Assembly: GCA_026545225.1 (NCBI GenBank)
Contig: CM048850.1
Coordinates: 4,650,001-4,714,000 of the forward strand
Reading direction: 5' to 3'
From: Cornus controversa
Taxonomy: Eukaryota; Streptophyta; Magnoliopsida; Cornales; Cornaceae
Length of the DNA stretch: 64,000 bases
The notes under the pieces were generated by a model. That model was not told where the DNA came from. It saw only the letters and a program-made list of their open reading frames with translations, and ran no database searches. This document shows, piece after piece, positions 1 through 64,000 of the stretch (positions are counted from its first letter, which is position 1; every line of letters starts with the position of its first letter). A program made the position numbers and the translations under genes.

Positions 1-95
1 GTTTTGAAATAAATGTGTTTGACTAAACATTTTAGATGAATTTTTAGCAGACTTTCTAATACACTCTGTTATTTTATTATAGGTAGTTGATTTGA

Positions 96-2261
96 ATGGA
101 AAGTCCGGCTTTGCATAGTCCTTCTGATATATCAGAGCTTAAACTAATTAATGGAATGGTGTTTGAGTCAGTTCAAAAAGCATACGACTTTTATAATGCG
201 TATGGACATGAAGTTGGATTTGGCATAAGAAAGGATTATGCCAATAGAAGCAAACAAACTGGGGAAATTATTTATGCGCAATTTGTATGTAGTAAGGAAG
301 GTTACAGAGAAAAAGACAAAAGGACCTTCTTACAAAAGAAGCTAGGGCGAAAATGAGGACCAGATGTCGTGCCCGATGCACATAAAATTTGAAAGATCAG
401 AAGGAATATTTTTCATAGACAGATTTGAAGAAGAACACAATCATGAATTGATTAGAAAAGATTGCACTCACTTTATTCCTTCACAATGAAACATCTCTCT
501 AGCTCAGGCAATTGACCTCAACATAGCTGATGATTCTCGATTATCCGTTGGTTCCTCATACGAACTAATGGGAAGACAAGTTGGGGTAAGAGAAGCAATT
601 GTGTTTACAAATGTAGACCAAAAAAATTATTTGAGAACCAAGAAACAAAAACAGTTGCAATTTGGAGAGGCGGGTTACATATTTGAGTATTTCTAATCCT
701 AGTTGTTGGACAATCCTTCCTTCTTTCATACGGTTCAGTTAGACAATGAAGAGATGATAACCAATATATTTTGGGCAAATGCACGTATGATTATTGACTA
801 CGAGCATTTTGGAGATGTTGTATCATTCGATACCACATACAAGGTCAACAATGCTAATCGACCTTTGGCCACTTTTGTTGGTCTTAATCATCACAGGGAA
901 TCAGTTATGTTTGGAGCTGCTTTGATGTTTGATGAGACGGCGGATTCGTTTGTTTGGTTGTTTGAGACATTTTTGCTTGCAATGTCTCATAAAGATCCGA
1001 GGACAATTATAACTGACCAAGATGTAGCTATAGCAAAAGCATTAGCATTGGTGATGCCCGGGACACATCACCATCTCTGTACATGGCATATAATGCAAAA
1101 CACTAAGAAGCATCTAGGCTATAAATTTTCGGGTTCGGTGAGTATTACATCCATCTTATCCAACTTTATGAAGCACCATGAGGATGAAGATGATTTCATA
1201 TCAAGTTGGAATTCTGTGTTAACTAAGTATGATGTGAATGGCAACAAATGGTTGTCGAATTTGTATGATTTGAGGATGAAATGGGTAAAGGCATATGTAA
1301 AAGACTCTTGGACAACTGGTATGCATAGCACACAACTCAGTGAAAGCCTGAATGCTTGCTTAAAAGGCTTCTTGAAATCAGACCATTCTATTCCTGAATT
1401 TTTCAAACACTTTGATAGGTTGGTCAATGAGAAAAGGTTCAAAGAATTACACGCGGAGTACAATTTGGCTCACAATTGCCAAAAATTACATATCCAAACA
1501 ATATGCTAGACCATGCTGGTGAGATCTACACAATACTTATTTTTAAGTTGGTTGAACAAGAATTTGCACAAACGGTTAATTATTATTTTGGAGAACCAGA
1601 TCTTGAGGAAGGAGAATTGATAGACAAACTTGTTGCATTTAATGGATATAGTCCAGAACGGCGTGTAAGGAGGAGGAGAGTAGATGACTACGTAACATGT
1701 AACTATGGAAAGTTTTCAATGGAAGGGGTTCCGTGTTCGCACATGATAAAGGTCATTAGAGAAATATTGTATAAAACTAAATTACCGGAGGAATACATAA
1801 TAAAGCGTTGTACCCGAGAGGCGAGAGAGGGGGCAGTGTTGGATTGCATTAGCCATGAAGTGCAAGCAGATCCTAATTTACAACAAAGTCATCAGTTTAG
1901 AAACATGTGTCATCTATTTACTCGCATTAGTTCAGTGGCATCAGAGAGCGACGATGATTACAATTTATCCATCATACATGGGAAACAATTATTTAACCTT
2001 ATAGAAGATGGTAGAAGGCAAAAACATTTGGCACATGATGCTTCTAAGTCATATAAAGCTAGTCATGGTCTTCAAATTCACGTTACTTGCCAGAAAAGTG
2101 GTCATGACATTACTGCTAAGGGTTTTAAAAAAAGGGACACATCAAGAGGGCAAAAAAAAAAATTCAAATCAAAGCGTGAGCAAGCTATACAGAAGAAAAA
2201 TAAGTGTTCAAAACAACCTGTTGAATCCTTTGTGATAATTAATGTGAGTGACATTTTATAA
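96..2261 (+). pseudogene. FAR1/FRS-family (MULE transposase-derived) gene, broken
   Basis: Three domains of a FAR1-related protein occur in order. The N-terminal FAR1 DNA-binding region is at 96-640 (motif AYDFYNAYGHEVGFGIRKDY, later EEHNHEL). The MULE-type DDE transposase domain is at 703-1463 (SFDTTYKVN, ITDQDVAIAKAL, HHLCTWHIMQNTKKH, LSESLNACL). A SWIM-like zinc finger is near 1694-1765 (VTCNYGKFSMEGVPCSHMIKV). In the family these proteins are light-signalling transcription factors domesticated from Mutator-like transposases. The reading frame is broken: a stop closes the first frame at about 354, frameshifts occur near 370 and 1470, and there are in-frame stops near 487 and 695. In the SWIM finger the second zinc cysteine of the usual CxC pair appears to be tyrosine. 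A lysine-rich tail ends near 2258. A real exon-intron structure could explain some breaks, but the stops inside conserved blocks argue for a pseudogene or decayed MULE. Confidence 0.85.
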
Positions 2262-2587
2262 TTTTATAATACTTCAAATTATTTTACTATACCAACTAAT
2301 ACCCAAATTTAATTTTTATTAGAGTGCTGAAATTCAAAGCAAGTACGCATGGATGTTCCAACAACCTAGTCCACCGCCAAGCAATGCAAAAGCAATGACG
2401 CATGAGTTTTCCAAACCACCATACAAATGAACACACTTGACTCTCAAGCATCTTATTGTCCAAATACAATTCTGAGTCAGGTTGGTGCCAGTTTCATCTA
2501 CTTTTACATTGTCCGATGATGAACCAAAAGGGGAGGGTTGAATTGGTTCAATGTCAACTTTAATAAACTAAACTTACTTCGTATTAG

Positions 2588-2715
2588 AGCTCATACTACT
2601 TGTTTAAGTTCATGATAGCAGCCATAAAACCTTATCAGCACCAATTTATGAGCTCAAACTACTTGTTTAAGTTCATGACAGCAGCCTTAGGACTTTATCA
2701 GCACCAATTTATGGA
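2588..2715. repeat. tandem duplication of about 61 bp
   Basis: Two adjacent copies of a block running from GAGCTCATACTACTTG to CAGCACCAATTTATG differ at only a few positions. It lies in otherwise featureless DNA downstream of the FAR1 relic. Confidence 0.8.
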
Positions 2716-3039
2716 GTATACTACAGCAGGCCTGTTATGGGTAGTCAAAAATGAATTCAGCCTTATTTTTGAAAAATTGATAACTAGAATGAGATTAGAA
2801 TAGCATTTGAAACTTGCTCAACACATAAAACTACTCACAAGACCATTTGAGTTAACTTTGTAGCATAATAAGGTATTGACACCAGTTGTTATTTGTTGTC
2901 AGGTGAATGATTCAACCAATCATGATGATGAAAGAGATGCTTCCTTTCAATGATTCATTTCATTTATTTTGTTTATTTTTATATATTTTTTTAAATGTAA
3001 CCCTTCGATCTGAACCTCGGGTAGATGACATTGACGGAC

Positions 3040-3460
3040 ATGAAGGAATTCCTCTTCAAAAGTGGAGGGTGTTTTTTGTTGTATATTTTGGCAAATCCTC
3101 TTCAATTGCAAGTGAATTCCACTTTTAGTTGTATATGTCAACAAGTCCTCTACAAAGGTGAAGGAAGGGTGTTTTTTTTGTATATGTCAACGAATCCTCT
3201 ACAAAGGTGAAGAAATGGTATTTTTTTTGTATATGTCAGCGAATCCTCTTTAAAGGTGAAAGAATGGTATTTTTTTTGTATATGTCAGCGAATTCTCTTC
3301 AAAGGTGAAGGAAGGGTGCTTTTTTTGTATATTTCAACAAATCCTCTTCAAATGTGAATGTAGGGTTCTTTTTTTGTATATTTCAGCAAATCCTCTTCAG
3401 AGGTGAAGGAATGGTGCTTTTTTGTATATGTCAGCAAATCCTCATCAAACATAAAGGGTG
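3040..3460. repeat. 49-bp minisatellite, about 9 copies
   Basis: A unit containing AATCCTCTTCAAAGGTGAAG followed by a T-run and GTATATGTCAGC recurs about every 49 bp, from about 3044 to 3450. The T-run length varies. The short ORFs across it arise from the repeat. Confidence 0.85.
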
Positions 3461-3982
3461 TAGTGTATCCCGCCAATTTTTTTGTAATAGTGGAGGTCAT
3501 GAAAAAGTTATACATGTAAATGTGGATAGGTTGTGGTAATGTCTATTCAGATGGGGCAGTGTATTCCACCAATTTTTTTACAACAATGGGATATTATGAC
3601 AATGATAATGCTATGTTCGAAGTTGACGTTAAATGACAATGCTATTTTCTCATAATCGGTCTTTTATGGATATGTTACAATATTTTTTTGACAGATAGAT
3701 ATACATGTTATTTGTAGTATAATCTAACACTTATTTCTAGCCTTTTGGTCAAACACATTCTTTAATTCAACAACTAGACTGGTTATTGGTCAAACACATT
3801 GGATGTCAGCACTAGTGTTGTTCATTTTGTAAGTATTCCAAGGATGGATATATGCTCTTTGACATAGTCTCAATTTCCAATGCATCCAATTATTGATCCA
3901 AAACTTGGCAGAGATCCATTACTACACTCTGTAATGTTTGTCACCAATGAACGCAAAATATCTGAATTAGTCACATCTTCAG

Positions 3983-4117
3983 ATTTGGTATTTTCCCATG
4001 TATGAATATCCCAGTCAAATCTAATTGCACTTGAAAATTAGATGCAATATTATAAGTAGTCTGTTATAGCATAACAAAGCATATGTAAGTTAAAACATTT
4101 AATATTTCCATTCATAA
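3983..4117. repeat. dispersed repeat, copy 1 (pairs with 8070-8200)
   Basis: About 130 bp starting TATTTTCCCATGTATGAATA is repeated in the same orientation at 8070-8200, with roughly 90% identity by eye. The two copies bracket about 4 kb that has no recognisable gene. Confidence 0.8.
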
Positions 4118-7100
4118 CATAGGCCATGATGTGATTGTATGTATGTAGAAGTGTTTGATTAATGATTTTTCTCATCACTATCATAAATAGTTTCAGATTT
4201 CATGTCTGTCACCTGCAAATGTTCACCATTATTTATAGCAATGGAAGTGATATTCTAAAATTTTCACATTTATGATGATGAATTTGTACCCGATATCATG
4301 CATAAAATATTGGAATAGTTCATTTATCAAGGGATCGACAACACACCCTTCGTTATTGCACTGTATAAGTACAACAATTTTTAGCTTCTCATCCCCTTCT
4401 CTTCCTATAACTTCCAAAGTATCTATCATTAGGGGAAATAAAATTGATTTCATCAGCTGATTAACATTCCTAAGTACTATCGGCCCATAGGAACCTGCTC
4501 TTATAAATGTATTTTGGATTTTTTCTCGTTGATATGTTGAAATGGGGAACTGTAGAAAGTCAAATGAAGTTGGTACTTAGTCATGGATTAATTGAATGGT
4601 TTTCATTTGTAATAGAAGAATTTTGATAATTTTTCTTGTTAATTTCATTTCAATACTTTTGAAAGGATGCCAATTTCATATATATATGATTCCAGAAATT
4701 GCTTGAAGCTATCTAAATCATTGAACTAAAAGTACTTACAGAATCCCAAATTTCCACTAATAAAAATCTATGAACATGTAAGCAGGAAAAAAGAACCAAT
4801 GTGAAGCTTTAAGGTCGTGTCATGATACATCATTGTAGCAGAGAAAGATCTGAATATTCTAATCTTGTAGTTTAATGGCACTGCATACTTTTAATTAGCA
4901 AAGAACCTTCTGCAGTGCCTTAATGTCTATCACTCATCTATTAGAGACCTTAGTTGGAAAATTCAAATAGAGTTTATGGTTGTTTGCCATCTATTTCTTG
5001 TCCCAAAATGGGGAATCAATCATATGATACTCTGGCTCAGTGAAATATATATATTTTTAATATAGAACTAAATACTATTAGACTTTGCCTTTCTTATCTC
5101 TATGAATGAGATTTCAAACAAAAAGTGGCATGAAGTTTTCAACAAAAAATGAGTGAAATATAAAGTTCTTCCAGTGACACCCTCTACTATAGAAGAAATA
5201 AATGTATTTTGTGTTGTATGACTATGAGAACCTAACTTAGTCTTGTTTATTACCAATATACAAAATAATGTGAGTTCTGAAATATGTCTTTCTACCATTT
5301 TATTGTTAGCAGTTTATTAGGAAAACTTTGGGTCTCGAACTGAATATAAGTAAAGCTTTGGGCTCTACTCTCTGGCATTTGAATATATCTCTGTTCATTC
5401 ATATCAGATACATATAGTGCCTATATTTGTGAGAATACATAGTTTGGAGAACTTAAGCAACACAAGAAAGACTGAACCACTAGGTCTTCTTGCATCACTC
5501 ATGACTGGCTATTTATGTCATTTATTTGTTTTTACCGAAAAGAAATAGCCGTTATTTTCAGTCTCTACATGTGAGTTTGGTAACAATTACTGATGGTCCA
5601 TGAGACTCATGTGCATGTTTGCCTAAATTTTAATGTCAAAAGGATCTCACAGGGGCCTTATGGTCCATTTTCTCTACTAATGGTAATTTGGTCATTTAAT
5701 AGCCTATTCAATGTATTAGATCCATTTCTATGACTATTCGATCATATTATACTCATTAAATCCTTTTTAGAATATTCATGATATAACAGCCCAATAATTT
5801 GATCTATTTGCTCAAATAGCCCTTCTAGGGGGTATTTTTAGAATTTCACTACTCAAGGCCATGTTTGGTTGACTAGTGTTGATTTTTGTGCATTTCATAA
5901 GTGCTAGGAAATTACAATGCATTTTAATTTCAGTTTATATATATATATATATATATCATGTATACATGACAGCCCCCTTTAAGGCTATGTTTGGCAAAAT
6001 GAGAATGTGTGTGTGCAAGAAGCAACTGCTGTCACGTGTCTCTCTGCAGCTATTGTGGTCCAAAATTCTAGAATAATATGATGCTATGAAATGTCATATC
6101 AGCCCATGGAATATTCTCTTGCATAAATATATGTCTGGATAAGAATAAAGGCATACTTGTCTCTTTAGGAATGCTCAAATGATTGGCCAATTTTGATTTC
6201 AGCAAAAGGACAAGATGGTAGATGGCAATCTTATCTTTTCCCAATCATTTGACAGCCTTGGTGCAGCTATATGTATACCAAAAGTGTATAGGAGCTAAGG
6301 TGTGCCACATAGAAGAGAAACTGAGTGAAAAACAAGTTTAAGTGAGTAGCACCATAGGAGGGTCTTGAAAGAGCTATACTGGAATTTATGGGTAGCCCTA
6401 ACTCCATTCTTAAGCCCAGAAATTGATGTATACAAACCCCATTGAAGCTCAATAGATGGAGAAGTTCTTGCAGATTCCAAAGATGCACTCTCAAATGATT
6501 TCAGCTATTGCCACAGTCTTGACAGCACTGTGAGTATGGTTTCTGCTCTCATGAGCATTGTAAGTAGGTTGAAAAGCCTAGTATGATCATTTTACATATG
6601 TCTTAGAACCATTCTTCAAGTGTTAATTACAACCTGCATCCCTGTCAGCTTATGAGTTTTAAACAGAATCAAATCAAGCTTAGTTGAGTGCATCTGTTTG
6701 CTAGGACTAGGTTAGATTGTTTATGATAAGTTATAATCTGCTTGATCATACATGTTAAAGCTAGTACAACTTAATTCAATGCTTAATTGATGTCTTCAAT
6801 TTGTTTCCCAAAATTTGAAGTATTAATACCCCTAATTGAGTAAAATGATCTGTTAACTGGCTCTTTGTGATATAATTTGTGTTGAAACCTTTTGGAGTAG
6901 TTGTTATAGCTTTAGGCAAGTGTAATTGACAAGATTATGGACACATTTGATGAATGGAAGCAACTATAGGGTATGCTTTGAATTTTCACACTCCAAAACC
7001 CCCTAAACTCTGATGAACAGTAAATGTCATATTCTAAATGCTACTCTCATGATGTTAATTGTTATTTCTTGAGTATTAAATGTTTATATGAGTTTATGAA

Positions 7101-8069
7101 TGAAATGAGCATGCTTAATAAAGCCATTTAAGGTTGAATTGTAACATGTTTTTGGTTTATTGAGCAAAATCTGTGCATTTGGTAAACAAGTTCATTAAAT
7201 TTATAGTTTCTTATGTTATTCTTAGAACAAGGCAGCCTGAAAATTCTGCACGTTTGAAGTTAAGGATTTTGGCTCATCAATCTACTGTTATAAGTCTTAA
7301 ATTCACATTTTTTTGTTTTCTAAATCACTTGATTACAAAGAAGAACAACCTGTTAGCAGTACTGTTCACTAGTTGTTTATTTTTACTGTCAAACTACTCT
7401 AAACTGATTTTGAATTGAGTTAAATCATTCCAGTATGTGTTTTTAACTTTATTTTATGCATTAGTGCTGAATTAAAGCTGATTCATAAGCTGCATTGCAC
7501 TTTGAACATCCAATGCCTTCTTTATGCTCATTTCTACTGTCAAGGTCTCAAATAGCAGCAAAGTTTTGGGTCAGAAAATTTTGGAATTATGTCTATCATT
7601 TTTTACAGATTGTAATTATGTAGTTTGGATGTGTTTATGCTTATCTTTGATTAACCAAGAGGCTACATTAGTTTTTTACAAACTAAAGCACTGTTCTGAA
7701 TTGGAATCTATGCTTTGCCAAGATCTTGACATACACCATCCAGCATAGAACTCATGTTACTATTCTAAATCTACATATAGCTGAGATTTGATCATATTGG
7801 CTTATTACATTTAAAGCATTGCCATCATATTATTGAATATGACTTAAAGCTAACTTCATCTTTCAAGAGATATTCTGCATTTATTATTGGCTAGTACGGC
7901 ATCAAAATATTTCAGTTGACAGAAGACTTTACTCACAGTTATGAAGTTCTAGTTGTATCTTTGAATGAGCTGTATTGAACATGGTACAAGTTTATATCTT
8001 AATTGTTAGTACTTATAAGCTTGCTGCAGAAGATGTTTAGACAGATTTGGTACATGAATATTATAAATA
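4118..8069. other. AT-rich DNA without recognisable gene
   Basis: No ORF here resembles a known protein. The short ORFs (at most 81 codons) have low-complexity translations. A short (TA)n run lies near 5936-5956. I see nothing else that can be supported. Confidence 0.5.
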
Positions 8070-8200
8070 TTGATATTTTCCCATGTATGAATATCCCAGC
8101 CAAATCTAATTGCACTTGGAAATTAGAAACAGTATTAGAAGTAGTTTGTTATAGCATAACAAAGCATATGTAAGTCAAAACATCTAATATTTCCATTCAT
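8070..8200. repeat. dispersed repeat, copy 2 (pairs with 3983-4117)
   Basis: Same block as at 3983-4117, direct orientation. It ends about 120 bp past the 3' end of the minus-strand transposon-protein relic, so it could belong to that element's tail. Confidence 0.8.
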
Positions 8201-8321
8201 TGATTAATATAAGTTCAAAAGACACCATCTTTCAAAAGTAGTAACTTCCAATACATTAAACATCATCTTCACATTAGATATTTAAACAAAATTTAACATT
8301 AGATATCATCTTGCCTTCCAC

Positions 8322-9515
8322 TCAACCATGACTCCCACTGGCATTTTCTTTCCAATTGCCATTTTGATAAAATGCAGGTGAATTAGGATAATTACGAAAC
8401 TTTTGATGAACTTCCGTCCTAAGAATGTCAATTGAGTTGCCATGATCTTCATGGTGTTTCTCCATCAGACGTCTCATTCGTCTCATCTCCCTATAAAATT
8501 CACGCCTCATAACCGGTGCATTACCCTCATAGCCATCGGGCAATGGTGGAGAAGGTTCATGTTCACGTGTTAGTGGTGGCAATTTATAACCAAGATCCAT
8601 GTTATAGCCAGTTGTTCTATGAGCACCTTTTGACCTCTCCCAAGATTCCAAACCAATAGTTCCCATTGGTTTAGAGTACCTGGCATGCTCAAAAATTTTT
8701 TCTCCATATTTTCTAAGCAACTTTATGACAAGTACACCAAAAGGCAAAGTATAACCTTCTCGTTTTTTTGTAGCATCTATGATCATTGTACGTACAATAG
8801 TTGTAGGTACATCAATGGGATCGAATTTTCCAATGTGGTATAGTAAAGCTTGCCTGTCTTTAGAAATTCATCGGCTACTGTCATATGGATCAAGGTTGTA
8901 ACCAACCATCATATCAAGAACCTTATAATCCTTTGTCAAAAAGGCAGGTTCAAACTCCTTCCTAACTTCTACTCGACCACCAGTGAGCTCCGAAATAGCA
9001 GTTTCCCTACTTAGTCTACCACGATCATTTTTATTTAGATATAGAAGAATGAGCCCATTTGCTTCCCTTTTGATCTTAATTGTTTTTGCAATGACATTGG
9101 CATCAATGACAACGATATTGCCGTTGATCAATGTTTTGAATCTGGGATCGAGACCAACATATTCGTCATGTATATTGGCATAAAATGCCCTTACAAACTC
9201 AACTGGCACATTTTCTTCATGGAGTTTGAACAACGGTGTCCAACCCCTTGACTTGATCCATTCCATGGATTCAGTTGCAATTATTGTGAAACTTTCAATG
9301 TCAGCTACATGCTCCATTCCAACGCGACTACCCACCATCTTCGACTTGTATCGAGTAAATGCAGCGTCGTTCATGAACACCCACTTTTTTGTCCTTTGCT
9401 TTGTCTGATTGAGTCCCACGTTTTGCATTTCTTTTCTTTGATTCAACTCCCCCAGCCATTGTCTCAGTTTACTGCATAATAACAAAAACAAATGACTTAA
9501 TGCTTCTACCAGCAA
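8322..9515 (-). pseudogene. 'putative plant transposon protein' (Transposase_32-like) gene, broken
   Basis: Two ORFs on the minus strand read as one protein: 9515-8868 and 8786-8322. The first holds the pattern I associate with the plant 'putative plant transposon protein' family: an F-x-N-x-x-A start (FMNDAAFTRYKSKM), W in GWTPLFKLHEENVPVEFVRAFYANI, then a conserved core ending near NLDPYD. The second continues with REGYTLPFGVLVIKLLRKYG and a charged coiled-coil-like tail (EFYREMRRMRRLMEKH). About 80 bp between them reads in another frame, so there is a frameshift or stop near 8870. An ATG in another frame at 9459 begins MAGGVESKKRNAKR, a basic start usual for such proteins. Its biochemical role is not established. 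A related protein is encoded at 30,810-31,433 inside the Athila element, so this copy may be the remnant of a similar element that has lost the rest. Confidence 0.6.
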
Positions 9516-9530
9516 ACTAATTATTAGAAT

Positions 9531-9790
9531 AACATTTCATCTATAGATAAAAATCCACAAATCCTATATATTATAAAAGCAATTGTCTTGTATTTAGTAA
9601 TTCAAAGTGGGACAAAGCAAACTGGAACTAGCTAGAAAAATAGTTGTAAGTAATAAAAAACATTTCATCCATACATAAAAATCCACAAATCCTATATATT
9701 ATAGAAGTAATTGTCATGTATTTAGTAATTCAAAATGGGACAAAGGAAACTGGAACTAGCTAGACAAATAGTTGCAAGTAATAAAAATTA
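9531..9790. repeat. tandem duplication of about 128 bp
   Basis: The block from AACATTTCATCTATAGATAA to about AAGTAATAAAAA is followed at once by a second copy with a handful of substitutions. It lies upstream of the minus-strand relic at 8322-9515. Confidence 0.8.
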
Positions 9791-10163
9791 ACATAATTAA
9801 CCCGTCCTTAACTTGATTCTACAAGCAATGGAGACTGATTAATCAATTTAAATCAGCCTATGGTTGATTCAAGCCTAATTTTCTAGTGCCACTACTCCAA
9901 TGATCCATGGTTTTGGTTGAAGAAGAAAAAGAAAAAAGAAATAGAAGACTGGAGTGAAGACGATGAGGAAGAGAGAGAGAGAATTGAGTTAACTGACCGG
10001 TGGAGCCACGATCGGTGGCATGCGACGGTGCTCTGTGGACAGTTGGCAAGCGATGGTGGGGTGGAGTGAGGCTGTTGATGGTGGCAGGTAACGTTCTTGA
10101 TCTAGTCTCGACTCTAGCGAGAAGCGGTTGAATGAGAATTAAAATTAGGATTTACTCTAGGTT

Positions 10164-10167
<4 letters not shown>

Positions 10168-10206
<39 letters not shown>
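10168..10206. repeat. (TA)n microsatellite
   Basis: About 19 TA dinucleotides. It separates the GA-rich putative leader of the minus-strand relic (9940-10,140) from the GAGCAG repeat block to its right. Confidence 0.9.
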
Positions 10207-10208
<2 letters not shown>

Positions 10209-10239
10209 TATCATTCTTTATAGCTCTGCTCAATATATA

Positions 10240-10530
10240 AGTATCTTTTTTTACTTTTCCATATCGAGCACAGCTGCTGACTAATTGAGCAGTGCTGCTC
10301 TTTTTTTTTTTTTTTCATATTGAGCAGAGTTGCTGACTAAAGGAGTAGCCATGCTCTAATATCCTGATCCTAGAGCAGCGATGCTAAAAAATTGAGCAGC
10401 GCTGCTCTTTTTTTTTTTCCATATTAAGCAGAGTTGCTGACTAAAGGAGCAACCAGGCTCTGATATCCTGATCCTAGAGCAGCGATGCTAAAAAATTGAG
10501 CAGTGCTGCTCTTTTTTTTTTTTTTTTCCT
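10240..10530. repeat. GAGCAG palindrome repeats
   Basis: About three copies of a roughly 110-bp unit carry GAGCAGTGCTGCTC or the perfect palindrome GAGCAGCGCTGCTC, then a T-run, AGCAGAGTTGCTGACTAAAG and GATCCTAGAGCAGCGATGCT. A partial copy recurs at 13,010-13,130. Confidence 0.75.
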
Positions 10531-11110
10531 TTCCGATATGCATAGTGCAGTAAAAAAACCTCCATTCTTTCTCCCGAGCTGGACAGCCATGTACGTTTTG
10601 AACACATTTGTGATTGTATGGGTGTTTGTCGTCAACTTTAGATTTGGAAGGTGGGCTAGCATGACCAATTTCATTAAGCAAGTTGAAACTAAACCCAAAC
10701 AACGTCGTTTTACTCTATTGCACAAGTACAACATGACCCATTATGGTAGAGGATCTCAGCCCAAAATGGATTGAAAACCCATACCACAGTAATCAAGGGC
10801 AAACATTATTTGGTTAACCACAAACAAAAATAATAATAAATTTGCTTGCATTTGACACAAACATACTTCCAGACATCAATGGTTACCTAAGTTTTTGATC
10901 AAGAAATGTAAGCATAACCAAAAAATTACCTTTTTAAAATATTAAAAAGGAATGCATATTTTTCACAATCTTATTTCAAGATAAATAAATAAATTTAATT
11001 TTTGCATTTGGCAGAAACCTAAAAATAGTTTTCTTTACATTTGGCAAAAACGTACTTACTGCTACCATTAGTTATATAAGTATTTGATCAAGAAATTTAC
11101 ACAGCAAAGG
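10531..11110. repeat. composite dispersed repeat
   Basis: The left part (10,531-10,690) is about 85-90% identical to 13,140-13,290 in the same orientation. The right part (10,685-11,110) recurs at 51,808-52,110, where about 110 bp are missing. ORFs of 86-92 codons on both strands have no recognisable similarity. Confidence 0.75.
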
Positions 11111-13005
11111 AGTATCACCTTAGAATGAGCTAGAGATTGAAGAAGATAGTTTTTGCAGAATAAATTGAGGAGTTCCTAAGTCTAGAAATGGTGTAGTGTG
11201 CTTGGATTTAAGGCTTGCAGCTACTGCTGACTTCTACAGAGAAAATGGACTTTATAGTTGCTTTTAAAGCCACTGAAGCAAGATAGATCCTTCTCAAGAG
11301 ACATACAACCTTGTTTCTGGTTTGAGCACATTTATTTCATCATGATAAGTTAAGTTATGTGTCTAAAATTTCCATGTTAAAAGTATTTCAAAACATCAGT
11401 TTTCATACCTGTGTTTTAAAACGATTATGTTTCTATATAATATGTGTAGCCTCTGTTATGAATGTTCATCTTAAATAATTAATTCTTTATCATTGGTTGA
11501 GCATGCTAAGGAAAATTACCCAGACTAAGTTTTATTTCACTTGTGCATTTACAAAGCTTAAATGTGCTTCAAATTCTGGATTTGTGCCTGAAACACTGTT
11601 TATAGTTGTTCAAGTCCATTATAATCTGTTATACTTTTCTTGATACAACTGCAATTCTTTTTAATTTTCTGCAAGAGTAATATACTATTTAAATATGGAT
11701 TTGACTTACTTTATTTAAATTTTGGACATTTAAACCTCTGTACTTTGAGCAAAAAATTAGAATGTCAAAACTTGATCTATCAAATTTGAATTTGCTAGTT
11801 CTTGGATCATATCACTTGCTTTAACAACTTTATTTCACTATACTTGACAATATTAATTTGAAAAAGGAAGGTTTATATGCTGAATCATTTTTCGAACTAC
11901 TGAAACCCCATTCATAAATCAATGTAAGCTATTGTTAGTGAAACACACTTTTGTTGTTGCTGATTTGGTCTAAAGTGCATAAAAATTGATTGAGCAACAT
12001 TACTTTATTAGCATTAATCATCATTTGAATTGAACTAGCACCTATTCATAGCTGAACCAAGGTCATAACATATCTTAGCTAATTGTATTACTGTTCATTA
12101 CTGATACAACATAGTTGTGATGTCAAAAGTTTCTAAAAGAAGGCACAAGTGTTTGTATTTGATTTCTGGGCTGCCATTATGTATAAGCATGCATATTTGA
12201 TAGTTTTAAGGCTATTTGTGAAGGGGTATAACTGCATTTGATTGAGCATCAATATTTGTATCTTTTAACCCTATTTTTGAACAAAATGCTATGTTAAAGG
12301 CCTGATATGAAGTTGTGTTTGATGATAAGAGACATTATGTAAATAGACAGGTATGAGCACACTTTAAATGATATATTTAAGTTATTTGTATTGAGCTGAA
12401 CCTATGCAAGAAACTATTATAAATTCTCATACCTTTGAACTCCATTTAAGCGTATGTTTTAAATTGTCAAAAGTGCATTTTGTGATCTAATATGGTATGA
12501 AATATTTCAGTGGAACACCTTGAACTTTAGACATGTTTATTGCATCATAGTATAACTATTTTTTGATGAGTTGAGACTTGAATAGAATGTTATATTCATA
12601 TCTTCATACTTGAATCCTCAAAATTAGTTAAAAAGGGTGAAGTTGATAGGATTAATAGTTGAAATGGATTTCAAAAGTTCTGTACATTTCTAAATCAAGT
12701 TGAGCAGACTTTAATTCATTTGATAAATGTGCTCAACCACAAATTTCTCCAGAAGGTAGCTTGCAATAAGTTTTAGCACCATAGAGCTACTGTTGTACTA
12801 GAATTTCATTATTGACTCTCTATTTTATGTCGTTGTCTTAGAAGTTCTATACATGGATTGAGTTGCACAGTACAATGAGCATGTCTAAATCTTGATTGTT
12901 TCTATGTATAAGCTTTCTCAAGTTACAAGTTAGTTAGATTCAGTTTAGGTACAACAAAGGCATCAGCACATCCAATTCAAGTCTTCGAAGTGCTGTGTGT
13001 GTGTG
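11111..13005. other. AT-rich DNA without recognisable gene
   Basis: No ORF of useful length and no RNA gene seen. It lies between two direct copies of the GAGCAG/dispersed-repeat block and may be the interior of one unclassified element. Confidence 0.4.
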
Positions 13006-13295
13006 TGTGCTTTTTTTTTTTTTCATATGGAGCAGGTGAGTAGAGTTGCTGACTAAAAGAGCAGCCCTGCTCAGTATCCTGAGCCTAGAGCAGCGATGCT
13101 CACATATTAATCAGCATTGCTATTTTTTTTTCTTTTCTTTTCCATATGTAGAGTGCAGTAGAAAAACCTCCATTCTTTCTCCTGAGCTGGAAGGCTATCT
13201 ACGTTTTTAACACATTTGTGATCGTATGTGTGTTTGTCGTCAGCTTTGGATTTGGAGGGTGGGCTAGCATGACCAATTTTATTCAGCAAGTTGAC
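13006..13295. repeat. second copy of the GAGCAG and dispersed repeat block
   Basis: It begins with (GT)n and a T-run, then a degenerate GAGCAG unit, then about 150 bp matching 10,531-10,690. Both blocks have the same orientation, about 2.8 kb apart. Confidence 0.7.
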
Positions 13296-13888
13296 ACTTT
13301 TGGGCTCTTCGCGAAGTGCTACCAGTGCAAAACACCACCACCAGAACATCATTAAGTTCAGAGAACTCACTGAAGAATCACACCATTCCAACATTCTTAT
13401 ATGTTGTGTTCCTTAGTCTTCCCCCTCTTTTGTTTAGGCCATATATATATCAATATATAGATGATGTTGAATGGTGATGATTTATTTTGTACCATAGCAA
13501 CATAGTTAATTTTGTTTGAGTACTATATGTTATGTGGAATGTGCTAAATATTCAAATCTAGCGTAGATCATTATTTTTAGAAAACTAGCATACTACTGTA
13601 GCAACCATATATCATTGGTTGTTGTCATGCCAATTGGCATCATCATTGTGGTTTTGATGATGGCCTCCCTTTATCACAACACATTTCAGTAAGGTTGTAA
13701 GAATCTTTTATACCAAAAATGATACTCACCTTTGATATGTGAGTCCACATTAATGTTCAATCAAAAGTTCCAAATCTCAATGACTAACTCTTTTGTTAAT
13801 TTTCTAACATCAATCAAAATAATTGTTGCTTTTATTTTCCATGTTCTCTTCAAAATGATGTCGAACAGAAGAGCAAGTATCAACTTCT

Positions 13889-14004
13889 ATGCATTTATTA
13901 GTTTTTCTTATTATTATATAAAAACTAGTGTTTGTTTAGAAATATCATTAACACAAATTATGTATTTATTAGTTTTTCTTATTATTATATAAAAACTAAT
14001 ATTT
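13889..14004. repeat. short duplication (43-bp copies about 73 bp apart)
   Basis: The stretch ATTTATTAGTTTTTCTTATT and its TATATAAAAACTA continuation occurs twice, at about 13,889 and 13,962. Confidence 0.75.
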
Positions 14005-14330
14005 GTATTGGTTGAAATTTTTCACGACCCGGTGATATTTAAGATATTTTGAGAAATTAAATTGAAAAAAATAGATTGCTTGTGATCTAAGGGTTTGATT
14101 AGTAAAATTGTAGTTTGTAGGTAAATGAGGCCTTCATAGATCTGCACCAAAAGATTCTTTTGGTTTATTTGGTGTTTGTAGCTTTCATCTTTATCATCAT
14201 GTCTTGAAGGGCACTAATTTATATTCCTTTAAATTGACAAGGAGGAAAATAGAAGGAAGAAAGTAGAGAAGGGAGGGGCTTCTCTTCATTTAAGAGAGGG
14301 AAAGAGAAGGAAAAAGAAAGGAGGAGGGAT

Positions 14331-14404
14331 TTTCCTTTTCATCATAGTAAATTTAAAGCTCAACTTAAAATACAATGTATAATGAATTGGCCTGTCTACA
14401 GAAT
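14331..14404. repeat. 74-bp repeat, left copy (pairs with 25,631-25,703)
   Basis: TTCCTTTTCATCATAGTAAA through GTCTACAGAA is nearly identical to 25,631-25,703, in the same orientation. The copies lie on either side of the gag-only retrotransposon but not at its ends, so they are not its target duplication. Confidence 0.8.
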
Positions 14405-14887
14405 GCAATAAAGAATTTGGCAGAGTATTGTTTGAAATTTGGTATACTACAAATCATGTTGTTCTCATAAACCAACCTGCACACTTTCATGTTCATAACC
14501 ACATCACAATCTATGTACTAATTTATAAAACCACACAAAAAAATATCATAAACACCAAAAGCTTCATTTATAACATTCAAGTCAGATTTACATCCAAATT
14601 CGTCAAATATTAATAAAATAAATGTACACTTGGCTGATTAGCCTACAAAACAAAAGCCACCACGCAATGTCCAATGTGACAACCACACCCTAACCTTAAA
14701 CCGATACACAACAACCCAAGTGATGAACACATGAAACACAAAAATTGCCAATGAAACCTAGTTCACCAATTCATCAACATCATCTTTGAAAATTACACTT
14801 CCTTTGGGCCTTAGAATTTCCTGTCCATTTAGAAGTTTAGAAGAGAGGCTGAGATTAGGATTTACACCAAAATCCCAGGTACTGACA

Positions 14888-17540
14888 TGTAGAAACCGGA
14901 ACCAAAATTGACCGGTTTTCAAAAATTTTCATCATTTTCGCTATAAATGCGTTTCGAATGATGTTTTGGATGTTTCGAGAGTGGAAAACATGTTTGGAAA
15001 CATGTTATGAGGTTTTTGGAAGTTTTCGAAAAATTTGGAGAAGTTTGACTTTTTGGTCAAACCGGGGCCGGGATGCGACTTTAGTGGGCCCGGGGAATCC
15101 GAAAAATTTCCGGAAATATTTATTTTTGGATATGGACTAAACGAAATATTTAGAGTGTTAAGGAAGTGATTTCGAGTCCAACGGAGTTTTCGAGAATTAA
15201 TTCGGAGGTCGGGAAGGTACTTTAAGTGGCCGGGGGCAAAACGGTCATTTCGCGCCCCTAGGACTGGAACAAATATCCCAGGGAGATCTGAGATCTCATT
15301 TCTCACGGTTCTCTCTCTCTCTAAACATTTCCCTCTTCATCCCTCCACCTTCTCTCTACATTTCGGGTGCATTCGGCTTGGATTCGTGATTCGCCGAAGA
15401 AGGAAAGAGTGTAGAGGACGGCTAGGGCTTCGGTTTGAACCGAACAAACTTGTGTTTCGGCAAGGTGGAACCTGCTGGAAATTTTGATAAGTGCTTGGAA
15501 GGTCTTCAATCTTGAGGTAGGGGTGTTTCTTCTCTTCTAGTTGTCGATTCTAGGGTTTTGGGTGGTTCGGAGAGGTTTTCGGTTGAGTTCGTATGTGGGA
15601 GAGATGGGCAAGGGGCTGAATTTTTATATTTCCTCTTCCATTGTGATTATGCATGCTAGATAGATCCATCTTGATGAATATATGATGGGTGGGTTGAATA
15701 TGTGCAAAGTGTGCAAAATGAGAGCATGACTAGCTATGTTGTGTATTATATGCACATGTAGGTTATGTGTGTTTTGGGGTGCAATCATATGATTATATGT
15801 GGGTTGTGGGTGTGTATAAATGTTGAATGCATGCTAGGTTATTTTATAGCAAGTGTGTGCATTGTTGAAGCATGATCAAAATATGCTAGGTTGTGGTTTG
15901 TAGGCATATGAGAGTGATATGCATGCCTCATGACATATATGTGATCATGTGTTGTTTTGAATGTTAGAATGCATGCTAGGCTTGTTATAGCAATGATATG
16001 CATTGAAAAACATGATATATGAATGAGTGCATTCATACTTGGATTGTATGTTGTCGTGTGCATGAAAGCATTTTACATGCCATGTAGTGAGGGACATGTA
16101 GGTCGGTGTCGGGTCGGCACCTAGGAGGGGAGGGGCATTCCTACTGAGCCGCAGTGTTGCTCACCCCACTCCCCCAAACATTTTTTTTCAGGTAAGAAGC
16201 CGAGAATGGATAAAAAGAGCTTGCTTCCTTACTTGGAGCATTTTGGTGCATTTTGGGGATCTTTTGAGATATATGTATGGACTATGTTTTTGGCTATCCA
16301 TGCCGGCATGTGGCATGTGGATTATGTTGATTTATAGTTACATTCACGGTATATGTAACTTGTATATTCATTTGAATCCTTATGTGTATGGTTTCATGGA
16401 TTTTGTATGAATTTGGAGCTTAAATGGATGAATGTATCCTTTTTTTTCTTTTGTATCTTGAACTCTTGGATATGAAGGTTTTGAAGAGTGGATTTATATT
16501 GGAATCACGGTTGTAGGATTTCGATGTGTGAGTTAGGTTGTATGTATGAGTTGATGAATATGATCTTTGGAAAATGAGGATGGTTCATGCACTTGAATTT
16601 TATGTGCATTGAGAATTTAGGATGAGTTTTCTATGATTATACAAGATTTGAGATTCAAATGTGTAGGTTGATGTGTGAGTATGATATTATATCATTGGGG
16701 GATGATTTATATGTTTTATAAATGATCCAAGGTGGTTTGGTTGAGATTTGAGTTCAAATGGATCTTGTATAGGTGTTTTGGAGTTGCTGGGAAGTGCATT
16801 TCGATCAATCGAAATGTCCATTTCGATTGATCGAAACTCCCATTTCGATTGATCGAAATGGTTGCGAAATCTGAGTGTCTTTGAGGTCCAGAATGGGGTA
16901 ATTTCGATCAATCGAAGTCCCCATTTCGATTGATCGAAATATTGCAGGTCCAAGGTACCGAGAGGCTGTTTTCTTCGATTGATGGGGTCAAAATCTCGAT
17001 TAATCGAGATGGATTTCGATTGATCGAAATTACTATTCACAGCTTTTTTCAAAACTTCGTTTCGACGTAATTTCTTCGTTCTAGATCGGAATTGAGTGTG
17101 GTTTTTTTTGAACTTGAGTATTTTTGAATTCTCTATCCAATGGTGTAAGCCTCAGTTTCAGATTCCAAACATAAAAGGTTTTGAGGCTCGAAAGTGAGTG
17201 ATTCTCGAAAGAGTGGCCAAGTAAATTGCCACTAAGGTGTATGATTTGATGTAGGGCCCATGGGGATTGGTTGAGGAGTGGTTGTGTGCATTTATATGCA
17301 ACACTTAAGTTAAGCTTCCGCTGAAAATGAGTGTAATGAGGGTTCATTGGGTTTAAATGGACAGTTAACCTCCGGTCTTCCGAGAGTGGGGAAATCGGGG
17401 TGTTATGGCATGGTATTGGTAATAGATACTATTGCATGAGTGTGCTTGAGATAGTTTATGGGGTTGAGTGAATGGGTTCACACTCGGGATTCGGGGTCAG
17501 TTCGGGGAAGTCTCGGCGGTCCGGGTTCCGGGGCGTGACA
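14888..17540 (+). repeat. 5' LTR of the gag-only element
   Basis: 2653 bp, starting TGTAGAAACCGG and ending GGGGCGTGACA. It matches 22,011-24,684 almost base for base. It contains a cluster of TCGATYRATCGA palindromes (16,798-17,030) and a conserved block near 16,141-16,200 (ACTGAGCC, GCTCACCCC, TTTTCAG) that is shared with both chromovirus LTRs. Confidence 0.95.
16798..17030. promoter_or_regulatory. TCGATYRATCGA palindrome cluster (7 copies and a half copy)
   Basis: Copies of ATTTCGATTGATCGAAAT, or its reverse complement, start at 16,798, 16,820, 16,842, 16,901, 16,923 and 17,013. A variant ATCTCGATTAATCGAGAT is at 16,993 and a half copy near 16,973. It lies about three quarters of the way through the LTR. 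Function is unknown; the dyad suggests binding of a dimeric protein. Confidence 0.7.
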
Positions 17541-17543
17541 ACA

Positions 17544-17555
17544 TGGTATCAGAGC
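17544..17555 (+). other. primer binding site (tRNA-iMet type)
   Basis: TGGTATCAGAGC starts four bases after the 5' LTR. It is complementary to the 3' end of initiator tRNA-Met, the usual primer of this lineage. Confidence 0.9.
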
Positions 17556-17928
17556 TCTAGGTCAGAATACCTAGGGACGACGGGAAAGGCTAAACTACAT
17601 TTTGAAGTTTGAAAGGGGTTTGATGATCTGAACATTAGGTTCGAAAACCCAAAGATGATGGGTGAGGTCCATTCACGTGTTGGATTGGAACTCTGTGTTG
17701 ACATTGGGCTTGTCAAAGCCATAAACTTGATTACCTTAGACAAAGAGTGAGAATTTGAATGTGTGTTTATTTGAGGTCGAGGGTTTTGACTTGAGATTTT
17801 GTATTAGAAATCCAACTATTGCAATGACATGTGAAATATGATTTGATGCTTACATGTTTAGAATGAGCATATAGTTTTGGTTGATTTGGCTTGGGATTTA
17901 AGTGTCTTCTTTTTGTCTAAATAGCAAG

Positions 17929-19077
17929 ATGCCACCACGAAGAGTCCGTGAAAGGGCAGATACAGTCCCTATGAATGGAGAGCAAGTTGTGCATGATATG
18001 GTTGCGAGCATACGACAAATTGTTAGGGAAACACAAGAGGAGACTCAGGCTCGACATAGAGCAGCTCCTAGTAGGATGATGTTGACATTGGGGCACGTTA
18101 GGAAGCATAATCCGCCATCGTACACAGGAGGGTCTGACCCTATGGTGGCTGAGAATTGGATAGATGAGATGGTTGAACTCCTTACCGTACTTGAGGTAGA
18201 GGAGAACTTAAAGGTGAAAGTGGCCACCCATTACCTTAAGGGTGAGGCCAAACGTTGGTGGAAGTCTATTGGGAACCGCCATGACATTGAGATGATGGAT
18301 TGGAATACATTTGAAACATTATTCTTCGAGAAGTATTTTCCAGTAACAGTGAAGGATAGTTTGAGGCGAGAGTTCTATGAATTGCTTCAAGGGGATATGA
18401 CAGTTATGGAGTACGAGACCAGATTTACCTCTTTGGCTCGATTTGCAAAAGAGATGATTCCAACGGAAGAGCTGAAGGTCAAACAGTTCATAAGAGGTCT
18501 CCGACCCTATTTGCGAGATAAGGTTGGAATTCTGGGATTAACAAGCTATACTGCAGTGGTGGAAAGAGCACTAATAGCAGAAGAGCTTGATAATGACAAT
18601 CATCGGATACAAGATGAGAAAAGGCATGATTCTTCTAAGAGTCAGCCAAAGAAGAAACAGAAAGGTGGTTCTTATCGATCTAAAGGATCAATGGGACAGC
18701 GGATGACATATTCAGTACCTACGACTTCCATGTCTATACAGTCGGTCGGGTCAAGGAGAGTGTGTCATCATTGTCAGCAGCCGGGTCACTATAGGTCTGA
18801 GTGCCCCAGCATACATTTGGCACCAGCAGATGGACAAATTTGTTACCTCTGTCATCAGACTGGTCACTTGAAAGTGAATTGTCCTGAAGGACAGGGTGCA
18901 GGGGGTAGGACAGAGTCTCTTAACCGCACCGAACAGTTCTTGGCGAGTCAGATTGACTCGGTGGCAATGTCGCCACCCCCGCCAATGCAGTCTGCTCAGG
19001 TTTTGCGAGCAAGTATGAGGAACCTTCCTAGTGGTTCAGGACAGCAGTCCAGGTATCAAAGGACTCGCCCACAGTGA
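17929..19077 (+). CDS. gag: gag polyprotein (retrotransposon gag plus two CCHC zinc knuckles)
   Basis: Intact ORF of about 382 codons from the ATG at 17,929, which begins MPPRRVRERAD, the usual start of this family. An upstream in-frame ATG at 17,902 is less likely. The capsid-like retrotransposon gag domain is in the first half (GEAKRWWKSIGNRHDIEMMD, FFEKYFPVTVKDSLRREFYE, ARFAKEMIPTEELKVKQFIR). A basic, lysine-rich linker follows, then two zinc knuckles near residues 278-320 (CHHCQQPGHYRSEC and CYLCHQTGHLKVNC), which bind genomic RNA during particle assembly. The protein would form the cytoplasmic virus-like particle. No protease motif follows. An intact gag in an element with near-identical LTRs suggests selection or very recent amplification. 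Confidence 0.92.
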   Translation: MPPRRVRERADTVPMNGEQVVHDMVASIRQIVRETQEETQARHRAAPSRMMLTLGHVRKHNPPSYTGGSDPMVAENWIDEMVELLTVLEVEENLKVKVATHYLKGEAKRWWKSIGNRHDIEMMDWNTFETLFFEKYFPVTVKDSLRREFYELLQGDMTVMEYETRFTSLARFAKEMIPTEELKVKQFIRGLRPYLRDKVGILGLTSYTAVVERALIAEELDNDNHRIQDEKRHDSSKSQPKKKQKGGSYRSKGSMGQRMTYSVPTTSMSIQSVGSRRVCHHCQQPGHYRSECPSIHLAPADGQICYLCHQTGHLKVNCPEGQGAGGRTESLNRTEQFLASQIDSVAMSPPPPMQSAQVLRASMRNLPSGSGQQSRYQRTRPQ

Positions 19078-20500
19078 TTGAGGTATATCTGTGATCTCCA
19101 ACTTGTGAGTTATAATGATGATTTATGCAAGTATATTAAGTTGCATATCATGAGTATGTGTTAGTATACTAAGGAAATTGGGTCTTGCCTTTACGATTGC
19201 TTAGGCAGAAGATGTTCTAGGACTGTGCGTGGTCGTAGGTATTTTTCCTAGTTGTAGCCCGAGGGCTAGAATATTGGGTTATTTGGATGCACCATATGTC
19301 ATATCATGCATTGTATTTGTTTATGTGATTTAACATGTTATGTGTTATGTGCTACGTGGAATATGTTATTCATGTGATTGAGCATTGCATTTTAGTGTTT
19401 CATTAAGTGTCATGTGGTTAGTAGTGACATGTAGTCACTACTTAGAAGTCCCAAATTTTGAGGATTTTGGTAAACCTAGGTAGAGATTTGAAAATTGAGC
19501 GGCTAATGACGTTGAAATAGACATGCGGTGATAAACTTTGAGATTGTTCGATTAGTAGGATGTAAGATCCTAGATTTGGAATTGGATTCCATTGGGTGGA
19601 TAGCCTATGGAACTGGGCTGAACTATGTGACTTGTTTGGGTAAGTGCACCCTTTATGTGCCTTACTCTAGTTAGTGCGCTTGTTATGTTAAGTGCATGAG
19701 ATTGATGTGGATTGTAACGATACACGGGACTTTGGATTATGCCTGAGATGCATTCCAGTCAAAAAAAAATCATGGTTGATAATGATGGAATGACTTTGAG
19801 TACTGATGATCTCAATTATAGGGAAGTATCACTGTGAGTGATTGATGTGATTGGTTAAGGATATTACCTTAGACTAAAGGTAGAGATAGACCAGATAGGT
19901 CTTGAGGTAAAGATTGTGGACTCTAGGGAGCGAGTGCTCTGGAGGATGTGAAAGTGAACCGTACATGGGGTTCGGTTATTAGGCGTGTTATTATTGCCTA
20001 GGGATTCTAGTTTTGGAGATTTAATGAGACATGCCAAATATTTGAGCTTGAGTGAGCTAATGATAGTTGAGAAGTAGGAGTTATGTTAAACTCCAGTTGT
20101 GGGAGCTTAGGACTTTGAGAAAGTCCCTGAGCAGTGATTTCATGCAAAAGTGTGAGGGATTTAAAAGTGTGAGGGACAAGAAAGGCATGTAGTCGGGGTT
20201 GCACTAGCGGGAAGAAACGGCCTGGCCAGCCATTTCTCTTCGATTAGTACTTCTCTTACAATGTGTCAGGTCTAAGTGATTATGGGATTGATTCGATGAG
20301 TATCAGTAGATAAGGAAATGAAATTCGAATGTGGTGAGTATGGCAACTTTTACTTATAAATGAGTGTATGATTGAGGTTGTGATAACAAGAGTAGGTTAG
20401 TTTAAACCGCTCTTGAGGTTATGAGTTCTAGTACATAATAAAGTACTCGAGGGGACATGTGATATTCTTGGAAGGCTACAGACTTTGGGATTATCATTGT
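19078..20500 (+). other. non-coding internal region of the gag-only element
   Basis: Every frame is rich in stops and no pol domain can be recognised. This stretch and the minisatellite after it occupy the place where protease, RT, RNase H and integrase would lie. Confidence 0.7.
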
Positions 20501-20514
20501 GGTGCTGTCATTGA

Positions 20515-21395
20515 GACGCAGTTTTGTCTACTGACACATCAGTTGGAGGATCGGTCTCATATGGACGCAGTTTTGTCTATTGACCCATCCATTGTTGAGA
20601 CTCTTGTCATTGAGGCGCAGTTTTGTCTATTGACACGAGTGATAGTGACCCTGGACGCAGTTTTGTCCATTGTCACATTGTGGTGGTGTTGTCGTTTAGA
20701 CGCAGTTTTGTCTATCGGCACATCAGTTGAGATTCTTGTCAATTAGGCGCAGTTTTGTCTATTGACAAGTGGTGGTGACTCTGGGCGCAGTTTTGTCCAT
20801 TGTCGCATATGAGTGATGTTGTCGTTTAGGCGCAGTTTTGTCTATCGGCACATCAGTTGAGATTCTTGTCATTTAGGCGCAGTTTTGTCTATTGACAAGT
20901 GGTGGTGACTCTGGGCGCAGTTTTGCCCATTGTCGCATATGAGTGGTGTCGTCATTTAGACGCAGTTTTGTCTATCGGCACATCAGTTGAGGATCGGAGT
21001 CGTATGGATGCAGTTTTGTCTATCGACCCAATCATTGTCACTTAGACGCAGTTTTGTCTATTGACAAGTGGTGGTGACTCTTGGCGCAGTTTTGTCCATT
21101 GTCGCATATGTGGTTGGTGTTGTCACTCAGACGCAGTTTTGTCTATTGACACATCAGTGGTGGGGGACGCAGTTTTGTCTATTGGCCCATCTATTGTTGA
21201 TTGGTTGTTGTTACTATGGACGCAGCTTTGTCTATGGACACAACCCCTGGATATTATGATTTCATTGAGGGGCAGTTTAGCCATTTGACACACCTGAGAG
21301 TGTGATTGTTGTCATCGAGATGTAGCTTTGTTTATTGACACACTTGTTGATGCGAGATTTTCATCATGAGAGACAATTTAGTCTATGATGTATCA
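20515..21395 (+). repeat. minisatellite (GACGCAGTTTTGTCTATTGAC), about 20 copies
   Basis: The core GRCGCAGTTTTGTCYATTGAC recurs every 36-50 bp. Spacers often contain CACATCAGTTGAG or AAGTGGTGGTGACTC, giving a partial higher-order pattern. The last three copies, from about 21,268, are degenerate. It cannot encode a continuous protein because unit lengths vary and stops occur. Confidence 0.9.
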
Positions 21396-21974
21396 TTGTG
21401 GGTGGTGTGACCCTGAGAGATTGAGTTTCGATTGTCATATGTGATTTGATTAGTTTTGGGACATGACTGGATCATGGCGTGGACGATAGGGATTTTCACG
21501 GATTTTGTTACTTGTGAACCGTACCTTGTGGTACCAGTGAAATTGAAAGGATCCAAGGATTCATTATGAGAACTTTGAGAATTGTGATTCAAGGAGGGTG
21601 AATTACTAGAAAAGGGATGCCTATGCATACTTTCACTGATTGGAAAGTGGGTAGGTTGGAAAGTAAATTGGTTATAGTTTTGATATTCCTAAACTTGGGT
21701 TGGGAGATAATTTATGGTCATGTTAGTTACAATAGATGATGGCACTACAGTCTTGGAGATATCTGGACATCGTTTGAGATATGCCAATGGTTTGATATTT
21801 TGTGAAATGTGGCACAAGGTGGTGTGATGTCATAACCAAGAACCTTGTTGGTTACAGAATGGAAGCCGCGTATTGGATACCGGCGAGTTATGATTATTTC
21901 CTATGATAAAAGAAAGATAGGGAAGGTCACTTAAGGTTTAGTGATAATATTCTTGAAATTTAGAGTATGATGCT

Positions 21975-22010
21975 AATTTCGTGGACGAAATTCTTTAAAG
22001 GTGGGGAGGT
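21975..22010 (+). other. pol C-terminal remnant and polypurine tract
   Basis: Codons at 21,975-21,998 read N-F-V-D-E-I-L-stop, like the tail of Tekay-type pol. They are followed by the purine tract AAGGTGGGGAGGT, which abuts the 3' LTR. The chromoviruses at 47,651 and 62,106 (minus strand) show the same arrangement. Confidence 0.8.
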
Positions 22011-24684
22011 TGTAGAAACCGGAACCAAAATTGACCGGTTTTCAAAAATTTTCATCATTTTCGCTATAAATGCGTTTCGAATGATGTTTTGGATGTTTCG
22101 AGAGTGGAAAACATGTTTGGAAACATGTTATGAGGTTTTTGGAAGTTTTCGAAAAATTTGGAGAAGTTTGACTTTTTGGTCAAACCGGGGCCGGGATGCG
22201 ACTTTAGTGGGCCCGGGGAATCCGAAAAATTTCCGGAAATATTTATTTTTGGATATGGACTAAACGAAATATTTAGAGTGTTAAGGAAGTGATTTCGAGT
22301 CCAACGGAGTTTTCGAGAATTAATTCGGAGGTCGGGAAGGTACTTTAAGTGGCCGGGGGCAAAACGGTCATTTCGCGCCCCTAGGACTGGAACAAATATC
22401 CCAGGGAGATCTGAGATCTCATTTCTCACGGTTCTCTCTCTCTCTAAACATTTCCCTCTTCATCCCTCCACCTTCTCTCTACATTTCGGGTGCATTCGGC
22501 TTGGATTCGTGATTCGCCGAAGAAGGAAAGAGTGTAGAGGACGGCTAGGGCTTCGGTTTGAACCGAACAAACTTGTGTTTCGGCAAGGTGGAACCTGCTG
22601 GAAATTTTGATAAGTGCTTGGAAGGTCTTCAATCTTGAGGTAGGGGTGTTTCTTCTCTTCTAGTTGTCGATTCTAGGGTTTTGGGTGGTTCGGAGAGGTT
22701 TTCGGTTGAGTTCGTATGTGGGAGAGATGGGCAAGGGGCTGAATTTTTATATTTCCTCTTCCATTGTGATTATGCATGCTAGATAGATCCATCTTGATGA
22801 ATATATGATGGGTGGGTTGAATATGTGCAAAGTGTGCAAAATGAGAGCATGACTAGCTATGTTGTGTATTATATGCACATGTAGGTTATGTGTGTTTTGG
22901 GGTGCAATCATATGATTATATGTGGGTTGTGGGTGTGTATAAATGTTGAATGCATGCTAGGTTATTTTATAGCAAGTGTGTGCATTGTTGAAGCATGATC
23001 AAAATATGCTAGGTTGTGGTTTGTAGGCATATGAGAGTGATATGCATGCCTCATGACATATATGTGACCATGTGTTGTTTTGAATGTTAGAATGCATGCT
23101 AGGCTTGTTATAGCAATGATATGCATTGAAAAACATGATATATGAATGAGTGCATTCATACTTGGATTGTATGTTGTCGTGTGCATGAAAGCATTTTACA
23201 TGCCATGTAGTGAGGGACATGTAGGTCGGTGTCGGGTCGGCACCTAGGAGGGGAGGGGCATTCCTACTGAGCCGCAGTGTTGCTCACCCCGCTCCCCCAA
23301 ACATTTTTTTTCAGGTAAGAAGCCGAGAATGGATAAAAAGAGCTTGCTTCCTTACTTGGAGCATTTTGGTGCATTTTGGGGATCTTTTGAGATATATGTA
23401 TGGACTATGTTTTTGGCTATCCATGCCGGCATGTGGCATGTGGATTATGTTGATTTATAGTTACATTCACGGTATATGTAACTTGTATATTCATTTGAAT
23501 CCTTATGTGTATGGTTTCATGGATTTTGTATGAATTTGGAGCTTAAATGGATGAATGTATCCTTTTTTTTCTTTTGTATCTTGAACTCTTGGATATGAAG
23601 GTTTTGAAGAGTGGATTTATATTGGAATCACGGTTGTAGGATTTCGATGTGTGAGTTAGGTTGTATGTATGAGTTGATGAATATGATCTTTGGAAAATGA
23701 GGATGGTTCATGCACTTGAATTTTATGTGCATTGAGAATTTAGGATGAGTTTTCTATGATTATACAAGATTTGAGATTCAAATGTGTAGGTTGATGTGTG
23801 AGTATGATATTATATCATTGGGGGATGATTTATATGTTTTATAAATGATCCAAGGTGGTTTGGTTGAGATTTGAGTTCAAATGGATCTTGTATAGGTGTT
23901 TTGGAGTTGCTGGGAAGTGCATTTCGATCAATCGAAATGTCCATTTCGATTGATCGAAACTCCCATTTCGATTGATCGAAATGGTTGCGAAATCTGAGTG
24001 TCTTTGAGGTCCAGAATGGGGTAATTTCGATCAATCGAAGTCCCCATTTCGATTGATCGAAATATTGCAGGTCCAAGGTACCGAGAGGCTGTTTTCTTCG
24101 ATTGATGGGGTCAAAATCTCGATTAATCGAGATGGATTTCGATTGATCGAAATCCAATTTCGATTGATCGAAATTACTATTCACAGCTTTTTCCAAAACT
24201 TCGTTTCGACGTAATTTTTTCGTTCTAGATCGGAATTGAGTGTGGTTTTTTTTGAACTTGAGTATTTTTGAATTCTCTATCCAATGGTGTAAGCCTCAGT
24301 TTCAGATTCCAAACATAAAAGGTTTTGAGGCTCGAAAGTGAGTGATTCTCGAAAGAGTGGCCAAGTAAATTGCCACTAAGGTGTATGATTTGATGTAGGG
24401 CCCATGGGGATTGGTTGAGGAGTGGTTGTGTGCATTTATATGCAACACTTAAGTTAAGCTTCCGCTGAAAATGAGTGTAATGAGGGTTCATTGGGTTTAA
24501 ATGGACAGTTAACCTCCGGTCTTCCGAGAGTGGGGAAATCGGGGTGTTATGGCATGGTATTGGTAATAGATACTATTGCATGAGTGTGCTTGAGATAGTT
24601 TATGGGGTTGAGTGAATGGGTTCACACTCGGGATTCGGGGTCAGTTCGGGGAAGTCTCGGCGGTCCGGGTTCCGGGGCGTGACA
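22011..24684 (+). repeat. 3' LTR of the gag-only element
   Basis: 2674 bp, with the same ends as the 5' LTR. It is 21 bp longer because of one extra palindrome unit near 24,152-24,174. About four other single-base differences were seen. Confidence 0.95.
23921..24174. promoter_or_regulatory. TCGATYRATCGA palindrome cluster (8 copies and a half copy)
   Basis: Same order and spacing as 16,798-17,030, with one additional 21-bp unit just before the end. Confidence 0.7.
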
Positions 24685-24714
24685 GACAAGTTCAAGAAGA
24701 GTGTATAGAGCAGC

Positions 24715-24998
24715 TCATTGGAAATCAATTGTTTGTATTGTCTTCCCCAATCCCCTGCTCCAAGTTGAAAAAATAAAAGATAAGTTAGGAATCAACATAA
24801 TTAGCACACCATGAAATAGAGCAAGTATGTGAAATAATTTTACTTTATCAATAATCTTCTTAAATGCACTCTTTACCAAGAATCCTGAAAATAATAAAAA
24901 AAACAAAAAAAACCTAATGACTCCAATAAAGTTGGACATCAAAGAAAATTCCAGTTGCGGTTTATAAGCCAAATTAATTGATGAGCTACAGGACCTAC
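24715..24998 (-). pseudogene. degenerate exons 2-3 of a SWITCH2/ERCC6L2-like SNF2 helicase gene
   Basis: On the minus strand, an AG-acceptor-like site near 24,770 is followed by codons GLGKTIQTIDF, the Walker A (motif I) region of SNF2 helicases, and soon by a stop and AALY. About 130-220 bp upstream, a second stretch (about 24,985-24,900) begins with SIN and ends near GVI. It aligns loosely, with small deletions, to the exon that precedes motif I in plant SWITCH2 (LEHQREG... region). The first exon of what appears to be the same gene is at 41,396-41,803 on the same strand. The family are SWI2/SNF2 DNA-dependent ATPases related to ERCC6L2. This copy cannot be functional: exon 2 is frameshifted, and the gag-only element lies immediately beyond exon 3. 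Exon 2 is the weaker part of the call. Confidence 0.5.
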
Positions 24999-26998
24999 CA
25001 CCGGGCAATACTTTTTATATTGCAAAATACAGATGAGATACATCAAAAAAATTCTCAAAATGAAGATTCTTTTTATTAAGAATGTGAAGAACTCTCGAGT
25101 AAGGGATAGTATTGATCATTCTAATTTCCTAGCCAGTCTTTTTAGTATTGCCATCTTTGGAAGACGATAATTTAAAAATAAATCCAGCAGGTTATTCAAA
25201 TAAATAGAGTACTCTTAAGTGTGCAGTTAGGCAAAAAGCAAATAAATGGAGTACTCAAGTGTGCAGTTAGGCAAAAAGTGTTTGTGCCAAGTATGTAAAC
25301 CAAATACTGATTAATCCTTCACTTAAAAGTAGCATCATTTGACAGAAGATGCAGCTGATGTAAAACAAAGTGAGGCTTTTATTCTGTTTTGGTTGGTTGA
25401 ATGAAAATTTACTCATGAAAAAAAAATTGAGGCTTCATAAAGCTGAAACCAAATAGTTAGCATAGGGCTTTGTGACTTCAGCTCTTATTCTGAATGAAAA
25501 ATCCATATTAAGAAATTTTATTTGATTGTACTCTGGGACAAGAAAATAGTAACATGACTTGTGCAATGAGTTGCAAGGGAATATATCCCTTAGATGAATT
25601 GGCTATAAAACTTCACAATTTATTGAAATAATTTCCTTTTCATCATAGTAAATTTAAAGCTCAACTTAAAATACAATGTATAATGAATTGGACTGTCTAC
25701 AGAAATAATCTAATACATTGATCATGCTCAGCATAATGGAGGACATGAGAAAACTGAAAAAACAAAAAGTCATAATGCAGGAAGTAGATAGAAAAAAAAG
25801 GCTCAATGTGCTGCTCTAGAATCAAGACAAATGTAAACTATCAAGGATTATTGGCAATCGATGAGTATAATTGTTTCTAAGAGGGACAAAAAATCTTCCG
25901 ATAAAAACTTGTAGAAATGGCTAGAATTTAAAAAAGCATGAGAGAGAGAGAGAGAGTCTGTAGGAAAGGATGACTATAGAGCAAATTCGCTTAAATACTA
26001 GAAAAGGAGGTACAACTTAAACATGAAGAGACCATTTTTAGTGGTCTAGTATGATATACAAGATCAGACAATTCAGATAGGGTTTGTTTTATAAAAATGC
26101 TTACCTTCCCAAAAAAATGGTGTTTCAAAGAGTTCAATGAATGTCAAAAGATCGAGCTTTAAAGTTCACCTCTGACTTAGATCCATTAGTGGACAAACAT
26201 ACAATAAAAAATTTTAAATACAGGAATTGAATAAAATTGTAAAGACAAAAATAGTAAGAGAGTATTAGTACATATAATATAATAATATTTATGAAATTTA
26301 TCGAGTTTCATCTACCATACTATGTTTACTATTAGCACAGAAAATCAAATTAATAATTAAGATTATTGTCATGTTCGTGCCATTTTATTTTATTTTATTT
26401 AAGGATTTGCAGTCTCAATATATCCATGTAACGTCATGTCACTACATGTTGCTCATGTCTGCGTTATTAGTATTACACATCTTCAATTCTAGGAATATTT
26501 TAGGAGTATCAACAGACCTTTTGCAAATGAAACAAGCAAGGATAAGGGAAAATAAAGTCCATCCACAAGCATGGAACAATCAATATCCTCTTCCAATTAA
26601 TTAGAAAAAGAAATTAGATTTCCAAAGATGTTTTATATAAACATTTGCTCCTAGAGGAGTAGAAAACTTTACCTTGTCAAGATCAGTGTGTGTAAAAACA
26701 ACATAATCATTGCATGTTATGCAATTTCGTAGAGCAAATAGTCTCTTTTCGATGCACTGAACAACTTCTTGACCTAGCAGACTATTCCTCAAGTGCTAAA
26801 GTTCTTCAGTACGAATAAACAAAATTATGAATGTGAGGCCCCTATGTTTAAAAACATGCAGTCAAATGTGAATCAAACAAAATTAATATGTGAAAAAGTT
26901 CTAGTAATTTTAGTTCGATGTATAGGACAAGAGTAACAAATCAAATTATACATTCAACAAGACCTATACTATGTTAAGTGTAACATCTTTCTGAGGAA
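24999..26998. other. remaining intron-like DNA between helicase exons and the Athila element
   Basis: AT-rich and gene-free. It contains a short tandem duplication near 25,190-25,280 (AGTGTGCAGTTAGGCAAAAAG twice) and the 74-bp repeat at 25,631-25,703. If the split-helicase reading is right, this is part of intron 1. Confidence 0.4.
25631..25703. repeat. 74-bp repeat, right copy (pairs with 14,331-14,404)
   Basis: Nearly identical to the left copy, in direct orientation; one A/C difference (TTGGACTGTC against TTGGCCTGTC) is visible. Confidence 0.8.
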
Positions 26999-27003
26999 CA
27001 TAA

Positions 27004-28400
27004 TGATGTGGTCGGAACTAAATTATATTGTAAGCTTAATTTTTCCCTTTTTATCAAAATATAATTTAACCACTCGCAAGAGCACGAATCTTTGTAGATA
27101 AGGTTCTATATGGAGGGTATCGATCCCACGAGGACTAGTCGTTAATTGTCATAAAGAAAGATTAATTCTACTTTAATTCTAAAAACAGGTTTTTGGTTTT
27201 GTGTTTAAAACTATTGCGTAAATGAAATGACGATAAAATTAAAGAGTAAAGTTGGGAGAGAGAACTAGGGTTGGTTTCCACCACTAGCCATTCACATGTT
27301 CATAAGTGTAGCAAGCATGGGATTCATTAATTAAATGTCTAACAATGTCATTAGGCTTGTGACCTCAATGACATATCAAAAGATCAATGTGTGTGCTAAC
27401 CTATCATAATCCATCTTCAACAAGCATAGCTCTTCAACCTAACTAATTACCTAATTACTCTACTCTCTACGTAAACACTACATGCATCCAAACTACCTTG
27501 TCTTGGCATGGTCTATACAAACTAGCATCACACATTCATTTAAACACCATTATCTAGCCATCATTTGCACTTCTTGTGGAATATGCAAATGTTGTGCATT
27601 CAAGTGACAAAACCTACTCTAAGACAAGAATAAATTCCAAATCAAATGAATATATATAAGAAATGTATTTGTGTACATAATCACTAGGCTAAATAATCAA
27701 CATTTAATTACAAATCCCCAAGAGCTACAAAGATGAACAAGTTTACATGGCTAGGGGTTGAAACCAACACCCTAGTAGAAGAGTTAGTTGCTCATGGTTG
27801 CCTTGCACCCTTCCATTGATGAAGAGAATGAAGCTTCTTGGTCTGGTTCAGCTTTTCTCTTCCTCTCCCGAAGGTCTCTCCTTTAGTATCCTGATGTGTA
27901 TATTGAGAGATATGAGATATGTGGCTTTTGGTGCTTTTTGTATGCTTTTTGGCTCCTTTGGGCCCACCATATATATATATATATCATTATATATATCTCT
28001 TGTATCAAGAAGGCCCCCAAAAGTCTTGTTCAAGTCAGACAATCCCCCTAAGTCGTGCAAAAAGGGGGATTTTGTTGCAAGTGGGAGAGCAGGTGAGCAA
28101 GTGTCCAAGTGGGCTCTGCAGCATTTCGATTGATCGAAATTGCCTTTCGATTGATCGAGATTTCGATCAATCGAAATCTCGATTGATCGAAATCCACATC
28201 TCGATTGATCGAGATGCCTTGGCAACATTTTCTGATTTCATCTCTTGACTGCAGAAAGCTTCCAACTTTGCTCCATTTACTCCAATACCTGCAATACATC
28301 AAAAACACAAAAATACCGTAAACATATCTCGGTAAACGCAAAAACGGAACTAACATATGCAATAAAGAGGGTTCAAATGCATGGAATTGAACACTTATCA
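27004..28400 (-). repeat. 3' LTR of the Athila element
   Basis: 1397 bp. On the plus strand it runs from TGATGTGGTCGG to CACTTATCA. It contains a (TA)n/TATA-like run near 27,971-28,000, with the palindrome cluster 28,123-28,215 lying upstream of it in the element's orientation. Confidence 0.95.
28123..28215. promoter_or_regulatory. TCGATYRATCGA palindrome cluster (5 copies)
   Basis: Five closely packed, partly overlapping copies. In the element's direction they lie 185-280 bp into the LTR, upstream of the TATA-like run, as expected for U3 promoter elements. Confidence 0.7.
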
Positions 28401-28414
28401 CACCCCCAAACTTA
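28401..28414 (-). other. polypurine tract of the Athila element
   Basis: On the minus strand TAAGTTTGGGGGTG directly precedes the 3' LTR (TGATAAGTG). It is the plus-strand primer for reverse transcription. Confidence 0.85.
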
Positions 28415-30209
28415 CATATTGCTAGTCCCTTAGCAATACAATATTACAAAAATGAAGTCAACTATCTTATACAAAAGTTTAATCATGCTCAGTCATCAAC
28501 TAGATAAAGGGCGCTCATCCATTCATTTCACAATTGGCAAATGCAACAAGTATTACAGAACTATGTGGTCATTAGCAAAAATGGACTTTCACAAGCTATA
28601 AATGAACGACAGTCCCCACATACTGGCCAGCCCGAACACTATAACAATTCCAACCCCAAAATCCTCTTTGAAAAGTGAACATGCATTCTAACGCGTGGCT
28701 TTTGTCATATTTGGAGAAGAAAACGAACAAATCTATTTTTAAGAGAAAAACTCATTGAAAATGCTCAACACGGCTGTTTCATTATCACAAAACATTCATG
28801 ATTGCTCATGTGCGGATGACCGTGCAATGCTTAGCTCTTTTTGCTTTCTTGCAAGCCCATGTAGCGGCATTGGGCCAATGACTCCCAAACCAATTGGTTT
28901 TAGGGCATTAGGCGAAGAAGCACCCCTCGGACTTAATAACCGAGCTTACAAGGCGATGAGCGTAAGCAAGCCACCCGCTTATTACTGCTCAACCTTACAC
29001 ACTTTTACACGAATATTTCCTGCTTTGAGGCATAGAAATCCGGTTTATTTAGTGAGAAGGCTTATTGCATATTTTTCTCTTTTTATTAATTTTTTTTTTT
29101 TTTTACAACAACCGGAAGAACTTATTCTCTAAGTTGTTCAGATAAAAACAGAAATTTCAAAAATTCTCCCTCAGACTTATACCCCACAATTTAAAATGCA
29201 TGTGTGCGAATTTGTGCGGTTAAGGACAAATTTAGGGCAAGAACTGTACGTGCTCGAATTTGGACAATAATGTAGACCGTTCTAGCCTACTATAAAGCTT
29301 GCAAAAGTGCGGGTATTTACAATGTTAAAGTTCTTAACTACCTGCTGCATTTACCTCGGACATTTATTCGAATGATCTTCCTTTAAAAAGCAAGACATCA
29401 TAGCAAGCATGCAAAAATATCAAAGAAATAAAAACTGCTCTACAATGATACTCAATATAATGACTGAACATTGCATGCATATGCAAGTGGTATAGCATAC
29501 CGCACCCCCAAACTTATATGCAACATTGTCCTCAATGTTTGGACAAGAAGAACAAGGAAAGAAGTTACCGGGATGGCCGAAGGCGAGAAAAATGGTATTC
29601 CACTGCGGCGGTCATCCTGTAAATAAGAAAAACCTGCACAGAATACCAACTGGATACCACGAGCATTAAAAGGAACAAAAAGTAGATAAATAGAACAAAA
29701 TGAAATAATTACGCACAAACAGACAATGCCAATATCACTGTATATCTAATGGTCTGAACTGGTGTTTCCCAATTGTCTAAGAGGTCTATGCGACAAGATA
29801 TTGACTATCCAGGCGCGCTAACGTATAGCATGCAAAGGGGCTGCCTTTCTTTATTACCGCCATACTGTGTTGAAGCAATCTCAACAGTATTGGGAATTAA
29901 AACCAGGCGGTAATAAACGGAAATCATCAACTGAATCGCATATAACAATTAGACAAGTGGTACTACATACATAGTCAAAGTATAGAGAACAGATAAATTG
30001 ACGAAAAGCAAAAAGAAAAGAAAGTAAAGATAACACATGTCATAAAAGAAAATATAAATGTATTCCATACAGATGAAAATGCGTTTCAGTACAAAGTGTA
30101 CATGTAGCTGGAATACACAAAAAAGAAACTAAACATGGCCAACATGGCCTATCAAAAATAAAGAAAGAAAAATACAGAAAGTAAAGCATAAAAGGTGAAT
30201 AAAGTGCAG
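28415..30209 (-). other. non-coding 3' internal region of the Athila element, with a second PPT-like site
   Basis: No convincing gene. At 29,503-29,516 the 14-base PPT motif CACCCCCAAACTTA (plus strand) recurs exactly, 1.1 kb inside the element. A 125-codon plus-strand ORF at 28,755-29,132 has no recognisable similarity and is antisense to the element. Confidence 0.6.
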
Positions 30210-30803
30210 CTACTCGAGGGCGGGTGGTGGTGGTGGGGGCTCGGTGGGAGCAGAAGTGGAGGTGGAGGCTCGACCTGCGAACAGGAACTGCAGATCCTGC
30301 CGGAAGGCTCGGAACTCATCTAAGATCGCTCTCTGGCCCTGCACCAGAGAAGAAATGTCCGTCCGAATACCCGCCAGCTGACTCTGCGTCACCTGGATGT
30401 GCTCGTCAAAACCCTGCTGGAGCCGCTCTACGTCAGCCGCCAGGCAGGAATAGCCCATCGCTAAGATATCATGCCGCTCTGCAGCGACATCCATCTCCTC
30501 CTCCTCCATCTCCTCATCCTCTGTCTCAGCCCCTGCTGGCTCTCCCTCATCCATCTCCACCGGGGCATCCATATCTACATCGTCTGATGGATCACCCTGA
30601 TGGTCCTGTCGCTCTAGGTGTCGCCTCACCCGATCCCACTGAGTAGATGTGAAGCGGGTGGGCGGTGCCAAGTGAATGTCAGTTCGACTGACCGGAATAC
30701 TGGCACTGCTGAGAAAAACGACGATCAGGAAAGGAAAGGGAAGCCGCCAACTCGCTGCTCTCCTCTTCCTCTTGTTGACGAGGCCATCCCAAACTTTGTG
30801 CAT
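30210..30803 (-). CDS. C-terminal part of the Athila second gene (acidic, coiled-coil-like)
   Basis: A GC-rich ORF of 197 codons directly follows 30,810-31,433 on the minus strand in another frame, so the two were probably one protein joined by a frameshift or splice. It has a short hydrophobic stretch near its start (LPFPFLIVVFLSSA), an acidic block (DEGEPAGAETEDEEMEEEEM), a probable coiled coil (VERLQQGFDEHIQVTQSQLA) and a proline-rich end. The hydrophobic stretch could be read as a membrane segment, as claimed for some Athila env-like ORFs. It lies close to the junction where the frame is uncertain, so I do not rely on it. Function unknown. Confidence 0.55.
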   Translation of the reverse strand: MHKVWDGLVNKRKRRAASWRLPFPFLIVVFLSSASIPVSRTDIHLAPPTRFTSTQWDRVRRHLERQDHQGDPSDDVDMDAPVEMDEGEPAGAETEDEEMEEEEMDVAAERHDILAMGYSCLAADVERLQQGFDEHIQVTQSQLAGIRTDISSLVQGQRAILDEFRAFRQDLQFLFAGRASTSTSAPTEPPPPPPALE

Positions 30804-30809
30804 CTGTCC

Positions 30810-31433
30810 CTAGATAAGCGATGGGACAGAAAACCAAGCGCCCGTATGGAAAGCATAGAGGCAATGGAGGAGGTCACCCCTGCGCTCGGCCACGTGCTGC
30901 AACGGACACGCGTTCTTGAGGAGAACGGTGTCCAGGAACCAATATCTGCTCGGGCACATCGACTTGGACGTGCAGTTATGGTTGGGCGTGGTAAACGCCC
31001 CGCCACACATGTCCATCATTATCGAGAAGAGCGTGGTGTCTGCTGGGAGCGCTGCACTATAGAGTGGCTGACCATCCGGGCCAACCATGTCCGGCGGCTG
31101 CTGGTGAGGGATGCCGAGCATATGAGCAATCCGACTCGGCGTAATCGTGATCGTGACAGTGGCCACGGTAGTCTCGAGTGTATCTGGCGCTGTGCAGGAG
31201 TACGTCATATGCTCGTAAAAGACCTGCACTAGGCGCTCGTGTGCCACATCGGTGGGAGGCACACATAGCCGGTCGAGGCGACGCCTCCTGAGCTCGGCAA
31301 CCGTCCACTCGGTGTCAGGACGCCTCTCGAACTCCGCTAAGTCGAAAACCTGCTCCGGGTAGAACTTCCGGGACCGGAAGGCTCGCCCGGGCACGTCACG
31401 AACAGCACCGGCGGCGTTTTTCACTCTCGCCAT
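30810..31433 (-). CDS. 'putative plant transposon protein' (Transposase_32-like) ORF in the env position of Athila
   Basis: The ORF runs from 31,463 to a stop at 30,810. I favour the ATG at 31,433 (MARVKNAAGAVRD) because an acceptor-like AG at about 31,453 lies after the first ATG. It shows the family pattern: SRKFYPEQVFDLAEFERRPD, a conserved R-L-V-x-x-F-Y (HERLVQVFYEHM), ITITPSRIAHMLGIP, and a C-terminal core with RYWFLDTVLLKNACPLQH. A diverged relative is at 8322-9515. The region is clearly richer in GC than the rest of the element. A TATA box, 5' exon and intron appear to precede it, so it may be made from its own transcript. The biochemical role of the family is not established. The frame is lost at 30,810-30,830. 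Confidence 0.65.
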   Translation of the reverse strand: MARVKNAAGAVRDVPGRAFRSRKFYPEQVFDLAEFERRPDTEWTVAELRRRRLDRLCVPPTDVAHERLVQVFYEHMTYSCTAPDTLETTVATVTITITPSRIAHMLGIPHQQPPDMVGPDGQPLYSAALPADTTLFSIMMDMCGGAFTTPNHNCTSKSMCPSRYWFLDTVLLKNACPLQHVAERRGDLLHCLYAFHTGAWFSVPSLI

Positions 31434-31452
31434 CGCCTCGGAACAGTCTGCA

Positions 31453-32066
31453 CTGGATTCCAAAAGGTACGTAAATAAAAGATGAATAAGAAGAAAGTTA
31501 AACTACTACTAGACTAAAAGAATAAAAATAAAAATGTAGTCTTAGTCCAAGGTACTGACAAAAATGCAAAAAAAAATTGCACTCGAAGAGGCAATGTGAA
31601 CGGGTGCAGCCGAAACGAAGGTATCGCGGTTACACACCGTACACTAAGCGTTTGAAACGAAGAAAATGCCAAATCCCACTCCTGCTTGAATTCCTACCCC
31701 CCGAAACCCACAAAAACTCGATTCAGACATCGCAATCGCAACCATCCACCCCAACATGATCTAACTATGTTTATTCCGCTATAAAACTATCAAAAATGGC
31801 GAGAGAATAAACAAAAAGTAGCCATGCATCACTTACCTCGTGAGGAAGAAGATGAACGGCTCAACCGAAGAAAACTCCACGCGCAGCCGCGAAGAGAAGA
31901 TCGCGCAGATGCTAGCGGCGGATCGGACTGAGTCGGATGGCGGCGGATGATCGGGAATGGATGATCGAGTGCTCGGGAGTGCTTGGAGAAGGCTTGGATC
32001 GCACGGAGGAAGAGAAGAAGTCGGATGGTCTTTTAAAATGGGAGGGAAGCCCAACGGTTTAAATAG
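31453..32066 (-). promoter_or_regulatory. putative internal promoter, 5' exon and intron of the Athila second gene
   Basis: On the minus strand CTATTTAAAC, a good TATA box, lies at 32,057-32,066, about 30 bp downstream of the nearest palindrome copy (32,097). A second TATA-like TTTTAAAAG lies near 32,036. Downstream is a CT-rich leader, then a strong donor GAG|GTAAGT at 31,836 and a pyrimidine-rich stretch ending in a CCAG acceptor near 31,453, 20 bp before the favoured ATG. This is inference from sequence only. Confidence 0.5.
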
Positions 32067-32096
32067 ATTTTCGGCTCACGTGCAGGCTCCGCGTGC

Positions 32097-32479
32097 ATTT
32101 CGATTGATCGAAATATGCATTTCGATCAATCAAGATTTCGATTGATCGAAATCTTGCTTCGATCAATCGAAACCAGCTTCGATGGATTGAGATTGTCTTT
32201 TCGCTCAATCAAAAATTCCTTCCCTGAATCACATTTTTACTTCGATCAATCGAACATTTAATTGATGCAATCGAACTTTTATTTCGATCAATCGAAATCC
32301 CATTTCGATCAATCGAAAGTTTCGATCGATCGAAGACCTATCGAAGTGCAATCGAAGAATACCACCTCTCGGGACTTTGGACTTGGCAAATCTCTGCAAT
32401 TTTTCGATCAATCGAAACCAAAATTTCGATCAATCGAAATTTTCGATTGATCGAAATCTTGGTTTCGATCAATCAAAAT
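32097..32479. promoter_or_regulatory. TCGATYRATCGA palindrome cluster inside Athila (about 10 exact and 4 degenerate copies)
   Basis: The densest run of the motif in the window. It lies between the end of integrase (32,649) and the putative TATA box of the second gene (32,060). Variants include TCGATCGATCGA near 32,321. The decayed copies suggest it is older than the LTR clusters. Confidence 0.7.
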
Positions 32480-32648
32480 GCTCAAAAACAATCAGTTTAA
32501 AATATGCTTCAGAGACTTGGATATTGGGGAATTAGATACTACATTGCTTAGATACAAACCTACTTTGGATTAAAGGGACACCATGGAAGCTTGATAGCTA
32601 CCATGGCTTCGCCACCTTACACGTCTATGGCGCGACGTCCAGATCGGC

Positions 32649-35600
32649 TCACGAGTCAAAATACACGGGATCCGTCAAAGTGACGATATCCACGTATTCG
32701 GTGGTGACTTGGTCATCCACGCACACTTTTAAGCGCTGCCCGTTTACTTTGAATATCGAACCGTCTTTCAAGTCCTTCAATTCCACCGCTCCGTGGGGAG
32801 CGATGGAATTAACCAAAAATGGACCATCCCAACGGGAGCGAAGTTTTCCGGGAAACAAATGGAGGCGTGAGTTGTACAACCAAACTTTTTGGCCCGGCGA
32901 AAATGTTTTGACTCGAATATTACGATCATGAAAGGCTTTGGACCTTGCCTTATAGATTTTTGCATTCTCATAAGCGTCATGTCGCAATTCTTCCAATTCA
33001 TTTAATTGAAGCTTCCGATTAGAACTGGCCTTTTTCATGTCAAAATTGAAGGTCTTGGTGGCCCACATAGCTTTATGCTCCAATTCAACCGGAAGATGGC
33101 ACGCCTTGCCATAAACTAACCGATAAGGTGACATTCCAATGGGAGTTTTATATGCGGTTCGGTATGCCTATAATGCGTCGTTTAGTCGCAATGACCAATC
33201 CTTCCGGTCAGGCCGAACAGTTTTCTGAAGAATGTTCTTAATCTCCCTATTGGATACTTCTACTTGGCCACTAGTTTGAGGATGGTAGGGGGTGGCTACT
33301 TTGTGCGTGACGGAGTATTTGAGAAGCAAGGTTCGAAGGAACCGATTACAGAAATGCTTACCTCCATCACTGATGATGGCCCGAGGCGTACCAAACCGGC
33401 TAAAAATGTTAGCTTGTATGAATTTAACCACGACTGCGTGATCGTTGGTTTTGGTAGCAACGGCCTCTATCCACTTAGATACGTAGTCCACCGCCACAAG
33501 TATGTACTCATGACCAGTAGAGGGTGGAAATGGTCCCATGAAGTCAATGCCCCACACATCAAATATTTCAATGATAAGAATAGGGTTAAGAGGCATCATG
33601 TCCTTCCGAGACATCGCGCCAAGGCGCTGACATCGCTCACAAGAGCGGCAGAATGAATATGCATCCCGATGAAGTGTCGGCCAGAAAAATCCGCATTGAA
33701 GAATTTTTGCTGCGGTTTTCTTAGCACTAAAGTGTCCCCCACAAGCGAGTGTATGACAAAATTTAAGAATGCTTTGGAATTCACTGTTGGGTACACACTT
33801 ACGAATTATTTGATCGGGGCAGTATTTGAACAATTGAGGATCGTCCCAATAATATGATCGTGATTGGGAGAGAAAACGATCCTTCTCTTGTTTGGTCTAA
33901 GAAGATGGTATTTTACCGGTTGCCAAATAATTAACCACATCCGCATACCAAGGGATACTCTCTTGAGAGATGACAAAGAGTTGTTCATCCGGGAAGGATT
34001 CACAAACTGGAATGGAATTATGAAGGGATTCAACAAGAATTCTAGAAAGGTGGTCAGCTACCACATTTTCAGTTCCCTTTTTGTCTCTAATCTCAAAATT
34101 GAACTCTTGCAACAAGAGTATCCATCGGATCAACCTAGGCTTGGTGTCCTTTTTCGCCAAAAGATGTCGGAGGGCAGCATGGTCCGAATAGACAATGACC
34201 TTTGAACCTAATAAATAAGCTCGAAATTTGTCTAATGCAAATACTACCGCAAGCAATTCCTTTTCCGTTGTGGTATAATTGATTTGAGCCTCGGAAAGGG
34301 TTTTACTTGCGTAGTAGATGACATGTGGCAGTTTGTCTACTCGTTGCCCTAAGACAGCACCCATGGCATAGTCGGATGCATCACACATAATCTCAAATGG
34401 GAGAGCCCAATTTGGAGGGATTAGAATTGGAGCGGTTGTAAGCATGGTGCGGAGTTTTTCAAAAGCGTCAAGGCACGCTTCATCAAAGGTAAAGCAAGAC
34501 TCTTTTTCAAGAAGGCGACACAAAGGCCGAGAGATCTTGCTAAAGTCTTTGATGAAACGGCGATAAAAGCCCGCATGCCCAAGGAATGAATGAATCTCTC
34601 TCACCGTTGATGGTGGAGGAAGTTTAGAAATGAGTTCAACCTTGGCTTTATCAACCTCTATTCCTCGCTTAGACACAATGTGCCCTAGGACAATACCCTC
34701 TTGAACCATAAAGTGACTCTTTTCCCAACTAAGAATTAGGTTGGTTTCTTGACATCGTTTGAGAACACAAGCTAGATTTTGGAGGCATGATTCATATGAA
34801 GGCCCAAAAACGGAAAAATCATCCATGAACACTTCTAAGAATTTTTCCACCATGTCCGAGAAGATAGACATCATACACCGTTGAAAAGTTGCCGGTGCAT
34901 TGCACAACCCAAAGGGCATGCGTCTATAAGCAAATGTGCCGAAGGGACATGTAAAGGTGGTTTTCTCTTGGTCCCTCGGGTCTATAGCAACCTGATTATA
35001 GCCGGAATATCCATCCAAAAAGCAATAAAAGCTTTGCCCGGCCAATCTCTCCAATATTTGATCAATGAATGGGAGGGGGAAGTGATCTTTTCGAGTGGCT
35101 GAATTTAATTTCCTATAATCAATGCACACTCTCCATCCTGTGGTGGTGCGTTGGGGAACTAATTCACCCTTATCATTAGGTTGCACCGTAATACCAGACT
35201 TTTTTGGAACCACTTGAGTGGGACTAACCCACTTGCTATCAGAGATGGGGTATATGATCCCCGCATCTAGTAACTTCACCACCTCCTTCATTACAACGTC
35301 CTTCATGTTTGGATTCAATCGACGTTGTGCCTCCCTTGAGGTCTTTGCATCCTCTTCCAAGTGTATGCGATGCATACAAACAGAAGGGTCTATTCCCTTA
35401 AGATCTACCACACTCCATCCTATTGCTTCTTTGTGCTCTTTGAGCACCTTTATGAGTTCCAATTCTTGATCATTTGTGAGATTGGAAGCAATAATGACTG
35501 GAAGGGTCTCATTTGCGCCCAAGAAAACATACTTGAGTGTAGCTGGAAGAGGCTTGAGCTCAAGTTGTGGTGGGAAAATTAAAGAAGGAGTTTGGGGAGT

Positions 35601-38282
35601 TTTGGACAAAGGGGGCAAGGGTTCTCTCAGAACTCTCCACTTAGGCAAATCCATGACAGTATTAACATCGAGCATGGAATTGACTTCACATATGGATTGC
35701 TCAATGTCAAAATCGTCATAGTTAAAATGATTTAGGCATGCCTCTAAAGGGTCCGTGGAAAGAATAGAAGGAAGTGCTTCTTGAACAAGGTCGTCCACAA
35801 CATCGACACAAAAGCACTCACTTTCATCGTCGGGTGTGTGGTGGGAAGCATTGAAAATGTTCAAGCGGACTTTCATATTCCCAAAAGAGATGTCCATCAC
35901 TCCAGTACGGCAATTAACGCAAGCGTTTGCCGTGGCCAAGAATGGACGACCTAGAATGATAGGAATATGATGATTCGGATTTTGGACCGGTTCCGTGTCA
36001 AGGACTATGAAGTCCACCGGAAAATAGAATTTGTCCACTTGAATGATGACATCCTCAATGATGCCACGTGGTTGCTTCACCGAACGGTCGGCAAGTTGCA
36101 ACACAACCGTGGTATGCTTGAGTTCCCCCAAACCTAGTTATTGGTAAACTGAGAATGGAAGCAAATTGACACTAGCCCCTAGGTCAAGAAGTGCTTTTTC
36201 AAAAGATTGATTTCCGATGGTGCACGAAATGGTCGGAGCACCCGGATCCTTGAATTTAGGAGGGGCTTGGTGTTGGAAAATGGAGCTTATGTGCTCAGTT
36301 AAGAGGACTTTCTTAGGAACATTATTCCTAGATTTGCGCTTTTGAGTGCATAAGTCCTTCAAGAATTTCGCATAAGAGGGAATTTGTCGAATAGCATCAA
36401 GGAGAGGGAGATTGATCTTTACTTGTTTGAAGATCTCCATCATGTCTTGGATTTTCTCTCCTTGCTTCCCGAAATGAGAAGGTTCCTTCAATCGTTGAGG
36501 GAAAGGAACCGGAGGTTCATAAGAGGTGTCAAGATTTGGAATCGATGATGACACAACTTCACTTGCCTTTCCTTTTGGATTTGAAGGGGTATTTTGCAAA
36601 TTTGGATTTAACGGAAACAATTTTGGATTTAATTGGGATTCTTTTGGATTTTTAGGTTGCTCTTGAAATTCCTTTCTCTCTTCCTCCCCTACCTTGGAGT
36701 TAATGATTTTACCACTCCTCAAGGTTGTGATTGATTGAACTTGCTCTGGAGGAGCATTACAAGTTGAAGATGATGGATCTTCAATCATATGCACACCCTT
36801 GGGATTCGCCACCGGTTGACTCGGCAACTTACCTTCCTCCCTTCTATTTAAGGCATTAGCTAGTTGCCCGATTTGAGCTTCTAACCTAGCCATAGATTGA
36901 GCATTAGCCTCAAGCTTAGAGATTGATTGAGAGTGAGTTTGCAATAAGCTGGTGTTGGCCTCAAGATTGCTTATCACTCGCTCTTCAAAGCTTTGGCTTC
37001 TCGGAGGAGGTGGTGGTTGTTGGTAATTAGATCTTTGATTGTAAGGTTGAGGGTTTGGCCTATAATGAGGCTGTTGAGATTGGGAATTAAAAGAATTTTG
37101 CCCTTGGAAAGAGGGACTTGATTCTTGATTCTTCCATGAAAAAGCTGGATGATTCTTGTAACCAGGATTGTACGTGTTCGAATATGGATCATTCATTTGT
37201 TTAGCGTACAAGGCATTCGCTTGCTCTTGAGCATAATCGGGAGATTGCCCGGCAATAGGACAATCTCGCATAAAATGCGAAGTGCTATAGCAAAACGAAC
37301 ACCCCTCCTGATTTTGGACAGATTGGTTAGAAATAGGCAGCCCATTTTTCATGATTAAATCCATTTTTCGAGACAAGGCTTCTACTTGCATGGCTACCTC
37401 ATCTACCCGTGAAATCTCATGCACTCCTCTACAAGGTTGGGTGGCCTTCCCTTTCCTAGTGGAGGAGCGTTGAGCTGAATTGTTGCTTAGGGTTTGAAAG
37501 AGTTTCCATGCCTCATCGGGGCTTTTCAAAAGGTACCCACCCCCACACGCGGAGTCTATCATTTGTCTATGTTGCTCACTCACCCCATCATAAAAACTTT
37601 GCACTAGCTGCCATTTTGGGACAGCATGATGCGGACAAGATTTTAAGAGATCTTTTAACCTCTCCCACGTCTCATGGAATTGTTCTTGGTCAATTTGGGT
37701 GAATCCGGTGATTGCTCGCCGAATATCACTTGTCTTACCCATTGGGAAGTATTTTTTTAAGAACTCTATTTGCATTTCTGCCCAAGAATGGATTGAGTTG
37801 GGTTCTAGGGAATTGAACCAACTTCTAGCCTTATCTTTTAGGGAAAATGGAAACATACGTAACTTTAGATCATCCTCCGTAAAGTGTGGTACACGAATGG
37901 TGGAACACACGGAAAAGAAGTAATCTAAGTGCCGGTATGGATCCTCATTAGGAAGACCGTGAAAGCTGTTAAGAAGGTTGAGGGTGGAGGACTTTATTTC
38001 AAATTGATTTGCCGCTACATCCGGAAATTGAATACACGAAGGTACTTCAAATGTAGTCGGAAGGTAAAAGTCCATAAGCAATTCTCCTTGAGGAGGTGGT
38101 GGTGGAGGTGGTTGTTCATGATTAAAAGGAGGTAGACCGGGAGGTTGTCTCTCATTTGGTTCCATATTTTCAGTTCTAGGCAAAATAGGGTCCCTAGAGG
38201 TTCCTCTACGTTGTCTAAGTGTTCGTTCAAGTTCACTATTACAAGGAAGCAAAGGAAGTGACAATGACCGTCTACCTAGCAT
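32649..38282 (-). pseudogene. gag-pol: Athila gag-pol polyprotein, one frame with three nonsense codons
   Basis: One reading frame of 1878 codons on the minus strand, with no frameshift. Gag (from 38,282) has the Athila-type capsid (FHGLPNEDPYRHLDYF, FPFSLKDKARSWFNSL) and a single zinc knuckle (CSFCYSTSHFMRDC). The protease site is DLGASVN near 36,170. RT follows with PFGLCNAPATFQ and FMDDFSVFG, then RNase H (MCDASDYAMGAVLG, TTEKELLAVVFA, YSDHAALRHL). Integrase has an HHCC finger (HTLACGGHF ... CRSCERC) and DDE residues in [15 protein letters not shown] and [16 protein letters not shown]. In-frame stops fall at 36,138-36,140 (TAA, just after protease), 33,897-33,899 (TAG, RNase H/integrase linker) and 33,168-33,170 (TAG, integrase C-terminal region). 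They should abolish full-length pol unless read through. The third replaces a position where the family usually has tryptophan. Confidence 0.93.
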
Positions 38283-38544
38283 GCATTAACAATTGAACAG
38301 CACCTCTACACACAAAGTAACAATAATATATACAAAAGAATGTGAATTATTCAAACCACCAATTTTTGAAGTTATACTCACAAAGGGTTCCAATTTGAAT
38401 TCTTCTAGATGCCCGCAATGTGGTATACCTAAAATCAAGAAGTTTGAGATATAAGAGCAAGATATATACAAAAAGAATGAAAGAATTTCTAGCCTAAGAA
38501 TTAAACCAGATTTAATCTTCCAATGGCGACAATTAAACCGTAGT

Positions 38545-38561
38545 CCCCGGCAACGGCGCCA
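38545..38561 (-). other. primer binding site (tRNA-Asp)
   Basis: On the minus strand TGGCGCCGTTGCCGGGG begins six bases after the 5' LTR. It is complementary to the 3' end of plant tRNA-Asp(GUC), as is typical of Athila. Confidence 0.95.
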
Positions 38562-38567
38562 AAATTT

Positions 38568-39985
38568 TGATGTGGTCGGAATTAAATTATATTGTAAGCT
38601 TAATTTTTCCCTTTTTATCAAAATATAATTTAACCACTCGCAAGAGCACGAATCTTTGTAGATAAGGTTCTATATAGAGGGTATCGATCCCACGAGGACT
38701 AGTCGTTAATTGTCATAAAGAAAGATTAATTCTACTTTAATTCTAAAAACAGGTTTTTGGTTTTGTGTTTAAAACTATTGCGTAAATGAAATGACGATAA
38801 AATTAAAGAGTAAAGTTGGGAGAGAGAACTAGGGTTGGTTTCCACCACTAGCCATTCACATGTTCATAAGTGTAGCAAGCATGGGATTCATTAATTAAAT
38901 GCCTAACAATGTCATTAGGCTTGTGACCTCAATGACATATCAAAAGATCAATGTGTGTGCTAACCTATCATAATCCATCTTCAACAAGCATAGCTCTTCA
39001 ACCTAACTAATTACCTAATTACTCTACTCTCTACGTAAACACTACATGCATCCAAACTACCTTGTCTTGGCATGGTCTATACAAACTAGCATCATACATT
39101 CATTTAAACACCATTATCTAGCCATCATTTGCACTTCTTGTGGAATATGCAAATGTTGTGCATTCAAGTGACAAAACCTACTCTAAGACAAGAATAAATT
39201 CCAAATCAAATGAATATATATAAGAAATGTATTTGTGTACATAATCACTAGGCTAAATAATCAACATTTAATTACAAATCCCCAAGAGCTACAAAGATGA
39301 ACAAGTTTACATGGCTAGGGGTTGAAACCAACACCCTAGTAGAAGAGTTAGTTGCTCATGGTTGCCTTGCACCCTTCCATTGATGAAGAGAATGAAGCTT
39401 CTTGGTCTGGTTCAGCTTTTCTCTTCCTCTCCCGAAGGTCTCTCCTTTAGTATCCTGATGTGTATATTGAGAGATATGAGATATGTGGCTTTTGGTGCTT
39501 TTTGTATGCTTTTTGGCTCCTTTGGGCCCACCATATATATATATATATCATTATATATATCTCTTGTATCAAGAAGGCCCCCAAAAGTCTTGTTCAAGTC
39601 AGACAATCCCCCTAAGTCGTGCAAAAAGGGGGATTTTGTTGCAAGTGGGAGAGCAGGTGAGCAAGTGGCCAAGTGGGCTCTGCAGCATTTCGATTGATCG
39701 AAATTGCCTTTCGATTGATCGAGATTTCGATCAATCGAAATGAGATTTCGATCAATCGAAATCTCGATTGATCGAAATCCACATCTCGATTGATCGAGAT
39801 GCCTTGGCAACATTTTCTGATTTCATCTCTTGACTGCAGAAAGCTTCCAACTTTGCTCCATTTACTCCAATACCTGCAATACATCAAAAACACAAAAATA
39901 CCGTAACCATATCTCGGTAAACGCAAAAACGGAACTAACATATGCAATAAAGAGGGTTCAAATGCATGGAATTGAACACTTATCA
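38568..39985 (-). repeat. 5' LTR of the Athila element
   Basis: 1418 bp, 21 bp longer than the 3' LTR because of one additional palindrome unit near 39,742. About six other base differences seen. Confidence 0.95.
39687..39800. promoter_or_regulatory. TCGATYRATCGA palindrome cluster (6 copies)
   Basis: Same arrangement as 28,123-28,215 plus one 21-bp unit. It lies about 140 bp upstream of the TATA-like run at 39,535-39,565 in the element's orientation. Confidence 0.7.
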
Positions 39986-39990
39986 CATAA

Positions 39991-41143
39991 CAACTTTTAT
40001 GGATATTAAACATAAAGTGGTAAATGTTGTGAAACCACAACACAAATTGATAATAAGCTTCACAAATCATCATCTAAAAGTAATAAACAAATACTTAGAG
40101 ACTGGTTTCAGCTTGTTCAACTCGGTAAGGTTCTCATTTGCATTAAGGAAATAAATGAAGCAGCACCCTTTTCCTAGATTTCTACTTACAACAGATAAAC
40201 ACAAATTGTAACACTTATGCACAAGGGTCAAATATTCCAATTTCCCTTCAAAAAATAAAAGAATGCAAGAATCTTTCTGGTGTTGCAAGGGAGGAAGACA
40301 CTTTTAGAGCTGGAAGAGCAAAAAGAGTGATTTTAATTACTCCAAAAACTATCTTTCCTAAAGGAACTGTGAAAATTATATTTTCATTCTAACACACTCA
40401 CACAGGCACGGAGAGTCGCTTTTGCATGTCGCCAACCTTCAATGCAAGTGTTTTGTCATCTAATCAGACACCCTTGCTCTTGGTTGTTATTTCTCATTAC
40501 GACTTTCGCCCAAACAAATTATATACAAGTATGACAATATACTCATTTAATCATTTAAAATTATCCTCCCTTTGACAATATACTCATTTAATCCTTCTAT
40601 CACCATTACTATACATTTAAAAGGTAATGAAAGCAATATCAACTTGATATGCATTGTTGTACATTAATTCGTGGCTACGCTTGGTCAGTGATAATACAAC
40701 TTGTAACATGACCTATTTACTGTATATTAACATATGGGAGGAAAATAACTAGTCTTGGCTATTTTTACCTGTAAAAGCAAAATAAGGAAAATATGATAAA
40801 ATGAGAAGCTAGACAGTAAAAGAAAACTAATCAATGCGAATATGTTGATGTTGATTCAGTGATGGATAATATCAACAACTCGCATATGCACATTCATCAT
40901 GAACATCCTCAAGTACCCCATTTGCCCCACTGAGATGGGTCATTAGAATAGAAATCAATTATATCCCTATTCTGAGATGGAATCAGGCTTAACCACAAGG
41001 GTTGAATCAAAGTAGATTATAGTTATGAGAATGGGAAGCATAAGCAAGAAACAACAAGGACACACTGATTCTGGTCATTAATTTTTATCAAACTATCTAT
41101 CACTCAATCATTTATAGTGCCAAATAATAGCATCAAATAAAGT

Positions 41144-41190
<47 letters not shown>

Positions 41191-41395
41191 CAAGAGAAGC
41201 ACATCACATCATAATACACCCAATTAAAAAATGTAATATGATAATATAAACAATTTGGACAAAATTATCAGTCGTGAAAATGTTTTATAAGGAACAAATT
41301 ATAATCCAATAACATAAAGGTCGAAGAAAAAATACAAAGAATCACAATTCAATCTCACAAAATGTAATTACATAATAACCAATTGGGCATAAGAA
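39991..41395. other. intron-like DNA between Athila and helicase exon 1
   Basis: AT-rich and gene-free, with a (TA)n microsatellite at 41,147-41,188. Interpreted as the 5' part of intron 1 of the broken helicase gene. Confidence 0.45.
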
Positions 41396-41803
41396 TCAAT
41401 GGTACAAAATGGGTCGGGAAGAAATAACTTGAACCACTGGTATTTCACCGGGCAAGGATAGAACCAATGGTTGAAAGGGCCCAGTATGATCAAATTGGAA
41501 ATAATCCAATTTGGACCTCGCAAACCCATTGTGTCTGTCATCTTCGTCGTCTTCATCACCACATTCATCGTCAAGCTGGGTCTGTTTTGGCTGACTTTGT
41601 GATTGGTGTTGAGGCAAAGATAATGGGTCTTGGAGGCGCAAAAGCTGCTGAGAGAGAAAAGATTTAGGTAATTTTCTGAGGTTTGTTGGGAGGTCAAATT
41701 GATGAGAAATTGAAGGTTGTGAATAAGATGAGATGGGCATGGAGGATGATGATGATAGGTTTGTACAAGGCTTGAGGGTCTCTTTGAATCTGTTCAACAA
41801 CAT
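41396..41803 (-). pseudogene. first exon of a SWITCH2/ERCC6L2-like SNF2 helicase gene
   Basis: From the ATG at 41,803 the minus strand encodes an intact N-terminal exon. It has a serine-rich start (LKPCTNLSSSSSMPIS), an LSQQLLRL motif, an acidic run (DDECGDEDDEDD) and the conserved block FDHTGPFQPLVLSLPGEIP-VVQV, which I recognise from the region just before the helicase core of plant SWITCH2 proteins. The homology should end at a donor near 41,435, after VVQ; the last codons up to 41,396 would be intronic. The expected next exons, including motif I, lie on the same strand near 24.7-25.0 kb beyond the Athila insertion. Such proteins are DNA-dependent ATPases in the nucleus linked to DNA repair. 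Exon 1 is undamaged, so the gene may have been broken fairly recently, or this may be a duplicated fragment. Confidence 0.65.
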
Positions 41804-42037
41804 GGGAAGTGCAAACCAAGTGTTTCAACTTTCAAGGTCAGTTCTCAGTTCAGGTAGTGAAGATTTTCTCCAACAAGCTTCAATGTGTGATGTTATTCAA
41901 AATTGCAAATGTTTTAACATGTTTTGTGCTCTTTTCTGCTATAGTAGCTGATAAAAAACAAAAATACAAAATCAAAGCATAAAATTATAACATTTGTCAA
42001 TTGAACAACAACCATCCACCCAAAAAATCAGTTATTT

Positions 42038-43493
42038 CTAATCTAGCTTTCTAATACTCGTTGACAGATTTTCCTCTAAACGGGACCGACATTTATTAGT
42101 GTCATTTAATAATAGGTCCAATGCAATTTGGTTTCTCATTTCAGATCAGATGGGCATACCTGCAACCAATATCAGCAAAACTTTTACTACATGTAGATAT
42201 GAATTTTGATATTTAACACAAGTCACCACAATGAATGAGAGCTTATTTAACATACTGTTGGCAACTTGATCTCCAATTGCCCATTAAATTCTTGCATAAA
42301 CCTCATCATAAAAACTCCACAACTATTGCTAAAATTCAAAACATACAATACAATAAAAGTGTGTTATGGATTTAAGTTTTATAATAGTAAAAAATAAAAG
42401 AGAAGGTAAAAAATAATAATAACTCATACTCATCACATTGTTGTGGCACTTTAACATCGACTTTTTTGCAATATCCAAATTTTTCTTCAAATATAACTTC
42501 AAGGAATTCGCCCTACGATGCTCAAAAAAATATTCATAGACGTTACATTACAACAATATTAAAACTTCATTTCCTTAATTGATTAAAATTTCATTATCGG
42601 TAAGTAGTTTAATAGCCTTTTAGTCCCAGAGTATAGTGAGTCCAAGTAGTAAATGGTTCTCTCGTCAAGATCCACAACATAGAGGCACCAATGTTGCTTG
42701 TATGACATAGGAAAAAAGAACTGAAACATGTGATAATGGAATAAATTCAATCAAAATATTTTAAACTTTTTTTCTTTATTTTCATGAAAAATAAAGATAC
42801 ATACCCGTCTACATGACAAAACTTCATCTGTTTCTAGCTTTAAGATTCCTATGGCGTAATTCCACACTTATTTAATGCAGCTTTCCTCTCATAATCTGGT
42901 TTGTCATGATGATCGCAAAGTGTGGATTGCACACCAAAATATTAGTAAGAACAAATATATATTCATGTCAGATAAATAAAAGAGTATAATAAAAAAGTAT
43001 AATACTTACGGCAATATTGGAATGGAAGACCCAGTCTCTCTCCCTACTCCATGTCAACACTATCTCGAGCATGTCAATGATCTGAAAATATACAGTTATT
43101 CAAGTTTCATTTTTTTTATTATTAAATGCAATCGAAACGTCAACAAGAACACTGACCGGGTTGTCAATCCATTTATTGTTTAAAAATTTCATCATTTCAG
43201 AACGGTTGAGAGTATGGTCATGAATATTGACCAATAGTTCACCAAAAATATGAGGAAAAAACTAATATTAGATAATTATTTTACATAGTAGTCCAATTTT
43301 TTATGACATGTAGACTTACTTGTCAGGCCCATCTTCAAGTGTTGCGTACTTCAAAATCTTTTTTTGCCCTTTATTTAAATTCTTTATCTTTTTCACAGTT
43401 TTGATATACCAAGGGTATTTTTTATATTTACTTGAAAATAGTTCACGCTTTGCTCTCGAAGGTTTGACTGGAGAATCTTTTATTAATACAATT
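42038..43493 (-). pseudogene. Ulp1-type (C48) cysteine protease, C-terminal catalytic exons
   Basis: Seven or eight short exons can be read on the minus strand, most with GT/AG borders: about 43,493-43,320 (KNLNKGQKKILKYATLEDG), 43,261-43,157 (GELLVNIHDHTLNRSEMMKF), 43,081-43,010, about 42,930-42,805, 42,720-42,600, about 42,520-42,431, 42,328-42,256 and 42,159-42,038. The catalytic set is visible: His and Asp in KQHWCLYVVDLDERTIYY, the oxyanion Gln in VPQQCD, and Cys in NSCGVFMMRFMQEF. C48 proteases cleave SUMO or related modifiers; plant transposons often carry copies. Damage: a 1-base frameshift in the fourth exon (between ALNKCG and AIGILKL) and a premature TGA at the start of the last exon, whose reading otherwise ends at 42,038. 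The N-terminal part lies at 50,191-51,015, with a chromovirus between. Confidence 0.8.
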
Positions 43494-43872
43494 TGTCACG
43501 CCCCGGTTTCCGACACCCGGTTAGGAGCGAGGGAAACGGGGGTGAATCCGTAATCTCACCTCAAGTTCCCACACCTTAATCTCATTATAATCTATTCTAT
43601 TGCAGAAGAATTCTATATGCACACCTTTCAAGTGGCATTAGATCATCAATGGCTCTTGCAAATGATTTTCACCTTTGGTTCCATACGTATAAACCACTAA
43701 GTTTTGGACCTCAAATTTTTACACAGGTGGAATTTGATTATGAAACCTACACCATTGGATAGATCTTTCAAAAATACTCAATTTCAAAAAATACCACGCT
43801 CAATTCCGATATAAAACGAAGAAATTACATCGAAACGAAGTTTGGACAATTTTTGAACCTTGCTGTGAATTC

Positions 43873-44075
43873 ATCTCGATTAATCGAGATTTTGACCCCA
43901 TCAATCGAAGAAAACACCCTCTCGGTATCTTGGACCTGCATTATTTTGATCAATCGAGATTGGGGCTTCGATTAATCGAAATAAAGCTTAAAAATTCATA
44001 AAATCTCGCAACCATTTCGATCAATCGAGATGGGCATCTCGATTAATCGAAATGGGCATCTCGATTAATCGAAAT
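43873..44075. promoter_or_regulatory. TCGATYRATCGA palindrome cluster (5 exact and 2 degenerate copies)
   Basis: Includes the fully symmetric form ATCTCGATTAATCGAGAT at 43,873. Its relative position in the LTR matches the gag-only element. Confidence 0.7.
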
Positions 44076-44945
44076 GCACTGCCCAGAAAATCCCAAACAA
44101 CTATACAAGATCAAATTGAACTCAAATCTCAACCAAACCATCTTGGATCATTCATAAAATATATAAATCATCCCCAAATGATATAATATCATACTCACAC
44201 ATCAACCTACACATTTGAATCTCAAATCTTGTATAATCATAGAAAATTCATCCAAAGTCCACCATGTACATAAAATTCAAGTGAACCAAACATCCTCATT
44301 TTTTTCAAAGGTGACCTTCATTAATCCAACCATGCAATCTAACTTATACATTGAGATTCTACAACTATGATTCCAACATAAATCCACAACTCTAAACATT
44401 CATATCCACGAAATTAAGATACAAGAGACAAAAGAATACATTCATCCATTTAAATTCCGAATCCGTACATAATCCATGGAACCATACATATAAGAATTCC
44501 AAATGGCCCTTTTTGTATACATTCAACAAGTCTCAAATGAAGGAAACCAATATACATATATTTCTCAAAAGTCACTTTCCTACAAGTGTGGCACTTACAT
44601 TTGGATTTCACATACATAAAAAGATACAAATGTAAAGGCAACACCACAACCATTGTCCACATGCCACAAGTCGGCATGAACATTTATCTACATCTCAAAA
44701 GAGCAAAAAGTCCAAAAATAAGCTCAACATATCCATAGAGCTAATCATGCTTCGTCTTCCATTGGCACCTTATCTGAAAATGTTTTATATAAAGGGGTGA
44801 GCATCTCAACGGCTCAGTAGAAATGATCCACCCATTCCCACTCTAACCCGTAAGCCATGTATAAATGCACATGCTCATGCATTTTTACCCAAACATCCAC
44901 ATTTTCAAATCATACATGATGCTTCACATAAAATGCAAATACATA

Positions 44946-44988
<43 letters not shown>

Positions 44989-45493
44989 AATTGGAAAAGT
45001 CACAACTTATATATATATAACTCACACCAAATCAATTCAAAGGGGGCTTTCTCATCACTCCAATAGTGAGGGTCTCTTCGGCACCCAAACTCTGCTTGTG
45101 CTTTATCGGTTTACTAATCCGAAGGGAGCACCTCCTCTTGGCCAAGTTTTGGGTATTTCACCCTAGGGGCCTTCCCCTTATCTTAATTTCACACTCATAC
45201 CCCAAAATCATTATATAGTGCATATAATCACACCAATGCACATAGTCACACAATGCATGCATTTTTCATCAAATCAATGCATTTTTCCTTTCAACTCAAG
45301 ATTGTCACAATGCTATCTCACTCACATCTTGAAAATCACTATGCTCATGGATTTTGCTAGAAAACCATATTTTTCATGTTTTCATCAAACGAACACATTT
45401 TTCACAAAAAGCATTATAGTCACATTTGCACATACATACCATGCATAAGCCCTAACTAACATGTTGGACACTTATACATGCATAAATCACCAT

Positions 45494-45564
<71 letters not shown>

Positions 45565-45727
45565 CTAGGTTCAAGAAATCAAAAGCTATCTCTTATGATA
45601 TTTAGAAAGGGACCACAAGATCAAAGTAGAAGTGAGTCTAGCACCCCTACCTCAAATTTTCAAGCTTTGAATCCAACTTTGAGAAATCCTAGCTTTCTCA
45701 ACTTCACGAAACGAAGACTTTGATCGG

Positions 45728-47105
45728 TGATGTGGTTGGACTTCAATTATATTGTAAGCTTATTTTTGCCCCTTTTATCAAAATATAATTTAACCACTCG
45801 CAAGAGCACGAATCTTTGTAGATACGGTTCTATATAGAGGGTATCGATCCCACGAGGACTAGTCGTAATTATCTTAAAGAAAGATTAATTCCACTTTAAT
45901 CCTAAAAACAAGGTTTTGAGTTTTCGTTTATAAAACTATTGCATGAATGTAAAAACAATAAATTTAAAAGAGTAAAAGTTGGAAGAGAGAGCTAGGGGTG
46001 GTGTCCACCACTAGCCATTCACATGTTTATAAATGTAGCAAGCTTGGGATTTATAAATTAAATGTCTAACAATGGCATTAGGCTTGTGACCTTAATGACA
46101 TATCAAAAGATTAATGTGTGTGCAAACCTATCATAATCCATCTTTAACAAGCATAGTTCTTCCACCTAACTAACTACTCTACTCTCTAAGTGAATCTAAA
46201 ACTAAATGCATCCAAACTACCTTATCTTGGCATGGTTTATACAAGCAAACACCACACATTCATTTAAACACCATTATCTAGCCATCATTTGCACTTCTTG
46301 TGGAATATGCAAATGTTGTGCATTCACAGGAAAGAATCTACTCTAAGACAAGAATAAACTCAACATCAAATGAATATATATAAGAGATGTATTAGTGTAC
46401 ATGGTCACTAGGCTAAATAATCAACATTTAAGAACAAATCCCAAAATACTACAACAAGAACAAGTTTACATGGCTAGGTGTTTCAACCACACCCTAGTAG
46501 AAGAGTTAGTTGCTCATGGTTGCCTTGCACTCTTCCATTGATGGAGAAGATGAAGCTTCTTGGTCTGGTTCAGCTCCTCTTTCTCCTCTCCCGAAGGTCT
46601 CTCCTTGTGTATTCTGATGTGTATATGAGAGATATATGAGAAATGTGGCTTCCTTGTGCTTTATGGCTACTTTTTCCAACCTTGGGGCCCACCATATATA
46701 TATATATATATATCAATATATATATCCATTATATCAAGAAGGTCCCCAAGGGTCTTGTTCAAGTCAGACAATCCCCCTAAGTTGTGCAAAAAGGGGGATT
46801 TTGTTGCAAGTGGGAGAGCAGGTGAGCAAGTGGGCAAGTGGCTTATGCAGAATCTCGATCAATCGAGATTGGATCTCGATTGATCGAGACTTCGATCAAT
46901 TGAGATCTCGATTGATCGAGATGCCTTGGCTGCAATTTCTGATTTTTCTCTTCAACTGCAAATAGCCTCAAACTTTGCTCTTTCTACTACATGACCTACA
47001 ATACATCAAAACACAAAAATACCGTAAACATATCTCGGTAAACGTAGAAACGGAACAACATATGCAATAAAGAGGGTTCAAATGCATAGAATTGAACACT
47101 TATCA
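45728..47105 (-). mobile_element. Athila solo LTR
   Basis: 1378 bp, with the same ends as the Athila LTRs (TGATGTGG...CACTTATCA) and clear but imperfect similarity along its length. It is flanked by the 5-bp target duplication ATCGG (45,723-45,727 and 47,106-47,110). No internal sequence remains, so the two LTRs of a former full element recombined. It is nested in the chromovirus LTR and is therefore younger than that insertion. It looks older than the full Athila copy, judging by divergence. Confidence 0.93.
46852..46922. promoter_or_regulatory. TCGATYRATCGA palindrome cluster (3 exact and 1 degenerate copies)
   Basis: Same location as in the full Athila LTRs. Copies here are of the ATCTCGATYRATCGAGAT type. 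Confidence 0.65.
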
Positions 47106-47684
47106 ATCGGTTCAAACCGATGCCCTTGATGTCCCCTAAACACTTTTCTTCTTCAAGATCTTCCAAATCACACCTTAAGGCCCTCAAACTTCAGAGAGAT
47201 GGGAGAGAGATGAAGTGGGATACGTAGAGAGAGAGAAAGATCTGTAAAATGAAATGTCTCAGACCCTTTTTGATATTTATCTTAACCCTAGGGGCGCAAA
47301 ATGACCATTTTACCCCCGGCCACTTAATGTACCTTCTCGAGCTCGGAATTAATTCCCGAAAACTCCGTTGGACTCGAAATCACTTCCTTAACACTCTAAA
47401 TATTTCGTTTAGTCCATAGTCAAAAATAAAATTTTTCAGATTTCCCGGACCCACTTAAACTCATCCCGGGAACCCCATTGATCAAAAAGTCAAACTTCTT
47501 CAAAAGTCCCCAAAACTTCCCAAAACCATATTCCAACCTTCTAAACACGTTTCTCGCATTCAAAACATGTTAAATATCATTTAAAATATGCTTAAAGTAA
47601 TAAATGACAAAATTTTGAAAAACTGGCCAAAATTGGGCACGGTCTCTACAACCTCCCAACCTTATAAGAATTTCGTCCTCAAAA

Positions 47685-50185
47685 TTAGAATGTACCTAGT
47701 GGTGAACAACTCGGGATACTTTGAGCGGACTTCTTATTCTCGCTCCCATGTAGCTTCTTCCACCCCGTGATGCCTCCAAAGCACCTTAACCAATGGAATG
47801 GTCTTTCCCTGAAGCACTTGTTCTCTAGTGTCCAAAATCTGAATTGGTCTTTCCTCGTATGACACATCCTCGTCCACCTCAAGGTCTGCCCAATCGAGTA
47901 CATGTGAAGGGTCTGGCTCATACTTCCTCAACATAGACACATGAAAAGTGTTGTGCACACTTGACAATTACGGTGGCAATGCCAAGCGATAAGCAACCTC
48001 TCCTACCCGATCCAAAATCTCAAATGGCCCGATGAATCGTGGTGCAAGCTTGCCACTATGACCGAACCTCATCAAACCTCTCCGTGGCGAGACCTTCAGA
48101 AAAACATGATCCCCCACCTCAAATGCTAGTGGTCGTCGTCTCCTATCAACATAGCTTTTCTGATGACTCTAAGTCGTAAGCAATCTTTGTCGAATTAACT
48201 TGATCTTCTCTGTAGTTTCCCGAACTAAATTTGGTCCCAAAGAAACTGTCTCTCCAACCTCAGTCCAACAAATAGGTGACCTACATGGTCTACCATACAA
48301 GGCCTCGAATGGAGCCATCTCAATGTTAGCTTGATAGCAATTATTGTATGCAAACTCCACCAAAGGAAGGTGATCCTCCCAACTGCCCCGAAGATCAAGT
48401 ACACACGCCCGCAACATATCCTCCAAAATCTGTATAGTACGCTCAGACTGACCATCCGTCTAAGGATGAAAAGTTGTACTAAAATGAAGGTCCGTATCAA
48501 GTGCTGCTTGGAAACTCTGCCAAAATCGAGATGTAAATCGTGGGTCTCTATCTGAAACAATAGAAACTGGCACGCCATGAAGCCTAAGGATATGCTCAAT
48601 ATACAATCTACTGAGAGTATCCACATCATCGGTCACTCTAATAGGAATAAAGTGAGCTACCTTCATCAATTTGTCAACGACCCCCCAAATTACGTCATGA
48701 CCCTTCCTCGACCTTGGAAGCCCCGTCACAAAATCCATAGTGACATGCTCCCATTTCCACATAGCCACAGGCAATGGCTGCAACAACCCCACTGGTCTCT
48801 GATGCTCGGCCTTCACTTGTTGACAAGTGAGGCACCTCGCCACAAACTGAGCTACATCCTTTTTCATACCCTTCCACCAATTCTGTCGGCGTAAGTTATG
48901 GTACATCTTGGTACCACCTGGATGTACTGCTAGCCTCGAGTTGTGAAACTCTCTTAGAATCTCATCCCGACAAGCTAAGGGAACAAACATCTTCCCTTGG
49001 AATTTCATGCTCTCATCTGAATGAACTGTCCATCCTTCCACTACTTCGCTACCCAAAATTCATGTGCGAATAGCCTCAACCTCGCTATCCTTCCTCTACT
49101 CTTCAATCACTCTACTCACAAGAGTTGGTTGAGCGATAAGAGTAAATAACACTGCCGGTCCATCATCCTCACTGAAATGTAATCCCATTTCTGAGATGTC
49201 TTCCATCATCTTCCACTCCCGTATGGCTAAGCTCGCTAAGCTACCATGTGACTTCCTACTCAATGCATCCGCCACTATATTGGCCTTTCTCGGATGATAT
49301 TGTAAGTCGAAGTCATAGTCCTCCATATACTCCATCCACCTCCGTTGCCTCATATTCAAATCCTTTTGTGAGAAAAGGTATTTGAGACTTTTATGATCTG
49401 AGAATACTTCAAACTTCTCGCCATACAAATAATGTCTCCACAACTTAAGTGCAAAAATCACCGCCGCCAACTCCAAATCATGTACCAGATAATTCTGTTC
49501 ATGTGTTTTCAATTGCCTCGAACCATACGCCACTACTCGTTCGGTTTGCATTAGCACACATCCCAAACCGAGTCGTGAAGCGTCACAATAAATTGTGTAC
49601 CCCAACCCACATTCTAGAATAATCAAAATTGGAGCCGAAGTCAACCGACTCTTCAATTCCATGAATGCATGCTCACAAGCATCATCCCATATAAACCTCA
49701 CTCTTTTTCGGGTAAGTTTCGTCATAAGTGCAGCTAGCCTTGAAAAGTCCTTCACAAACCTCCGATAATACCCGGTCAATCCCAAGAAACTACGTATCTC
49801 AAATACGCTCTTAGGTCTTTCCCAACCCATCACCGCCTCTATCTTGGATGGATCTACGGAAACTCCTCCTTCGGACACAACACGCCCAAGGAATTTTACT
49901 TCCGCTAGCCAAAATTCACACTTCTCGTACTTGGCATATAATTGATGTTCTCTTAAGAGTTACAACAAAATCCACAAGTGACCCTCGTGCTCCTCTTCCG
50001 AAGACGAGTACACTAGGATGTCATCAACGAACACAACCACAAACTTGTCCAAGTAAGCATTGAACACTCTATGCATTAGATCCATGAATGACGCTGGTGC
50101 ATTTGTCAAACCAAATGGCATCACCAAAAATTCATAATGCTCGTATCGTGTGCGAAAAGTGGTTTTCGAAATGCCCGTATCTTCG
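47685..50185 (-). pseudogene. pol: chromovirus pol remnant (RT-RNase H-integrase-chromodomain)
   Basis: Reading down the minus strand: the C-terminal half of RT (50,185-49,900; [12 protein letters not shown], then [12 protein letters not shown]), the RT/RNase H junction [20 protein letters not shown], RNase H ([40 protein letters not shown]), integrase HHCC ([14 protein letters not shown] ... [11 protein letters not shown]) and its catalytic D residues ([25 protein letters not shown]), the [10 protein letters not shown] block, and a chromodomain-like end (PIQILDTREQVLQGKTIPLV, RHHGVEEATWERE). Stops and frameshifts occur near 49,960, 49,060, 48,460, 48,170 and 47,968, so it is inactive. The chromodomain assigns it to the chromoviruses, Tekay/Del branch. 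Confidence 0.92.
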
Positions 50186-50190
50186 CAGGA

Positions 50191-51015
50191 TTGTCACCCC
50201 ATTTGCGAAGCCTCTCACCCAACTTGGATACCTTTAAACCATTATCTCTAATGAAATCACCTTGTATGACCTAGTTTGAGTTGCTCATATTGTTATGTCC
50301 TTTGGAGGGCCCAATTGCTACCGAACCATTAGGTATTCCCAAAATGACCTTGACGTCTCTTGGAGTTATCTCAACAAATTCATGACAAAGGTGCAAATCG
50401 CATTTGTCGAAGTCAAATCTATTAACTAGATCTTCACAAAGGTTTTGGTTTAAGTGAGTACAATTCAACTTCAAAAGATCGCCAAACCCTAGATTGGTTA
50501 CTACACCCATCTTTTCTTCATTAAACTTTTTGACTGTCTGAAAGAACTTCGCCACTGTCATTGTGGTCAATCTATTGTACTGTAACAAGTAACAAGGAGA
50601 AGGTTCATTATTTGTATACATTGAATATGTAACTATTTCTCTACTTGAATGACTAGAATGTAAAATTTCTTACTTTCTTATGTTTTTTCTTATTTGTAAT
50701 TCTTTGTTTTGAAAGGTACTCCGTCATTAATTGATTGTATTCATCTTCATATAGCTTTTTTCCAACATCTGTCATGTATTTCCAAATTTCAGCAACTGTT
50801 TTTCCTCTTTTTTTTTTCTTTTGCCTTGAAAACATGGCATAAAATCAAATACATTAAAAAAATAGAAATGTATGCATATAAAAATTCAATAAAAAATATG
50901 CTATAAATTCATATGCATATAGAAAAAACATGTTGGGTGGCTTAGATGGATTAGAAGGTTGAACGCCACTAGAAAAGTTCTTCCGTTTCCGTTTGGTACC
51001 ACTTGAACGTCCCAT
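50191..51015 (-). pseudogene. N-terminal exons of the C48 (Ulp1-like) gene, with an HMG-box-like exon
   Basis: Minus strand. Exon 1 starts at the ATG at 51,015 (MGRSSGTKRKRKNF). Exon 2, about 50,827-50,674, ends at a GTAAGA donor and encodes GKTVAEIWKYMTDVGKKLYE and more; its spacing of W, M, K and Y resembles the second and third helices of an HMG box. Exon 3, from about 50,583, carries KMGVVTNLGFGDLLKLNC, NLCEDLVNRFDFDKCDLHL and ITPRDVKVILGIPNGSVAI, a domain commonly found N-terminal to plant Ulp1-like proteases. A stop follows near 50,271, after which similarity may continue ([11 protein letters not shown]) to the junction with the chromovirus at about 50,190. The central part of the gene is missing; its protease end is at 42,038-43,493. 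It could be a cellular gene or transposon cargo. Confidence 0.65.
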
Positions 51016-51807
51016 AGTATAGAATCAAAATATAAATATCAATCTACAAAAAAAATCAAATAAATGACTTATATTAGATATATCGACAAGATTAAAGTAT
51101 ACTAGCATGCTAACAATTCAAGAATATTAGATTCATGAAAACAATGGATGGGATAGAAACAACTATTTACTCTATAGAGGACTAGAAAAATGCAAAGAAA
51201 GAGCGATAATGTATTGCCAGAGAGTGAATTAGCAAGATGCCACCTTGTGCAGTCGGCAAGCGCAATTATCGTGGTTTCACCAGGTGCATACACAAACATA
51301 TATATACATACACACACATGAAGCAATATGATACAATAAGTAAGGAGGAGTGAGATAGTATATACTTTTAACATGATTAATGAATCCAAAGTTCAACATG
51401 ACCATATTCATTAGTATATACTTTCAAATATTTTTGGAACATCTAGAGTTATGGAGGTTGTGAAGTGAAACATAACCCAAGTTGAATAAAGTAAAACTTT
51501 CCTCCAAGTTTTGCATGGGACAGAAAGAGATGATGATTATAATGATAAAAATAAATCATGTACTGTAAAGGGAAAAGAAATGGACAACCCAACTGCATCA
51601 ACTATTTTGGACATTACTTGTGTCTAATAAACATCTTTTAATTACTCATCAATACAAGATTAGTGTAAATTTGGCCTTTTGGCTTTTATGGTGACCACTT
51701 CTGTAAGGCTTAAGTAGCCAAAAATTTATTTCCAATACATGATTGAAATAAACAAGAGAAGAGAAATATGAAACCACATCTGAAAAATTACGTATCTATT
51801 TTGTTTT

Positions 51808-52110
51808 TTGAAACTAAACCCAAACAACGTCATTTTACTCTACCGCACGGGTACAACATGACCCATTATGGCAAAGGATCTCAGTCTGAAATGGATTGAG
51901 AACCCATAACACAGTAATCAAGGGCAGACATTATTTGGTTAACCACAAACAAAAGAATGTATATTTTTCACAACCTTATTTGAAGATAAATAAATAAATT
52001 TATTTTTTGCATTTGGCAGAAACCAACCTAAAAATAGTTTTCTTTGCATTTGGCAAAAACGTACTTATGGCTACCATTATTTACATAAGTATTTGATTAA
52101 GAAATTTACA
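51808..52110. repeat. dispersed repeat (pairs with 10,685-11,110)
   Basis: GAAACTAAACCCAAACAACG through about AAGAAATTTACATAGCA matches 10,685-11,100 in the same orientation at roughly 90%. About 110 bp present in the first copy (10,832-10,945) are absent here. Confidence 0.8.
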
Positions 52111-52783
52111 TAGCAGAAAAAAATTATCTATAAAAAAAATAAAAAAATTGAATATTTCCTTTCAAACATTAAAAAATAAATGCACAGTTTCACAACCTCA
52201 ATTTCAGGATAAGTAAAAACATTTTAATGTTCTCAAGGTTAACAAAGAACCTGAAATCAATCTCTGTTTGTAGGCCGAGTTTAAAAAATCAAATTAACTT
52301 ATTACATGTGTATGTTTGAGTATGAAGGGAAGGAAGGCAATAAAATACATAAATAGCCTATCATTCCAACATTCACACACCTTTAGATAACCATCAAAAT
52401 GATATCATCACATACAAAAAATTAAGTACATCACACATGAATAAAGGCAATTTCATAGGTCATAACAAATGATACACAACAAAGGATACACAACACACAT
52501 ATGAGTTACAATAATTCAAAACCAATAATCGACATAAAGAACAAAATTATCAAACCATACAGATTCCATGAGCAATTTGAAGGCAGTAGATTAGACACAG
52601 AACAATTAATCAGTATAGAGAACCAAATCATATTTATCTAAAACCACCGGCAATAGAAGGTAAATTCAAGATTGAAAAATCACACACACACACACACATA
52701 TATATATAAATCAAAGTTTTCATGACTTTCAGTACCAAATGAATCCCAGTAAAATTAAAACCACTGGCAATAAAAGGTAAAGA

Positions 52784-52836
<53 letters not shown>

Positions 52837-53179
52837 CAAAGTTTGCACGAAGGTGATACAAAAAAGAAACCAACATACCAAGCAAAATATTCACTTCACT
52901 CCTACTTCTATGACCAAAAGGGAATCTCTATATCTATCAAATACCTTCAATTTAAGACAAAATTGGACTATTTAGAGAGAGAACCCACCAACTGTAGATC
53001 AAGAAAATTGAGGGTTAGTGAAAGTAATAGAATGATTTAGTAAAAATGAGCCAAGAAAAGAATATATGTGTGCATTAATTCACAATGATTTTATTAAAAT
53101 ACATATTACAAATTAACACTATATAAGGTTAATAACAAGAAGAAATTTGAGAGACAGGGAGAAATACAAAGAAAGACTT
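52111..53179. other. AT-rich DNA with (CA)n/(TA)n tracts, no gene
   Basis: Compound microsatellites lie at about 52,680-52,707 and 52,785-52,838. The two are preceded by similar text (AAAACCACYGGCAATARAAGG at 52,641 and 52,758), so an approximately 117-bp segment including the microsatellite is duplicated. No coding sequence is recognisable. Confidence 0.6.
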
Positions 53180-53760
53180 ACTAGAGTTGATATTCTATGT
53201 TTGGAGGTCGTCAGCCTTCAAATCGCCAGAGCTGGGTCGTGCTAGAGGAGAGAGAAATTAGATGGAGAGAGGGATGTCGCTGGGTTAACACCGTGAAAAG
53301 ACGAAGTGAGAGACGGAGAGAGGTCCTCAGCCTTCAAATCGTCGGCAAGAGCTTGGACAACGATCGGTAATGGACACTTTCACGAATTGCAGAGCTGGGT
53401 CATGCGAGAGGAGAGAGAAAATAGTCGGACAGATGGATGTCGCTGGGTTAACACTATGAAAAGATGAAGCGAGAGATGAAGAGAGGTCGTCAGCCTTCAA
53501 ATCTTTGGCAAGAGCTTGAACAACGATCGACAATGGATACTTTCACAAATCGCAAAGCTGGGTCATGCGAGAGGAGAGAAAAAATAGTCGGAGAGAGGGA
53601 TTTGGCTGGGTTAACACCTTGAAAAGACAAAGCGAGAGACGGAGAGAGGTCGTCAGCCTTCAAATCGCTAGCAAGAGCTTGAACAACGATCGACAACAGA
53701 CACTTTCATGAATCGCAGAGCTGGGTTGTGTGAGAGGAGAGTGAAAACAGTGGTTCTTTG
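53180..53760. repeat. 163-bp tandem repeat, about 3.5 copies
   Basis: GTCGTCAGCCTTCAAATC and the rest of the unit recur at 53,207, 53,324, 53,487 and 53,650. The first unit is shorter (117 bp), the others 163 bp. On the minus strand two units each encode a 68-codon ORF (MSIVVQALA...), but 163 is not a multiple of three, so no long protein results. Base composition is balanced, unlike the satellite that follows. Confidence 0.88.
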
Positions 53761-53829
53761 GTGGGAGAGCAAGCTGACCAATAAGATATATTTTATTGTC
53801 ATTTTATTTAAATAAAACCCAAATAACAT

Positions 53830-56800
53830 AAAAATCGAGCAAATGTGAATATAAAAAATGTGAAAATAAATTTTTATAATTTATTTGTGCAAAAACATTA
53901 TTTAAATATGGCTAAAAGTTGTTAAAAAAATGGAAAACATAAAAAACTATTTGTTTTAAGTATGTGAAAAAGCACTTTAAATGTGTGGAAAGTGTTTTAA
54001 ATGTGTGAAAAGTGCTTTAAGTATGTGAAAAGTGAGAAAAGATGAAACTAAAAAATGTGAATATAATTTTTTTATGATTTACTTGTGCAAAAACATCCTT
54101 CAAATATGGCTAAAAGTTTCTAAAAAAAATTTGAAAGATAAAGCACAAAAAAATATTTGTTTTAAATGTGTGGAGATTACTTTAATTGTGTGGAAATGCT
54201 TTAAATGTGAGGAAAAGTGCTTTAATTGTGTGGAAAGTGAGAAATAATGTTTTAAGTGTGTGAAAAATACTTTAAAAGTGTGGAAAGTGAAAAAAAATGA
54301 GATTAAAAAATGTGAATATAATTTTTTATAAATGTTTTGTGCAAAAACATCTTTCATATATGGCTGAGAGTTCGTAAAAAAATTGGAAAGAAAAAAACAT
54401 AAAAAATATTTGTTTTAGGTGTGTGGAAAAGTACTTTAAATGTGAGGAAAGTACTTTAACAGTGTGGAAAGTGAAAAAAAATGAGATTAAAAAATGTGAA
54501 TATAAATTTTTATGAATTTTTTGTGCAAAAACATCTTTCATATATGGCTAAGAGTTTCTAAAAAAATTGGAATGAAAAAACATAAAAAAATATTTTTGTT
54601 TTAGCTGTGTGGAAAAGTACTTTAAATGTGTGGAAACTACTTTAAAAGTGTGGAAAGTGAGAAAAAAAAGGAGTCTAAAAAATGTGAATTTAAATTTTTA
54701 TGTTTTTTTTGTGCAAATACATCCTTCAAATATGCTTAAGAGGTCATAAAAAAATTCAAAAGAAAAAAATAAAAAAAAAATATTTATTTTTAGTGTGTGG
54801 AAAGTACTTTAAAAGTGTTTAAAGTACAAAAAAATGAGACTAAAAAATGTGAATATAAATTTTTATAAATTTTTTGTGCAAAAACACCTTTCATATATCA
54901 CTAAGAGTTCCTAAAAAAATTGGAAAGAAAAAACATAAAAAAATATTTGTTTTAGGTGTGTGGAAAAGTACTTTAAATTTGTGGAAAAGTACTTTAAATG
55001 TGTGGAAACTACTTTAAAAGTGTGGAAAGTGAGAAAACAATTAGCCTAAAAAATATGAATTTAAATTTTTATGATTTTTTTGTGCAAATACATGCTTCAA
55101 ATATGCTTAAGAGTTCCTAAAAAAATTCAAAAGAAAAAAAAAGAAAAATTATTTGTTTTAAGTGTGTGGAAAGTGAAAAAAAAATGAGATTAAAAAATGT
55201 GAATATAAATTTTTATGAACTTTTTGTGCAAAAACATCTTTCATATATGGCTAAGAGTTTCTAAAAAAATTGGAATGAAAAAACATAAAAAAATATTTGT
55301 TTTAGCTGTGTGGAAAAGTACTTTAAATGTGTGAAAAAGTACTTTAATTGTGTGGAAACTACTTTAAAAGTGTGGAAAGTGAGAAAAAAATGAGTCTAAA
55401 AAATGTGAATTTAAATTTTTATGATTTTTTTTGTGCAAATGCATCATTCAAATATGCTTAAGAGGTCATAACAAAATTCAAAAGAAAAAAATAAAAAAAT
55501 TTATTTGTTTTAAGTGTGTGGAAAGTACTTTAAAAGTGTTTAAAGTGCAAAAAAATGAGACTAAAAAATGTCAATATAAATTTTTATAAATTTTTTGTGC
55601 AAAAACACCTTTCACATAACACTAAGAGTTCCTAAAAAAATTGAAGAGAAAAAAAATAAAAAAATATTTTTTTTAGGTGTCTGGAAAAATACTTTAAATT
55701 TGTGGAAAAGTACTTTAAATGTGTGGAAACTACTTTAAAAGTGTGAAAAGTGAGAAAACAATTAGCCTAAAAAATGTGAATTTAAATTTTTATGATTTTT
55801 TTGTGCAAATAAATCCTTCAAATATGCTTAAGAGTTCCTAAAAAAATTCAAAAGAAAAAAAAAAGAAAAATTATTTGTTTTAAGTGTGTGGAAAGTATTT
55901 TAAAAGTGTGGAACGTGAAAAAAAAATGAGATTAAAAAATGTGAATATAAAGTTATATGAATTTTTTGCGCAAAAACATCTTTCATATATGGCTAAAAGT
56001 TCCTAAAAAAATTGGAAAGAAAACACATAAAAAATTATTTGTTTTATGTGTGTGGAAAAGTACTTTAAATGTATGGAAAACTAATTTAAAAGTGTGGAAA
56101 GTGAGGAAACAATTAGCCTAAATAATATGAATTTAAATTTTTATGATTTTTTTGTGCAAATACATCATTCAAATATGCTTAAGTGGTCCTAAAAAATTTC
56201 AAAAAAAAAAAAATTATTTGTTCTAAGTGTGTGGAAAGTACTTTAAAAGTGTGGAAAGTGCAAAAAAATGAGATTAAAAAATGTGAATATAATTTTTTAT
56301 AATTTTTTTGTGCAAAAACATCTCTCATATATGGCTAAGAGTGCCTAAAAAAATTGGAAAGAAAAAACATAAGAAAATATTTGTTTTAGGTGTGTGGAAA
56401 AGTACTTTAATTGTGTGGAAAAGTACTTTAAATGTGTGGAAACTACTTTAAAAGTGTGGAAAGTGAGAAAACAATTAGCCTAAAAAATGTGAATTTAAAT
56501 TTTTATGATTTTTTTGTGCAAATACATCCTTCAAATATGCTTAAGAGTTCCGAAAAAAATTCAAAAGAAAAAAAAAAGAAAAATTATTTGTTTTAAGTGT
56601 GTGGAAAGTATTTTAAAAGTGTGGAACGTGAAAAAAAAATGAAATTAAAAAATGTGAATATAAAGTTATATGAATTTTTTGCGCACAAACATCTTTCATA
56701 TATGGCTAAAAGTTCCTAAAAAAATTGGAAAGAAAACACATAAAAAAGTATTTGTTTTATGTCTGTGGAAAACTACTTTAAATGAATGGAAAACTACTTT

Positions 56801-59011
56801 AAAAGTGTGGAAAGTGAGGAAACAATTAGCCTAAATAATGTGAATTTAAATTTTTATGATTTTTTTGTGCAAATACATCATTCAAATATGCTTAAGTGGT
56901 CCTAAAAAATTTCAAAAAAAAAAAAATTATTTGTTCTAAGTGTGTGGAAAGTACTTTAAAAGTGTGGAAAGTGCAAAAAAATGAGATTAAAAAATGTGAA
57001 TATAATTTTTTATAATTTTTTTGTGCAAAAACATCTCTCATATATGGCTAAGAGTGCCTAAAAAAATTGGAAAGAAAAAACATAAGAAAATATTTGTTTT
57101 AGGTGTGTGGAAAAGTACTTTAATTGTGTGGAAAAGTACTTTAAATGTGTGGAAACTACTTTAAAAGTGTGGAAAGTGAGAAAACAATTAGCCTAAAAAA
57201 TGTGAATTTAAATTTTTATGATTTTTTTGTGCAAATACATCCTTCAAATATGCTTAAGAGTTCCGAAAAAAATTCAAAAGAAAAAAAAAAGAAAAATTAT
57301 TTGTTTTAAGTGTGTGGAAAGTATTTTAAAAGTGTGGAACGTGAAAAAAAAATGAAATTAAAAAATGTGAATATAAAGTTATATGAATTTTTTGCGCACA
57401 AACATCTTTCATATATGGCTAAAAGTTCCTAAAAAAATTGGAAAGAAAACACATAAAAAAGTATTTGTTTTATGTCTGTGGAAAACTACTTTAAATGTGT
57501 GGAAACTACTTTAAAAGTGTGGAAAGTGAGAAAACAATTAGCCTAAAAAATGTGAATTTAAATTTTTATGATTTTTTTGTGCAAATACATCATTCAAATA
57601 TGCTTAAGTGGTCCTAAAAAATTTCAAAAAAAAAAAACTTATTTGTTCTAAGTGTGTGGAAAGTACTTTAAAAGTGTGGAAAGTGCAAAAAAATGAGATT
57701 AAAAAATGTGAATATAATTTTTTATAATTTTTTTATGCAAAAACATCTCTCATATATGGCTAAGAGTGCCTAAAAAAATTGGAAAGAAAAAACATAAGAA
57801 AATATTTGTTTTAGGTGTGTGGAAAAGTACTTTAATTGTGTGGAAAAGTACTTTAAATGTGTGGAAACTATTTTTAAAGTGTGGAAAGTGAGAAAACAAT
57901 TAACCTAAAAAATGTGATTATAAAGTGTTATGATTTTTTGTGCAAATATATCCTTCAATATGCCTAAGAGTTTCTAAAAAAATTGGAAAGAAAAAAATAA
58001 AAAAAGTATTTGTTTTAAGTGTGTAAAAAGTATTTTAAAAGTGTGGAAAGTGAAATAAAATGAGATTAAAAAATGTGAATATAAATTTTTATGAATTTTT
58101 TGTGCAAAAACATCTTTCATATATGCCTATGAGTTCCTAAAAAAAATAGAAAGAAAAAACTTAAAAAAGTATTCGTTTTAGGTGTGTGGAAAACAACTTT
58201 AAATGTGTGGAAAAATACTTTAAATGTGTGGAAACTACTTTAAAAATGTGGAAAGTGAGAAAAAAAATTAGCCTAAAAAATGTGATTATAAAGTTTAAAA
58301 TTTTTTGTGCAAATATATCCTTCAATATGCCTTAGAGTTCCTAAAAAAATTGGAAAGAAAAAAATAAAAAAAAAAATTTGTTTTAAGTGTGTGTAAAGTA
58401 CTTTAAAGTGTGGAAAGTGAAAAAAAAATGAGATTAAAAAATGTGAATATAAATTTTTATGAATTTTTTGTGCAAAAACAACTTTCATATATGCCTAAAA
58501 GTTCCAAAAAGAATTGGAAAGAAAAAACATAAAAAAGTATTTGTTTTCTGTGTGTGGAAAACTACTTTAAATGTGTGGAAAAATATTTTAAAAGTGTGGA
58601 AAGTACTTTAAAAGTGTGGAAAGTGAGAAAAAAATTAGCCTAAAAAATGTGATTATAAAGTTTTATGATTTTTGTGCAAATATATCCTTCAATATGCCTA
58701 AGAGTTCCAAAAAAAATTGGAAAGAACAAAATAAAAAAACAGTATTTGTTTTAAGTGTGTAAAGTACTTTAAAAGTGTGGAAAGTGAAAAAAAATGAGAT
58801 TAAAAAATGTGAATATAAATTTTTATGAATTTTATGTGCAAAAACATCTTTCATATATGCCTAAGAGTTCTTAAAAAAATTGGAAAGAAAAAACTTAAAA
58901 AAGTATTCGTTTTAATAGTGTGGAAAACTACGTTATATGTGTGGAAAAATACACTTAAAGTGTGGAAAGTAATTTAAAAGTGTGGAAAATGAGAAAAACA
59001 ATTAGCCAAAA
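53830..59011. repeat. AT-rich satellite array, about 28 monomers
   Basis: Marked by the recurring phrase TGTGCAAAAACATC followed by TTTCATATATGGCTAAGAG, AAAAAAATTGGAAAGAAAA, TATTTGTTTTA and several GTGTGGAAAGTACTTTAAA sub-repeats. Spacing between successive phrases alternates between about 160 and about 205 bp in most of the array, so the basic unit behaves as a dimer of about 365 bp; the first few units are irregular. It ends abruptly at 59,011, where a chromovirus LTR begins. ORFs across it are artefacts. Confidence 0.92.
55740..57880. repeat. 713-bp higher-order repeat, three tandem copies
   Basis: Four monomers with spacings of about 156, 205, 166 and 186 bp form a block that repeats at 713-714 bp with near identity. 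For example, the stretch at 56,220 recurs at 56,933 and 57,646, and that at 55,880 recurs at 56,594 and 57,307. Confidence 0.85.
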
Positions 59012-59521
59012 TGTCACGCCCCCAAACCCGGACTGCTGGGACTCCCTTGGACCAACCCCGAATTCCGAGTGTGAACCCGTTCACCTAACCCCATGAACAA
59101 TCTCAATTACATTCAATGCATTAGTATCAAGGTTTAATACCATGCTATAACGCCCCGATTTCCAACTCTCAAAGAACCAGAGGTTAAACCGTCCATTTAG
59201 CCCAACAGGCCCTCATTACCCTCATTCACCACGAAAGCTTAACTCAATTCTTGCATATGAATGCACCCAAATCCACCTTAACTAATCCCCATGGGCCCTA
59301 CATCAAATCACACACCTTAGTGACCATTTACTTGTCCACACTTTTAAGAATCACTCACTTTCGAGCCTCAAAACATTCTTTGTTTAGAATCTGAAACTAA
59401 AGCTTACACCATTGGATATAGAATTCAAAAATACTCAAGTTAAAAAAAAACCACACTCAATTCTGATCTAGAACAAATAAATTATGTCGAAATGAAGTTT
59501 TGGAAAAAGCTGTGAATAGTA

Positions 59522-59767
59522 ATTTCGATTAATCGAGATGGGCATCTCGATTGATCGAGATTAAATCTCGATTAATCGAAATGCTTGCGAGAGTTTCACC
59601 CTTTTGGTACCCCAGACCTACAATATCTCGATTGATCGAGATGGGGGTTTCGATTGATCGAAATTCCTCCTATTTGGACTCTAAAAATCACCATAAATCA
59701 TCACCCCTTCGATCAATCGAAATGGGGGTTTCGATTGATTGAAATAGGCATCTCGATTGATCGAAAT
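59522..59767. promoter_or_regulatory. TCGATYRATCGA palindrome cluster (7 exact and 1 degenerate copies)
   Basis: Mix of ATTTCGAT, ATCTCGAT and symmetric TTAA-centred forms. Relative position in the LTR is as in the other chromovirus-type LTRs. Confidence 0.7.
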
Positions 59768-60544
59768 GCACCTCCCGGGACTTCCAACAACCCTATACAT
59801 GATCCATATGAAGCCCAATCAAAATCCTATCATCCTAGAACCCCTCATACATGATTAAAAACATAAATGAAAGGTTCCAATATCAATCTCACTCTCAAGA
59901 TCACATTCATAATTGAATTCATACACCAAAATGAATCATTTCTTTCACGAACACAACCCATTCATAATGGAAACATCAACAAAATGAATCAAGTGCCACC
60001 ATGGGCATTACATAAATTAAATCGTTGTCTTTTCACACCCAACAAGTTTGTAATCTAATAAATACATCAAGAGTACATATGTCCAAAGTACAACCACTAT
60101 TAAAAAGGAAGTCACATGCCACAAGCCGGCATGGATAGCCACAAAAATGCACAAATCCAAAAGATAGCAAAACCACCACTAGAGTTCCACTTGGACACTC
60201 ATGTCCTATCCGTCATCGGCGCTTTATCTGTAAATTATTTAGAATAAAGGGGTGAGCACCACTGTGGCTCAGTAAAGGTTCCCCAACCCTCCTAAGTGCT
60301 GACCCAACACGACCTACATGAATGCATGCCACTACATTACATGTATCATCAAACATATACCATGTTCATTCGCAAGCAATGCATATATATAAGAATGCAT
60401 TAAACACATAGCATGCTTCATAATTTAGAATGGAAGCATTAACCACACTCTTGTCTCTCTCTCGGACTCAATCCGAGACCTTGGCATGATTCTTGACCAA
60501 CCACACAACCTAGGCTATTTTCCACCCAAGTTTAGAATTTTCAT

Positions 60545-60865
60545 CACCGAGAACATCGGTCCTACCAAGTAATGAAATTGTTTCAACACGCACCACCGAG
60601 AACATCGATCCTACCAGCTGATTAGCTCATTTTAATACACACCACCGAGAACATCGATCCTACCAGGTGATGAGATCATTTTTTTGGAATGCACCACTGA
60701 GAACATCGATCCTACCAAGTGATGAGATATTTTTGCAATGCACCACTGAGAACATCGGTCCTACCAAATGATGAGATATCTTCGGACTACACCACCGAGA
60801 ACATCGGTCCTACCAAGTGATGAGACCCTTACAAGATTTTCGCCGAGAACTCCTACCTCCAAGGT
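60545..60865. repeat. about 50-bp minisatellite in the LTR, 6 copies
   Basis: CACCGAGAACATCGGTCCTA followed by CCAAGTGATGAGAT recurs six times with variable spacers; a degenerate half copy follows near 60,840. Confidence 0.88.
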
Positions 60866-62105
60866 GGTCTAACCACCCCAACGCCCTCACCGAGTATCCA
60901 CCTACTCTAGGCAATTCGACCACTTTTTCCCATTTCCTCCCAACGGTCCCATATATGTATTTCGAACATATTGTACTCAAGCACTCAATATTCATGCTTC
61001 ATAATGAATTATCTAGTTATAAAGGAACATAGCATGCATTTCATCTCCACAAAACCACATATACCACATATATGTAAACACATGCATATAACCTCTCATA
61101 TGCATACAACTTCAAAATTAGCATACTTTACTCATGCCACACTAAATGCATAATTTTAGCATATGGAACTAACATGCATTCAACCACCACATATTCTACA
61201 TATAATCACATATATGACACAAGGTTAGGCATTTGCACATAAACCCCAAATTGAGCACATAAGACCTATATACCCAATTTCTTTATTTCACACATTTTAA
61301 CCCACATGCTAAAACCAACACAAGGATACCAAATGTGCAAAGATAGGACTCAAGAGAAGGAGAAAACACAACTTTTCACACCCCTCACCATCCTAAAGCA
61401 TGTGATACACAACCTACACATCTCCTCTCCACCCGAAACCCTAGAATCGATAATTAGGAGAGAAGAAGAACCCCTACCTCAAAAATGAAGACCTTCCAAG
61501 CACTTCACCAAAATTCCAGCGATGTCTATCTTGCCGAACCACCACTTTGATCTGTTCAAAGGAAGCCCTAGCCGTCCCCTATGTATCTCCCTCCTTCGGC
61601 AAGCCTTGAATTCAAGCCGAACGGGTCCGAAATGTAGAGAGAAGGGAGAGCTATGAAGATGGAGAGATTTAGAGAGAGAAAGAGGCATGAGATATGGCTA
61701 AATATCTCTGCCACTGATATTTAAAATATCTAGGGCTTGCAAAAGACCAAAATGCCCCCTAGCCACTTAACGTACCCTCCCGGACTCTTTTTTTGATTCC
61801 GAAAACTCCTACGGTCTCGAAATCACTTCTTTTAATCTCTAAACATTTCATCTCAGCCATTCTCAAAAATAAATATTTTTGAGAATTTTCTGGATTCGCG
61901 GGCCCACTTAAGTCGCATCCCGGGCCCTGATTTGCCCAAAAAGTCAAACTTCTCCAAATCTCCCAAAAAGTTTCCAAAACCTTAAAAACACTTCCTAAAC
62001 ATGTTTTCCACACTCAAAACACGTTAAACACCACTCAAAATGCATTTATGGCAATTATAATGCGAAAGATGCCAAAACCGGCCAAAATTGGTCACGGTCT
62101 CTACA

Positions 62106-63689
62106 ACCTCCCCCCCTTAAGGGAATTTCGTCCCCGAAATTAGAAACATACCTCAAGTAGAAAATAACTCAAGATATTTCGAGAGGACTTCTTGCTCTCG
62201 CTCCCACGTAGCCTCCTCGACTCCGTGATGCCTCCAAAGGACTTTAACCAATGGAATAGTCTTGCCCCGAAGCACTTGCTCCCTAGCATCCAAAACATGT
62301 ATAGGTCTCTCCTCGTAAGACACATCCTCCTCCACCTCAAGATCTGTCCAATCTAACAAATGTGAAGGATCCGGCCCATACTTTCTCAACATCGAAACAT
62401 GGAAAGTATTGTGCACACTTGACAATTGCGGTGGCAATGCCAAGCGGTATGCAACCTCACCCACATGATCCAATATCTCGAATGGATCGATAAACCATGG
62501 GGCTAGCTTTATGCTACGCCCAAACCTCATCAAACCCTGTCGTGGCGAGACCTTCAAGAAGACATGGTCCCCCACCTCAAATGCTAAAGGCGTAGCTTTT
62601 CTGACGACTATAAGCCGTAAGCAAACGCTGCCGTATAATCTTAATCTTTTTCGTAGTCTCTCTGACTATATCTGGCCCCAAAGCCACTGTCTCACCAACC
62701 TCTGTCCAACAAACTGGTGACCTACAAGGTCTACCATACAAGGCCTCAAATGGAGCCATCTTAATACTAGTTTAGTAGCTATTATTGTATGCAAACTCCA
62801 CTAATGGAAGGTGATCCTCCCAATTGCCTCAAAAATCAAGTGAACATGCTCTAAGCATATCCTCCAAAATCTGTATAGTACGCTCCGACTGACCATCTGT
62901 CTGGGGATGGAAAGGTGTACTGAAATGGAGGTCCGTATCAAGTGCAGCCTGAAAACTCTACCAAAACTGTGACGTGAATCTTGGAACTCTATCAGACACA
63001 ATGGAAACTAGCAATCCGTGCAGCCTCACAATCTGATCAATATACAACTGACTAAGAGTATCCACATCATCTGTCACTCGAATAGGGAGAAAATGAGCCA
63101 CCTTGGTCAACTTATCCACAATGACCCAAACTGCATCATGACTCTTCCTTGTCCTAGGTAACCTCATCACAAAGTCCATAGTGACGTGTTCCCACTTCCA
63201 CATAGCTACCAGTAAAGGCTGTAACAAACCTGCCGGTCTTTGATGCTCGGCCTTCACTTGTTGACAAGTGAGGCATCTAGCCACAAACCGTGCGACGTCC
63301 CTTTTCATGCCCTTCCACCAATACTGTCTACGAAGGTTGTGGTACATCTTTGTACCACCGGAATGTACTGCAAGTCTGGAGCTATGAAACTCCCTCAGGA
63401 CCTCATCCCTACAAGCCAATGGAACCACCATTCTGCCTCTGAACCTCAGACCTCCGTCTAAATGGATAACCCAATCCTCCACTGCCTCGCCACTCGTAAT
63501 CCGAGTGCGAATGCTCTCTAACTCTGTGTCATGCCTCTGCTCCTCAACCACCCTACTCACTAGAGTTGGTTGCGCTATGAGTGTGAACAAAGTGGCATGT
63601 CCATCACTCTCACTAAAGCACAATCCCATTTCTGAGATGTCTTCCATCATCTTCCATTCACGAATGACAATACTAGCCAAAGTGCCATG
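62106..63689 (-). pseudogene. pol: chromovirus pol 3' part (integrase and chromodomain)
   Basis: Minus strand: the RNase H/integrase linker ([20 protein letters not shown]), the HHCC finger ([18 protein letters not shown] ... [11 protein letters not shown]), catalytic region (TMDFVMRLPRTRKSHD, IVSDRVPRFTSQFW), the [10 protein letters not shown] block, and the chromodomain-like end (LRKYGPDPSHLLDW, PIHVLDAREQVLRGKTIPLV, HHGVEEATWEREQE). Stops or frameshifts near 62,958, 62,800 and 62,577 break it. It is closely similar to the pol at 47,685-50,185 and belongs to the same lineage. The product would insert element cDNA into chromatin, the chromodomain guiding target choice. Confidence 0.92.
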
Positions 63690-64000
63690 TGATAGGCGTT
63701 GAATGTTACGCATTCTAGCCTCTTAACTTATGTATTTTATTCTCTTAGTGATAGATTATTTTGTGATTTTACTTTGTTTTAGTGTTTTCTATATTTTCAG
63801 GGCCTTAATGATTATTTCAGTTAAAACCAGGATTTTGGGCTTTTAAAGAAGACATCCAAGATGGTGAGATGAAGCCTACATCAAGGAGATTCACTCAACT
63901 ATTTATTTCAACTCCAATCAGCCCAATAAAGAGGTCCAAGAGAATTACAGCTGCTTAAGAAGGTTTCGGGCCTGAAGCCCAAATCTGTGCATAATGCAGT
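63690..64000. mobile_element. probable start of another LTR element
   Basis: At 63,690 TGATAGGCGTTGAATG interrupts the chromovirus pol. The following AT-rich DNA (TTACGCATTCTAGCC...) has the look of an LTR, but its end, target duplication and coding region are beyond the window. Confidence 0.4.

Follow-up and report, generated by a model that had tools for sequence, protein, structure and literature searches.

Sireviruses, a group of Ty1/copia elements, carry multiple copies of short palindromes (RMs) in their LTRs upstream of the TATA box, and more of these palindromes precede the ENV-like gene; the passages of PMC2829016 on these repeats give their core as CGG-CCG, with the exception of Tnd-1 (ACAATCGATTGT). 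In VANDAL21 elements, VANC21 motifs form dense non-coding arrays that are concentrated in one TE group, rare elsewhere and read by a sequence-specific protein, and that are gained or changed quickly by repeat formation, according to the relevant sections of PMC5735166 and PMC10398659. For Grande, parts of PMC11963269 and PMC7264820 report an own promoter for the extra ORF after pol, with tandem repeats nearby, and for TRP28 regulatory and DNA-binding roles are proposed in the same sections. Env-like genes are described as driven by the 5′ LTR promoter (PMC7264820, in the section concerned), and the pertinent part of PMC2410132 describes exchange of parts between Arabidopsis Athila families, with ESTs assigned to the env region.

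The locus studied here is a window of Cornus controversa DNA, i.e. the whole stretch of 64,000 nucleotides that was analysed, and the comparisons that follow are made with those portions of the cited accounts. Athila palindromes are found in the same two places as the Sirevirus RMs: within the LTR they precede the TATA-like box, and a second set precedes an extra gene. However, the core is TCGATYRATCGA or TCGATYRTRCGA (the AA and AB states, respectively) with no CGG-CCG, an absence shared by Tnd-1, and the elements hosting it are, by their proteins, Ty3 Athila and chromovirus rather than Ty1/copia. Furthermore, the RM passages of PMC2829016 describe neither cross-lineage sharing nor a two-state switch, both of which are present here. 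The way in which a short motif is packed into non-coding regions of a TE is reminiscent of VANDAL21, but the VANC21 site is described as non-palindromic, in a single orientation, in a DNA transposon and with a known protein, whereas here unrelated lineages are involved and there is only a candidate binder. An extra ORF after pol with tandem repeats nearby is likewise a feature of the Grande and TRP28 systems; ORFs of that type are, in the sections cited, antisense and of another lineage, whereas the Athila third ORF is sense and has a putative leader intron. The exchange described for Arabidopsis stays within Athila, in a section of PMC2410132 that describes no palindrome, whereas here a promoter module is held in common with chromoviruses. 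A literature search by the letters of the motif found no paper on it, and searches on LTR palindromes or modules shared between elements yielded nothing further. Palindromic LTR arrays with siRNAs in maize Sireviruses were reportedly linked to a host epigenetic response by Bousios et al. in 2016; their sequence and lineage appear to differ from those described here.

Arrays and their contexts

The earlier note had claimed about 50 copies of the palindrome in eight clusters, and exact counting confirmed this: TCGATYRATCGA occurs 51 times in the window against 0.02 expected (mean of 100 shuffles; largest 1), each time inside one of the clusters (7, 8, 5, 10, 6, 5, 3 and 7 sites in positional order), the whole-window count giving none elsewhere. 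The 18-mer with ≤ 3 mismatches gave 56 matches in the window against 0.49 expected. The geometry of the site is rigid: the half-sites TCGAT and ATCGA are paired with a gap of 2 in 51 cases in the window, while all other gaps from 0 to 11 together occur once, and the centre is pyrimidine-purine in 51/51 window sites. Among inter-site intervals of ≤ 130 bp, 78 of 120 measure 16, 20, 21 or 22 bp. The genome scan that the earlier note had proposed returned 48,782 copies of TCGATYRATCGA in 771.7 Mb, compared with 507 of the reversed pattern, an imperfect control since that pattern lacks CpG.

Alignment of the surrounding elements led us to reject eight independent occurrences. A gag-only element on the plus strand has an LTR at 14888–17543 that is 99.0% identical to its partner at 22011–24688, a gag ORF at 17902–19077 (Retrotrans_gag, zinc knuckle), and an AA-type array in each LTR, with 7 exact sites on the 5′ side (16798–17030) and 8 on the 3′ side (23921–24174), as well as a TATA-like box, ATTTATATGC, recognized by eye approximately 260 bp downstream of the array (17290–17299). 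These LTRs align at 81–84% with 43748–44505 and 59012–59812 and form one LTR family with them; motif counts and LTR alignment place AA-type arrays of 5 and 7 exact sites in the chromovirus LTRs there (43873–44075 and 59522–59767, both minus strand). By the same means, the clusters at 28.1, 39.7 and 46.9 kb were assigned to a single Athila LTR family, all AA-type and on the minus strand: 5 exact sites at 28123–28215 in the LTR 27004–28402, 6 at 39687–39800 in the LTR 38568–39987, and 3 at 46852–46922 in the LTR 45728–47105, the last being nested within a chromovirus LTR. A TATA-like run at 39551–39560 (minus strand, by eye) lies approximately 130 bp downstream of the array in the LTR 38568–39987. 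The remaining AA-type cluster, 10 exact sites at 32097–32479 on the minus strand, falls outside any LTR; motif count and domains locate it in the Athila interior, with the integrase ORF on one side and the third ORF on the other. Thus, given the shared LTR families and this internal position, the clusters represent three contexts in two lineages. The placement of the clusters in chromovirus, gag-only and Athila LTRs by the earlier note accordingly holds for seven of them but not for that at 32.1–32.5 kb, and its description of these LTRs as otherwise not alignable fails for the gag-only and chromovirus LTRs while standing for Athila and chromovirus LTRs, which have little in common beyond the motif.

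The Athila assignment follows from Ty3-type gag-pol (Pfam), an extra ORF after the integrase and TGGCGCCGTTGC after the LTR, an Athila-type PBS; ORFs with Pfam domains of gag, reverse transcriptase/RNase H and integrase core occupy 33168–38285 on the minus strand. As regards the chromodomain expected after the integrase of a chromovirus, a match to Chromo (PF00385, E 0.0033) scored 17.7 bits against a cut-off of 25.1, alongside a match to SH3_Tf2-1. A coding function of the arrays was rejected: the ORFs over LTR arrays translate the repeats, and a protein search with an LTR pseudo-ORF gave no homologue, none of its 35 candidates scoring.

In the genome, 21 loci were classified, namely 20 of the 22 first-listed clusters of contig C1 and L009, the one match in ten arbitrary 10-kb stretches. 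In this non-random set 12 are Athila LTRs, 5 are Athila internal regions, 1 belongs to the chromovirus LTR family of the window and 2 (L009 and L036) to another LTR family, which has chromovirus pol close by in the case of L009. The placement of L035 comes solely from a 25-bp LTR-end/PBS-like match. Motif arrays hence occur in more than one TE lineage. The statement that none lie outside retroelements is correct for the window (51/51), and in the genome clear retroelement matches were obtained for 20 of these 21 non-random loci. A search of viral contigs for two adjacent motifs gave 0 matches.

Two states of the site

AB sites, in which one half differs from AA, number 6,064 genome-wide (3,068 + 2,996) against 119 + 109 in the control, whereas BB, with both halves changed, occurs 165 times, below its control of 861. 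In the forward orientation TCGATYRNNCGA occurs 53,163 times, comprising 48,782 AA and 3,068 AB; the remaining 1,313 are spread over 13 further dinucleotides, for which the control gives 1,842. The genome-wide BB count is close to the 186 expected from independent halves; the case against independence rests on the sampled arrays. Here, 24 AB loci show AA:AB:BB of 4:61:0, where independent halves predict 18:32:14. The exact AB site is absent from 17/17 AA-type loci (L019–L035) and the exact AA site from 21/24 AB-type loci (L041–L059, L065–L069), the mixed cases being L045, L052 and L069, and also L036. Counting sites with ≤ 2 mismatches, the AB loci hold 146 AB, 13 AA and 4 ties, and the AA loci 137 AA, 7 AB and 2 ties. 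The loci had been chosen according to motif state, at one end of a single contig.

When chromovirus LTRs are aligned, 28/28 site cells free of gaps resemble AB more closely than AA, and the flanks are still about 80% alike; for the Athila LTR the corresponding figure is 14/14, and for Athila internal arrays 12/17, with 4 ties and 1 nearer AA. One element spanning 15 kb is AB throughout (L065, L054 and L066, i.e. LTR, internal and LTR). Orientation varies site by site within arrays, and both lineages as well as several LTR families use AA and AB alike. The sampled arrays are nearly pure for one state, and the states switch in place within aligned LTRs.

A single-site hairpin or cruciform was rejected: AB changes one half without a matching change in the other, which breaks the pairing, and BB is not above control, so single-site hairpins are not preserved. 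This bears on the view that the arrays serve as docking sites, or as sources of hairpin RNA, for host silencing. The RNA of whole arrays does fold strongly, two AA arrays having z of −8.3 and −5.4 and two AB arrays z of −3.6 and −6.4. Pairing between AB sites of opposite orientation is still possible, and the VANDAL section of PMC10398659 provides a precedent in which repeated U3 sites are targeted by RNA-directed methylation. Still, a target recognized by the host should disappear, yet these sites persist and change together; the pairing of the single site is lost in AB and not restored in BB, and the CA centre present in 71/177 AA sites is unpaired within the site. We regard silencing as an unlikely role for the arrays.

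Conservation of the core was compared with that of its surroundings. The core is better conserved than the rest of the chromovirus LTR, in one example at 77/84 positions versus 557/702, and CpG is retained at 13/14 motif positions versus 9/22 elsewhere. The Athila LTR core is not always better conserved (L001, the reference, against a46: core 27/36, rest 1160/1307). Neutral spread of an old repeat by recombination and tandem growth, with AA and AB as functionless clonal lineages, would account for the centres CG, TG, CA and TA, which are the expected products of CpG deamination, and much of the module does share descent, as judged from the common spacer described below. Conversely, it would leave unexplained that 28/28 aligned cells share a two-base change amid about 20% divergence, and the outer CpGs are retained while CpGs outside decay, although one count demanded one intact outer CpG and so favours the outer positions. 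Gene conversion could mimic part of this pattern, but it would also have made the flanks and the orientation uniform, and the orientation differs from site to site. Taken together, a purely neutral origin appears quite improbable.

Promoter-like anatomy inside Athila and a shared spacer

The internal Athila array, like the features downstream of it, reads on the minus strand. Between the array and a TATA-like box lies CACGTG, a G-box (32077–32082, in 5/6 copies), and the box itself, TATTTAAA at 32058–32065, is exact in 5/6 copies, the sixth having TATTTGAA; it would belong to an internal promoter. A predicted leader intron (GTAAGT ... GCAG, 31448–31836) has both ends in 5/5 AA-type copies. The first half of the third ORF, counted from its ATG, occupies 30810–31433 and gives a weak Transposase_32 match below the Pfam cut-off. 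The second half (30210–30809), recognized from the ORF list and protein comparison, continues in the same frame past a stop in the window copy, and is by eye acidic, then coiled-coil-like and proline-rich in composition. The third ORF has dN/dS of 0.05–0.21 in four comparisons and is 60–67% identical between AA-type and AB-type Athila (L062, L061), while a third AB locus, L063, gave no third-ORF match. A domain search revealed no recognized DNA-binding domain in it, a PDB sequence search gave 0 matches, and the structure model, built from two sequences, was unusable (mean pLDDT 36.7). The promoter-like anatomy is conserved and the third ORF is under constraint; this ORF may be transcribed from its own promoter, with a spliced leader.

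The earlier note had also considered a replication or packaging signal. Two lineages carry the arrays in element parts that reach RNA, as such a signal in element RNA or DNA, or one for integration, would require. This reading is nonetheless disfavoured because the arrays precede TATA-like boxes in three contexts, away from the PBS, PPT and LTR ends, and a second copy deep inside Athila heads another gene; we consider it highly improbable.

The array similarity is not limited to the palindrome. The spacer word CTCGGKAYYTTGGACYTG lies inside the Athila internal array (32368–32385, plus strand), has 4 matches in the window against 0.21 expected, and recurs in chromovirus-type LTR arrays at 16945–16962, 24068–24085 and 43921–43938. 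With the motif masked, arrays g5 and c43 exceed all 100 shuffles against Athila internal arrays in 11/12 pairs, whereas c59 and L031 do so weakly (2/12 pairs). Six LTR groups score above all 60 shuffles against the Athila internal array, and the hub of the shared module is the Athila internal promoter region. Beyond the motif, the Athila LTR array resembles the other arrays weakly or not at all: 0/24 pairs exceed all 100 shuffles with the motif excluded, although groups A and E against the Athila LTR lie above all 60 shuffles with z of 2.9 and 3.2. Since several LTR families have a non-palindromic spacer in common with the Athila internal array, a promoter module has been passed between lineages. 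Convergence alone was rejected for the Athila internal and chromovirus-type LTR arrays, their common spacer denoting transfer or descent; recombination between elements explains the sharing most simply. The earlier argument that descent from a common LTR is unlikely, implying convergence or transfer, stands in that Athila and chromovirus LTRs share mainly the motif and in that one route of transfer is now apparent; the opposing possibility, in which all the clusters would derive from a single older repeat, is borne out in part through the common spacer.

Candidate readers of the site

We consider it probable that the arrays are promoter-proximal binding sites of one sequence-specific factor, or a small set, with two specificities. 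Such a factor would read a rigidly spaced pair of half-sites, in arrays that, judged by sequence, lie upstream of TATA-like boxes in the Athila LTR, the chromovirus-type LTR and the internal Athila promoter, the last presumably driving the third ORF. AA and AB would correspond to its two specificities, each element family keeping one state, and the chromovirus-type LTRs would share the module with the Athila internal promoter through recombination between elements. On this reading the arrays would bind protein and may act in activation rather than silencing. As for the earlier suggestion of a dimeric host factor, the rigid distance between half-sites and the switch between two states support a dimer; the factor may be a host protein or the third-ORF product, which appear about equally probable.

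One host transcription factor family exploited by both lineages, with AA and AB as sites of two paralogues or of homodimer and heterodimer, is plausible though short of probable. The same two states occur across both lineages and several LTR families, and 6/16 Arabidopsis first-intron enhancer hexamers (PMC8157754 Table 2) are motif words (hypergeometric 3e-6 among AT-rich CpG hexamers, the words overlapping and so not independent). However, the authors of PMC8157754 report no DAP-seq match for these words, which moreover lie downstream of the start site, whereas the LTR arrays lie upstream of TATA-like boxes. The motif loci that were sampled belong to retroelements, no site in a host gene being seen among them, and a host factor alone leaves unexplained why the hub of the module is the Athila internal promoter.

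Alternatively, and more doubtfully, the third ORF may encode a DNA-binding regulator, a VANC-like trans-activator or anti-silencer that recognizes the palindromes, with chromovirus and gag-only elements having taken up the arrays and exploiting the regulator. Its product would drive its own gene via the internal array and the element via the LTR array, and AA and AB would be the sites of two diverged protein versions. The hub position of the internal module, the gene-like anatomy, the low dN/dS and the degree of identity between AA- and AB-type proteins fit a regulator of this kind; the results of the domain search and the structure model count against it.

What is new here is the promoter module passed between lineages and the two-state site. 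If a single factor reads the site in several lineages, and if the sites of a family are able to change as one, the control of these elements is not private to a family, and the regulator, whether it comes from the host or from an element, would be a resource or a vulnerability that they share. The AA/AB pair is a natural specificity switch in which aligned alleles differ by two bases per site, which offers a handle for finding the factor and a route to testing for VANC-like self-regulators in retrotransposons, and the internal Athila gene allows a direct test of the role of the old 'envelope-like' ORF. Should the third ORF indeed encode the regulator, this would constitute a trans-regulatory system shared across retrotransposon lineages.

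The motif and its host elements

The exact palindrome TCGATYRATCGA occurs 51 times in the window, compared with a mean of 0.02 over 100 shuffles, and every copy lies inside the eight clusters (1 to 8 in order: 16,798-17,030; 23,921-24,174; 28,123-28,215; 32,097-32,479; 39,687-39,800; 43,873-44,075; 46,852-46,922; 59,522-59,767) in which the earlier note had counted about 50. In the 771.7-Mb plant-like assembly, which has ten large contigs (the window lies on contig C6), there are 48,782 copies against 507 of the pattern read backwards. The spacing of the half-sites is rigid in the window, a gap of 2 being found 51 times and the remaining gaps of 0-11 together once. The site centre is YR in 51/51 window sites and, since TCGATNNATCGA has 52,962 matches genome-wide against 48,782 for TCGATYRATCGA, YR centres make up 92% of the genome-wide set. 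Sites follow one another at 16, 20, 21 or 22 bp in 78 of 120 intervals (≤130 bp, from the window and the first 100 genome places).

Self-comparison of the window placed clusters 1 and 2 in the LTR pair of a gag-only element and clusters 3, 5 and 7 in one Athila LTR family. The chromovirus LTRs with clusters 6 and 8 align to the gag-only LTRs at 81-84%, contrary to the earlier claim that these are not alignable, and cluster 4, previously counted among the LTR arrays, is internal to Athila. Ty3-type domains are present in the window elements, the chromodomain match scores under Pfam's cut-off, and the lineages are named here partly from general features of these groups. The chromovirus LTR at 59-62 kb is longer than the gag-only LTR because of a 49-bp tandem repeat (60545-60825). 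A tandem array of ~371-bp period (53952-59011; 12 copies, with 20-21 bp sub-repeats) adjoins the chromovirus LTR at 59.0 kb, tandem repeats of ~85 and ~130 bp lie within the gag-only element 3' of gag (20506-21240), and + strand ORFs with a MULE transposase domain are found at 703-2261.

Among 21 motif loci from a non-random sample (20 of the first 22 clusters listed on contig C1, and one from ten arbitrary 10-kb stretches), 12 were Athila LTRs and 5 internal Athila arrays, 1 belonged to the chromovirus LTR family of the window and 2 to another LTR family, at one locus of which (L009) a chromovirus pol (68%) adjoins; the last, L035, was assigned by LTR-end match alone.

Two states of the site

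With the original motif written as AA after its half-sites, a state AB, TCGATYRTRCGA, was found genome-wide 3,068 times on one strand and 2,996 times on the other (control 119 and 109), and BB, TCGYAYRTRCGA, only 165 times (control 861). The 53,163 forward matches to TCGATYRNNCGA comprise 48,782 AA, 3,068 AB and 1,313 of every other kind (control 1,842). The genome-wide BB count is near the 186 expected under independent halves, and the evidence is therefore the purity of the sampled arrays.

The 24 AB loci fetched (19 + 5) belong to chromovirus LTR group A (4), Athila LTRs (5), Athila internal arrays (3) and other LTR groups (12). They hold 61 exact AB sites, 4 AA, of which one lacks a YR centre, no BB and 4 others, an AA:AB:BB ratio of 4:61:0 where independent halves would give 18:32:14. 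An exact AA (YR) site is missing from 21/24 of these loci, and an exact AB site from 17/17 AA loci (L019-L035); mixed arrays are L045, L052, L069 and also L036. With ≤2 mismatches, the AB loci gave 146 AB, 13 AA and 4 ties, and the AA loci 137 AA, 7 AB and 2 ties. Oriented AB sites have mainly a TG centre (50/64). L053 (C1:5610200-5610700), L051 and L056 represent further LTR-like groups of uncertain element type, with older, decayed AB arrays.

AA and AB elements were also compared site by site in alignments. In the chromovirus LTR array regions, the closest AA LTR (c59) is 77-80% identical to the AB LTRs, and 28/28 gap-free cells (8 sites × 4 AB LTRs, 4 cells gapped) are closer to AB than to AA, 12 of them exact AB; the half-site that changes differs by site. 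Similarly, 14/14 gap-free cells (18 total) are closer to AB in Athila LTRs, at an overall identity of 65%, as are 12/17 (30 total) in Athila internal arrays, with 4 ties and 1 closer to AA. In one Athila element (L065, L054, L066), the two LTRs and the internal array all carry AB sites. Identity is 90% between L043 and L044, the LTR stretches around an AB chromovirus pol, and 99% in the gag-only and Athila pairs of AA type, so that AB elements may be older, judging from one AB pair.

A putative internal promoter in Athila and a common module

Downstream of the internal array, in element sense, CACGTG is present in 5/6 copies and TATTTAAA after it in 5/6, the sixth having TATTTGAA. A stretch rich in pyrimidines comes next, then a putative leader intron and finally the ATG that opens the third ORF, which follows integrase. 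The intron ends, GTAAGT and GCAG, are retained in 5/5 AA-type copies. From this arrangement we infer that the internal array heads a promoter of its own, with transcription and splicing of the leader. LTR arrays also lie upstream of TATA-like boxes, by ~130 bp in Athila and ~260 bp in the gag-only LTR. The window's third ORF is broken between its halves; unbroken copies exist, and dN/dS between AA-type copies, by a simple Nei-Gojobori script, was 0.05, 0.12, 0.14 and 0.21, the copy giving 0.21 containing a stop. In AB-type Athila the ORF is 67% identical in one copy (two stops) and 60% in another, and no match to it was found in a third AB locus, L063. The third ORF has a weak Transposase_32 match (24.3 bits against a cut-off of 45); another weak match to this family, at 8868-9536, is distant from the Athila element.

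With the motif masked, two chromovirus-type LTR arrays (g5 and c43) have a ~31-bp spacer in common with Athila internal arrays, and 11/12 pairs scored above all 100 shuffles, the exception being c43-L025, equalled by 3/100; for two further such arrays, c59 and L031, 2/12 pairs did so. When compared with nine internal arrays of Athila, six LTR groups, in tests on small groups of 1 to 9 members, gave z of 12.9, 6.6, 17.7, 9.0, 5.4 and 4.4, in every case higher than any of the 60 shuffles. The groups resemble one another less (z D-A 0.1, E-A 1.1, F-A 0.4, C-A 3.2, D-C 3.2), except E-C (z 10.3), and A and E show a small excess against Athila LTRs (z 2.9 and 3.2). Element assignment is loose for F and D, by weak pol or gag matches, and no pol or gag match was found for E. 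These similarities are read as a promoter module that has its centre in the putative internal promoter of Athila and is common to chromovirus-type LTRs, with a direction of sharing that we infer. The transfer between elements suggested earlier finds support in this spacer. For Athila internal versus Athila LTR arrays, z was 0.9.

Conservation and a predicted factor

Between chromovirus LTRs the core is conserved above the rest (e.g. 68/72 vs 566/679 and 77/84 vs 557/702), as are the CpGs it contains; between Athila LTRs the same is true of most comparisons, the reverse holding for reference L001. Of 177 AA-type sites, 158 retain the left outer CpG and 157 the right one, and 8 have CpG at the centre; these counts are biased toward the outer positions, as a site was included only if one or both outer CpGs were intact.

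Among the closest known kinds are the palindromic repeated motifs of Sireviruses, which occupy the same two element positions as the arrays here (excerpts of PMC2829016), and likewise VANC target arrays; in excerpts from the open-licence PMC literature, neither sharing across retrotransposon lineages nor switching between two states is described for either. Strong RNA folding of the arrays would fit a hairpin or silencing role, which is a less probable explanation. Because the half-site spacing is fixed, the arrays have promoter positions and change is coordinated, the simplest account is a predicted sequence-specific factor with two specificities that would read the arrays. As a host lead to such a factor, the motif words include 6/16 Arabidopsis first-intron enhancer hexamers, for which the authors report no DAP-seq match in the excerpted text (PMC8157754). 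As an element lead, the third-ORF product may be a candidate for the two-specificity factor, by analogy with VANC proteins (excerpts of PMC5735166; PMC10398659).
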